From positions 1 to 47,271 of the forward strand of contig JALHOQ010000005.1 of NCBI GenBank assembly GCA_022842925.1: a DNA stretch of 47,271 nt. Reading direction: 5' to 3'. This document shows positions 1-47,271 of this stretch, piece by piece. A model generated the notes under the pieces. It had not been told where the DNA came from and ran no database searches. It worked only from the letters and a program-made list of their open reading frames with translations. The DNA is from Bdellovibrionales bacterium (lineage in GTDB: Bacteria > Bdellovibrionota > Bdellovibrionia > Bdellovibrionales > UBA1609). Made by a program: the position numbers and the translations under genes. The number at the start of each line of letters is the position of its first letter. Within the stretch, counting starts at the first letter, position 1.

Positions 1-97
1 TACAGGGATGGTGCAGGAAGAAGTACCAGTAGCCGCCACCGGCGCCGGCGGCCAGAGTGAGTAGGAAGAGGAGAAGCAGCCCGCTACGGCGTTTCAT
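1..97 (-). CDS. N-terminus of a membrane-anchored or secreted protein, truncated at window edge (MKRRSGLLLLFLLTLAAGAGGGYWYFFLHHPC...)
   Basis: Reverse-strand ATG at 97-95 followed by a signal/TM-like hydrophobic stretch; overlaps the stop of the upstream minus-strand gene (ATGA). Confidence 0.65.
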   Translation of the reverse strand, partial: MKRRSGLLLLFLLTLAAGAGGGYWYFFLHHPC

Positions 98-885
98 TTC
101 TTCTCCTTTTTCTTTTTCTTGTCCTTGGTGGTTTTCTTGATCGGCTTCTTTTTTGTCTTAGGCTTCGGCTTAGGCGGCGGCGCGAATTCGACTTGTCCGC
201 AGGCGGATTGCACGATGGGATCTTGATCGTTGTTGCAGATGCGTTCGGCTTCCTTTTTTTCTTCCTTATAAAGCGCAAGCATGATCTGCGCTCGCACTTG
301 CGGGAAGAGATCGGGCAGACGTGGCTTTAGGAAGGCGGTCTTATCGGCTTTTGGTGTTACGGCCAGGTGGAGCGCGGCGGCCTGTTGCACCTCCAGACGG
401 GGATGTTTGAACAAGGCTTCGCAAATGGCATCTGAGCAGGGGCGCTTCAGGTGCGTGAAAAAGTCGACCATGGCTAGAATCTGGGGAGTGGTGAGCTTTT
501 CGAGTGGGCCGGTGAGGAGCTGGCCGTAGCGTTCGGCGATTTGGGGATGGTTCTCATTATTCAGTAAAGCATTTACGGCCAGCGTGAGCGCTCCATCCTT
601 ATCGCGATCCAGGTGCGGGAGGAGCCGCTCGACCGAGTCGGGAAAGTTGAGCGCCACTAAAACGTCGAGCGCGTAAGGTCGGTAGTCGCTGTCGATTTCC
701 TTTAGGACAGCGTCGGCCGAAGGAAATCTTTCGCGTAGCATTTCGAGCGCTTTGTTCCGCTTCGCATCGGATTCCCCGATCAGTTGGCGCGACTGCACCA
801 CCCATTCGGGGTGAAAAGCCGTCAAATGCGTCTCGATAGCGAAGCTGGAAAGGCCTAAAAAAAGAGAGATCAGTACGCTCAACAT
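94..885 (-). CDS. Secreted HEAT-like repeat protein with Lys/Pro-rich C-terminal tail
   Basis: ORF with signal peptide, helical repeat-like sequence and basic tail KPKPKTKKKPIKKTTKDKKKKKEKK. Confidence 0.7.
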   Translation of the reverse strand: MLSVLISLFLGLSSFAIETHLTAFHPEWVVQSRQLIGESDAKRNKALEMLRERFPSADAVLKEIDSDYRPYALDVLVALNFPDSVERLLPHLDRDKDGALTLAVNALLNNENHPQIAERYGQLLTGPLEKLTTPQILAMVDFFTHLKRPCSDAICEALFKHPRLEVQQAAALHLAVTPKADKTAFLKPRLPDLFPQVRAQIMLALYKEEKKEAERICNNDQDPIVQSACGQVEFAPPPKPKPKTKKKPIKKTTKDKKKKKEKK

Positions 886-1075
886 TGCTGTAAAAATTGG
901 AACATAAAATTCGCGTCATGTTGAGAATGTTTTGTTCATAGTTTTTTGCTGTTCGCTGATTAGCCGTTAGCCGAAAAAAGTCCACTTAAATGCGATTGGT
1001 TGGCCCCCGCCGTTCGGCATGGTTTGCATTACAAGGGAGTACGGCTCAGAGCCACGAACGCCTAGGAGGCCTTCC

Positions 1076-1390
1076 ATGTCCAAAAAGCTTTATATGACTG
1101 TTACATTAGTAACGCTTCTCTTGTCGGTTGCCGCTTGTAAGAGCACGACGGAGCTGGGTGAGACGCAAACTCTCGACACTTCCGCATCCGAGCAGACCGA
1201 GATGGCCGAGATGGCCGATGTGGCCGATTCGACATTGAGCGAGCCCACGCCCGAGCCGGAAACTCCGTTTGAGGAAATGAATCAAGAAGTCGCTCAGAAC
1301 GACCACACTTATATTCCGCCCCAGGAACCCGTAGCTCCTTCGGCTCCGGTTGAGTCCCTCGGTGCGAGCTCTAGCGGCCTTGGCCGCTAG
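1076..1390 (+). CDS. Small lipoprotein
   Basis: ATG at 1076 after AGGAGG; lipobox LLSVAAC; acidic/Pro-rich remainder with EMAEMADVAD micro-repeat. Confidence 0.75.
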   Translation: MSKKLYMTVTLVTLLLSVAACKSTTELGETQTLDTSASEQTEMAEMADVADSTLSEPTPEPETPFEEMNQEVAQNDHTYIPPQEPVAPSAPVESLGASSSGLGR

Positions 1391-1413
1391 GCTGTAGGTC
1401 TCGGGACACGCGC

Positions 1414-2205
1414 TTAGAAGCGCATTCCCACTTTCATGCTGTAAACCGCGTCGCGATAGCGGTCGACTTGTGCGGCCGCAAAAAGATTCTGGTAGTGAAA
1501 TGAAAAACCCACCACCGTGTGCGTGGCCTCAATGTTGTGGCGCACGGTTTTGCTCACGCCGTTCACTTCGCCGTCCGACGGATCAACCGTGCAGTCTTGG
1601 CAATTGGCCGTGGTGCCGGCCACGAACGTGCCCTGGGCTTCGAGCCAGCCACCACCAAAATAGAGCGCGAAATTATTGACGTTCACTCCCGCCATCAGTT
1701 CGGCGCCCATGTTGCGATTCATAAAGACGTCGCCGAAATTCAATTGATTGAAATATCCGATGACCGAAAGGCTGATGGGCAGAAACTGGGCTTGATAAAA
1801 GGACCAGCGCACTTGGGCGCCGTAGTCGCTGGCGCGCACGCCGCCAGTGGGTGGGATAAAAGAGAAGAATAGGTCGACGTCGTTGTACAGGCCCTTGCCG
1901 ATGGTCAGGCGAGGGAAGCGCCATTCGGTGTCGTTTGAATAACTTATGTTGCCGCAGCCAGAAGTGCCGGGCACGCAACCGAGGCGACGGATATCGCGCA
2001 CGTTGATGAACTCGACGGAATAGCCCACTTCAAAACCCGAGTAGCCGCCGAGAGGGTAGGGGTTGCTCAGCGCCTTGGGCGCAGAATTGAGCCCGATGGT
2101 GCGCACCACTTCACGGCGATCGGTGGCGCTGAGTCCTTTTGGAATTACGAGCGCGCTCGCCAGGTTGGGTAGGAGAATGAAGAGCAGCACTAGAAGATGC
2201 GACAT
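1414..2205 (-). CDS. Outer-membrane beta-barrel-like protein
   Basis: Signal peptide, alternating amphipathic strands, C-terminal Phe (KVGMRF). Confidence 0.6.
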   Translation of the reverse strand: MSHLLVLLFILLPNLASALVIPKGLSATDRREVVRTIGLNSAPKALSNPYPLGGYSGFEVGYSVEFINVRDIRRLGCVPGTSGCGNISYSNDTEWRFPRLTIGKGLYNDVDLFFSFIPPTGGVRASDYGAQVRWSFYQAQFLPISLSVIGYFNQLNFGDVFMNRNMGAELMAGVNVNNFALYFGGGWLEAQGTFVAGTTANCQDCTVDPSDGEVNGVSKTVRHNIEATHTVVGFSFHYQNLFAAAQVDRYRDAVYSMKVGMRF

Positions 2206-2240
2206 CTGTCGATTAGCATAATCGATCCGGTTGCGGGCGT

Positions 2241-3515
2241 CTAGAACTGGGAGGCTTGCGACATCGGCTGCTGGGTCTGCGGATCGATCACACCGGCCTG
2301 CGCGGGCTGACTGGGAGCGGTCGGGGTGCTGGTGCTGTTGTTGAGCAGGCCTTGAAGCAGGCTTAAGGTGCGACCCGATTGGTCTTTGATGGCCTGATCG
2401 CGCGATTTACCTAGACTTGTGAGAATGGGTACGAAGCGCTGAAAGTTTGCCGAGTAATTGCGCGCGGGCGCGGCGGCGGCTTGTGTCCCCGTGCCGGTCT
2501 GTTGCTGCGGCTGTGTCGGCTGGTTCAAGTACTGGGTGGCCGAGGCTTCGAGTTTAGTCAGAGCGAGCACGGTCGGATTGCTGCCGGTTGAGGCGCGCAG
2601 GATGCGCTCGAGCAGCGCTAGTCGGCCGATCTCTTTGTATTTATCGGCGAAGCCTTCGGCGTCTTTTTGCGCGGGCGTGCCGCCGCGCTCGTTCTTAATG
2701 ACTTGCGCGAGAAGCTGAAAACTCAAAACGGACGGAGTCGAGCCGAGGCAGAGCACGCCGAGTTGTTTCATTTCGTTTCGAGAATCCGAAATCATGGCGT
2801 TGACGACTTTGTAAAAGACCTCGGGAGTGATGAGGGCCTTGTTGAAGTGATCGATAAAGCGCTTGGTCTCTCCGACGTTCGGTCGGCTGAGCAGTTTCCG
2901 CATCCATTCTTCGGCGGAGGCGAAGGCGTCATCAGCCTGGCGGCTGTTGCTGACGGGCGCTTTGCCGGTGGCCATGGCGCTGGCGATAGCGGCGTCGATG
3001 TCGTCCTCTTCGGCCGGCGGTGGCGTTTCTTCTTCTTTCGGTTCTTCTTTTTGAACGACTTCTTCTTTTTTCTCTACGGCTTTGGCGACTTTTTTCTTTC
3101 GGCGCTTGATGCGTTTGCCGGTTTTGGGATCGACCACGATTTCCCACTCGTCGTCTTTGCCATCTTTCTTTTTGGCCTTGCTCTTGTCGTGTTCGAATTC
3201 AGTGGCCTTGGGCAGGCTCGCGGCGAGCTTTTCCATTTGTTCTTTAGTCATGGCGGGAATGTGCGCCGGGCGTGTGGCCTGAATGGGCTTGATCATCTTG
3301 GGGGGCGCGAGCATGGCGGGCGGCTGGGGGCGCTGGTGGCCGGCCACCTTCTTGGCGCGCACGTTGTAGGGTTGAGTATGGGCGTCGCCACGCAAAGCGG
3401 CGGCGGAGGTGAGCGGGTCGGCTTTGGGAAGACGTTTGATGATCTCCAGGCTCGCACCGAGCAGGATGACTACGATCAGCAGATTGGTTTTCCAGTTCAT
3501 GTCGCTCAAGTTCAT
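2241..3515 (-). CDS. Membrane-anchored protein with Lys/Glu-rich and Pro/Gln-rich low-complexity regions, unknown function
   Basis: Long ORF with N-terminal hydrophobic helix (NLLIVVILLGASLEI) and charged linker. Confidence 0.6.
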   Translation of the reverse strand: MNLSDMNWKTNLLIVVILLGASLEIIKRLPKADPLTSAAALRGDAHTQPYNVRAKKVAGHQRPQPPAMLAPPKMIKPIQATRPAHIPAMTKEQMEKLAASLPKATEFEHDKSKAKKKDGKDDEWEIVVDPKTGKRIKRRKKKVAKAVEKKEEVVQKEEPKEEETPPPAEEDDIDAAIASAMATGKAPVSNSRQADDAFASAEEWMRKLLSRPNVGETKRFIDHFNKALITPEVFYKVVNAMISDSRNEMKQLGVLCLGSTPSVLSFQLLAQVIKNERGGTPAQKDAEGFADKYKEIGRLALLERILRASTGSNPTVLALTKLEASATQYLNQPTQPQQQTGTGTQAAAAPARNYSANFQRFVPILTSLGKSRDQAIKDQSGRTLSLLQGLLNNSTSTPTAPSQPAQAGVIDPQTQQPMSQASQF

Positions 3516-3594
3516 GGCTTGTCGAGGGCCTATCCCTCTCCTCCGGTTTTATATAGAGGCACCATCCGTGCCGCCGGGCGCGCAGCCTAAGTAG

Positions 3595-4611
3595 TTGAAA
3601 GTACGTACATTTTTTTGGTGGCAATGGGTGGGGCTATTGGGCCCCCTGTCAGGTCTGTCGACAACTGGACATCGGAGCAATAAAAACCTACTCTTTTTAA
3701 GGGTTTACACGCGAGGAGTAGGTATCACAGCCAGTGCCGCAGAAGGTTCCCGCCGCCTCAAAGCTGCTTTAAGCGGAGATACGGGCGCCATAGCCAAATT
3801 TCTCACCTGGATTGAAAGCTCGCCGCCGTCTGCGGCGCTCGGTTTACGCGATCTTATGAATCCTAAACAGTGCGCATTTAGAATCGGCATCACCGGCCCA
3901 CCGGGCGCCGGCAAATCCACTCTAGTCGGGCGTTTGATCACGTATTTTCGCGCGAAAGGCTTGCGCGTGGGCGTGATGGCGGTCGACCCGTCGTCGCCGT
4001 TTTCGAAGGGCGCGATTCTCGGCGACCGCATTCGCTACTCCGAGCACTTCGTTGATCCGGGAGTATTTATCCGCTCGTTGGGTACGCGGGGAAGTCTGGG
4101 AGGCTTAAGCGGATCGGCGTTTTTGTTGGCGCGGGCCTTTGATGTCTGCGGTTTTGATATTCTGTTGATTGAGACCGTGGGGGTCGGGCAGACGGAACTC
4201 GATATCTTACATGTGGCCGACAAGGTTTGCGTCGTGCTGGTGCCGGAGAGCGGGGATTCGGTGCAGGCGATGAAGGCGGGCTTGATGGAGATCGCCGACG
4301 TGTTCGTGGTGAACAAGGCCGACCGCCCGGGCGCGGACGGCCTGGCGCGTGAGATCGAAGCTTCGGTGCACGATGGAGTCGATCGTAAATCACCCCAGGT
4401 TTTTAAAATTACGGCCACTGAAGGGGAGGGCGTGAATGAGTTCGCCGATCACCTGGTCGGCATACGTGAGAGTGGGGGCGTGAAACGCAACTCGCCCGAG
4501 CGCCTGCGCGAGGAAGCACGGGCTCTGCTGCGTGCGAAGTTCGAGGCGACCGTCGAAAAAAAGTTGGTGAAGGTAAAAGATCTGAAATCGCTAAAGGCTT
4601 TGCTGAAATGA
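3595..4611 (+). CDS. meaB: MeaB/ArgK-family P-loop GTPase (methylmalonyl-CoA mutase-associated)
   Basis: GITGPPGAGKSTL Walker A, VDPSSPFSKGAILGDRIR, ETVGVGQTE, VNKADRPGAD motifs. Start codon uncertain (TTG at 3595; the first ~45 aa do not look family-like). Confidence 0.85.
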   Translation: MKVRTFFWWQWVGLLGPLSGLSTTGHRSNKNLLFLRVYTRGVGITASAAEGSRRLKAALSGDTGAIAKFLTWIESSPPSAALGLRDLMNPKQCAFRIGITGPPGAGKSTLVGRLITYFRAKGLRVGVMAVDPSSPFSKGAILGDRIRYSEHFVDPGVFIRSLGTRGSLGGLSGSAFLLARAFDVCGFDILLIETVGVGQTELDILHVADKVCVVLVPESGDSVQAMKAGLMEIADVFVVNKADRPGADGLAREIEASVHDGVDRKSPQVFKITATEGEGVNEFADHLVGIRESGGVKRNSPERLREEARALLRAKFEATVEKKLVKVKDLKSLKALLK

Positions 4612-4662
4612 GAAGCGAGGAGCGAGGAGCGTTAGGTTCTCCTCGCCAAAACTTTTTGGGAA

Positions 4663-5514
4663 CTACTCGCAATAATTCAACTGAACATCTTGCGACTGAC
4701 CATTGCGCACGAGCGTGGCCGAACCGCAGCCGTTGAACGTAACGGAGCCGCTGCCGCTGATGGAGCCCGAGTATGTAACGGCGAGCGTGCCGGCCACCGG
4801 ATGGCAACAGCTATTGTTGTAGGTCAGATTGCTCGGTTGGTAGAGAGCGGTGAAGCCGGCTTTGTTGTGCACGACTTGAAACGATCCGGAGTTCACCACA
4901 CGGCTTGCGCGGCCGAGTGTGCCCGTGATCTCGATCGGCTGCGGGGTGGAAATGCTGAGGTTCATGACCTCGCGGCTCCGGTAGGTGAGGACTTTTCGCT
5001 TTCCCAAAATTTCTGCGGTCCAACCCGTCGCCGTTCTGGTTAGGCGGCCGCCTCCGCCCTCGGACGTGACCGCGAGCACGCCTCCGTACGGACCGCTGAT
5101 GTCGTAGTCATACGTGCGGGTGACCGAGTCGCCATTGGCGCTCATATCGCACGAAGCATTCGAGTAGGCGAGATTGATAAAGCCCGAAAACTGAACGCCG
5201 CGCAGGAGATCGCAGCTCGCTGTTTCGTAGTATTTCACGCCGGCGTTACAGGCCTGGTTGAGGGCCCGGGAGCAGGAGGCGGCGTAAGCTTCGGGGATTG
5301 CCAGGGAGAAAAGCTTTTCGACCGGACTCTTTGCGCGATGAGCAGCGAAGCTGGAACCAGCTTGATCGTCGATCAGGGCGTTTAAGGTTGTGATGCCCCC
5401 TTCAACGGCCGCGTTTTCTGAGTTCACGCTGATCTCGGCGCTGTCTTTCGTTTTGGCACATGCGACGACTGTCGTAGCCAAAAAAAGGATAAGACCTTTG
5501 GTTGGTAAATTCAT
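4663..5514 (-). CDS. Secreted hypothetical lipoprotein
   Basis: Start MNLPTKGLILFLATTVVAC (lipobox-like) preferred over the ORF-track start; several Cys. Confidence 0.6.
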   Translation of the reverse strand: MNLPTKGLILFLATTVVACAKTKDSAEISVNSENAAVEGGITTLNALIDDQAGSSFAAHRAKSPVEKLFSLAIPEAYAASCSRALNQACNAGVKYYETASCDLLRGVQFSGFINLAYSNASCDMSANGDSVTRTYDYDISGPYGGVLAVTSEGGGGRLTRTATGWTAEILGKRKVLTYRSREVMNLSISTPQPIEITGTLGRASRVVNSGSFQVVHNKAGFTALYQPSNLTYNNSCCHPVAGTLAVTYSGSISGSGSVTFNGCGSATLVRNGQSQDVQLNYCE

Positions 5515-5821
5515 AATTAGATCTCCTTTGAGGGTTTCAAAGAGTAAGACCCCACAACTCACGGAGAGTTGCGGTGCGTCTCAAATTAAGACGCTGTGCG
5601 CTGCCGATGCGATTTCGCGGTGCACTGCCGATTTGGATCGCGCTCGAACCCCAGAGGTAAGCACATATATAGACAAAGGAATTTGTCTCGTTTTGAGACA
5701 TCCGGCTCCCCTCCGCTTTTCGGATGTCCGTTGTTCGGGCAAAGGCTTTGAAGTTTCATGTTCTTGACGCGTCTCAATAAAAATGGTCGTGCCTCGCCTA
5801 TGGTCCTGGTAGCCTTAAACC

Positions 5822-6127
5822 ATGCTCTATTCAGGCGCCGACCTTATACGGACTTCAGGTCAGCAGCAGGACCGCTTCGAGCGCTTACAGGTGGCCAAAG
5901 AAGTAAAGCCCACCGAGAAGGCGCCTGAGACTAAATCCTCATTGGATGAAGAAACTCAAGGGGCACTCCTCCGCTTCGCCCGCTTTATCAACAAAGACGG
6001 CAAAGGCAAAAAGCCCAAGTCTCAACCCAAGATATTCACCGGCTCGCACAGCCACCCATACGCTAAATCCATGGCGACTCTTCGCCAGGCTCAAGATACA
6101 GGCCTGACCCTAGACATTTACGTCTAA
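5822..6127 (+). CDS. Small hypothetical protein upstream of flagellin gene
   Basis: ORF of 101 aa, same strand and just upstream of flagellin-1 promoter. Confidence 0.5.
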   Translation: MLYSGADLIRTSGQQQDRFERLQVAKEVKPTEKAPETKSSLDEETQGALLRFARFINKDGKGKKPKSQPKIFTGSHSHPYAKSMATLRQAQDTGLTLDIYV

Positions 6128-6161
6128 TTTCGAGAATTTAACGCACAACATCAAAAAGGAC

Positions 6162-6188
6162 TAAAGTTATAACGCAGCACGTCGATAG
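6162..6188 (+). promoter_or_regulatory. Sigma28 (FliA)-like promoter for flagellin-1
   Basis: TAAA-N15-GTCGATAG (consensus TAAA-N15-GCCGATAA). Confidence 0.7.
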
Positions 6189-6295
6189 GTAGAGTGACTG
6201 CTGAAATGAACCTTTAAGTCTGTGGGCGCTAAAATTTTTTGTCTCAAAGCAGGGCGGGGGTCGGGCTTGGAGGCAAGAAGAAGGAGGGTGCTCAC

Positions 6296-7126
6296 GTGGC
6301 TTTTCGAATAGCTTCTTCTGTTGTCCCCATCTCGGCGGGACGGTTTTTAAACAGAGCTCAACAACAAATCGACAAATCCTTAGGTTCGCTCGCATCCGGA
6401 TCGCGCATCGTGCGGGCCGGCGACGACGCCGCCGGGTTCGCCATTTCCGAAGGTCTGCGTGGGCAGTCCGCCGGAACTAAACAAGCCAAATTTAACGCGG
6501 AAGCGGCGATCGGAATGATCCAAACCGCCGAGGGCGGGCTGAACGAACAGAACAATATTCTCGTGCGCTTGCGCGAACTCGCGGTTTACTCCGCCTCCGA
6601 TACGGTCGGCGAAACGGAACGCGAATTCCTCGACGATGAGTTTCAACAGCTCGTGTCCGAATTCGACCGGATCGCCAAGTCCACTCGCTACGGCAACAAA
6701 CAACTTCTTACCGGTTCGGGCGAGGACTTCGAATTCCAAGTGGGCGCCTTCCAGGGACCGGAGAACGTGGTAAAATTCAAACTCGACGCCGACACAACCG
6801 CCAGTGATACGGGCATTGACGGTTTAAGCGTATCAGATCAAGGAGACGCACTCGATACATTGGGCGGGCTGGACGAAGCGATTACTAAAGTGGCGGGTGT
6901 GCGCGCCGGATTCGGCGCCATGCAGAGTCGTTTGCAATATGCGGTAAATGCACTCGAAGTTCAGAGGGAAAACCTTGAAATGGCCAGAGGACACATTGTG
7001 GACGTGGACGTGGCCGAAGAAACCGCCAACCTGGCGCAAGCGCAGATCGTGCAGGACGCGGCGATCTCGGTTGTGGCGCAGGCCAACTTGGGCGCGCGCC
7101 GCGCTTTAAGACTTCTCGACATATAA
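6296..7126 (+). CDS. Flagellin 1 (divergent; GTG start)
   Basis: Flagellin N- and C-terminal coiled-coil signatures (SLASGSRIVRAGDDAAGFAISEGLRGQ; AQANLGARRALRLL); GTG at 6296 preceded by AAGGAGGG. Confidence 0.88.
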   Translation: MAFRIASSVVPISAGRFLNRAQQQIDKSLGSLASGSRIVRAGDDAAGFAISEGLRGQSAGTKQAKFNAEAAIGMIQTAEGGLNEQNNILVRLRELAVYSASDTVGETEREFLDDEFQQLVSEFDRIAKSTRYGNKQLLTGSGEDFEFQVGAFQGPENVVKFKLDADTTASDTGIDGLSVSDQGDALDTLGGLDEAITKVAGVRAGFGAMQSRLQYAVNALEVQRENLEMARGHIVDVDVAEETANLAQAQIVQDAAISVVAQANLGARRALRLLDI

Positions 7127-7131
7127 TTGCC

Positions 7132-7154
7132 ACGGACTTAAGGAGCGAGTCCGT
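7132..7154. terminator. Hairpin between convergent genes
   Basis: ACGGACT (7132-7138) / AGTCCGT (7148-7154). Confidence 0.45.
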
Positions 7155-7561
7155 TAATTTCTGATCTGAACCGAACGTTCTCTATCCAAAAAAATCGTAC
7201 CGACCATTGTTTGCGCAATTTCAATTCGGTTGCGACCGAGCATCCGCGCGATTCCGGCCAAGCTGCCGCCAGCTTTAAATCGGACCTGAAACCGATTGCC
7301 ATTGTACGGGCAAAACGTGACGGCATATCCCTTCACCTTAAATTTTTCATGCGGGGTGAGCCGCACCTTTTCTCCATCACTTAACCAATCTCCCAAAAAA
7401 TTATTAAGCCAAGCGTGATCTTGATCGGGATACTTTCGCTTCACGATCTCAATCACCTGGGCGATGGTGTCTCCACAATTCGGCGACGCCGCCGCCGAAA
7501 CCGAGCCGCAGGTGATCGCGGTGAAAACCAAAACCAAAGTGATGAATTTAAGTTCCGCCAA
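7154..7561 (-). CDS. Small secreted hypothetical protein
   Basis: Signal peptide (LVFTAITCGSVSAAA), 135 aa. Confidence 0.55.
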   Translation of the reverse strand: MAELKFITLVLVFTAITCGSVSAAASPNCGDTIAQVIEIVKRKYPDQDHAWLNNFLGDWLSDGEKVRLTPHEKFKVKGYAVTFCPYNGNRFQVRFKAGGSLAGIARMLGRNRIEIAQTMVGTIFLDRERSVQIRN

Positions 7562-7818
7562 ACGGAACCCCCTTTCTCCCTCTCTTACGTCTTCAATTCG
7601 GATGCCGCGGTGAGATCCGATCCAACGCTAGGAGACCGCATGCGCCGTGAAGATACGAAAATCTTCCTGCCGAGATTGGTCACCTGCCTCATAGTGATAG
7701 GTGATGCACTGCATAATAGAGCCTTCTAGGGACCACCGCAAAAAAAAATTCAGAATTGATATCCGAGTGTATCCGAGCACTAGACGCGCTGCATACTAGA
7801 CTAGACTAGACCAAAGGC

Positions 7819-7845
7819 TAAAGCTTCCTGGACCTAAGCCGAGAA
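7819..7845 (+). promoter_or_regulatory. Sigma28-like promoter for flagellin-2
   Basis: TAAA-N15-GCCGAGAA. Confidence 0.7.
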
Positions 7846-7876
7846 GTTACCTGAACACGTTGGAGCACTCAAAGAA

Positions 7877-7965
7877 GAGTTCATTTCAGCAGTCACTGTG
7901 ATGAACCATTCAATGAACTCCAAAGGTGGAGGGTCAGTCACCCCTTCACCTTTGGAGACCTCCTA
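7877..7965 (+). promoter_or_regulatory. Structured 5' leader of flagellin-2 (two hairpins plus anti-SD)
   Basis: GAGTTCATT (7877-7885)/AATGAACTC (7912-7920); CTCCAAAGGTG (7918-7928)/CACCTTTGGAG (7947-7957); CCTCCTA (7959-7965), perfect complement of the SD TAGGAGG (8085-8091). Confidence 0.55.
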
Positions 7966-8096
7966 CGAGAAGTAAAAAAATTTATTAACCCCGATAGGGA
8001 TGTCCTGTTCATTTCGCCGTCGGCCGGATGCTGGCTGTGGGCGGGTGTTATGGGCAGCGGTCTTAGGATTAGGCCAAGTACTTTTAGGAGGCCAAA

Positions 8097-8927
8097 ATGG
8101 GCTTAAGGATTAATACAAACATCGCTGCCGTTAGTGCGCAGCGGGTGTTGTCGAAACAGCAGGGGCGCTTGGAACATTCTCAACAAGCTCTCGCGTCAGG
8201 TTCCCGAATCGTAAAAGCTGCGGACGACGCAGCCGGATTAGCCGTGTCGGAAAATATCAGAGGCCAGCTCGCTGGTATTAAAGCCGCACGCAACAACGCC
8301 TTCAACGCACAATCGTTGATTCAGGTATCCGAAGGCGGACTAAATGAAATATCGAATATTTTAATTCGCTTACGCGAACTCGGTGTGCAAGCCGCATCCG
8401 ATACCGTGAGCGACGTGGAGCGCGAGTTCCTCGATCAAGAAGCACAACAGTTGGTCGCCGAATCCGACCGTATTGCTAAGTCGACCCGCTTTGGTAACAA
8501 AGCTCTGCTCGATGGCAACGGTGAGGAGTTCGAATACCATGTCGGACCCTTCGCAGAAGAGTCGGAGAACGTCATCCGCTACAAAATCGAAGCGGACGCC
8601 ACCACAGGTACCCTCGGCATAGATGGTGTCGGTTTGGCCGACAAAGGCGACGCCCGCGGAACTCTTGAAGCCGTGGACGAAGCGTTGGTCAAAATCGGTA
8701 AGATGCGCGCCGACTTCGGTGCCGTGCAAAGCCGGCTACAGATGACCACGAGCAACTTGGATATTCAGAACGAAAACCTAACCGCCGCTAAATCCCGTAT
8801 CTCCGACGCCGACATCGCGTATGAGACATCGGAGATGACTTCGGCGCAGATTCTCCAGGCCGCATCGGTCGGTGTGCTCGCGCAAGCGAACCAGAACGGC
8901 GCCTCGGCGCTGAAGCTGATCGGTTAA
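8097..8927 (+). CDS. fliC: Flagellin 2
   Basis: MGLRINTNIAAVSAQR..., DDAAGLAVSENIRGQ..., C-terminal VLAQANQNGASALKLIG; SD TAGGAGG. Confidence 0.95.
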   Translation: MGLRINTNIAAVSAQRVLSKQQGRLEHSQQALASGSRIVKAADDAAGLAVSENIRGQLAGIKAARNNAFNAQSLIQVSEGGLNEISNILIRLRELGVQAASDTVSDVEREFLDQEAQQLVAESDRIAKSTRFGNKALLDGNGEEFEYHVGPFAEESENVIRYKIEADATTGTLGIDGVGLADKGDARGTLEAVDEALVKIGKMRADFGAVQSRLQMTTSNLDIQNENLTAAKSRISDADIAYETSEMTSAQILQAASVGVLAQANQNGASALKLIG

Positions 8928-8944
8928 TCAAAGTGAGAGAACAA

Positions 8945-8968
8945 ATCGGTCCCGTAATCGGGACCGAT
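8945..8968 (+). terminator. Hairpin downstream of flagellin-2
   Basis: Perfect 10-bp stem ATCGGTCCCG-taat-CGGGACCGAT. Confidence 0.5.
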
Positions 8969-9092
8969 AATTTGCCAATATAATAATTAAACCGCGAGGG
9001 TGTTGTTTACCCGCGAAGTTACTCATCCTCGCGAGACCTTTTACAGGAATTTAGGCGACAGCGCCCACAGACAACCTGTCGCCTTAAGCCCG

Positions 9093-9128
9093 CCCTGGGG
9101 AAGTCCCACACTCCCCCGGGGTTTTTTT
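9093..9128 (+). terminator. Rho-independent terminator ending the flagellin-2 3' UTR
   Basis: CCCTGGGG...CCCCCGGGG followed by T7. Confidence 0.75.
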
Positions 9129-9183
9129 ATTTGCGCATCCCCGAGGGGATGACAATTGCCATCTCCTGACTTACCTAATCGGA

Positions 9184-9756
9184 ATGAAAATTCAAAAATA
9201 TCTACCCATGATTCTCATCACTCACGTCGTTTTCGCGGGTTTCTTTCTTCCCGCGGCTTTAACCTTCGCCATAACGGGTGGGCTTTATACCTTTGGCATC
9301 CGCGGATCCTATGAGACAAAAAGTCTCGAAATTCCACTCACTCTCCAAACTGACCCAAACTTGCCGGAGTTGATCTCCGTAGCGAAGCAGGTGTTGCTTG
9401 AACATTTTCACGGCGAGGTGCCATCGGGCGAACCGGCGGTCAAAAAAACGGGAACGAGCTGGAACTTTGAGTGGACGGGTGCCCGGGCGGATTTTGTTTT
9501 AGAACCTACCACCAATTCGGGAGTTTATAAGGTCAGCCTTAAAAAAACCGGATTCCACCGCTTTTTCGTACAGTTGCACAAAGCTAAGGGCGGCTGGCCG
9601 TTTAAAGTCTTGGCCGGGGGCCTGGCTGTGGCATTCGTGCTGTTGTTCGCGAGCGGAGTGGCAATTGCCCTGACTCGGCCGCGGGAAACGAAGCGACTCA
9701 TTTACAGTCTTAGCGCCGGTACTGCAGTGTTTTTGATCTGCCTCTATTTGAGCTGA
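9184..9756 (+). CDS. Hypothetical membrane protein with N- and C-terminal TM segments
   Basis: Hydrophobic segments at the N-terminus and two near the C-terminus. Confidence 0.6.
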   Translation: MKIQKYLPMILITHVVFAGFFLPAALTFAITGGLYTFGIRGSYETKSLEIPLTLQTDPNLPELISVAKQVLLEHFHGEVPSGEPAVKKTGTSWNFEWTGARADFVLEPTTNSGVYKVSLKKTGFHRFFVQLHKAKGGWPFKVLAGGLAVAFVLLFASGVAIALTRPRETKRLIYSLSAGTAVFLICLYLS

Positions 9757-9871
9757 GGAGCGATTTTCAACTCACTTTCAAATGCCTGTCCGCCGCGTTT
9801 TCATCTCGGCGATCCGCTGGACAGCGACCGAGCGGGGGGGTCATAGTGGGGCCAATCACTGAGGAGGATTG

Positions 9872-10846
9872 ATGAAAGCTTTCACCATAGTCGCATCGTT
9901 GTTGATTAGTCTGAATGCATGGGCCGATCTCACTGTTTTGACCGATCGCCCGCAGGCCCGCATGGCTAAGGCCGCGCAAGAGTTCACCGCCAAGACCGGC
10001 GTCAATGTGGTCTTTGTAGAGGCTGGTTATTCGGACCTGTTAAAAAAATTGGAAGAGAAATCCCCCGCCGATGTGATCATCACCAAAGACTTGGTTTATC
10101 TCACCGAACTGGATCAGAAAAAACTCTTAGCGCCGATGGCCCAATCGGCGGCAGTGCAAAAGGTGCAAGACTTTATGCGCGGGAACGGTAAAAATTGGGT
10201 GGCGCTTTCGTATCGAGTGCGCACAGTCGCCTACGATCCTTCGCGCGTCGAAGCCGCTGAACTCACGACCTATGAAGACTTAGCCTCGCCAAAATGGCGA
10301 GGACGTCTCTGTATGCGCTCGAGCAGCGGCTCTTATAATGAGGGTCTGGTGGCGTACCTGATTCAAACTCATGGCATAAACAAAGCCGAAGCGATTGTTC
10401 GTGGTTGGGTCGCAAATCTCGCCGCCCCGGTTTTCCGCAATGACACATCTATGCTGGAGGCCATCGCCAACGGCTCGTGTGACGTCGGAATCTCCAATCA
10501 CTATTATCTCGCCCAACTTCACGCCAAGAATCCTAACTATCCCGTTCAAATCGCATTCTTAAATCAAACTCAAGGCGGCGTGCATAGCAACGGAGCTGGT
10601 ATGGGAATCGTGGCCGAGACTTCCCAAACCGCACTGGCCCAACAGTTTATCGAAACGCTTTTGGCCGACCAATATCAGCTTGAGATTTCGGCCGCGCACT
10701 TCGATTATCCCGCGGCCAAAAATCTGGCGCCCACTTCGCTAATCAAAAATTGGGGAACGCCGAAGCTCGATAATTCTTCGTGGTCGGATATCGGCAAGCA
10801 CATTGCCGAGGCCCGCCGAATTATGAAAGAAGCAGGTTACAACTAG
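9872..10846 (+). CDS. Iron(III) ABC-transporter substrate-binding protein (FbpA/FutA type)
   Basis: Signal peptide, LTVLTDRPQARMAKAAQEFTAKTGVNV, SNHYYLAQL tyrosine pair; SD GAGGAGG just upstream. Confidence 0.85.
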   Translation: MKAFTIVASLLISLNAWADLTVLTDRPQARMAKAAQEFTAKTGVNVVFVEAGYSDLLKKLEEKSPADVIITKDLVYLTELDQKKLLAPMAQSAAVQKVQDFMRGNGKNWVALSYRVRTVAYDPSRVEAAELTTYEDLASPKWRGRLCMRSSSGSYNEGLVAYLIQTHGINKAEAIVRGWVANLAAPVFRNDTSMLEAIANGSCDVGISNHYYLAQLHAKNPNYPVQIAFLNQTQGGVHSNGAGMGIVAETSQTALAQQFIETLLADQYQLEISAAHFDYPAAKNLAPTSLIKNWGTPKLDNSSWSDIGKHIAEARRIMKEAGYN

Positions 10847-10850
10847 ACAG

Positions 10851-11489
10851 ATGGAAACCGCGCTCGTTTATTCACCAGTCCGTCAATGGGTCATCGCTTC
10901 AGGCTTAGTGCATCTAAGCCTGATCGCGTTTTTTGTATTGGGCCCGAAGTTTCAACTGCAAACGGAACAGCGGCAAATTTTGGAAGTGAGTTTTTTAACT
11001 CCGAAAGCGGCGCCGGGAGCGGAAGTTCAGTCGCCGCCGCCGGTACGGGTGCGACGACCCATCGCACCGGCTCAGCCGGTGCTTCAAGAAGCCCCGAGCC
11101 CGCAGCAGTCCGCGGCGAAATCTCCTGCGGAAACGGCTCCTGACGTGCTCAATCCGTCTGTGACTGCGATTACCACGGCCTCCGCGGACGCGGCCAGTGT
11201 CGAAGTTTTGAATGCCTATGAGATGGAAGTGGCCTCACGCCTCAACGCTCTAAAACGTTATCCGGACGCGGCCAAACGCATGCGCCAGCAGGGTCGTGTA
11301 ATGGTTCGTTTTAAACTCGACCGTGACGGGCATGTGCTCGTCCGTGAGATCGTGGAGCCCAGTCCCCATGCGACTCTCAACGAAGCCGCGCGCTCGCTTT
11401 TAAGTCAGATTCAGGAATTCAAACCCTTTCCCGCTCAATCAACCGTGACGTCATGGGTTTTTACGGTGCCGATCGAATATCGGCTGTAA
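10851..11489 (+). CDS. TonB-family energy transducer
   Basis: Single N-terminal TM, Pro-rich spacer, C-terminal YPDAAKRMRQQGRVMVRFKLDRDGHV TonB_C motif. Confidence 0.85.
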   Translation: METALVYSPVRQWVIASGLVHLSLIAFFVLGPKFQLQTEQRQILEVSFLTPKAAPGAEVQSPPPVRVRRPIAPAQPVLQEAPSPQQSAAKSPAETAPDVLNPSVTAITTASADAASVEVLNAYEMEVASRLNALKRYPDAAKRMRQQGRVMVRFKLDRDGHVLVREIVEPSPHATLNEAARSLLSQIQEFKPFPAQSTVTSWVFTVPIEYRL

Positions 11490-11498
11490 GAGGAAGTT

Positions 11499-12818
11499 AT
11501 GAAAATAATCGCCCGTCTTTTTTTCGCGACCGCGCTTGTGGCGCAGATTTCTTGCGCTGATTTTTTTAACTCAAGTGACCGGGCCGCCGCTGAGAATGGG
11601 CCGCGGGAGAAGACGGGCGCCAATCCCTTTCCCGCCGAGTATGATCCGACCGTAGGTCCGTTCTCCGAAAGCAAAATGCTGGCCCATATCGGGCTGAACA
11701 TCATTGCGCCGATGACTCGCGAACTGCGCCTGCACGCCGAAAACTTGCAACTGGAACTTGCGGCGTGGCGCGCGGCTGCTGAGAGCGGCGATGAGCCCGC
11801 GGCGGCTCTGGCTCAGCGTGCGGCCGAGGAGAGATGGACACGAACCATGCTCCTCTTTCATCAGATGGACGCCGCCCCCGTCGGACCCGCATCAGACAAT
11901 GGCGGCACGCTCGGACAGCAAATCTACGGCTGGCCCGATTTCAATGCCTGCGGAATTGATTTGGAAATGGTGAAATACGCCACGACCGGAAAAGCCCCCG
12001 GATCGCTGATCTATACGCTCAAGGGTTTAGGCGCCCTCGAGTACCTCCTGTTCGAAAAGTCCTTAAGCACGCAGTGCAATCGAAGCAATCCGCGTAATCA
12101 GCCGGCCGTCGAATGGACCACAAAAGATCCGCGGCGCAAATGGCTGGACCGTGCCACCTTCGCGACCGTGGTGGCCGCTGATTTAGTCGAGCAGGCGCGT
12201 AAGCTCGAGGCCGCATGGGACCCTCAGGGCGCGAATTTCGCCAAAGTCTTAATCGACGGTTCTCGTTATCGTTCGCTTCGGGAGGCGACCAACGCGTTAA
12301 GCGATTCCCTGTTCGCGATCGAGGATATTAAAGACCGTAGATTGGGCCGCCCTCTTGGACTCCATAAGGATTGTACAAATCCAGAGCGGAAGTGTGTCGA
12401 TAAGGTCGAACATCCGTGGTCCGGACTCGCCTTAAAGGCCATCGTCGCTCGGCTAGGTGGTCTGCTGGCGGTGGTCCGCGGTGGGCGTAGGGCGAATGCA
12501 CCCGGATTCGGCCTGGATGATCTTTTGACCGACTCGGGTCATGCCCAGGTGGGAGCGGACTTCGCGCGCCAGGTGCAGGAAGCCTACGACCGCGCTCATG
12601 CGGTCGACGGCTTAGGAGCTTTGGCGGATCAGATTACGGCCATGAAAAAAGAGGATCTCGATCGTTGCCGAAATTCGGCGGATGCTCAGGCACCGGTGCC
12701 GGTCTGCGCCCTCTTCCAGGATATTCGAAATTTAAATGTCTTCGTTAAGACGGAATTTCTCTCCGTGCTCTCACTCCGCGCGCCGCCGAAGTTCCAAGGC
12801 GACAATGATGATATTTGA
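11499..12818 (+). CDS. Imelysin-family iron-regulated lipoprotein
   Basis: Lipobox QISCADF; Imelysin-like GLGALEYLLFE; located between TonB and a TonB-dependent receptor. Confidence 0.8.
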   Translation: MKIIARLFFATALVAQISCADFFNSSDRAAAENGPREKTGANPFPAEYDPTVGPFSESKMLAHIGLNIIAPMTRELRLHAENLQLELAAWRAAAESGDEPAAALAQRAAEERWTRTMLLFHQMDAAPVGPASDNGGTLGQQIYGWPDFNACGIDLEMVKYATTGKAPGSLIYTLKGLGALEYLLFEKSLSTQCNRSNPRNQPAVEWTTKDPRRKWLDRATFATVVAADLVEQARKLEAAWDPQGANFAKVLIDGSRYRSLREATNALSDSLFAIEDIKDRRLGRPLGLHKDCTNPERKCVDKVEHPWSGLALKAIVARLGGLLAVVRGGRRANAPGFGLDDLLTDSGHAQVGADFARQVQEAYDRAHAVDGLGALADQITAMKKEDLDRCRNSADAQAPVPVCALFQDIRNLNVFVKTEFLSVLSLRAPPKFQGDNDDI

Positions 12819-14979
12819 CGCCCGTGTTCTGATTTTGGCGGGAGCACTCGGACTAAGTCCTTTGGCGATGGCTGAGGAGGGCGAAGAGAAGCAAACATAC
12901 TTGCCCGCGATTGAAGTCTTTGGCACCGGTGTCGAGACGTTGGGGCAGGCCCTGAATCCTGCTCGCGTAGGGGCCAAGAAGATCGAGCAGAATCAATACA
13001 CCGATGTCCATCGGGCGCTTAAAAATTCGCCCGGCATTTACTTGCGCGAAGAGGATGGCCAGGGTTTAAGGCCCAATATCGGCTTGCGCGGCACCAGCCC
13101 TGATCGATCAAAAAAGATCGTGCTTCTGCAAGATGGGGTTCTAATTGGTCCGGCTCCATACTCCGCGCCCGCGGCGTATTACACCCCGAGCATGAACCAC
13201 ACGGAGCGACTCGAGATACGCAAAGGATTTACGGCCCTTCCCTACGGGCCGAATTCGATCGGCGGCGCGGTTGATTATATTTCGACGCAAGTGCCGCTCG
13301 AAAAGCGGGGAGAAATCAAAGCCAACTACGGTTCATTTAATACCCACAATCTAAAAGTCGGCCAGGGTGGTCCGCTTGGTCGTAATGGCTATCTTCTTGA
13401 GAGCTCACACCGAGCGAGTGACGGCTTTAAAAAGCTGGACGGCGGTGGCGACACCGGCTTTGAACAGTTCGGTGTTTTTGGCAAGTGGGATTGGAAACTT
13501 TCTGAACGGTTAAACATCCTTTTTACCGGAGGATACTCGAACGAGAATTCAAAAGAGACTTACCTTGGGCTCACACGGGCGGACTTCGGCTCATCACCTT
13601 ATCGCCGATACGCGGCCTCACAGCTCGACGAAATGAAATGGAACCATTCTCTCGTGCAGGCCCGCGGGAATCTGCAAACAGGTGCCAACAGCACTCTAGA
13701 AGCCACGCTTTATCGCCATGATTTCGATCGCAATTGGTACCGACTCGACGGCTTTCGTAATACTGGAGTCAATCTGCGCGATATTCTCAATAACCCCAGT
13801 GGCGGCAATGCGGCCTATTATGACATCGTAAGAGGCGCCGCGGATACCTCGTCGATTGGCGCCAACGGCGAGCTGAAGCAGGTGCGCAATCGTCGCACCT
13901 ACTTCAGTCACGGCGCGCAGTTGAGTTGGTTCGGCGATTTTAAGGTGAGTGAGGAGCATAGGCATTCGCCCGAATTTGGATTGCGCTGGCATCAAGATGC
14001 AATTGTTCGCGATCACACTTCGGACCATTACGAAATGCTCTCCGGCCGCTTGCTCCGTACGAGCGCCGCGCGCCAAACGGATGCCAAGAGTCGCGGTTCA
14101 GCGACCGCCGTGACCGTGACGGCGCTCGATAACTGGCGGCTCGGTACGCGCACTCTGACACCGATTGTTCGCTTTGAATCAATCGACTTCCGAAACAAAG
14201 ATAGTCTCACTGGCTCGAGCACGGGGCGTACGGACTCATTTTGGTTGCCGGGCTTTTCGGTTACGGAAACACTAAGGGATCGCTACGCGGTGCGAATGAG
14301 CGTGAACGAAGCGGCGACCGCGACGGGAGTTGGTTCAGCTGCCCGCGAACGGGCAACAAATTACGAAGCCGAGTTCAGTTACAAAAATCCCGAGCGCAAT
14401 CAGGAATTTCAACTTGTATACTTTTTCAACGATTACCGAAATATCACCGGTACGTGCACCGTATCGAGCGGATGCCTAAGCGGCACCGATGAGCAGTTCA
14501 GTGGAGGTCGAGCCCGTGTGGAAGGCGTTGAACTGAGCGCCGCCAAGGGGTTTCACAGTGGTCGCGTGTATATTCCAGTGCAAGCCAATGTCACACTTCT
14601 AAAGACCGAGTTTCTCTCCGACTTTAATTCCACTTCGCCGGAGTGGGGCAGTGTGGTTCGAAGAGGGGATCCATTGCCTTATATTCCGGAGGCCCAATTT
14701 ACCCTTTCCGTTGGCGTGGAGGTCGGTCGATTCAAGCAGGACCTGACTCTGTCGCATCAGTCCAAAGTGTATGATCAAAGCGCTCAGTCGGGTCGCCAGG
14801 AAATCGCCGCCTTTGGCGTGGTGGATTGGGCCGGGGAGTATGCGCTGAACCGTAAAACCCGTGTTCTCGCCAAAATCGACAATGTGCTCGCCCGCGAATA
14901 TGCCGTGGCGGCCCGCCCGTTCGGCTTTCGACCCGGTAAACCGCAGAGCTTCCAGCTCGGTTTAGTATATGGATTTTAA
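12805..14979 (+). CDS. TonB-dependent receptor (FecA-like siderophore/iron receptor)
   Basis: Plug domain (SPGIYLREEDGQGLRPNIGLRGTSPDRSKKIVLLQDG), beta-barrel, C-terminal ...QLGLVYGF; starts inside the imelysin stop region. Confidence 0.88.
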   Translation: MMIFDARVLILAGALGLSPLAMAEEGEEKQTYLPAIEVFGTGVETLGQALNPARVGAKKIEQNQYTDVHRALKNSPGIYLREEDGQGLRPNIGLRGTSPDRSKKIVLLQDGVLIGPAPYSAPAAYYTPSMNHTERLEIRKGFTALPYGPNSIGGAVDYISTQVPLEKRGEIKANYGSFNTHNLKVGQGGPLGRNGYLLESSHRASDGFKKLDGGGDTGFEQFGVFGKWDWKLSERLNILFTGGYSNENSKETYLGLTRADFGSSPYRRYAASQLDEMKWNHSLVQARGNLQTGANSTLEATLYRHDFDRNWYRLDGFRNTGVNLRDILNNPSGGNAAYYDIVRGAADTSSIGANGELKQVRNRRTYFSHGAQLSWFGDFKVSEEHRHSPEFGLRWHQDAIVRDHTSDHYEMLSGRLLRTSAARQTDAKSRGSATAVTVTALDNWRLGTRTLTPIVRFESIDFRNKDSLTGSSTGRTDSFWLPGFSVTETLRDRYAVRMSVNEAATATGVGSAARERATNYEAEFSYKNPERNQEFQLVYFFNDYRNITGTCTVSSGCLSGTDEQFSGGRARVEGVELSAAKGFHSGRVYIPVQANVTLLKTEFLSDFNSTSPEWGSVVRRGDPLPYIPEAQFTLSVGVEVGRFKQDLTLSHQSKVYDQSAQSGRQEIAAFGVVDWAGEYALNRKTRVLAKIDNVLAREYAVAARPFGFRPGKPQSFQLGLVYGF

Positions 14980-14982
14980 ACC

Positions 14983-15915
14983 ATGAACAGTGAACGCTGG
15001 GCTATTTTATGGGAGCGGTTTTTAATCCCCATAGACGATCCGGGTTCACGCTTATTTCATATGAACATTTTGATGGCTTTGGCCTTTCTGGCGGTCTGGC
15101 TGTGGTGGGTGCGCCGCTCTGAGGTGAGGCCGCAAGAGAGCTTTTGGGAGACAATCCGCCGTCTGGTTTTAAAGCGCCGCTATTGGTGGAACAACAGCAC
15201 TAAGGTGGACTACCAAGTTTATATATTGAATGGACTGCTGAAAGTCTTGCTGCTGATTCCGTTCTTGGATTTTAGTTTTCAGATTTCCCGCTTTACTTCG
15301 CAAACACTGGTACGAATCAATGGCGACTTCGCGGGCCTTGAGGCCACCCCTCCGATCCTTTTGGCTTTCACGGCCGTCACCTTTGTGTGGAACGACTTTC
15401 TCAGTTTTTGGCAGCATTGGCTGATGCATAAAGTGCCTTGGCTTTGGCGCATTCACTCCGTTCATCATTCAGCCCGGATCTTGACGCCGATGACTCTTTA
15501 TCGCAATCATCCTCTTGAGTCCGCCATCTCTACGGTTCGCAGTTCGCTTAGCCTGGGTATGATGACGGGTGTATTCATTTTCTTGTTTGAGTCCCGCTTC
15601 ACGGTGGTCACACTTTTCGGTGTGAATGCTTTTGGTTTTCTGTTTAATTTGCTCGGCTCGAACCTTCGGCACAGCCATATCCCGATCGAATTCGGCCGCT
15701 GGATCGAGACGATTTTTATCAGTCCACGGCAGCATCAGGTTCATCACTCCACCGACCCCGCGCATTTCAATAAAAATCTCGGAGTGTCGCTTGCGCTGTG
15801 GGACCGATTCAATGGCACGCTGATGTACTCCAAGGACGCGAGAGGGAAACATCTCCGATTTGGCTTGGCGGGACCACGCCGCCAAAGCCTGTGGCGGGCT
15901 TTACTCCTGCGGTAG
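14983..15915 (+). CDS. Sterol desaturase / fatty-acid hydroxylase superfamily membrane protein
   Basis: His-box clusters QHWLMHKVPWLWRIHSVHHS and RHSHIP...RQHQVHHS. Confidence 0.85.
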   Translation: MNSERWAILWERFLIPIDDPGSRLFHMNILMALAFLAVWLWWVRRSEVRPQESFWETIRRLVLKRRYWWNNSTKVDYQVYILNGLLKVLLLIPFLDFSFQISRFTSQTLVRINGDFAGLEATPPILLAFTAVTFVWNDFLSFWQHWLMHKVPWLWRIHSVHHSARILTPMTLYRNHPLESAISTVRSSLSLGMMTGVFIFLFESRFTVVTLFGVNAFGFLFNLLGSNLRHSHIPIEFGRWIETIFISPRQHQVHHSTDPAHFNKNLGVSLALWDRFNGTLMYSKDARGKHLRFGLAGPRRQSLWRALLLR

Positions 15916-15925
15916 TAGTTTTCGA

Positions 15926-16885
15926 TCATTGCAAAATAAACGACGTCCCGCTTCCGCTGCTACCACCGGGTTGAATAATCACAGGCCATCGCGGTTTGGG
16001 TGGCGGCTGTTCGGCGACCGGCGGCAAGGGGTTCGAATGGGGCACCGAACTTTTAGATGGGCAGGCTTGAGGTAGATCCAAGCGCCGACCGAGAAGTGAC
16101 TCCAGCGCTCCCGGATTTCTATTTTCTATCAGCTCGCGTGCCCACCCTGGCGCCAGCGCTTGTTTCATGATTTCAGGACGGGCGCAGATGGCCTTGATAG
16201 CGACCTCGGCATTGGCCCACACCTTTTGAATAATGCTTTTGTAATCACCTTGCTGTAGGCGCGACCAAGCTTGCGGATGACTTCGTTCCGCCGCCGCTAA
16301 ATAAGTTCGAACCATGGTCGCCAGTGCGAACAAGCCTCCTGAAGAATTGCCGTTATTCGGATAGCCCGCATCGACGAGTTTGATTACGAATCGCGTGTCG
16401 GCTCCGTAGGAGTTCAGTTCATCCAACAGCTTATTAAAATTGATGGCGCTAGTCGCTCGTTTCGAATTCACCACATAAAAGCCATAGTCCATATCGCGAG
16501 TTTGCAACAAAGGGGCAATGGAACGAGGGGGAAACTGATTCAGGACCGGATCCCCAGCGTCTCCACCAGGATAGGGAATCTTCTCCCCACTCGGAAGGTA
16601 CCAAGATGTCTGACCGCCGATCGTGCTATCTTTGCTTATGCGCCGTCCGCCAACATTGAAATTATGAAGAATTTCGTGCAGCGCCGTCCCCATTGAGCTG
16701 GTGAAACTACTCCCGCAATCGACAAAGGACATAAAGTCAGACTTGTTGGATTCATACACTTTTCTGGCAAAGTCCCAATTGCGGACCGCGGCTTCTATTT
16801 TAGGCTGGCAGGAGGATTTGGCCTGGGCAAGGACAGGAGATAGGCTGACTACAAGGGCCAGCCCAGCTGTCTGAAACTTAAACAC
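15926..16885 (-). CDS. Secreted putative zinc metalloprotease-like protein (HExxH)
   Basis: Signal peptide; GTALHEILHNFNVGG motif. Confidence 0.5.
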   Translation of the reverse strand: MFKFQTAGLALVVSLSPVLAQAKSSCQPKIEAAVRNWDFARKVYESNKSDFMSFVDCGSSFTSSMGTALHEILHNFNVGGRRISKDSTIGGQTSWYLPSGEKIPYPGGDAGDPVLNQFPPRSIAPLLQTRDMDYGFYVVNSKRATSAINFNKLLDELNSYGADTRFVIKLVDAGYPNNGNSSGGLFALATMVRTYLAAAERSHPQAWSRLQQGDYKSIIQKVWANAEVAIKAICARPEIMKQALAPGWARELIENRNPGALESLLGRRLDLPQACPSKSSVPHSNPLPPVAEQPPPKPRWPVIIQPGGSSGSGTSFILQ

Positions 16886-16960
16886 CGCTCTCTCCTCTCA
16901 GGCCCCCCTGTGAGTTTCAATCACAGAAATTGCAAGCGGGGGGCCATCAGGAGATAGTTT

Positions 16961-18331
16961 TTACTTCTGCAGCGGATCCACCACGGATCCAACAAAGAGC
17001 AAAGCGCCCTTCGACTTAGAACCAATGGCGAAAGCAAACGGCTTGTCGATCACAACCGGAACTGGACGCGCGGGAACTGAGGTGCGCTCAACTCCACCGA
17101 TCAACGTGACGGCAGCGGCCTTCACGCCTTTTTCATCAAGTTCAATTTTGGTATCCTGCTTGATAATGCACACCATGGTGGTCGGGGTGCCGAGAGTGAG
17201 GAAATCTTTGGCGCGCTTCATACCGTCCTCAAACAGAAAATTCAGATCGACAGCCTTGGTCAGCGGCTGATCTTTTTGCATCAACATAGAATAGGCGAAG
17301 TTGAACTTGGGCATCTGTAGAGCGACGCGGGTGCTCTGCGATTTGCTGGCTTCGGCCTTAAGCTGATTCAATAGTCCGTTCCACAGTTTCTCGCTAAACA
17401 GTTCGCCGTTTAAAGATTGAGCCACAAACTCGCGGGTGTCGTGGGGCATAAGCACGAAGAAGGCCAAGTCGTCGTCACGGTTCTCAGTGTAAAAGGGAAT
17501 TTCAACCGCAACATAATCGTTGTTGGCGACGGTGTTCATATACTCCGTGCCACTAATCATCGGCACTGAGATCTGACGGCCATCAACCATATTGAATTTC
17601 GGCGCATTAGCTCCGGTCACGTTATAGAACGACATGTCCCAGCTGGCCTCAAGGTAGGTCGCGTTCATTAAGATCCAGACGAGATCCTTCATGATATCGG
17701 GATTGACGACGGTCGGGATTAGACAGTTTGTCTTCTGGGCGGCCCAGCCGTTGATGGTATCGACGGCTTCTGGGCTGCGGAAATTGAGGTCGGTGCGCAC
17801 CTCAGCCGAGTAGTTCTCTTTTAAATTGGCGGCGAAAGCGGGCGCGAACGCGAAAGGCTTTTTGGTCGAAGGAACGACCGAGGTTCCCCAGGCCGAATTA
17901 AAAATGCCGACTACGGGCGGTTGCGGTCGGTAAGAAGGTTGTTCATCTTTCTTTTCAGGCGCTTTGTTTGAGCAATCAACCGCAATGTCGCCCCCTTTGC
18001 GTTGAATCCGCAGGGACTCGAGAAGGGATTTATTAGCGGAGTCGAGGCCAGCGGCACCAGCGTTCTCCAGATTCATTGAGCGCAGCAAATCGGTTTTGGT
18101 TTCACCTGAAAGTCCCGACTGCAGCATCGACAGCGCGGCGTAAGCTGAAATCGGCGACACCATGGTGTTCTTTAGCTTACCGCCATTCTTTTTGGCGTCG
18201 ACTTGAACGGTCTTCTGCATCCACTGCAGGCCGATCTTGTTATTGGCTTGGATTTGGTCTTGCGAGGCAAAAGCGGGACTCACCAGCGCGATTGAGAGCA
18301 GGCCGGCGAAGCCGGTGCGGAAATTCAACAT
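16961..18331 (-). CDS. Secreted serpin (serine protease inhibitor family I4)
   Basis: Signal peptide; NTMVSPISAYAALSMLQSGLSGET; reactive-loop hinge IELDEKGVKAAAVT; KPFAFAIGSKSKGALLFVGSVVDP. Confidence 0.9.
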   Translation of the reverse strand: MLNFRTGFAGLLSIALVSPAFASQDQIQANNKIGLQWMQKTVQVDAKKNGGKLKNTMVSPISAYAALSMLQSGLSGETKTDLLRSMNLENAGAAGLDSANKSLLESLRIQRKGGDIAVDCSNKAPEKKDEQPSYRPQPPVVGIFNSAWGTSVVPSTKKPFAFAPAFAANLKENYSAEVRTDLNFRSPEAVDTINGWAAQKTNCLIPTVVNPDIMKDLVWILMNATYLEASWDMSFYNVTGANAPKFNMVDGRQISVPMISGTEYMNTVANNDYVAVEIPFYTENRDDDLAFFVLMPHDTREFVAQSLNGELFSEKLWNGLLNQLKAEASKSQSTRVALQMPKFNFAYSMLMQKDQPLTKAVDLNFLFEDGMKRAKDFLTLGTPTTMVCIIKQDTKIELDEKGVKAAAVTLIGGVERTSVPARPVPVVIDKPFAFAIGSKSKGALLFVGSVVDPLQK

Positions 18332-18403
18332 TTGGGTCTCCTTAAAAAGTTAGAACTGACGGGCGTTTCAATAACCGCGCCAGGGTCGACCTGTCGAGCC
18401 CAA

Positions 18404-19462
18404 TCAAAACAGAGTGAGTTGATTACTCGGTCGTACAAACTGTTCGAGCGATAGTTCTGGAAATTTTTTATCAAGGCCATACTTAGCTGAATAGATTCTG
18501 AACATTTGCCGAATTTGGTCGGCTTTCGCGCCTTCGCCTTTCATCCTGGTGCCAAACTGGGAGTCATTGAGTTTGCCGCCGCGGATATCGCGTATATTGC
18601 TTAACACTTTCTCTTTACGCAAAGGGCGATGCTTCTCTAACCAATCGCTAAATATAGGAAGTACGGCGAGCGGCAATCGCACCGGAATGAACGCCGCCGA
18701 ACGGGCGCCGTTCTCACTTGCGGCCTTTAGAATCGCCGGCATTTCATGATCGTTTAAACCGGGAATCATCGGGGCCACGTTTACATTCACGGGAACACCC
18801 GCATCACTTAGAATTCTTACCGCATTTAAGCGGGCCTGCGGGCGGGAGGTGCGCGGCTCGAGCGCCGCGGCGAGATCATTATCAAGTGAAGTGATCGACA
18901 GCGTGCAGCTCACCAGATTTTTTTTCGCCAACTCCCTCAAAACCTCCACATCGCGCGTGATCAGCGCATTTTTGGTGATGACACCGACCGGATTGCCGAA
19001 TTCCAACATCACTTGCAAAATCTTGCGCGTTAGTCCAATTTTTCTTTCCACCGGTTGATAGCAGTCCGTATTGCCACTGAGCACGATCAATTCGGGCCGC
19101 CACGACTTCGACATAAACTTTTCGCGCAAGAGGTCTGGCGCATTTTCCTTCACCATGATTTTGGTTTCAAAATCGAGACCCGCCGAAAATCCCAGGTACT
19201 CATGTGTCGGTCGCGCGTAACAGTAGGCGCAGCCATGTTCACAGCCGCGATAGGGATTAATCGAATAACGAAATCCGAGGTCGGGACTGTTGTTTTCGGC
19301 CAGAATGGATTTTGAGGAATCACGAAAGAGCTGCGTTCGTGGAGCCACTTCTTCGACTTCATCGCCCGCCATCACGGGCGGAACTTCATGCTCGAGGTTG
19401 ACGTGCAACTTGTCAAAGCGATTGGCCGGATTGCTATCGGTACCGCGACCCTTGATGCTCAT
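18404..19462 (-). CDS. Radical SAM protein, PA0069/SplB-like family
   Basis: NPYRGCEHGCAYCYARPTHEYLG CxxxCxxC cluster motif. Confidence 0.88.
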   Translation of the reverse strand: MSIKGRGTDSNPANRFDKLHVNLEHEVPPVMAGDEVEEVAPRTQLFRDSSKSILAENNSPDLGFRYSINPYRGCEHGCAYCYARPTHEYLGFSAGLDFETKIMVKENAPDLLREKFMSKSWRPELIVLSGNTDCYQPVERKIGLTRKILQVMLEFGNPVGVITKNALITRDVEVLRELAKKNLVSCTLSITSLDNDLAAALEPRTSRPQARLNAVRILSDAGVPVNVNVAPMIPGLNDHEMPAILKAASENGARSAAFIPVRLPLAVLPIFSDWLEKHRPLRKEKVLSNIRDIRGGKLNDSQFGTRMKGEGAKADQIRQMFRIYSAKYGLDKKFPELSLEQFVRPSNQLTLF

Positions 19463-19504
19463 TCCCGGGGTTTATAGCACAACCGGGCGCCGTGATTCGC
19501 ATTG

Positions 19505-20806
19505 TTATTGAGTCGTGGCCGGAACCGCTTTGGTGGGATCGGCTTTCGGTTGGGCGGGCGATCCGGATTCGATTCCGGCCTGTTGCTCGGCCACCACCTC
19601 TTGGGCGACGCAGTTATAGGTGCGGAAGATCGCCCACTTCACGATGTCGGCTGCATTGTCGATGATGTCCTTTTGGTCGGGAGTCAGATTCATGCTTAGG
19701 TTTAAATTCAAGGTGGGGCTGCGCAGGATGCCCGCCGGCCCCGTGGCATTTTGGGCCGCAGGATTGGGAATGCGAAAGCTGACGGGGCGGTTCGTTGTGG
19801 GGTCAAACGCAATATGAGAGATCAACCGTTTAACTCCGGCCTCTGTGTTCACATTGTCAGGCATTAGCTCTTCTGGAGTGCTGGTGATGACCATGTCCTT
19901 AGGATCCCCTTTAGGGCTCAGCTTGACCCAAACAAACACCCAATCCGTTGTTGGCTTTTTTACTCCACCTTCGGCCTTAACAATTCGCACCTGTGTCTTC
20001 AAAAAGCGATCCTTACCGTCATTGTTGGACGGGCACTGCCGATCCCATTTGGGCCCTTCGAATTTCGACAGAACGTTGCTGTTGTCCGATCCGCTCATAT
20101 TCTTCACGGCATCGAACGCGGGCATTCCGGCCTGCTGCGACTCCATGCGCGCTTTGCGCAGATTAATGCAGTCATCGCCGTCGAGTGCCGTCCCTTGGGT
20201 CAGATAGCAGCGACCGTTCTTCAAGGCCTCGCCGCTTAGATGCGCAACCAGAGCGCCTGAGAATGCGGCTCCCACCCAGTACAGAATCGGCAAGATCTGC
20301 ACCGCCGCATCTGCCTCTGGAAAAAGCTGCAGCCAAAGCGCGTTTTTATTTTTCGTGGTGATTTTTTCCAACAGGGCTTCAACCTGTGGCTTAAGTGGTT
20401 GGGTCTCATTGTAGGCGAAGGTGACTCCGTTGATCACCAAGGTCGGCTTTCGTATATCCGGCCATGTGGCTTTTAGCGTTTGACCATCGGCCTGAAAGAT
20501 CAGCGTGTCCATGCTGCGGCGGACGCGCTCTAATTTTTTGATCTGCTTAAAGGCGTTCACGGCCTCTTTGCGGTCGTCGGGTCGGAGATTCGGGACAAGC
20601 CAAGTCTCATACTCCTCGGGCGTGCGAGTCACCATAAACTGATTGGCGATGTAGTCGAATGTAGCCACCCGCAGGCGATCCAGCTTTTCTCGGACTTGCT
20701 TCTCGCTGAGAGGCTTGGCCTTGGGGCTGGCCGCGAATGCGGCGAAGGGAGAGAGAGCGAGTTGGAGCGTGAGGCCGAAGCGCAGGATACGGTCGATGGT
20801 TTTCAT
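19505..20806 (-). CDS. Secreted hypothetical protein
   Basis: Signal peptide from MKTIDRILRFGLTLQLALSPFAAFA; start placed downstream of ORF-track start. Confidence 0.6.
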   Translation of the reverse strand: MKTIDRILRFGLTLQLALSPFAAFAASPKAKPLSEKQVREKLDRLRVATFDYIANQFMVTRTPEEYETWLVPNLRPDDRKEAVNAFKQIKKLERVRRSMDTLIFQADGQTLKATWPDIRKPTLVINGVTFAYNETQPLKPQVEALLEKITTKNKNALWLQLFPEADAAVQILPILYWVGAAFSGALVAHLSGEALKNGRCYLTQGTALDGDDCINLRKARMESQQAGMPAFDAVKNMSGSDNSNVLSKFEGPKWDRQCPSNNDGKDRFLKTQVRIVKAEGGVKKPTTDWVFVWVKLSPKGDPKDMVITSTPEELMPDNVNTEAGVKRLISHIAFDPTTNRPVSFRIPNPAAQNATGPAGILRSPTLNLNLSMNLTPDQKDIIDNAADIVKWAIFRTYNCVAQEVVAEQQAGIESGSPAQPKADPTKAVPATTQ

Positions 20807-21008
20807 AGGTAAATTATCGGTATTTCTGCGGTCTTTTTTATTGGGCCGAAAGTCCAGGAGCTTGTAACTATGACAATCGCGTTTAAGATTTGCACGCACT
20901 CAATCGCAGGCGACAGTGCGGGAGCGAATTAAGAGGGGGCTAGCGACTAAGAAGTGCGGCACAAGGTTCGCAAATTGATCGCGAAACTCAAAATTAGGAA
21001 CGAGACGC

Positions 21009-21329
21009 ATGAAGTGGTGGGTAACCTGGTTGGCGATGTGGGGTGGATTGCAGGTGCAGGCCTCGGAGCCGGCCTGTGTACTTGAGTACCGTAAGGCCTA
21101 TATCGAGCTCGCCCGGACAAATGATCCCCGCTACCAGGATGCAGCCGATGTCTATTCCGTCTATTTCGATTTCACCCATGGTCTCACCCCCGTTCAGAGC
21201 GAAGACCAGCGCCAGGTCTTGGAAGTGATCAAGAGCGGTATGGAGAGCGGATCGCTGTGCACCTTCCTCGGATATACTAAGAGCAAAGAGCAGATTTTGA
21301 ATCAATTGCTGGCGGGCCGTCAGAAATGA
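21009..21329 (+). CDS. Small secreted hypothetical protein
   Basis: Signal peptide; two Cys; stop overlaps next gene start. Confidence 0.55.
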   Translation: MKWWVTWLAMWGGLQVQASEPACVLEYRKAYIELARTNDPRYQDAADVYSVYFDFTHGLTPVQSEDQRQVLEVIKSGMESGSLCTFLGYTKSKEQILNQLLAGRQK

Positions 21330-22099
21330 GAGTGGCCGTGGTCGTTCTCTTTTTCTCGATCTCTCTTCCCGCCGTGGCCCACAATTGGGGGGGCTTTGAC
21401 AGCGGGTACACTCGAGAAGAAGTGGATGCATTGTCACTTCAGATTCAGCAGCGCCTCGAGCGAGAGGACACGGACGCCGCCGTCGCCCTGGTCAAACGCT
21501 TCATTCAAGAACATTCCGAGGACATCCTGCTGCGCCAAAGCAATGGACATAGTAAATATCGCCTAATCCGCAGCCTCGTCAGTTCCCCTGCTTGGGCCGC
21601 AACGGACGGGACGACGCAAGCTTCGATTCTCAGCATCGCTTTGAAGTATGGACCATTGACTCCCCGGTATGAAAGAGAGCTGCTCTATTTAATGGCGCGA
21701 ACGGGAACCCTTGAAGGTATGGCCGCGGTGTTGGCGCGGGCTCTTATACCGAAGTCGGCCGATAAGGGTTACCTTTCGAATTTGACTTACGAGTCCCTAA
21801 TCAGCCATTGGGTTCGTGCTTGGCACCGGCTCGCGAACGGTTTTCTGACCGCCGATCATCCGGTCGAAGCGCATGAGCTTGTCGCGGCGGTGGCCGTCTG
21901 GCTCAGTCGCTTTACGCATCCAGATGAAGTTGTAATGGAGGTCACCGCGCGCACCTCAAAACAGGCTCTGCAAGTCTTGCCCCTATTAATAAGTTTGCGT
22001 CGTGATTGGCCAGGAACGTTGAGTGAAGTGCAGGCCAATCGCCTTCGCTATTGGCAAAATGCCCGAGGTTGCGAATCGCCATTAATCGCTCCCGATTAG
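21326..22099 (+). CDS. Secreted hypothetical helical-repeat protein
   Basis: Signal peptide; ATGA-type overlap with upstream ORF. Confidence 0.55.
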   Translation: MRVAVVVLFFSISLPAVAHNWGGFDSGYTREEVDALSLQIQQRLEREDTDAAVALVKRFIQEHSEDILLRQSNGHSKYRLIRSLVSSPAWAATDGTTQASILSIALKYGPLTPRYERELLYLMARTGTLEGMAAVLARALIPKSADKGYLSNLTYESLISHWVRAWHRLANGFLTADHPVEAHELVAAVAVWLSRFTHPDEVVMEVTARTSKQALQVLPLLISLRRDWPGTLSEVQANRLRYWQNARGCESPLIAPD

Positions 22100-22253
22100 C
22101 AAATCCGAGCCGCCCATGAGTTCAACACGCCCCTCCCTGTGAAGAACTTTTGCTCACTCGCTTCGGGTTATATTTGAGCCTGCGAAATATAAAAATTCTT
22201 CGCAACTTTTTCTCCCAGCCTTCCGTCTAGTCATAAGCTAGCAGGGGGCATCA

Positions 22254-25200
22254 ATGAGGGCAGTCCGTATCAATTTGATACGAGGGGTGTTAGGGCTAAT
22301 CACGCTTTGTTTTCCTCTTTTATTTAACAGTTGCAGCGGCGGTTTTAAATCTTACAAGTCCGATCAGTCGAGCGCTCTCCTAAGCCAGCCTGTTTCGTTT
22401 GATCGGAACGCGATTCCGCAATTCGCCAAAACGTCCGTCACGGTCATGGGCAAGTGCCTCCGCGGCCGCCCGATCAAGCTTTTCGTTGATGGGGTCTCAG
22501 CGGGACCAGACAGCACCTGCGATGGCGGACTCTTCAGCGCTGAAGTCGCGTTACTCGGCGATGACGGTCTTAAGCAGATCATAGTTTCGCAGTTCGACAT
22601 TTCAGGCCGCGAAATCCAAGACAGTGTCTCGGTAAATAAAGACACTCAGGCTCCCGCGGTCGCCCTTGTGACCGTGACCCGGCTCGCCACGCCCGCGGGC
22701 GCATACTCCCTGACCGGGACGTGTGAAGCGGGCGTCGATCTCTCAATCTCGGGCGACATCGCCTCCTTGCTGACGGGCGCCGCATGTGTCAACGGCGTTT
22801 TTCAAGTTACGGCCAATTTATCTCCTGGAGATGGTGTTAAAAACCTTGTTGTGCAACAGACCGATAAGGCCGGCAATGTCGGGCAGGGTACAATGGCGCA
22901 CACCGTGGATACGATGCCACCAGTTCTGACCGTGGCGGCACCGCAAATGAACGCCGTTTTTAAAGACTCCGTTACCATCAGCGGGACGTGCGAGACGGGT
23001 CTTCGGGTGGTGGCGGCGGGCGCCGGGCTTAGCGCGCCGGTTGAAGTTCTTTGTTCGGCGGGAAATTACAGTTTGTCGGCGGCTTTATCCGCGGGCGACG
23101 GACCAAAGGAAATTCTACTTTCACATACGGACGCTCAAGCCAACAAGGCCGAACAGCGTTTGACTGTCGTTCGCGATACGACATCGCCGCGTCTGACAAT
23201 CGTGGCACCGGCCATGGGGGCCGTGGTGCGCGCCAACGTCACGCTCAATGGAACCTGCGAAAACGGTTTGAATGTGCAAATATCCAGCGCCGCGCTTTCA
23301 CAAGCTCAGACGATCGCCTGTAACAATTCGGCTTTCTCGGCGGCTTTGAATCTCAGTGGTGCCGATGGTTCGGTTACGATCACGGCCGCCCAAACCGATG
23401 CCGCCGGCAACTCCGGCTCGGCCGCGGTCACGGTCGTGAAAGATACGGTCGCACCCCTTCTTGTTTTGTCTACGCCGGCGCCCAACAGTTTCGCCATGAA
23501 CACCGTGGTCGCGGCCGGAACTTGTGAGTCGGGCTTGCCCGTGATGGTCAGCGGCGCGGGCGTTGCCCAACCCGGCCAGATCGCCTGCACGGCAGGAGCC
23601 TTCTCGGCTACGCTGACTCTTTCAGCGGGCGATGGCGCTAAACCGATCGTGTTCATGCAGACCGACGCGGCGGGGAACTCATCCCAGGTGAGCGTGACCA
23701 TTACTAAGGACACGGTTGCACCAGTCTTAACGGTCACGGCTCCGGCCAACAATGCCACCTTTACAACCGAGTCGATTGCCGTAAATGGTGCCTGCGAAAC
23801 TGGAGTCCCGGTCTCGATTGGCGGCACTGGAGCGGCTTCGGCATTGCAATTGGGCTGCGTGAACTCGGCCTTCTCCGGCACTCTGGTTCTCTCGGCCGGT
23901 AACGGCACCAAGGCCCTCGAGTTTCGGCAAACGGATGCGGCCGGCAATTCGGTTCTAGTTCAACGCTCAGTGAGCTTGTCGGTACCTGCGACTGTGCTCG
24001 CCATCACGGCGCCCGCCGCCAATTCGTTTAACAGGGGAACGCTGAGCCTACAGGGTGTTTGCGAATCAAACCGCACGGTTTCCATCAGTGGCGATGTCAG
24101 CGCCAACTCATCGGTCACTTGCGTGAACGCGGCCTTTACGGCGCCGGTGACTCTCTCAGCCGGCGATGGATTGAAAACGGTTCGAATCTCCCAAATCCAA
24201 TCGACGGGAATGACCGCGATGGATTCCCGCAGTTTCACCAAAGACACGGTCGCACCAGCGGTTTTGATCTCGCAGCCGGCCGCGAACTCGGCCTTTCAAG
24301 CCTCCCTCAGCCTAAGCGGAACCTGCGAAAGCGGATTGAGCGTGACGATTGACGGCTCAGGAGTTTTGACCGCCCAGACCGCCACTTGCGCTAGCGGAGC
24401 TTTTACCGCCACGGTCACGCTCTCGGCTGGCGATGGCAGCAAAATCGTGAATGTCGCGCAAACGGACGCGGCCGGTAACCGGGGCTCGGCGACTCGAACT
24501 TTCCTGCGCGACAACGCAGGTCCCAATCTCACCATCACCGCGCCCGCGGCCGGAACGACGGCCTCTCAGGGGCTGACCCTTCAAGGCGCCTGCGAGGGCG
24601 GCAACCCGGTTCAAATCAGCGGCTCCGGCGTGGCCGCGGCTGTGAGCGTGTCCTGCGTGAGCTCGGCCTACTCGGCGGCAATCACTTTCTCAACTGGTGA
24701 AGGAGCGAAGGCTGTGTCTGTGGCGCAAGCGGATTCCGCGGGCAATAGCACCACCGTCAATCGTCAGTTTAACAAAGACTCCGTGGCTCCGACGATTGCC
24801 TTTACGGCGCCGGCCGCTGGAACCGCTGCAGCCGCAGGTGTTACGTTGAATGGCAGCTGTGAGTCGGGTCTCACTGTGCAGATCTCCGGTGGGGTTTCGG
24901 CGAACACGTCGGTCAGCTGCGCGAATTCCGCCTTCACGGCCAATATTACTTTCTCGTCGGGTGAGGGCGCCAAAACCATAACCGTGGCGCAAACGGACGC
25001 CGCCGGTAACACCGGAAGCGCCAGTCGTGGATTCGTGCGCGACTCGGTTGCTCCAGTGGTGACCATCGCGCAACCGGCTTCTGGCGCGTTCGTGCGCTCG
25101 CCGGCCACGGTTTCAGGACTTTGTGAAGCCGGGATTCCGGTCGTGTTGTATGGATCGGGCGTGGCGACACAAGTGACCGTGAGCTGTTCCGCCGGAATGT

Positions 25201-26348
25201 ACTCCGGTTCAGTGACACTTACGGCGGGCGACGGAGCCAAAGAAATTCGGGCCGGCCAAACGGACGCGGCTCAGAATTTCGGAGTGGCTGTTGTGAACGT
25301 GGCTCTTGATACAGTGGCGCCGAATGTCGCGATTCAGGCACCGGAGGCGGGAACGTTGGCTCCAAATGGGCTTACGGTTTCAGGCGCGTGTGAAAGCGGC
25401 CTACCTGTGGTGGCCGGCGGCAGCGGCGCGGCCTCAATGGTGCAAGTGAACTGCACGAACGCCGTATTCTCGGTCAATGTGGTTTTCTCAGCGACGGACG
25501 GACAGAAGCAAATCTCCGTCACTCAAACCGATGCGGCTGGAAACACAAGATCCGATACTCGCGTGTTCGAACGCGGAGATCCGGTTGTAAAGGGCACGGC
25601 TCTTTACACCGCTCACTGCGCGATTTGCCACGGCCCGCTCGCCACGTCCACAAAGCTGGGCCGTACGGCCGCGCAGATTTCCGGCGCGATTACGACCATT
25701 CCCGCCATGCAGAATCTCGCGACAACCCTAACAGCCAAAGACATCGAGTATATCGCCGCGGCCTTGGGTCAATCGACATCGGTTCCCGTAAGCGGTTCCA
25801 CCGCCGCCGTCATCCCGATCGGCACGCGAACATATATGGCTTCGGTCTTTACCGATATCTTTGTCGATCCCGCGAGTACGGCGACGGCGAACACCACCAT
25901 TCGCAATTTAATCAACAGTCATTTGTTGAATCGACCCTCGGCGCTGGGCGGCCCTTGTCGCCGCTATGATGACGTGTGCCCCGAGCAATCGGGCGCGCGC
26001 CAGGCCTCGGAAACTTGGGACATGGCTGACGCCTGGGTTCTGCCCGCGGCGACTCCACTTAGAGAAGGTTACATCACTCGCGCTTGCAACGAGATCCTGG
26101 CCCAGGATTTAGCCGTCACCAACGTGCTCAAGCGGGCGGGTAACCTGACGGCGACCGCGCCGGCCAGCGACGCCAATGTTGGCCTTGTCTACGGCATCTT
26201 TCATCTCGGCTTCACGGTTCCCAGTTCGGATCTAACCAATCTTAAGGCCATTCATGCGGGCGCGCTCAGCCGGGGCATGAGTACGACGGACGCTTGGCGC
26301 TTCACGATTCTGGCCATCTGCCAGAGCCCGGGAACGGAGACATTATGA
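22254..26348 (+). CDS. Large lipoprotein with about 12 Ig-like repeats fused to a cytochrome c domain
   Basis: LFNSCSGG lipobox; repeats of ~88 aa with G-[TAS]-CE-G ... C ... F ... QTDAAGN ... KDTVAP; C-terminal HCAICHG heme motif. Confidence 0.85.
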   Translation: MRAVRINLIRGVLGLITLCFPLLFNSCSGGFKSYKSDQSSALLSQPVSFDRNAIPQFAKTSVTVMGKCLRGRPIKLFVDGVSAGPDSTCDGGLFSAEVALLGDDGLKQIIVSQFDISGREIQDSVSVNKDTQAPAVALVTVTRLATPAGAYSLTGTCEAGVDLSISGDIASLLTGAACVNGVFQVTANLSPGDGVKNLVVQQTDKAGNVGQGTMAHTVDTMPPVLTVAAPQMNAVFKDSVTISGTCETGLRVVAAGAGLSAPVEVLCSAGNYSLSAALSAGDGPKEILLSHTDAQANKAEQRLTVVRDTTSPRLTIVAPAMGAVVRANVTLNGTCENGLNVQISSAALSQAQTIACNNSAFSAALNLSGADGSVTITAAQTDAAGNSGSAAVTVVKDTVAPLLVLSTPAPNSFAMNTVVAAGTCESGLPVMVSGAGVAQPGQIACTAGAFSATLTLSAGDGAKPIVFMQTDAAGNSSQVSVTITKDTVAPVLTVTAPANNATFTTESIAVNGACETGVPVSIGGTGAASALQLGCVNSAFSGTLVLSAGNGTKALEFRQTDAAGNSVLVQRSVSLSVPATVLAITAPAANSFNRGTLSLQGVCESNRTVSISGDVSANSSVTCVNAAFTAPVTLSAGDGLKTVRISQIQSTGMTAMDSRSFTKDTVAPAVLISQPAANSAFQASLSLSGTCESGLSVTIDGSGVLTAQTATCASGAFTATVTLSAGDGSKIVNVAQTDAAGNRGSATRTFLRDNAGPNLTITAPAAGTTASQGLTLQGACEGGNPVQISGSGVAAAVSVSCVSSAYSAAITFSTGEGAKAVSVAQADSAGNSTTVNRQFNKDSVAPTIAFTAPAAGTAAAAGVTLNGSCESGLTVQISGGVSANTSVSCANSAFTANITFSSGEGAKTITVAQTDAAGNTGSASRGFVRDSVAPVVTIAQPASGAFVRSPATVSGLCEAGIPVVLYGSGVATQVTVSCSAGMYSGSVTLTAGDGAKEIRAGQTDAAQNFGVAVVNVALDTVAPNVAIQAPEAGTLAPNGLTVSGACESGLPVVAGGSGAASMVQVNCTNAVFSVNVVFSATDGQKQISVTQTDAAGNTRSDTRVFERGDPVVKGTALYTAHCAICHGPLATSTKLGRTAAQISGAITTIPAMQNLATTLTAKDIEYIAAALGQSTSVPVSGSTAAVIPIGTRTYMASVFTDIFVDPASTATANTTIRNLINSHLLNRPSALGGPCRRYDDVCPEQSGARQASETWDMADAWVLPAATPLREGYITRACNEILAQDLAVTNVLKRAGNLTATAPASDANVGLVYGIFHLGFTVPSSDLTNLKAIHAGALSRGMSTTDAWRFTILAICQSPGTETL

Positions 26349-27727
26349 GAATCTTCACCGCTGTTCTACTTTTGTTTTCAAATGCCGCCGGCGCGGATGT
26401 GGCGCTCTCTAACTTGGCGATTTACAATCGTTGCCACGCCCAACTCACCGGCGAGCGGCCGCTCCTGTCGGATTCTCTCACTCAGCAGGTGCAAGCCGGA
26501 ACCTTGGACCCGATCGCGGCCTGCACCACGATTCTCAATGGGGCCCTGCTGAACTCCTCGGGCGGCTTGGCGAATGTAAACGATGCCCGCGCCAAAAAGG
26601 TGCTGAGGACGTTGCATAACGTTCATGGCTCTTGGTTCGCCCGCACCGATTTTCAGCAGGTGTTTTCGATCAATTCCCAACAGGGAGCGCAGGATATTTA
26701 CGATAGCTCCATGCCGGCGCTTTATTTTACGCGGGCCTTACTCGCCCCAACGTCTGACATCACATCGGTACTGAACACATCCGACATTTTAAAGCCCGTT
26801 CGCACCAACTCCACAACTGATCGCGGCCTCGCGTCCAATATGCCTCTTTCGGAATATCAGGTGGGGAGTTATGGGGTCAGTGGCGGAATTCCCTTCGCGC
26901 CCAAGGGAGAATTGCTGGGGATGCAAACCGTAGCTCCTCTGTCGCTGGCTTATAACAGTCAATACTACGGAAGCGGAACCGCGAGAGTTTATGCCAATGC
27001 AGGCGGCGGCGTGATGGGCAATTATGTTTATATTTTGCAGAATGCGTCTTTGCCGGAGCGGTTTACGGCGGATGGGGGACTGCGAATGCCCAGGCGTTGG
27101 GCTCGCTCCGTTTATCACGATCTCTTGTGTCGCGATTTGCCCCTGATTCGCGCGGCGGACTCCAATCCATTTGTCGCCACCGGCTCTAGCATCGCTTTTC
27201 GTCAAAGCGCCGCCTGTGTCCGCTGCCATGCGAGCATGGATCGGATGGCGAGCGTGATTCGCAATATAGTTCCCAAAAGTTTCTCCATTGGTGAAGGCGT
27301 CGGTGGGGCCTACGACTTTCTCGACACGGTCGCCACTTCCTCCACGGCCGAGTCGGCTTGGCCGACGGCGAGCGATTCCAACTACCATCGCCGCCCAACC
27401 AACGGAGTGTTGTTCTTTCGTAATTACCAGGGCGCTTTGGTCGACATCAACGTCACGGACGCGCAGAACCTGGCGAACCAGATCTTGGCGCAAGACGATT
27501 TCTATATTTGCATGGCGAAGCGGTATTATCGGTACCTGACCGGCGTCGACGCCGACACGGGGGATATCGGGGACCCGGATCGCGCGCCGTTAAGTACAGC
27601 GGATATGAGTCACCGGACAACGGTCATCAATCTCGGAATGACTTTGAAGACGAATCGGGATGTCCGCCTATTAATCCGGAACATCATGAATCTGCCGAGC
27701 TATAAACGCTCGGCGGCGGGACAGTAG
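26345..27727 (+). CDS. Secreted CxxCH-containing protein, partner of the DUF1501 protein
   Basis: ATG at 26345 overlapping upstream stop; signal peptide; SAACVRCHASMDRM. Confidence 0.75.
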   Translation: MRIFTAVLLLFSNAAGADVALSNLAIYNRCHAQLTGERPLLSDSLTQQVQAGTLDPIAACTTILNGALLNSSGGLANVNDARAKKVLRTLHNVHGSWFARTDFQQVFSINSQQGAQDIYDSSMPALYFTRALLAPTSDITSVLNTSDILKPVRTNSTTDRGLASNMPLSEYQVGSYGVSGGIPFAPKGELLGMQTVAPLSLAYNSQYYGSGTARVYANAGGGVMGNYVYILQNASLPERFTADGGLRMPRRWARSVYHDLLCRDLPLIRAADSNPFVATGSSIAFRQSAACVRCHASMDRMASVIRNIVPKSFSIGEGVGGAYDFLDTVATSSTAESAWPTASDSNYHRRPTNGVLFFRNYQGALVDINVTDAQNLANQILAQDDFYICMAKRYYRYLTGVDADTGDIGDPDRAPLSTADMSHRTTVINLGMTLKTNRDVRLLIRNIMNLPSYKRSAAGQ

Positions 27728-27736
27728 GGGTGGCCT

Positions 27737-29311
27737 ATGAATCATAAACTTCCACGCAGACAGCTTCTCAAGTTACTCGCCACCATCGGGGCCGGCCGCC
27801 AGGTTGAAGCCACACTCGGCGGGTTGGCCACCACCATCTTAAGTGGCGTGGTGCAAAAGGCGCAGGCTCAGCAAGCTGGCCTCAATCCGCGCAACTTCAT
27901 TAATATATATTTAAGTGGTGGATATCCGCGTTGGATGTTTGACGGTTTCCTTCAGCCTTATGGGGCGACCGGATATGTCGCCAACAAACAGGCCGCCACA
28001 CGCTATGTCGCCAGCAATGGCCGTTACACCGATGTCACCTATGCGACGCATTCGTTTAACGGCGTCAATTATCCCTGGCAGTGGCAGTTTGCGTTGCCCA
28101 CGCCAAGCGGAACGCGGCCGATGACCGATTTGTCCCGCAACATGCTTGTGCTGCAGGGGTTAAACTCCCTCTCCGAAGCTCACGATTTGGCGTTTAGCAA
28201 CTTGTTCCTGCCTTTGGGCTCCACCCAGAGTCTGCAATGCCTTGGCGCCGACCATTCTTCGGCGCCCTTCGCGGGTATGTCGCACAATACGGCGCCCATC
28301 TGGAAATCGAAGGCGCAGAAGGTCGGCACCCGAATCGGGGGCTACGACATCAATTCCGTTTTTAACGAAATGATGACGCCGTTTAACCTGCAGGTGCCGA
28401 GCACCTTTTCCTCCAATCTTAGTCAATTGAAGAGTTTGATGGATGCGGCCGCGACCAGCTTGAGTGGCAGTGCCAATGCCCGCAATCCCAATGCGGCCTT
28501 GATTCAATCCAGCAAGGCGTCAGCCGTGCAGCTTATGGCTCAATCCCTATCGACCAAGCAATCGCTGATCCAGGGGATGTACACCAAATACAGAAACCTG
28601 ATTGCCCAAGCCGTGGCGCCAACCGCGGTTTTTGCGGGCATCAATGACCTTCCGGTCGGTGCGACCGAGAATCGGGACACCAACCTCTACAACTCTGTTC
28701 CAAGCTCGCTCACCGATATTCGCTCTCTGGTCACCACCAATATAGTGAGCAACGATATGGCTCGCTGTTTCGCCTTTGCCGAATTCGTTATCACGCAGGG
28801 CTTAACCCAATCGGTGACGGTGGATCCGCGCTCGCTCTATTTCCCGGGTCCCTTCTACCTCCCGGACGAGCATGAGTTCGGTGTTATGGCGAGTGTGCTG
28901 CTGCACTTTTACAACACGCGCGCCATCGCGGCCTGTTTGATGGAGCTGATCGCGGCCTTACAGACGGCCAATGTCTTTAACAACACGATCGTGATGGTTT
29001 CGAGCGAATTCGGGCGCTCGGCGCGCGCCAACGGTAGTGGCTCCGATCACGGGCAGAACTCCTCAAGCGCGACTTTCTTTAGCGGAGCAATTCAAGGCCC
29101 ATATGTTGCCGGAAATATTCGCGGTAACTCCACAATCGGAGGTTACTCTGGCTCGTGGGGTGACAGCGACGGTAGCCGGGACTTCGGCCATCTGTTGAGC
29201 AGTGTCGCGACCATGTTGCGGGTGCCCTCGCCGCTGACGGCGCGTCCGTCTCTTGTGGCGGAATCGGGCGGCGTGATCTCGTCGCTCTTGCCTAGAACCA
29301 CGATCGTGTAA
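27737..29311 (+). CDS. DUF1501-like secreted protein
   Basis: N-terminal PRRQLLKLLATIGAG (Tat-like); VSSEFGRSARANGSGSDHGQNSSS motif characteristic of DUF1501. Confidence 0.8.
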   Translation: MNHKLPRRQLLKLLATIGAGRQVEATLGGLATTILSGVVQKAQAQQAGLNPRNFINIYLSGGYPRWMFDGFLQPYGATGYVANKQAATRYVASNGRYTDVTYATHSFNGVNYPWQWQFALPTPSGTRPMTDLSRNMLVLQGLNSLSEAHDLAFSNLFLPLGSTQSLQCLGADHSSAPFAGMSHNTAPIWKSKAQKVGTRIGGYDINSVFNEMMTPFNLQVPSTFSSNLSQLKSLMDAAATSLSGSANARNPNAALIQSSKASAVQLMAQSLSTKQSLIQGMYTKYRNLIAQAVAPTAVFAGINDLPVGATENRDTNLYNSVPSSLTDIRSLVTTNIVSNDMARCFAFAEFVITQGLTQSVTVDPRSLYFPGPFYLPDEHEFGVMASVLLHFYNTRAIAACLMELIAALQTANVFNNTIVMVSSEFGRSARANGSGSDHGQNSSSATFFSGAIQGPYVAGNIRGNSTIGGYSGSWGDSDGSRDFGHLLSSVATMLRVPSPLTARPSLVAESGGVISSLLPRTTIV

Positions 29312-29322
29312 CGGTCGTCGCT

Positions 29323-29339
29323 GGACCGACCGTCGGTCC
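29323..29339 (+). terminator. Palindromic hairpin after the DUF1501 gene
   Basis: GGACCGAC-C-GTCGGTCC shortly after stop at 29311; no T-run. Confidence 0.4.
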
Positions 29340-29464
29340 GGTCGAGGTCCGAAAGCCTTTCGTCCAAACACATCTCGTCATCCTATCTATTAGGTTATGA
29401 ATTCAAAACACTCATCCAAAGTCTAGTTCGTATCTGACCATGGTCCAGTTCTACTAGACGCGAC

Positions 29465-29491
29465 TTAAGTGCGCCCAGACCTCGCCGATCA
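29465..29491 (+). promoter_or_regulatory. Sigma28-like promoter for flagellin-3
   Basis: TTAA-N15-GCCGATCA. Confidence 0.6.
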
Positions 29492-29721
29492 GCTAGTCAA
29501 GCAAGCGAAGCAGTGGATGGGTTTCGCAAGGTGAGAGCGCTACAGGGAGTGACTGCCCGGTAAACAAGCTCGATTGCAGCCTTGCCGTAATTTTTCAACT
29601 GCTCCAACGTGTTCAACCCAAGCCGCATGGATGCGACGCTTTCTCCTCAAGACCTTGAGTAGGTTCAAGTCGGAGGGAGCCGGGCATTGAAGGATCGCCC
29701 ACACTGCAAAAGGAGGACCCT

Positions 29722-30555
29722 ATGGGTCTGAGGATTACAACAAACCTGCCGTCGATGTCGGCGCAGCGGGCAATGGGCGGTTCAAGCCGCGAAATCAACA
29801 AGAGCTTTTCACAGCTCGCAACCGGAAGCCGGATTACTAAAGCGGCTGACGACGCTGCTGGACTCTCCATCAGCGAAACTTTAAAATCCACCGTTCGTGG
29901 ATACACGCAGGCGCAAAGAAACGCCAACGACGGTATCTCCATGGTGCAGGTTTCGGAAGGCGGTCTCTCTGAGATCTCCAACATCCTGACTCGCATGCGC
30001 GAGCTGGGCGTGCAAGCCGCATCGGATACCGTGGGCGAAGTCGAACGCGGATTTATCGATAAAGAAGTGCAACAGCTTAAAAATGAAATGGAACGGATCG
30101 CGAAGACCACACGCTGGGGCTCCAACACTTTGTTGGATGGATCGGGCGAGGAATACACATTCCAAGTGGATATCAATAATGATGAGTTCAATGACCGCAT
30201 CTCGTTCGATGCCAGCCAACAAGATGCCACGATCGGCAATTTGGGAGTGGATGGTTTCGACTTCGCTAGCAAAGACGGAGCCCGCGAAGCTCTTGAGGTT
30301 CTTGAAGTCGCTCAGCGCCAGGTCAACGGTTACCGCGCGAACTTGGGCGCCATTCAGAACCGCTTGATCTCGACCACCGAAAACCTCGGCGTCGCGATCG
30401 AAAACTTCTCGGCCGCCAACTCGCGAATTCGCGACACGGACATGGCCACTAGCTCGGCTGAACTGGCTCGCAACAACGTGCTCTTGAATGCCTCGATCGG
30501 CGTTCTCGCGCAGGCGAACCAACAGCCGGCCGCGGCTCTGAGACTGGTTTCTTAA
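29722..30555 (+). CDS. fliC: Flagellin 3
   Basis: MGLRITTNLPSMSAQR..., ITKAADDAAGLSISETLKS; SD AAAGGAGG. Confidence 0.95.
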   Translation: MGLRITTNLPSMSAQRAMGGSSREINKSFSQLATGSRITKAADDAAGLSISETLKSTVRGYTQAQRNANDGISMVQVSEGGLSEISNILTRMRELGVQAASDTVGEVERGFIDKEVQQLKNEMERIAKTTRWGSNTLLDGSGEEYTFQVDINNDEFNDRISFDASQQDATIGNLGVDGFDFASKDGAREALEVLEVAQRQVNGYRANLGAIQNRLISTTENLGVAIENFSAANSRIRDTDMATSSAELARNNVLLNASIGVLAQANQQPAAALRLVS

Positions 30556-30584
30556 TATTCTTGATTTGTGTTTGCGTACGATAA

Positions 30585-30645
30585 GGGGAGTTGCTCCTTT
30601 GACTCCCCGGTACCTTACCTACCCCAGCAACCTTTGTTGCTGGGG
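30585..30645 (+). terminator. Tandem hairpins downstream of flagellin-3
   Basis: GGGGAGT/ACTCCCC (30585-30608) and CCCCAGCAAC/GTTGCTGGGG (30622-30645). Confidence 0.5.
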
Positions 30646-30827
30646 GTACTATATAGACAGGCCCGACGAGTTCTACGTCGAGGCCCACTTAAGGTGAGGT
30701 TGCCAAGGTCCTAAGTAGAACGTCCTAAGACTAGCGAGACGTCTTGAAATGGCTCGCATTTGGTCTTGAATTTCCGGATCTTCGTCCGGAAAACCTATCA
30801 CTTTCGTCTAGATTCACTAGCCTTGAC

Positions 30828-30854
30828 TAAAGCCGCCTCCAGACTCGCCGAATA
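30828..30854 (+). promoter_or_regulatory. Sigma28-like promoter for flagellin-4
   Basis: TAAA-N15-GCCGAATA. Confidence 0.65.
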
Positions 30855-31032
30855 GCTTGGTGTCTGAAGCAACTCGACTGGATGGTCTGGTCGGGATTCG
30901 ACAGACAAAACAAACAACTTGGCTCATGGATTATGAGCTCTTCAGCGCACGACTGAGTAGGTACGGTTTTGCGCTTTGAAGAGAGATGGATTTCTTTTAT
31001 CTCCCCTTCACCAAGGGGCAAAGGAGAACACA

Positions 31033-31866
31033 ATGGGACTCAGAGTATCAACAAATCTGCCGTCGATTAACGCGCAGAAGTCCATGGGCGTCACTCAGCG
31101 CGAGATCAACAAGAGCTTCGCGCAACTCTCGAGCGGCAGCCGCATAACCAAAGCCGCCGACGACGCGGCCGGATTGTCGATCAGCGAAACCTTAAAGTCG
31201 ACTATCCGCGGTTACGGACAAGCTCAACGAAACGCCAACGACGGTATCAGCATGGTGCAGGTCGCGGAAGGCGGACTAGGCGAAATCTCCAATATCTTGA
31301 CTCGTATGCGTGAGTTGGCCGTGCAGGCCGCGTCCGATACAGTCGGAGATATCGAGCGCGGATTTATCGACAAAGAAGTTCAACAGTTAAAGAATGAATC
31401 TGAGCGTATTTCGCAAACCACTCGCTTCGGCAAAACGACAATGCTGAATGGCGAAGGCGAAAGCTTCGACTTCCAAATCGACATCAATAATGACGACTTT
31501 AAAGATCGCGTGAGCTTCGAGCCATCCGATATCAATGCGACCACCGGCGCACTAGGCATCGACGGCTTTAACTTTGCCAATAAATCCGATGCTCGCGAGG
31601 CACTTGAAGTTCTTGAAGGCGCCCAGCGTACAGTGAACGGCCACCGCGCCACCCTCGGCGCGATCCAGAACCGTCTCGTTTCGACCACCGAAAACCTCGG
31701 CGTGGCGATCGAGAACTTCTCGGCCGCAAACTCCCGGATCCGCGATGCCGATATCGCGCAGAGCTCCGCTGAATTGTCGCGCAACAACATTCTGTTGAAC
31801 GCGTCGATCGGTGTACTCTCGCAAGCCAATCAGATGCCCGCAATGGCACTGAAACTGGTCGGCTAA
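31033..31866 (+). CDS. fliC: Flagellin 4
   Basis: MGLRVSTNLPSINAQKSMG... close paralogue of flagellin 3; SD AAAGGAG. Confidence 0.95.
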   Translation: MGLRVSTNLPSINAQKSMGVTQREINKSFAQLSSGSRITKAADDAAGLSISETLKSTIRGYGQAQRNANDGISMVQVAEGGLGEISNILTRMRELAVQAASDTVGDIERGFIDKEVQQLKNESERISQTTRFGKTTMLNGEGESFDFQIDINNDDFKDRVSFEPSDINATTGALGIDGFNFANKSDAREALEVLEGAQRTVNGHRATLGAIQNRLVSTTENLGVAIENFSAANSRIRDADIAQSSAELSRNNILLNASIGVLSQANQMPAMALKLVG

Positions 31867-31917
31867 GATCCTTCTTCGAATTTTATATAAGTTATATTGT
31901 TTCTAGGTTTGTTAGAT

Positions 31918-31982
31918 GCGGAGAGTGGTTCTCTCTCTCCGCGCGCCTTACCTGCCGGGGAATCCATTCGTGGATTCCCCGG
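31918..31982 (+). terminator. Tandem hairpins downstream of flagellin-4
   Basis: GCGGAGAG/CTCTCCGC (31918-31942) and CCGGGGAATCC/GGATTCCCCGG (31955-31982). Confidence 0.55.
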
Positions 31983-32010
31983 GTGTTTGAACCCGTCGGA
32001 TATCTGAATG

Positions 32011-32080
32011 AAAGGTACCAGGTTCTTTTTGCAGAAGCGTTGCAACATGAAAAGGTACCAGGTTCTTTTTTCAGAAGCGT
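32011..32080 (+). repeat. Two tandem copies of AAAGGTACCAGGTTCTTTTT[G/T]CAGAAGCGT (40-bp period)
   Basis: 32011-32040 and 32051-32080, 29/30 identical. Confidence 0.9.
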
Positions 32081-32097
32081 CGCGCTAAATTCTCGGA

Positions 32098-34545
32098 GTG
32101 CAGACACTCCCCATCGACAGCCGTTTATCCGAGATTTCAGAACTTCTTTCAAAGTCTTCCGCACTTATTCTGACCGCCGAACCCGGCGCCGGAAAAACCA
32201 CCCGCGTTCCGCCCCATCTCCTTGATCATGTCCCAGGAAAAATCATCGTACTACAACCACGCCGAATGGCTGCCGTCGCTGCATGCCATCGTGTTTGCGA
32301 GGAGCACGGTTGGGAAGTGGGTCGCGAGGCCGGTTACGTGGTTCGTTTTGAGTCGAAGAGCAGTGCTTCGACCCGGCTGCTGTTTATGACCGATGCTATG
32401 TTACTAAGAAAAATTCTCGACGATCCCGAGTTAAGAGGCGTGGGAATGGTGATCATCGACGAGTTTCACGAGCGCAATCTGAATCAAGATCTGATTTTGG
32501 GCTATATCAAAGAACAGCAGGAGCTCGGTTCGGCGCTCAAGCTCCTGGTGATGTCGGCGACATTGAATGTGAACAAGATGCAGCGCTATTTGCCCGGGAG
32601 TTCGCAAATCGAGGTGGAGGGCCGATCATTCCCTCTGACCATTGAGCATCAAACTGAGAATCTCTCCCTCCGCACCGACCATGATTTTTATGAGCGAGTA
32701 ATGGGTGCCGTGAATTACGGCCTTAAGAAGACCCAAGGCGACGTGCTGGTTTTTTTGCCTGGGGTGGGGGAGATCGAGCGCGCGCGAGAGCGGCTCACTT
32801 TGCGTGAAGTCGATGTGGAGCTGCTGCACGGCTCATTGCAGTTGCGCGAACAGCAGCGAGTTCTGCGCGCGGGGGAGCGGCGGCGGGTGATCTTGTCCAC
32901 TAACGTCGCCGAGGCGTCGGTTACCGTCAACGGTGTCGACTGCGTGGTCGACACCGGCGTGGCCAAGGTGATGCAATGCCATTTGCGCACCGGTTTTTCG
33001 CAACTCGAATTACAGAGAATCTCGCTGTTCAATGCCAAGCAACGGGCCGGCCGAGCCGCGCGCCAGCGGCCGGGTCTGTGTCTAAGGCTGTGGACATCGC
33101 ATGAAGAGAACACGCAGGCGCTCGAGCCGGTGGCCGAATGCCAGCGGGTGGATCTCGCGCAAACACTCTTGTGGCTGGCCAAGCTTGGTGTGACTCGCTT
33201 CGAACAGTTTGCTTGGCTCGACCATCCGCCGGGGCGCTTGATCGACTTCGGTCGCCGCTCCTTGCTATGGCTTGGCGCCATCGACAAAGACGGTCGCATC
33301 ACGGCGTTCGGCGAAAAGCTGGTCAGCTATCCACTACCGCCGCGCTGGGGCGCTTTGCTGGCGATGGGCGAGGAGATGGGCTTTGGCAAAACGGCCGCGC
33401 GAATGGCCGCCATATTAAATGAGCGGGATTTTGTGAGTGGACCGATTCATTCGCCCGTGCAATGCGATCTGTGGTCACGACTGGAGAGTCTGAGCGAGGG
33501 CCGCGGGCGCGGTGCCGATCAGGTTTTGCAAAGCGCGCGGCAGCTCGAAAGCCTCGTTAAAGGCGGAGATCGTCGGCCCGAGTTGCGCGATGTGCAGCGG
33601 CTCCTCTTGTTTTCGCAGGGAGACCGGCTTTGTCGCCGACGCGGCTCGGGCGAGACAGCTCTGATGACGGGACAGCGGGGAGTGAAACTGGCGCGAGATT
33701 CGCAAGTAAAGACGGCTGAGTTTTTTGTGGCTCTTCAGGGCGTGGATCTGCCCGGTCAGGCTGACACCTTAATCACGCTCGCATCGGGTTTTGACAAAGA
33801 CTTCGTGCTGCAAGTTTTGGGCGATAAGGTGGCGGTGAGCGAAGACGTGTACTTTGATCGCGACAAGGAGCAGTTCTTCGCGCGGCGGGGACGATTTGTT
33901 TTCGATCTGCCCATCGATCAGCCGACTCTGTCGCCGGTCAGTGGTGAGGTGGTGGCCGACGCGATGGCCAGCGAGTTATGGAAGATGTGGGACGAACTGC
34001 AGGAGAAAAACGAAGGGCTAGGCCGCTTGATGGCGCGCTGGCGCTTTCTCGTGCAGCATAAACCCGAGCTTGCGGCTGAGTTGAGCGAAGAGAAAATCCG
34101 AGAAGCTTTAGCGATGGCGGGGTATGGCTCGGTCAGTGTCCGCCAGGTTCTGGAGAAAGATCTGGCCGGCTTTATTCGGCAAGCGCTGGGACGCGAGACT
34201 TCGGCCCTTCTCGAAAAAGAAGTCCCGGCCGTGTTTGCGGCGCCGACGGGCTTTGAGCACAAGATTGATTACTCAGAAATGCATTCGGCCTATGTGGACG
34301 TGCGCCTGCAAGAAATTTTCGGTTTAACCGCGAGCCCGCGGGTGGCATGCGGAAAAGTTCCTTTGACCTTCCGTCTGCTGGGGCCGAATTATCGGCCCGT
34401 CCAGGTGACGTCGGATCTGGCGAACTTCTGGCGCAGTGGCTATGTGGAGGTGCGCAAGGAGTTGCGCGCGCGCTATCCAAAGCACTCTTGGCCCGAGGAC
34501 CCGTTGACGGCAAAACCTGAGGCGAAGGGCCGGCGAAGAAGTTGA
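32098..34545 (+). CDS. hrpB: ATP-dependent helicase HrpB (GTG start)
   Basis: AEPGAGKTTRVPPHLL, DEFHERNL, SATLN, STNVAEASVTV, QRAGRAAR motifs; HrpB C-terminal region. Confidence 0.92.
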   Translation: MQTLPIDSRLSEISELLSKSSALILTAEPGAGKTTRVPPHLLDHVPGKIIVLQPRRMAAVAACHRVCEEHGWEVGREAGYVVRFESKSSASTRLLFMTDAMLLRKILDDPELRGVGMVIIDEFHERNLNQDLILGYIKEQQELGSALKLLVMSATLNVNKMQRYLPGSSQIEVEGRSFPLTIEHQTENLSLRTDHDFYERVMGAVNYGLKKTQGDVLVFLPGVGEIERARERLTLREVDVELLHGSLQLREQQRVLRAGERRRVILSTNVAEASVTVNGVDCVVDTGVAKVMQCHLRTGFSQLELQRISLFNAKQRAGRAARQRPGLCLRLWTSHEENTQALEPVAECQRVDLAQTLLWLAKLGVTRFEQFAWLDHPPGRLIDFGRRSLLWLGAIDKDGRITAFGEKLVSYPLPPRWGALLAMGEEMGFGKTAARMAAILNERDFVSGPIHSPVQCDLWSRLESLSEGRGRGADQVLQSARQLESLVKGGDRRPELRDVQRLLLFSQGDRLCRRRGSGETALMTGQRGVKLARDSQVKTAEFFVALQGVDLPGQADTLITLASGFDKDFVLQVLGDKVAVSEDVYFDRDKEQFFARRGRFVFDLPIDQPTLSPVSGEVVADAMASELWKMWDELQEKNEGLGRLMARWRFLVQHKPELAAELSEEKIREALAMAGYGSVSVRQVLEKDLAGFIRQALGRETSALLEKEVPAVFAAPTGFEHKIDYSEMHSAYVDVRLQEIFGLTASPRVACGKVPLTFRLLGPNYRPVQVTSDLANFWRSGYVEVRKELRARYPKHSWPEDPLTAKPEAKGRRRS

Positions 34546-34567
34546 GAGCAGGAGTAGAACATGGCTA

Positions 34568-34822
34568 TCAGCGGCGCGGTTGAGCCTGACTCGCGGGTAG
34601 GAACGTCACCGATTCGGTATTCGGATCAAAGAACAGCTTCGTGTCACCCTTTTGCAACTGCCGACGTATATCGGCCACCTTCTTCTCAAAACTCGCCTCG
34701 ACCGCGCCGTAATCCGTGCCTTCGCGTTCGATAAAGGAGGCGATGATCTCGTTCAAAGCGTCTTCGCTCACCGACTCGAGCGGGATTTCAACGGGAGGAA
34801 TTTCGTTCTCGCTTTCGCTCAT
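34568..34822 (-). CDS. yheU: YheU-family protein
   Basis: SEDALNEIIASFIEREGTDYGAVEASFEKKVADIRRQLQKGD matches the family pattern as I remember it. Confidence 0.75.
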   Translation of the reverse strand: MSESENEIPPVEIPLESVSEDALNEIIASFIEREGTDYGAVEASFEKKVADIRRQLQKGDTKLFFDPNTESVTFLPASQAQPRR

Positions 34823-34824
34823 AG

Positions 34825-35409
34825 CTAATGAACCTGATACGGTTTGAGAAGTTTTAATACATACTCGATTCCCGCGCGCAGGCTCTTGTTGCGAGCGGGT
34901 TTCTGTTCACTCTCGAAAAAATTCAAAAACGCGTTCGAGGTAATCAAGACCGTGTCGGCGATAAACTGCAATTCGCGCTTATCGCGAACGGGTTTCATGG
35001 CGCCTTGGCGAACCCAGTGCGAATACTGCAACAACATAAGACGTTGGGCCTTGGCCAAGTGTTTCTTCCAATTGTTAGTCAGAGCGGGATCGCTGCGGCG
35101 CAGATGGTACATTTCGCGATGAAAAAAGCGGTACTTGTAAAACACACCAAAGGCCTGCTCCACGAACTCTTCGGGGGAGCGCGGGTTCCCGCCGCTTTTG
35201 TCACTCCACACGACATACGTTTCCTGACACATGCGCTGATAGAGTTCCCGCACGATCTCTTCTTTGTTGGAGAAATGGAAGTAGAGGTTTCCGGGCGATA
35301 TGCCGAGGTGCTTGGCGATATGGTTGGTGGTGACGGCCACTGTTCCCGATTGATTAAACAAATCCACACTGGCGTTGAGGATGCGATCTCGATTGGTCTC
35401 ACGTCTCAT
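34825..35409 (-). CDS. TetR/AcrR-family transcriptional regulator
   Basis: RILNASVDLFNQSGTVAVTTNHIAKHLGISPGNLYFHFSNKEEIVREL HTH. Confidence 0.9.
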   Translation of the reverse strand: MRRETNRDRILNASVDLFNQSGTVAVTTNHIAKHLGISPGNLYFHFSNKEEIVRELYQRMCQETYVVWSDKSGGNPRSPEEFVEQAFGVFYKYRFFHREMYHLRRSDPALTNNWKKHLAKAQRLMLLQYSHWVRQGAMKPVRDKRELQFIADTVLITSNAFLNFFESEQKPARNKSLRAGIEYVLKLLKPYQVH

Positions 35410-35469
35410 GCTTACAAGTCTCCCTAAAGAATGTTTTTTAGAGCAGCAGCTCTATCCTGACAACAAAAT

Positions 35470-35496
35470 TAAAAGACCTTAGCGCATGGCCTAAAG
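35470..35496 (+). promoter_or_regulatory. Possible sigma28-like promoter for flaG-fliD-fliS operon
   Basis: TAAA-N15-GCCTAAAG (5/8 in the -10). Confidence 0.35.
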
Positions 35497-35529
35497 TTCC
35501 TCCTGTCGAGCTCCGAAAGGTACATCGAG

Positions 35530-35898
35530 ATGAATATAAAAAATATCCACGTAGCGAATATCTTGCCCGTGGACCCAAAACAGAGGGTCGAGGGCAATGC
35601 GCGCGCGCAAGCCAGTACGGACCGCGATGGGGATGGCAAGCGTGAGCAGCCTGAACCAGAGCAAAAACATCATCTCAGCGATCAAGAATTTGACGAGTCG
35701 GTGCAGGCACTCGAAGAGATGCCCGGACTTAAATCCAACAACCTCACGATCAAAGTCGAAAAGGGCCTAGACGCTCGGATCATTTTGATCGTCGATTCCA
35801 GCGGTAAAGTCGTGCGCCGCCTCTCAGAAGGCCAGCTTTGGCTGGCCACGCGCGATCGCGACAAGCAAACAGGACGCATTCTAGACAAAGCGATGTAG
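35530..35898 (+). CDS. flaG: FlaG-family flagellar protein
   Basis: FlaG-like C-terminus (NLTIKVEKGLDARIILIVDSSGKVVRRLSEGQ) immediately upstream of fliD. Confidence 0.75.
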   Translation: MNIKNIHVANILPVDPKQRVEGNARAQASTDRDGDGKREQPEPEQKHHLSDQEFDESVQALEEMPGLKSNNLTIKVEKGLDARIILIVDSSGKVVRRLSEGQLWLATRDRDKQTGRILDKAM

Positions 35899-35961
35899 TC
35901 ATATTATTGACTCACCTTGTTGTGGAACCTCGGGAGAAAATGAAATCTCGAGGGGGCCTTA

Positions 35962-37320
35962 TTGGCAGGCATTAACATTGGCGGAATCGCTTCAGGATTG
36001 CCACCGAATCTAGTCGATCAGTTGGTCGATGCTGAGCGCATTCCTATTAAAAATCTCGAGAAGCAAAAGGGTAAACAGGAGAATCGCCTTAAGCTCGTGC
36101 AGGAACTCGAGACCAAGCTGAACGGTATCACGAAATCGATAGGCGACTTGGCGTCGACCAAAGGCTTCAGCGATATCAAACTTATGTCCGGCGATCCTAA
36201 TGTGGTCGCGGGCACCGTGGATCCGAACGCTTCGGCCAACGGCAGTTGGAATGTGGAAGTGATGGAGCTCGCTCAGAAGGCCGCCGCCGTGACCAACGGT
36301 CTTCCAGACAAAGACCAAACTCGAATCGGAGTCGGCTACTTTCGCTTCGACACGCCGAGCGGCCGCAAAGATATTTATATCAACGCCGAGAACAACACGC
36401 TGGCCGGTGCCGCCAACGCCATCAACAGCGCGGGCATCGGAGTCAAAGCTTCGGTGTTAAACGACCGCTCCGATCCCGACGCTCCTTACAAACTCATGAT
36501 CACGGGCGACGATGTGGGTGGGGACAATACAATTCAATACCCGACGCTGTACTTTCTCGATGGCGACGAAGATCTTTACTTCGATACCGAGAAAGAAGCC
36601 AAAAACGGCCGCGTGAAGATCGACGGTTTTGAGTTCGAGATCGGCGATAACACAGTGACGGATATGATTCCTGGCGTGACCCTGGAATTGCGCCAAGCGA
36701 GTCCCGGCCGCACGGTCAATATCAACGTCAAAGAGGACAAGGAAGTCGTGGTCGGCAAGGTGAAAACCTTCGTCGAGGGAATGAACGAGGCGCTCAAGTT
36801 CATTCAGCAGCAAAACGCGCTGACAAAAGACACTGATACATCCTCCACCTTGGGTGGCGACAGTCTTCTCCGCAGTATTGAGAATCGGCTTCGGGCATTG
36901 GTGCAAAATCCACAGTACGGCGTCTCCACCGCGATCACGCGACTCAACCAAATTGGCATCACCTTTAATCGTGGCGGAACGTTGGACTACGATGAAAAGC
37001 GGTTCAACGACGCTTTAGCGCGCAATCCGGCGGCCATTCAAAAATTTCTGGCCGGCGACGGTTTCAGTACTGGGTTTATCCCAACCTTGAAGCGGGAGGT
37101 CGGCGGAATGCTCAATCAAGCCATGGGTCCAGTTTCGATTCGCAAACGGGCCCTGCAAGACCGAATTTCGCAAATGAACGATCAGATCGCGAACAAAGAA
37201 AAGCAGCTCGTGCGCAAAGAAGAGCAGCTGCGGAACAAGTTCGCCAAGCTCGAAGAGACGATGAGCCGGCTGAAAGGCCAGGGCTCGGCTATGGCGGGCT
37301 TCGGCGCTCCGCAAGGATAG
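35962..37320 (+). CDS. fliD: Flagellar cap protein FliD (TTG start)
   Basis: GIASGLPPNLVDQLVDAERIPIKNLEKQK N-terminus; C-terminal coiled coil; TTG at 35962. Confidence 0.92.
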   Translation: MAGINIGGIASGLPPNLVDQLVDAERIPIKNLEKQKGKQENRLKLVQELETKLNGITKSIGDLASTKGFSDIKLMSGDPNVVAGTVDPNASANGSWNVEVMELAQKAAAVTNGLPDKDQTRIGVGYFRFDTPSGRKDIYINAENNTLAGAANAINSAGIGVKASVLNDRSDPDAPYKLMITGDDVGGDNTIQYPTLYFLDGDEDLYFDTEKEAKNGRVKIDGFEFEIGDNTVTDMIPGVTLELRQASPGRTVNINVKEDKEVVVGKVKTFVEGMNEALKFIQQQNALTKDTDTSSTLGGDSLLRSIENRLRALVQNPQYGVSTAITRLNQIGITFNRGGTLDYDEKRFNDALARNPAAIQKFLAGDGFSTGFIPTLKREVGGMLNQAMGPVSIRKRALQDRISQMNDQIANKEKQLVRKEEQLRNKFAKLEETMSRLKGQGSAMAGFGAPQG

Positions 37321-37362
37321 GACTCAAGTTTGATGAAAGTGTAACCGAATGAGACATGAGAT

Positions 37363-37755
37363 ATGAAAAACGCGGCCCAAAAATATAAACAGACCTCGGT
37401 CCAAAGCGCGAGCAAGGAAAAAATCTTGCTTATGCTTTACGAAGGCGCGATCCGCTTCGTCAAGCAGGCGATCGCGGCCATCGACCGTAAGGACATCGCC
37501 GACCGTGGCGTCAATATTGGGCGCGCCTTCGATATCATCAATGAGCTGAACAATACTCTCAATCATGACGTCGGCGGTGAAATCGCGGCCAACTTGGAGC
37601 AGCTCTATATGTTTATCTGCGAGCAGCTGACCAAAGCCAACGCCACCGGCCAGCGGCAGCCGCTCGAAGAAAGTTTGAAAGTGCTAGAAACGCTCTACTC
37701 GGGTTGGGTGGAAGCGATTGAAAAGATTAAACGGGAAGAAAATCTCAACAAATAG
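37363..37755 (+). CDS. fliS: Flagellar export chaperone FliS
   Basis: KYKQTSVQSASKEKILLMLYEGAIRFVKQA. Confidence 0.95.
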   Translation: MKNAAQKYKQTSVQSASKEKILLMLYEGAIRFVKQAIAAIDRKDIADRGVNIGRAFDIINELNNTLNHDVGGEIAANLEQLYMFICEQLTKANATGQRQPLEESLKVLETLYSGWVEAIEKIKREENLNK

Positions 37756-37774
37756 GGTCATGGAGGATCTTAAA

Positions 37775-38200
37775 GTGGAAACCATAATCAACCTTCTGAA
37801 AGACAAAAACTACCATTTGCAGAAATTCCATGAGCTGAACGAGAGCGAACTCATGAACTTTGCCGATGGAAATTTCGATAACCTCGAAATCTTCTATCAA
37901 TCGCGCGAAACCATTCTCGATCTCGTTCGCTGTATTGACCGCTTGATCGACGCCGCTACACACGTGCACGGCGCCGAGGTGGAAGTGACGGACGGCGAAA
38001 AGAAAGAAATGATCACCATCATGAATGACAAGAATGAATTGGTGACTCGAATTCTGGCCCAGGACTTACAGGTGCTATCGATGATCGAACAGGCCAAGTC
38101 GAATATTATTCGAGAACTGCGCCAGGTTCAGGCCGCAAAAAAGGCGGTCGGCGCTTACAAGACCGGCGACGTAGTCAACAAACTAGACGAAAAGGCCTAA
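37775..38200 (+). CDS. FlgN/FliT-like flagellar chaperone
   Basis: Helical protein directly after fliS; GTG at 37775 has GGAGG 8 nt upstream (ATG at 37760 is the alternative). Confidence 0.6.
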   Translation: METIINLLKDKNYHLQKFHELNESELMNFADGNFDNLEIFYQSRETILDLVRCIDRLIDAATHVHGAEVEVTDGEKKEMITIMNDKNELVTRILAQDLQVLSMIEQAKSNIIRELRQVQAAKKAVGAYKTGDVVNKLDEKA

Positions 38201-38219
38201 CGGTTTATTGACGCTGGAC

Positions 38220-38237
38220 CGGGCCGCGCTTGGCCCG
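38220..38237 (+). terminator. GC-rich hairpin after the flagellar operon
   Basis: CGGGCC-gcgctt-GGCCCG; no strong T-run. Confidence 0.4.
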
Positions 38238-38330
38238 CCTTCCGGCTAGATTCCCGCGTCTTCCCGAATTGGATTCCAGCTGAATTTTGGCACTGAGGTT
38301 GCTCCTGTCTCACGGCGGGGGGACCTGTCA

Positions 38331-39221
38331 GTGGAAATCATTCGTCACATACCGCACGGCCAGACCAAGAGCGAGCGCATTGCATCTCCGCCGCGTCCAA
38401 GCCCGAAGCCAAAATACGACCTCGAGGATCTTTACTGCCTGATGCAGGCCAACCCGAACGATAGCGTCACTGCGATCGAACTTGCTCGCCGTCTCAATGG
38501 GTTAGGTCGTGAGGAGGAGGCCCTTAAAATTCTGGAGAGCGTGATCAAAATCGACTCTCGTTTCGAAACAGTGTTGGCGCTCGCGCTTCTCGAGGAGAAG
38601 ATGGGGCAGGAAGACGCCGCCTTGCTGCATCTTCAAGAAGCTCTACTGATCGCGCCCGATGAGCAGCCTGAGATTTTCGACATATTTAAAACGCTCGGCA
38701 ATATCTATGTTCGTCGCGGAGATTTTGACTCGGCCGAGGATAACTATTTCAAAGCCTATCGGATGAATTCCGAATCCGATGTTTTGCTCGTCAATCTGGG
38801 CACGCTTTGCGTTCAACGCTCGGATTGGGATCAAGCGCTGGAGCGCTTTCGCGCGGCATTAAAGATCAATGTGCAGAATGATAAAGCCTGGGTCGGCCTG
38901 GCGATCGGTCACCGCATGAAGGGTGATCTGGAATTGTCATGGGCCAATCTTGAGACGGCGTTGGAATACAATCCGCTGAACGAGGTGGCGCTGACACTGG
39001 TCACCGACTGGGGAATTCACGCCGCGAAGGACTCGCGCGTCTTGGAGCTCATCCGTCAGTTTTTGGTTGAGGGGGGCTGGAATGAGCGCTTCAGTCTGGC
39101 CTTTTCGTGGCTCAGCTGGCGACGCGGGGACGCCGACATTGCACGCCTGGAATTGGAGCGCCTTCTGGCGGTGAATCCCGGCAACGCGCAGGCTCTCGAA
39201 CTCGCGAGTCAAATCAAATGA
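38331..39221 (+). CDS. TPR-repeat protein (GTG start)
   Basis: Repeated TPR helices (FKTLGNIYVRRGDFDSAEDNYFKAYRMN; VNLGTLCVQRSDWDQALERFRAALKIN). Confidence 0.8.
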   Translation: MEIIRHIPHGQTKSERIASPPRPSPKPKYDLEDLYCLMQANPNDSVTAIELARRLNGLGREEEALKILESVIKIDSRFETVLALALLEEKMGQEDAALLHLQEALLIAPDEQPEIFDIFKTLGNIYVRRGDFDSAEDNYFKAYRMNSESDVLLVNLGTLCVQRSDWDQALERFRAALKINVQNDKAWVGLAIGHRMKGDLELSWANLETALEYNPLNEVALTLVTDWGIHAAKDSRVLELIRQFLVEGGWNERFSLAFSWLSWRRGDADIARLELERLLAVNPGNAQALELASQIK

Positions 39222-39844
39222 CGGAGTTGGTGTGGGAAACCTCCCAAACGGGACTTCAGGTGCCGCGCTGGAAAGGGCGTCTTCTCGCATCGCGATTAGA
39301 CCCGGAACAGGAAGCCCGCGCATGGGTTCAGCGGCGCACGACTTTTTTAGAGAAAACTCAAACTGTTTTTGTTTTAGGATTAGGCGGCGCCTTTCATGTG
39401 CGTGAAGTTTTGCGCCGGTCCGCCGCGCGTGTGATCGTGATTGAGCGGGAGAGCGAAATCGCCGCCGCCGTAATGCCGGGTGTGTTGGACGAGTTCGGGC
39501 CGCGAGTGGGAGTGGTGGTGGTGGAGCGGCCATCCGACCTCCGCGGTGAAGGTTTGATTCGTGAGGGGCTAGTCACCAGCTTTTTAACCTTGGAACATCC
39601 GCCATCGGTGGCAGGCGCTCGCGAGTTTTACTCGGCGTGCGCGGCCCTGTTAGTGGGGCGCGAGTGGGGGGCGTTGACGTGGCAGTGGCGGCTGAAGGGC
39701 TTTGCCGACTTCGAGTCGCAACCTCGGGTCGAGCGATCCGATAAGGCCCTGACTATATATGATTTGGAGCAGACCGAACTTGTGCGCAATTCGGTCGAGC
39801 GCGAGCGACTCTTGCTCAAAGCTTTACGGGAGCTGGTGAAATGA
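39218..39844 (+). CDS. Maf (motility accessory factor) N-terminal-like Rossmann protein
   Basis: TVFVLGLGGAFHVREVLRRSAARVIVIERESEI; ATGA overlaps on both sides. Confidence 0.45.
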   Translation: MTELVWETSQTGLQVPRWKGRLLASRLDPEQEARAWVQRRTTFLEKTQTVFVLGLGGAFHVREVLRRSAARVIVIERESEIAAAVMPGVLDEFGPRVGVVVVERPSDLRGEGLIREGLVTSFLTLEHPPSVAGAREFYSACAALLVGREWGALTWQWRLKGFADFESQPRVERSDKALTIYDLEQTELVRNSVERERLLLKALRELVK

Positions 39845-41388
39845 AGATTCTCGTGGTCAGTCTCCTGCGTCTCGGCGATTTTGTTATGCATGTGCCGGCC
39901 ATCGCCGGATTGAAAAACAAATACCCGCGGGCCAAGATCGATGTCCTATGCCATCGGCCGGTGGCGGCGATGCAACCCATGCTGCCGATAGTGGATCGCT
40001 GGTGGACCTTGGATCGCGATGAATTGCAGGCGGGACTCGGCCGAGCTGAGATTCCGATGCTCACGGCGTTCGATGTGCTACGCGAGCAATGTGAGGCGAT
40101 TAACGCCGAAAAATACGATCTCATCGTGAACCTCACGCAGACCCATTTCTCCGGCTACCTGATGGGCTACTTTGTCGCCAGGGCGAAGTTGGGGCTCACT
40201 CACAACCCAAACGGTGGCTCCGACTTTCATTCACCTTGGTTTCGTTACCTCGATGAACATGCCGACGATCGTGATGTGTTTCACTTCGCTGACGTATTCG
40301 CTCAGGCGTCGGAAACATTCGGAGAAGCGCGGCGCTGGCCGCTGGTGCTGACACCAAAGGGAGATGCGGAAGTTCGCGCCTTGGGGTTGCCCCGGGGTCG
40401 CGAGTGGATCGCCATTCAGGCCCTGACTTCCGATGATAAGAAAAACTGGGGTGTAGAGACTTGGGCGACGTGGCTCGCGCAGATGCGGGAGAGGCGTCCG
40501 GGCTCGCACTTTGTGCTGATCGGTGCGCCGAACGAAAAGGAGCGCCTGCAAGCGATCTTGGAACGCGTCGCCGATTCGGAAAAGTTTATTGCGCTCGCCA
40601 TTCTTTCGCTGGAGGGGGTGCTGTCGCTCTTGCAGCGAGTGACTTTGCTGGTGACAGGCGACACCAGCATTAAGCATCTGGCCAACGCCGGCCGCTGTCG
40701 AGTGGTCGAATTGGCTTTGGGATCGAGCGACTTTCGCCGCACGGGAATTTATCGCGATAACAGTTTGATCGTCAGTGCGAAGCTGGCCTGCGCTCCGTGC
40801 CCTCACTCGGGCGGCTGTACCCAATCGCGGCACGAATGCGCGCGGCAGGTTGGCGCGAATGAGTTCGCTGCGGTCGTTGATCTGTATTTACAGGACGACT
40901 GGAATGCTTTACGCGCTCTCGCGCTAGGAGCCGATTTCTCCATCCGCCGGACGCGCGTGGTGGCGATGGGTTTTTGGTATGCTCAGGATGTTTCAGGTCG
41001 TGCGGCCGAAGACACTTTACAGGATTGGATTGAGCGCTCGGCTTGGAAGTTTTTGTTGAGTAGTGAAGAAAAAGGCCGAGTGCCTTCGGTGGGGACGGAA
41101 ATTTATCGATTGAAGACGGAGATCAACGATCTCGTGCCCTTGGCGGGTTTGGAGCCCCTACTGGCCAAGCTCGACTTTATTGAGAAGGAGTTGGGCGCGA
41201 AGCATTCGACGTTCACGGCGGGCTTGAGAGAATTTGAACAGTCGAAGAACGATTCCGCAGGTCAGTCCACCTTCGATCTCTCCGGCTTACGAACGCGCCA
41301 GAACAGGCTGCGATTTTTAGAGAAAGAAATCGAGATTAAAATGAAAATGGTTCGGTCCTTGAAAACCCAACTGGTGGAGAAAGCATGA
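39841..41388 (+). CDS. Glycosyltransferase family 9 (heptosyltransferase-like)
   Basis: MKILVVSLLRLGDFVMHVPAIAGLKNKYP; LLVTGDTSIKHLANAGRCRVVELALG. Confidence 0.85.
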   Translation: MKILVVSLLRLGDFVMHVPAIAGLKNKYPRAKIDVLCHRPVAAMQPMLPIVDRWWTLDRDELQAGLGRAEIPMLTAFDVLREQCEAINAEKYDLIVNLTQTHFSGYLMGYFVARAKLGLTHNPNGGSDFHSPWFRYLDEHADDRDVFHFADVFAQASETFGEARRWPLVLTPKGDAEVRALGLPRGREWIAIQALTSDDKKNWGVETWATWLAQMRERRPGSHFVLIGAPNEKERLQAILERVADSEKFIALAILSLEGVLSLLQRVTLLVTGDTSIKHLANAGRCRVVELALGSSDFRRTGIYRDNSLIVSAKLACAPCPHSGGCTQSRHECARQVGANEFAAVVDLYLQDDWNALRALALGADFSIRRTRVVAMGFWYAQDVSGRAAEDTLQDWIERSAWKFLLSSEEKGRVPSVGTEIYRLKTEINDLVPLAGLEPLLAKLDFIEKELGAKHSTFTAGLREFEQSKNDSAGQSTFDLSGLRTRQNRLRFLEKEIEIKMKMVRSLKTQLVEKA

Positions 41389-41576
41389 GCGACAACGCCA
41401 ATGATAACGAAAAAAAACTGCGCGAGGCGCTGGCCCGTTTGGAGGCATCGACCCGCAAGATTCTGGATACTCGCGGTTACTCGCGCGACGCCCGCTCTTT
41501 AAAAATGCTCGAAGAAATGCTCCGGGAGCAACTGACCAATGGCTACACTCGTAATTCAACTCGCTCGATTCGGTGA
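41385..41576 (+). CDS. Small hypothetical protein between two GT9 genes
   Basis: ATGA overlap with upstream; overlaps downstream GT9 start. Confidence 0.5.
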   Translation: MSDNANDNEKKLREALARLEASTRKILDTRGYSRDARSLKMLEEMLREQLTNGYTRNSTRSIR

Positions 41577-43311
41577 TGTATTTCAGGCCTGGCCGACGCT
41601 GAACGCGCTTCGCCGCTCGCAACCGGGTGAAGAGCTGCATCTGCTGGTGCGCGAGCGTTTCGCCGAAGCGGCCGCGTATTTGGAGTCGATGGGGGTACGC
41701 GTCCATATTCTTCCGACGCGGAAGATTCTTGCGCCCTTTTTCAGTCCCGCAGGCGGTGAGGTTTTGCGTGACGAAGCGGCTGCGTTGAACGGGATCTTTG
41801 ATTTTCTCCAGCCACTCCATGCCGTGGGGTTCTCACGAATTATCAACCTTTCGTTTTCTCCGTTCTCCAGTTTCCTGACCGACGAACTCGCTGGTGCCAG
41901 TGGGGCCGTGGTCTCGGGTTATACTCGTCACAACGACGGATTCTTAAGAATTCCCGACGACAGCAGTGCCTATTTTTTTGCTCAAGCGGGAATTGGCAAG
42001 TGGAACCGCTATCACGTCTGCGATATCTTCGCGAGCGTCGCGGGTGTCGAACTCACGCCCGAAGACTATTCCCATCCCGCGCGGGTGGGCGCCAAGGGTA
42101 ACACAGTGCTGGTTCATATTGGTGCGAGCCAGGTGAGCAAAAGCTATCCGCCCGAAATGTGGGCGGACGTTTTGCGGGGACTGGTTCATGCCGTGGAAGG
42201 GGCCATTGTAATCGTGGGGGCGGCCAACGAGCGCGCGATGAGCGAGGGCATATGTTCAAAGGTTCGCAGTGGCCGCATTCTGAACCGAGTGGGGCAGTCC
42301 AGCTTGAGCGAGCTGTGCCGCTGGGTGAACGAAGCCGCGTTGTTGATCGGCGCCGACAGTGCGCCGGCCCAAATCGCCACGCTGATGGGAACGCGAGTGC
42401 TGAATCTCTCCTGTGCCGCTGTGAATTTTTGGGAGACGGGTCCTCTCGCAGAGGGCAGTCGCATTCTCTATGCGGACGAGATGCATCAGATTTCCATCGG
42501 CCAAGTGTTGGCCGAGGCGGCTTCCATGCTGAACGGCGGACGGCCGTCGGAGAACTGCATCGTGCGGCAGAACGGCGCCTATCAGCTGCCGGTTTCTTTG
42601 CGTGACAAAGAGCCGGAAAATTTCGGATGGAAATTGCTGCAGGCCCTGTATACGTCCGCGGATTATCCCGAACTTCCGGCTGGTGCTTCGTCGCTGGCCT
42701 TCCATCGTCTTTTCGATTTAGCCGAGTTGGCCGTCGATCAATTTGAACAATGGCGGCACGAAGGTCCCTCCGCTCCGGCAAAAACGATCCTCGAGTCGGT
42801 CGATGAGATGCTCGCGGGGTTGCCGGGGATGGATCCTTTGGTTCGACCTGTGGTGGATTGGTTTCAGACGGAACGGCTGCGGCTGGGGCCCGCTTCGTCT
42901 GAGGAAACATTGAAGGCGACCCGTTCGTTGTTCGAGCAACTGTTGTGGGTGGCCGCGGTTTATCATCGAAGGGCCGAGGGCAATCGGATGCTCGGTCGCG
43001 CGGCGGATCTGGTGACTTTGTGTGCTCCTCGATTGCGCGAGTATGATTTGAATTCCATTCAGGATTCCTTTCAGGAACTGATGACCATCGCCTCCACGGC
43101 GGCGGCCGCCCCGACTAAGGTCGACGTGGTCAATCCCTGGCCCGAAGTCTTGAATCGCCTGCAAAGCGCGCTGGAAAGGCGCGACTTCATCGAAGCCGCT
43201 GACATTCTTGAAGCGGATTGGACCGAGGTGTTGAATCGTGTCCGGGGGCAGTTATCCTGGGAAGGTGGACGAGAAGGCGACGCAAACCGTACAGCTGCTG
43301 ACGCGAACTGA
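41539..43311 (+). CDS. Glycosyltransferase family 9, with long C-terminal extension
   Basis: MATLVIQLARFGDVFQAWPTLNALRRSQPG; ALLIGADSAPAQIATLMGTRVLNLS. Confidence 0.85.
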   Translation: MATLVIQLARFGDVFQAWPTLNALRRSQPGEELHLLVRERFAEAAAYLESMGVRVHILPTRKILAPFFSPAGGEVLRDEAAALNGIFDFLQPLHAVGFSRIINLSFSPFSSFLTDELAGASGAVVSGYTRHNDGFLRIPDDSSAYFFAQAGIGKWNRYHVCDIFASVAGVELTPEDYSHPARVGAKGNTVLVHIGASQVSKSYPPEMWADVLRGLVHAVEGAIVIVGAANERAMSEGICSKVRSGRILNRVGQSSLSELCRWVNEAALLIGADSAPAQIATLMGTRVLNLSCAAVNFWETGPLAEGSRILYADEMHQISIGQVLAEAASMLNGGRPSENCIVRQNGAYQLPVSLRDKEPENFGWKLLQALYTSADYPELPAGASSLAFHRLFDLAELAVDQFEQWRHEGPSAPAKTILESVDEMLAGLPGMDPLVRPVVDWFQTERLRLGPASSEETLKATRSLFEQLLWVAAVYHRRAEGNRMLGRAADLVTLCAPRLREYDLNSIQDSFQELMTIASTAAAAPTKVDVVNPWPEVLNRLQSALERRDFIEAADILEADWTEVLNRVRGQLSWEGGREGDANRTAADAN

Positions 43312-45166
43312 ACCACCCGCGTGGTGGGAGGAATTGACGCGCGATCCGTCTTTGGATTGCGTTTGGGTTGTAAGTCCGACATTCAATATTCAAGCGGGTG
43401 TCGTGCTGGTGGCGCGGCGCGAGTTCGAGCTTGAGTTTCACAAAGAGCAGTTTTCGTCATCTAAGGTTTATATTCTGTTCGACGACAATTGGACGGCACA
43501 AACTCTGCGCCGGTCGCTGAATGCGTTGAAAGGTTCTCTTTTTTTCGATTCGTCCGGAACGGTCAAGGACGCGGCCACGGTTCTAAAGGTGGCCTTGGCG
43601 CGGCAGAAGGAGCGGGGTCAGAATTCCCAGCTGCTGCAGATTATGCGCACGCAGAACAGGCAGATTGAGGATCTCAATCAAGACCTCGAGCGTGTGGTTC
43701 GCGAGCGCACGGTCTCCGAAACTGAGTCGCGCAAGGCCAGTCAAAAAAACATTTCGCGCGTGCGAGAAATTATCACGTTCATCAAAGATCTCGCTCAGCT
43801 TTTCGATATCGCCGATATGCTGCCGCTGATTCGGCGGCAGGTGAAGGAGCTGCACGCGCTGGAAGCGCCTCTGCTCTTTGTTCCGCGCGGAGACGGCATG
43901 GGCGATATGTATTACCTGCAAGGCTCAAATCCGGTGCGTCGGCGCGTGCGGGGCAAGTGGACGGTGTCAGCGCGGATTCGAATCAACCAGAGCGAGGACA
44001 GCCGTTTTCTGGCCGATACGATGGGTCGACCCTTCGCCAAGGTTCTGTGTTTTCCGTTGATCACGGCTCGGCACCAGACGGATGCTTCGCGCGCGCCCCT
44101 ACTGTTCTTTGAGCACGGCCTGACGCCCGAGGCGCTCGAGCAAATGGTCGATGGACTGAGTGAAAAGCTGCAGCCGGTGAGCTGGGCGCTCGACCGGCTG
44201 GTGTTGGAGCAAGAGCTGAAGAGCACATCGCGCGACTGGGAAATGACGTTCGATGAGCTGCCCGAGCCGATCGCGATCGTGGATCATGACGGTTCAGTGT
44301 TGCGTTCCAACTCGGCTTGGAATGAGCAATTGACTCAGGCACTGCGAATCAATTCGCACCGGATTCGACAGGGTGAGAAACTATACATCGTCGAACGTTA
44401 TCCGATTCGGGTGAACGCCGACTCGCCGCCGCTGTCTTGGGTGGTGTATCTGCGCGATGAGACTCGGTCGTGGAAGTTGAAGAGCCAGGTGGTGCAGGTG
44501 GAGAAGATGTCCGCGATCGGCCAGTTGGCCGGACATATCGCGCACGAACTCAATAACCCACTGACCGGAATTCGTTCGCTGGCCCAGGTATTACTGACAG
44601 AAACGGCGTCGGAGTCGCAAGTGCACGCGGATCTGAATGAAGTCGAAAAAGCGGCCGAGCGCTGCCAGGGAATTATAAATAATCTTCTCGAGTACTCAAA
44701 GGGCGGTTTGGACCAGCGCGTGCAGCTAACGGATCTCAATGAAGTTGTGAAAAAAACCTTACCATTTTTGAAATCGGCCCTGGGCCGTTTCCGCACGGAT
44801 ATCGACTTAAGCGAAGAGGTGTTGCCGGTAAAAGTGGAGCCGCATCTCCTTCAGCAGGTGATTTTTAACCTAGTCAACAACGCCTGCCAGGCTTTGCCGG
44901 AGAAAGGCGAAGTGCGAGTGCGCACGTCCAAGCATAAGGATTTCGCCATCCTGGAAGTCGAAGACAACGGGCCGGGAATTCCGACGGAGCTGCAGAGTCA
45001 GATTTTTGAGCCCTTCTTCACCACCAAATCGGAGGGCGAGGGGACCGGATTGGGCTTAAGCTTTAGCCGTGAGTTCGTGCGGCAGTTCGGGGGAGAGATC
45101 TCGTGCACCTCCCAGCCGGGCCGGGGGGCCACCTTTCGCGTGCAATTGAGAATGGAGCCCGTATAA
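43265..45166 (+). CDS. PAS/GAF-like sensor histidine kinase with degenerate receiver-like N-terminus
   Basis: HisKA GQLAGHIAHELNNPLTGIRSL; HATPase N- and G-boxes (NLVNNACQAL, VEDNGPGIP, GTGLGLSF). Start GTG 43265 or 43238. Confidence 0.88.
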   Translation: MDEKATQTVQLLTRTEPPAWWEELTRDPSLDCVWVVSPTFNIQAGVVLVARREFELEFHKEQFSSSKVYILFDDNWTAQTLRRSLNALKGSLFFDSSGTVKDAATVLKVALARQKERGQNSQLLQIMRTQNRQIEDLNQDLERVVRERTVSETESRKASQKNISRVREIITFIKDLAQLFDIADMLPLIRRQVKELHALEAPLLFVPRGDGMGDMYYLQGSNPVRRRVRGKWTVSARIRINQSEDSRFLADTMGRPFAKVLCFPLITARHQTDASRAPLLFFEHGLTPEALEQMVDGLSEKLQPVSWALDRLVLEQELKSTSRDWEMTFDELPEPIAIVDHDGSVLRSNSAWNEQLTQALRINSHRIRQGEKLYIVERYPIRVNADSPPLSWVVYLRDETRSWKLKSQVVQVEKMSAIGQLAGHIAHELNNPLTGIRSLAQVLLTETASESQVHADLNEVEKAAERCQGIINNLLEYSKGGLDQRVQLTDLNEVVKKTLPFLKSALGRFRTDIDLSEEVLPVKVEPHLLQQVIFNLVNNACQALPEKGEVRVRTSKHKDFAILEVEDNGPGIPTELQSQIFEPFFTTKSEGEGTGLGLSFSREFVRQFGGEISCTSQPGRGATFRVQLRMEPV

Positions 45167-45556
45167 ATGAGAGTTATGCTGGTCGACGACGAACCATTGG
45201 TCCGATTGTCTCTGCGTCGCGCGCTTGAAAAGCGTGGCCACAGCGTCTGCGAATGTGCCGACGGGCAAGTGGCACGGGAGGAATTGGCGCGATTTGAGGC
45301 CGAGTTGATTTACCTAGACGTGCTGATGCCCCGCTTGTCGGGTCCGGACTTTTTGAAGAGTTTAACGCCGCAATTGCGCCGGGGGGCGAAAGTCATCTTG
45401 ATGAGCGCCTTCGCGGGAGAGTATGATTTGCAAAAGGCGCAATCACTTGGGGCTGACTTGTTTGTGGCTAAGCCTTTTCAAGATATATTCGCCGTTGTCA
45501 GAACGGGTGAGGAATTGACCGGTGTCAGCAGAGCCGAAGCAGAAGCAAAACGGTAA
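45167..45556 (+). CDS. Response regulator receiver protein
   Basis: MRVMLVDDEPLVR ... IYLDVLMPRLSG ... VILMSA ... FVAKPF. Confidence 0.9.
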   Translation: MRVMLVDDEPLVRLSLRRALEKRGHSVCECADGQVAREELARFEAELIYLDVLMPRLSGPDFLKSLTPQLRRGAKVILMSAFAGEYDLQKAQSLGADLFVAKPFQDIFAVVRTGEELTGVSRAEAEAKR

Positions 45557-45902
45557 CGCCGTTAAGAAAAAAGTGTCTCCGTATCCGTTCGCGGGCGAGA
45601 TGACCCACGGGGCGGTAAAGGTTCTCCTGAGCATCGAACGGGTGTCCCCGAAAGGGTTAATCGCGCACGTTGTAAGCGGGATCTGTCATGTCGGGACCCA
45701 CTATCAGTGTCAGTTCTGGCTGCCCCAGGGGCGTGATCCGGTCCTAGTTGAGGGGAAAGTTTTCAAAACATTTGACCGTTCGACCGATCCGAAGGATTTC
45801 AAGAAGATCGAGCGCCTGACCGAGGTGTTGTTTTTGAAGCTGAGCGAGAAGGATCAGAAGGCGATCCTGACGTTTATGAGAGTGGTCGGCCAGAAAGACT
45901 GA
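45522..45902 (+). CDS. Small PilZ-like or hypothetical protein (GTG start)
   Basis: Overlaps the response-regulator end; VSPKGLIAHVVSG...VGTHYQCQFWLP beta-rich sequence. Confidence 0.5.
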   Translation: MSAEPKQKQNGNAVKKKVSPYPFAGEMTHGAVKVLLSIERVSPKGLIAHVVSGICHVGTHYQCQFWLPQGRDPVLVEGKVFKTFDRSTDPKDFKKIERLTEVLFLKLSEKDQKAILTFMRVVGQKD

Positions 45903-45903
45903 T

Positions 45904-46449
45904 TTGCGTATCATCTCCGGAAAATTCAAGGGCCGCCAACTGGTGAGCTTCCAGGCCGACCATATACGCCCCACTACCGATCGGGTGAAGGAATCGCTGT
46001 TCAATATTCTGATGGGCCGAATTGAGGGTGGGCGAGTGTTGGATTTGTTCTCGGGAACGGGGAATTTGGCGATCGAGTGTCTGTCGCGAGGCGCCGCCTG
46101 GGTGGATATTGTTGAGAATCATCGCAAGAGTTTAGGAATTATTCGGGAGAATTTGTCGAAGCTGGGAGTGACGGAGGGATTTAAGATCCATCCGGTGGAT
46201 GTGTTCAAGTATATCCGCGCGTTTGAGGGTGAGCCTTACGATGTTATTCTTTGCGACCCGCCGTTTACGCGGGCGTGGGCGCATGAGCTAGCCGAGGCGA
46301 TTGCCGGGAGCCGCTTATTGGGACCTGAAAGCCGACTGGTAATTGAGTCGGCGGCCAAGGAGCGTTTGGACGAATCCTACCCGGGGTTAAATCGCTTGGA
46401 CCAGCGTCATTTTGGTGATAAGTATTTGAGCTTCTTCGCGAAAGCGTGA
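45904..46449 (+). CDS. rsmD: 16S rRNA (guanine966-N2)-methyltransferase RsmD
   Basis: MRIISGKFKGRQL; RPTTDRVKESLFNIL; VLDLFSGTGNLAIECLSRGA; VILCDPPF. Confidence 0.95.
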   Translation: MRIISGKFKGRQLVSFQADHIRPTTDRVKESLFNILMGRIEGGRVLDLFSGTGNLAIECLSRGAAWVDIVENHRKSLGIIRENLSKLGVTEGFKIHPVDVFKYIRAFEGEPYDVILCDPPFTRAWAHELAEAIAGSRLLGPESRLVIESAAKERLDESYPGLNRLDQRHFGDKYLSFFAKA

Positions 46450-46453
46450 GTGT

Positions 46454-46942
46454 ATGACCAAAGCCATTTATCCCGGCAGTTTCGATCCGATCACTCTCGG
46501 GCACCTCGACATTATCGGCCGGATTGCACCCTTGTTCAGTGAGCTGACGGTGGTAGTGGCGAATTCGCGACGCAAGCAATATTTGTTTAGTTTGGAAGAG
46601 CGCGTGGGATTGATTCGCGAGAATCTTTCGCGGCTGCCGAATGTGCGCATCGACAAGTGTGATGGTTTGATTACGGATTATGCGGCGGCGTCCGGCGCGA
46701 ATGTGATGGTGCGCGGTTTGCGCGCGGTGGCGGATTTTGAGTACGAGTTCGCGATGGCGAATATGAATCGGCATCTGAAGGATTCGATTGAGACGATGAT
46801 TGTGTTTACAAAGCCCGAGTACAGCTTTGTCGCCTCGACGATGGTGAAAGAAGTGGCGTACTACGGTGGCGATTTGACGAAGCTTGTGCCGCAGAATGTG
46901 AGTGAGGCTTTGCGACTGAAAATGGAAATGACGAAGAGGTAG
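46454..46942 (+). CDS. coaD: Phosphopantetheine adenylyltransferase CoaD
   Basis: KAIYPGSFDPITLGHLDIIGRIAPLF; VRGLRAVADFEYEFAMANMNRHL. Confidence 0.97.
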   Translation: MTKAIYPGSFDPITLGHLDIIGRIAPLFSELTVVVANSRRKQYLFSLEERVGLIRENLSRLPNVRIDKCDGLITDYAAASGANVMVRGLRAVADFEYEFAMANMNRHLKDSIETMIVFTKPEYSFVASTMVKEVAYYGGDLTKLVPQNVSEALRLKMEMTKR

Positions 46943-46948
46943 TTAGGT

Positions 46949-47271
46949 ATGTTATCGAAACGCGCACGCGCGCTCAAGCCGTCGCCAACTTTGGCGATCG
47001 CGGCGAAGGCAAAGGAAATGTCAGCTCAGGGGCACCATGTGATTTCGCTGTCCGTGGGCGAGCCGGACTGGGACACTTACGATTTTATCAAAGAGGCGGC
47101 GTGGGCCGCGATCAAGGCCGGACAGACCAAGTATGCGCCGTCAAACGGAACTCCGCAGTTGCGGGGGGCGATTGCCCAGCAGGCTTCGCGTTTGTTGGAT
47201 GTCGAATACAAGCCGACTGAAGTGACGGTGAGCACGGGCGCGAAGTTCGTGCTGTTCTCGGCGCTGCAGTC
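46949..47271 (+). CDS. Class I/II aminotransferase (aspartate aminotransferase-like), truncated at window end
   Basis: MLSKRARALKPSPTLAIAAKAKEMSAQGHHVISLSVGEPDWDTYDFIKEAA... read from sequence. Confidence 0.85.
   Translation, partial: MLSKRARALKPSPTLAIAAKAKEMSAQGHHVISLSVGEPDWDTYDFIKEAAWAAIKAGQTKYAPSNGTPQLRGAIAQQASRLLDVEYKPTEVTVSTGAKFVLFSALQ

Follow-up and report, generated by a model that had tools for sequence, protein, structure and literature searches.

Matched changes in the leaders of three flagellin genes of Bdellovibrionales support RNA–RNA pairing in trans

In the plasmid CopA/CopT system, two cis-encoded and fully complementary RNAs make a kissing-loop contact plus a longer intermolecular duplex, and in the FasX–ska pair a small RNA that pairs at the mRNA 5′ end has a stabilising effect. 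The flagellin leaders described here resemble the former in combining a putative kissing loop with a longer duplex, but their partners are unlinked genes joined by short, selected contacts. As with FasX–ska, a duplex would occupy the 5′-terminal part of the target, although here the regulator would be a flagellin mRNA leader itself and stabilisation is putative.

A σ28-type promoter and a flagellar context are shared by the σ28-dependent UTR-derived sRNAs of E. coli (PMC10578931), by CJnc170 and CJnc230 of C. jejuni (PMC11187230) and by the leader of the gene called fla2 here, and post-transcriptional pairing with flagellar mRNAs would be expected in common. Unlike those FliA-dependent sRNAs, the RNA considered here belongs to a flagellin gene as its leader and has the leaders of paralogous flagellins as partners; the pairing is long and multi-site, and the setting is not that of an Hfq-dependent sRNA, as none of the 6 genomes searched yielded Hfq (PF17209), in contrast to control genomes, which gave matches. 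The flaA mRNA of C. jejuni, under CsrA–FliW control, is also a flagellin mRNA whose leader has a role in trans (PMC4894983); that role is titration of a protein, whereas here it would be base pairing to other flagellin mRNAs.

In B. bacteriovorus, the filament contains several flagellins in the fixed order FliC3, FliC5, FliC1, FliC2, FliC6, and the available part of the report does not explain how this order is achieved (PMC2791853). APsRNA3, an attack-phase sRNA of about 128 nt from strain HD100, appears in the available part of PMC3627812 as an intergenic sRNA with no assigned function, and targets, covariation or homologues are not named there.

Complementary segments in the window

The window, that is, the whole stretch of 47,271 nucleotides analysed, has the following features, given with the basis of each.

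6162–6187 (+): fla1 σ28-type promoter (TAAAG-N15-TCGATA); sequence
6193–6211 (+): anti-B, predicted 5′ terminus of fla1 mRNA, 19 nt complementary to arm B; compensatory changes
6296–7126 (+): fla1 coding sequence, flagellin, GTG start inferred, AAGGAGG upstream; Pfam Flagellin_N/C
7819–7844 (+): fla2 σ28-type promoter (TAAAG-N15-CCGAGA); order-wide conservation
7852–7867 (+): arm A of the fla2 leader, trans partner at fla3 29600–29615; comparative sequence
7879–7897 (+): arm B of the fla2 leader, partner at fla1 6193–6211; comparative sequence
7918–7957 (+): fla2 leader hairpin P4; covarying stem
7935–7941 (+): P4 loop CAGTCAC, putative kissing contact with the fla3 hairpin loop at 29549–29555; covariation
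7960–7966 (+): 3′ strand of helix P1, CTCCTAC here, CTCCAAC in the consensus; covariation
8097–8927 (+): fla2 coding sequence, flagellin, fliC1-like; Pfam and HD100-like match
29465–29490 (+): fla3 σ28-type promoter (TTAAG-N15-CCGATC); sequence
29545–29558 (+): fla3 leader hairpin GGG-AGTGACTG-CCC, loop complementary to the P4 loop; within-genome stem matching
29600–29615 (+): anti-A, fla3 leader segment exactly reverse-complementary to arm A; comparative sequence
29722–30555 (+): fla3 coding sequence, flagellin, fliC2-like; Pfam and HD100-like match

The fla1 promoter agrees with the HD100 attack-phase consensus TTAAG-N16-CCGATA given in the available part of PMC3627812. As an earlier note on this DNA had reported, the 16-nt TGAACACGTTGGAGCA at 7852–7867 (+) has its exact reverse complement at 29600–29615. 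This site lies about 100 nt 5′ of the fla3 start codon; anywhere else in the 3.66-Mb assembly TGAACACGTTGGAGCA is matched with at least two mismatches. The fla2 start proposed there, at about 7852, is supported by the −10 box CCGAGA at 7839–7844, and, counted from this predicted +1, arm A takes up the initial ~16 nt of the RNA and arm B nt +28 to +46. Arm B belongs to a perfect 19-nt pair between fla2 and fla1 (7879–7897 with 6193–6211), for which the runner-up place in the genome carries three mismatches, and its partner is the predicted extreme 5′ end of the fla1 mRNA. Two shorter segments mentioned in the same note were also recovered, GCAGTCACT at 7889–7897 and GAGTGACTGC in the fla3 leader, the latter at 29547–29556, one base to the left of its earlier placement.

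Under a first-order Markov model, a mean of 0.7 perfect inverted 16-mer pairs is expected per 47-kb sequence, and two unrelated ones (13247/15682 and 24536/33499) are also present in the window; therefore, the 16-mer by itself is unremarkable, and judging significance from the window alone was dropped as weak. When limited to the four flagellin leaders, the chance expectation is 6e-5 for the 16-mer and 1e-6 for the 19-mer. The support for the 16-nt pair that we regard as decisive is conservation and compensatory change, as read from genome comparison.

Conservation and compensatory changes of the two duplexes

Among 35 genomes, complementarity within the same genome was 12.0 nt for arm A and 13.2 nt for arm B, compared to 9.2 and 9.3 nt in mismatched combinations. 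The matched value was not reached by any shuffled pairing (0/20,000 for each arm), and the same-orientation control was flat. Compensatory changes were detected in 8 of the 12 pairs of duplex A and in 11/17 of duplex B (28 genomes). Double-change cells of duplex B numbered 63 vs. 17.8 after shuffling; for duplex A there were 19 (4.4 after shuffling) in the order sample, and 25 (4.8) once the genus Bdellovibrio and held-out genomes were included and row G078 was left out. Slid controls collapsed. In the genus Bdellovibrio the core of arm A is rewritten (TGTTACTTGTTGG) and faces a perfect, equally rewritten partner, and in G047 a shortening is common to both partners. Duplex lengths range from 12 to 16 bp for A and reach up to 21 bp for B, with only a short partner for arm B in some of the fla1-bearing genomes (e.g., G045, G054 and G057).

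The fla2 leader element was found in the order only, in one copy per genome. Fourteen held-out genomes were chosen only by the RNA model, and all 10 of those with fla3 inside the stretch carry a perfect site A of 12–15 nt (permutation 2/10000 for A and 8/10000 for B). The chance expectation given above is what speaks for a fortuitous match or a recent inverted duplication, an explanation contradicted by all the comparative evidence and refuted by the held-out genomes, so that its probability is practically negligible.

Pairing partners lie in some genomes on other strands or contigs, and in G010, G011 and G015 they are encoded on opposite strands, which means that pairing there must be in trans. 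Conserved complementarity to unlinked mRNAs, as looked for in trans-acting sRNAs, is thus found here. The pattern that the earlier note had proposed to seek at orthologous loci is present across Bdellovibrionales with changes in both partners, and, judged from the aligned genomes, the pairing partnership is conserved in the order via matched mutations. This evolutionary evidence argues strongly for trans RNA–RNA pairing between flagellin leaders.

The geometry differs in part from that proposed earlier, in which the 5′ end of each flagellin mRNA matched the leader of the next and an antisense-like ordered hierarchy was suggested. Such a hierarchy is conjectural. The match of 5′ end and leader holds for fla1–fla2 and fla2–fla3, and the leader–leader pairing is borne out by order-wide compensatory evolution, but the chain ends before fla4 and the other flagellins: no complementarity of at least 9 nt to the element was found in fla4 or in the flagellins of contigs C7 and C29. 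The arrangement appears better described as a hub, with the fla2 leader contacting both fla1 and fla3.

CsrA is encoded in 6/6 genomes tested and arm A contains TTGGAG, as would suit a conserved GGA-containing leader that titrates CsrA in the manner of C. jejuni flaA mRNA, the complementarity being a by-product. Binding of CsrA, however, gives no reason to expect another transcript to change in step, and the GGA of arm A is not kept on its own account, as expected under CsrA–FliW control, but is lost in G009 (TTGAAG), G042 (TTGGCG) and G057 (TTGGGAC) while pairing persists. We consider titration very unlikely.

Hairpins, a putative loop–loop contact and ribosome sites

The cis helices P1 and P4 of the fla2 leader covary, including GUUGGAG/CUCCAAC of P1, in which the GUUGGAG of arm A pairs with 7960–7966, and compensatory changes were found in 9/9 pairs counted in the P4 stem. 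An additional helix between arms A and B, returned by RNAalifold, had no double changes and was not adopted. At the gathering score, the window had no match in Rfam.

A third contact is suggested by the P4 hairpin loop, complementary to the fla3 hairpin loop in 26 of 28 genomes (absent, for example, in G029) and covarying with it in G007, G009, G044 and G048. RNAalifold on a MAFFT alignment gave nothing for a consensus fold of the fla3 leader; tested directly, the stem flanking the fla3 loop was matched within genomes (0/10000), and both stems bearing the complementary loops covary. The earlier assignment of GAGTGACTGC as a partner of arm B is superseded, as the P4 loop (7935–7941) is the best partner for its 7-nt core and covaries with it where arm B stayed unchanged.

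Since the stems of both hairpins covary, the elements are expected to act as RNA and not as DNA operators. Sites for a regulator that binds duplex DNA in either orientation, the other option in the earlier note, would fit the conserved CTAGACC/CTGGACC boxes that flank the fla2 promoter just upstream, and for a DNA-binding protein inverted orientation alone carries no weight either way. Several observations oppose this reading: lineage-specific matched changes extend over 12–21 bp (the shared shortening of G047 included), the contacts covary base by base, the loops sit on covarying stems and the sites are downstream of +1. Such operators are extremely unlikely.

In the predicted fold, nt 1–7 of arm A are mostly open and nt 8–15 mostly paired. 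A rival reading of the mode of action builds on this: the fla3 leader would invade P1 of fla2 via the free 5′ toehold UGAACAC, and the freed CUCCAAC/CCUCC strand, which includes an anti-Shine-Dalgarno-like CCTCC, would cover the ribosome site of fla2 and turn it off. The covariation of GUUGGAG/CUCCAAC agrees with such a switch, as does the complementarity of the CUCC strand to the ribosome site, which is raised when strand and site come from one genome (181/10000; G026 and G029 are examples). This last signal is nevertheless weak, folding gave no consistent closure (up in 12, down in 8) and P1 is imperfect in the window, so that the switch seems rather improbable.

Constrained folding with the sites occupied produced no consistent change in accessibility of the fla1, fla2 and fla3 ribosome sites. 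Unaltered accessibility, with some 100 nt between the paired sites and the ribosome site, would be compatible with a different mode of action in which each duplex buries the 5′ terminus of one mRNA and shields it from 5′-end-dependent decay, the fla1 end in the fla2 leader and the fla2 end in the fla3 leader, each stabilising its predecessor without a separate small RNA. In each duplex, one partner pairs from its predicted +1 onwards (fla1 6193 and fla2 7852); these starts are predicted, however, the published HD100 start falls a few nt inside arm A, and the loop–loop contact and the cis helix P1 are left unexplained. This capture of 5′ ends, which concerns the mode of action and not the pairing itself, is possible, if on the unlikely side.

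A candidate leader-derived RNA in the attack phase

The structure of the fla2 leader, its complementarity in trans, and the conservation and specificity of the latter are established by the comparative analysis; formation of duplexes in cells and their effects are proposed on this basis. In the reading that we prefer and hold to be quite probable, the fla2 leader, a structured RNA, targets the fla1 and fla3 mRNAs in trans and so tunes the flagellins. Transcribed from a FliA (σ28) promoter, it would form a 12–16 bp duplex with the fla3 leader through its 5′-terminal arm A, reinforced by a second, 7-nt contact between the P4 and fla3 hairpin loops, and arm B would pair with the 5′-terminal stretch of the fla1 mRNA over as much as 21 bp. 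The long perfect duplexes and the loop–loop contact may substitute for Hfq. Through pairing, the three mRNAs would most likely be linked in their stability or translation, and the ratio in which flagellins enter the filament, or their order there, could be tuned in this way.

In an HD100-like genome (G059, apparently HD100 by its coordinates), the fla2-type leader precedes fliC1, a gene starting at 562,130, and fliC2 takes the place of fla3; APsRNA3 (561,854–561,981) coincides with the element, and arm A pairs over 12 nt only. Position, strand, promoter class and size of APsRNA3, as given in the available part of PMC3627812, equal those of the fliC1 leader element. The 5′ end published for APsRNA3 is some 5 nt further in than the predicted +1 and, taken literally, would trim arm A. 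The published data and the matching of coordinates thus suggest that in B. bacteriovorus the leader accumulates as a discrete ~128-nt attack-phase RNA. Given this RNA and the FliA promoter, the leader most likely works also as a 5′-UTR-derived sRNA; within the preferred explanation an sRNA-type action is our first choice, at about even chances. If true, a stable ~128-nt fliC1 leader RNA beginning near UUGUACACGUUGG should be found in HD100, and the orphan APsRNA3 would acquire both a target and a purpose.

These data favour a conserved RNA circuit that joins the fliC1- and fliC2-type flagellin genes, with extended mRNA-leader complementarity in bacteria without detected Hfq (6 genomes). That this network is self-contained, flagellin mRNAs recognising each other via their leaders and thereby setting relative amounts or filament order, is put forward tentatively, at somewhat less than even chances; if true, the order of subunits would be governed by a direct and conserved mRNA-to-mRNA circuit, a novel type of regulation. 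Translated to HD100, the pairing links fliC1 and fliC2, whose products form adjoining segments of the filament according to the available part of PMC2791853.

Complementary segments in the flagellin leaders

All four flagellin genes of the window (fla1 to fla4) were assigned as flagellins by Pfam, and a sigma28-type promoter was recognized in the sequence of fla1, fla2 and fla3, with predicted +1 positions at about 6193, 7852 and 29498, respectively. The segments concerned are:

6193-6211: predicted 5' end of fla1, complementary to arm B (duplex B)
7852-7867: arm A, fla2 leader
7879-7897: arm B, fla2 leader
7918-7957: hairpin P4, fla2 leader
7960-7966: fla2 segment pairing in cis with arm A (helix P1)
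29600-29615: anti-A site, fla3 leader, complementary to arm A (duplex A)

The 16-mer of arm A and its exact reverse complement in the fla3 leader, on which the earlier note was based, were both confirmed. In an assembly-wide search this pair was the best (runner-up with 2 mismatches), and the fla1/fla2 pair was perfect over 19 nt (runner-up with 3 mismatches). Judged on its sequence alone, the 16-mer does not stand out, since 0.7 such pairs were expected per window by first-order simulation and two unrelated ones were present; the expectation confined to the four flagellin leaders was 6e-5.

The fla2 leader is itself structured (-50.7 kcal/mol, z -6.5), with GUUGGAG of arm A pairing in P1 with CUCCAAC located 3' of P4. 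P1 and P4 together showed 95 compensatory cells vs. 30.8 in shuffles, mostly from P4. Nucleotides 1-7 of arm A were predicted to be mostly open and the following eight mostly paired, a layout that may be toehold-like.

Conservation and covariation of the pairings

By DNA search, 37 of 59 related genomes matched the fla2 upstream region, usually over the promoter and ~50 nt at the start of the leader (70-88% identity). When 291 genomes of the phylum were scanned with a covariance model of the structured leader element, built on 34 leaders, 40 matches were obtained, each from a different genome and all confined to this order; the scan misses the divergent genus Bdellovibrio, of whose 24 genomes 17 had the element by DNA search. 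In many genomes, pattern matching again placed an anti-A site 5' of a second flagellin, with ACATGTT/AACATGTT among the pairs altered on both sides. Named contigs bearing the fla2 leader motif were for the most part from Bdellovibrionales, other matches (e.g. Halorubrum, Clostridia) being presumably chance matches of a short pattern.

Complementarity was then tabulated in 40 fetched stretches around elements and flagellins, with the flagellins located first. Same-genome values were above cross-genome values for arm A (12.0 vs. 9.2 nt) and arm B (13.2 vs. 9.3 nt), each with 0/20,000 permutations. In the same-orientation control, same- and cross-genome values did not differ. The arrangement did not extend to the other flagellins of this genome, the sites being absent from the leaders on contigs C7 and C29, and fla4-type leaders in the table were also without pairing sites.

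Compensatory changes affected 11 of 17 pairs of duplex B among 28 genomes (63 cells vs. 17.8 in shuffles; score 0.391 vs. 0.144, with slides of 1-3 columns at 0.13 or below) and 11 of 16 pairs of duplex A among 26 genomes (19 cells vs. 4.4). When genus Bdellovibrio and the held-out genomes were added to the latter (51 genomes, 19 distinct rows), changes were compensatory in 8 of 12 pairs (25 cells vs. 4.8; score 0.381 vs. 0.142, slides at 0.11 or below). Because the sites had been selected for being complementary, the percentages paired are inflated, but the mismatched genomes of the permutation test underwent the same selection. In some Bdellovibrio species the arm A core is rewritten (TGTTACTTGTTGG) and its partner is rewritten to match perfectly. 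Informally, arm B was noted to be absent from the element where no fla1 lay nearby (HD100-like genomes, G043).

In 14 held-out genomes, selected solely by the covariance model, all 10 whose stretch included a fla3-type gene carried a perfect arm A complement of 12-15 nt at about -60 to -180 of that gene. Permutation results were 2/10000 for arm A and 8/10000 for arm B, and controls were flat.

A putative third contact, again between the fla2 and fla3 leaders, would pair the P4 loop, CAGUCAC, with a fla3 hairpin loop, GUGACUG. Of 27 rows, 25 had these 7-mers exactly complementary (G001, which the pattern passed over and which is outside these rows, also has GTGACTG). The loops co-vary, as UAGUCAC/GUGACUA in G007 and G044 and as CAAUCAC/GUGAUUG in G009 and, within Bdellovibrio, in G048. 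For the fla3 10-mer that the earlier note had matched to arm B, the P4 loop is thus a better match, since these changes are not mirrored in arm B. Stems of both hairpins were also matched within genomes (0/10,000 permutations each). Since the arm A and loop contacts run in antiparallel order along both RNAs, they could coexist in one complex.

A probable small RNA from the leader and its possible action

In an HD100-like genome (a presumed identity) the element lies at 561,802-562,002. PMC3627812 places APsRNA3 of HD100, a 128-nt plus-strand RNA with a FliA promoter, at 561,854-561,981, with its level 191-fold up in attack phase. This span covers the element from inside arm A to a U-run past P1, and its published 5' end is ~5 nt inside the predicted +1. 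Flagellin ORFs start at 562,130 and 564,214; by the gene order in PMC2791853 these are fliC1 and fliC2 (Bd0604, Bd0606), whose products, according to the same paper, form adjoining filament segments.

Hfq was not found in any of the six genomes tested, the controls being detected, CsrA was present in all six, and predicted accessibility of the ribosome site was not consistently shifted by site occupancy. These results favour, over 5'-end capture or a leader switch as the mode of action, a leader-derived small RNA that would control the stability or translation of partner mRNAs. No description of this network was found in the open-access literature searched; what was retrieved on mRNA-mRNA pairing of flagellin transcripts, flagellar UTR-derived sRNAs and Bdellovibrio RNAs concerns systems that are related but of another kind.

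Other features of the loci

CsrA genes numbered two in this genome (contigs C197 and C207) and one in each of five others tested. Published APsRNA4 (HD100 562,984-563,081; 1985-2082 of stretch L241 from the HD100-like genome) is probably the fliC1 3' end, because it begins 30 nt past the fliC1 stop codon.

Conserved promoter boxes of fla2 and fla3, possibly an extra activator site, lie at 7779-7838 and 29453-29480; CTAGACC(A/T)AAG and CTGGACC(A/T)AAG flank the fla2 -35 order-wide, and ACTAGACGCG is common to both promoters. The fla1 leader motif CTGTGGGCGC (6218-6229) is widely kept among the genomes and appears to complement GGTGCTCAC (6287-6298), the ribosome-site/start region, which suggests a separate, putative sequestering hairpin. 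Further conserved motifs, a GACAGGGATGTC-like small hairpin and GGCTGTGGGCGG, occur 3' of the element at 7985-8050.

Two REP-like 33-nt direct repeats, 94% alike (AAAGGTACCAGGTTCTTTTT.CAGAAGCGT.GC), sit at 32011-32083 between fla4 and an hrpB-like helicase, and L241 has a repeat resembling them, AAGGTGCC...GGTG, close to fliC1/fliC2. Between the flagellin pairs, a 1364-aa ORF (22254-26348) with Ig-like and cytochrome c-like matches is followed further 3' by a DUF1501 protein (27737-29311).
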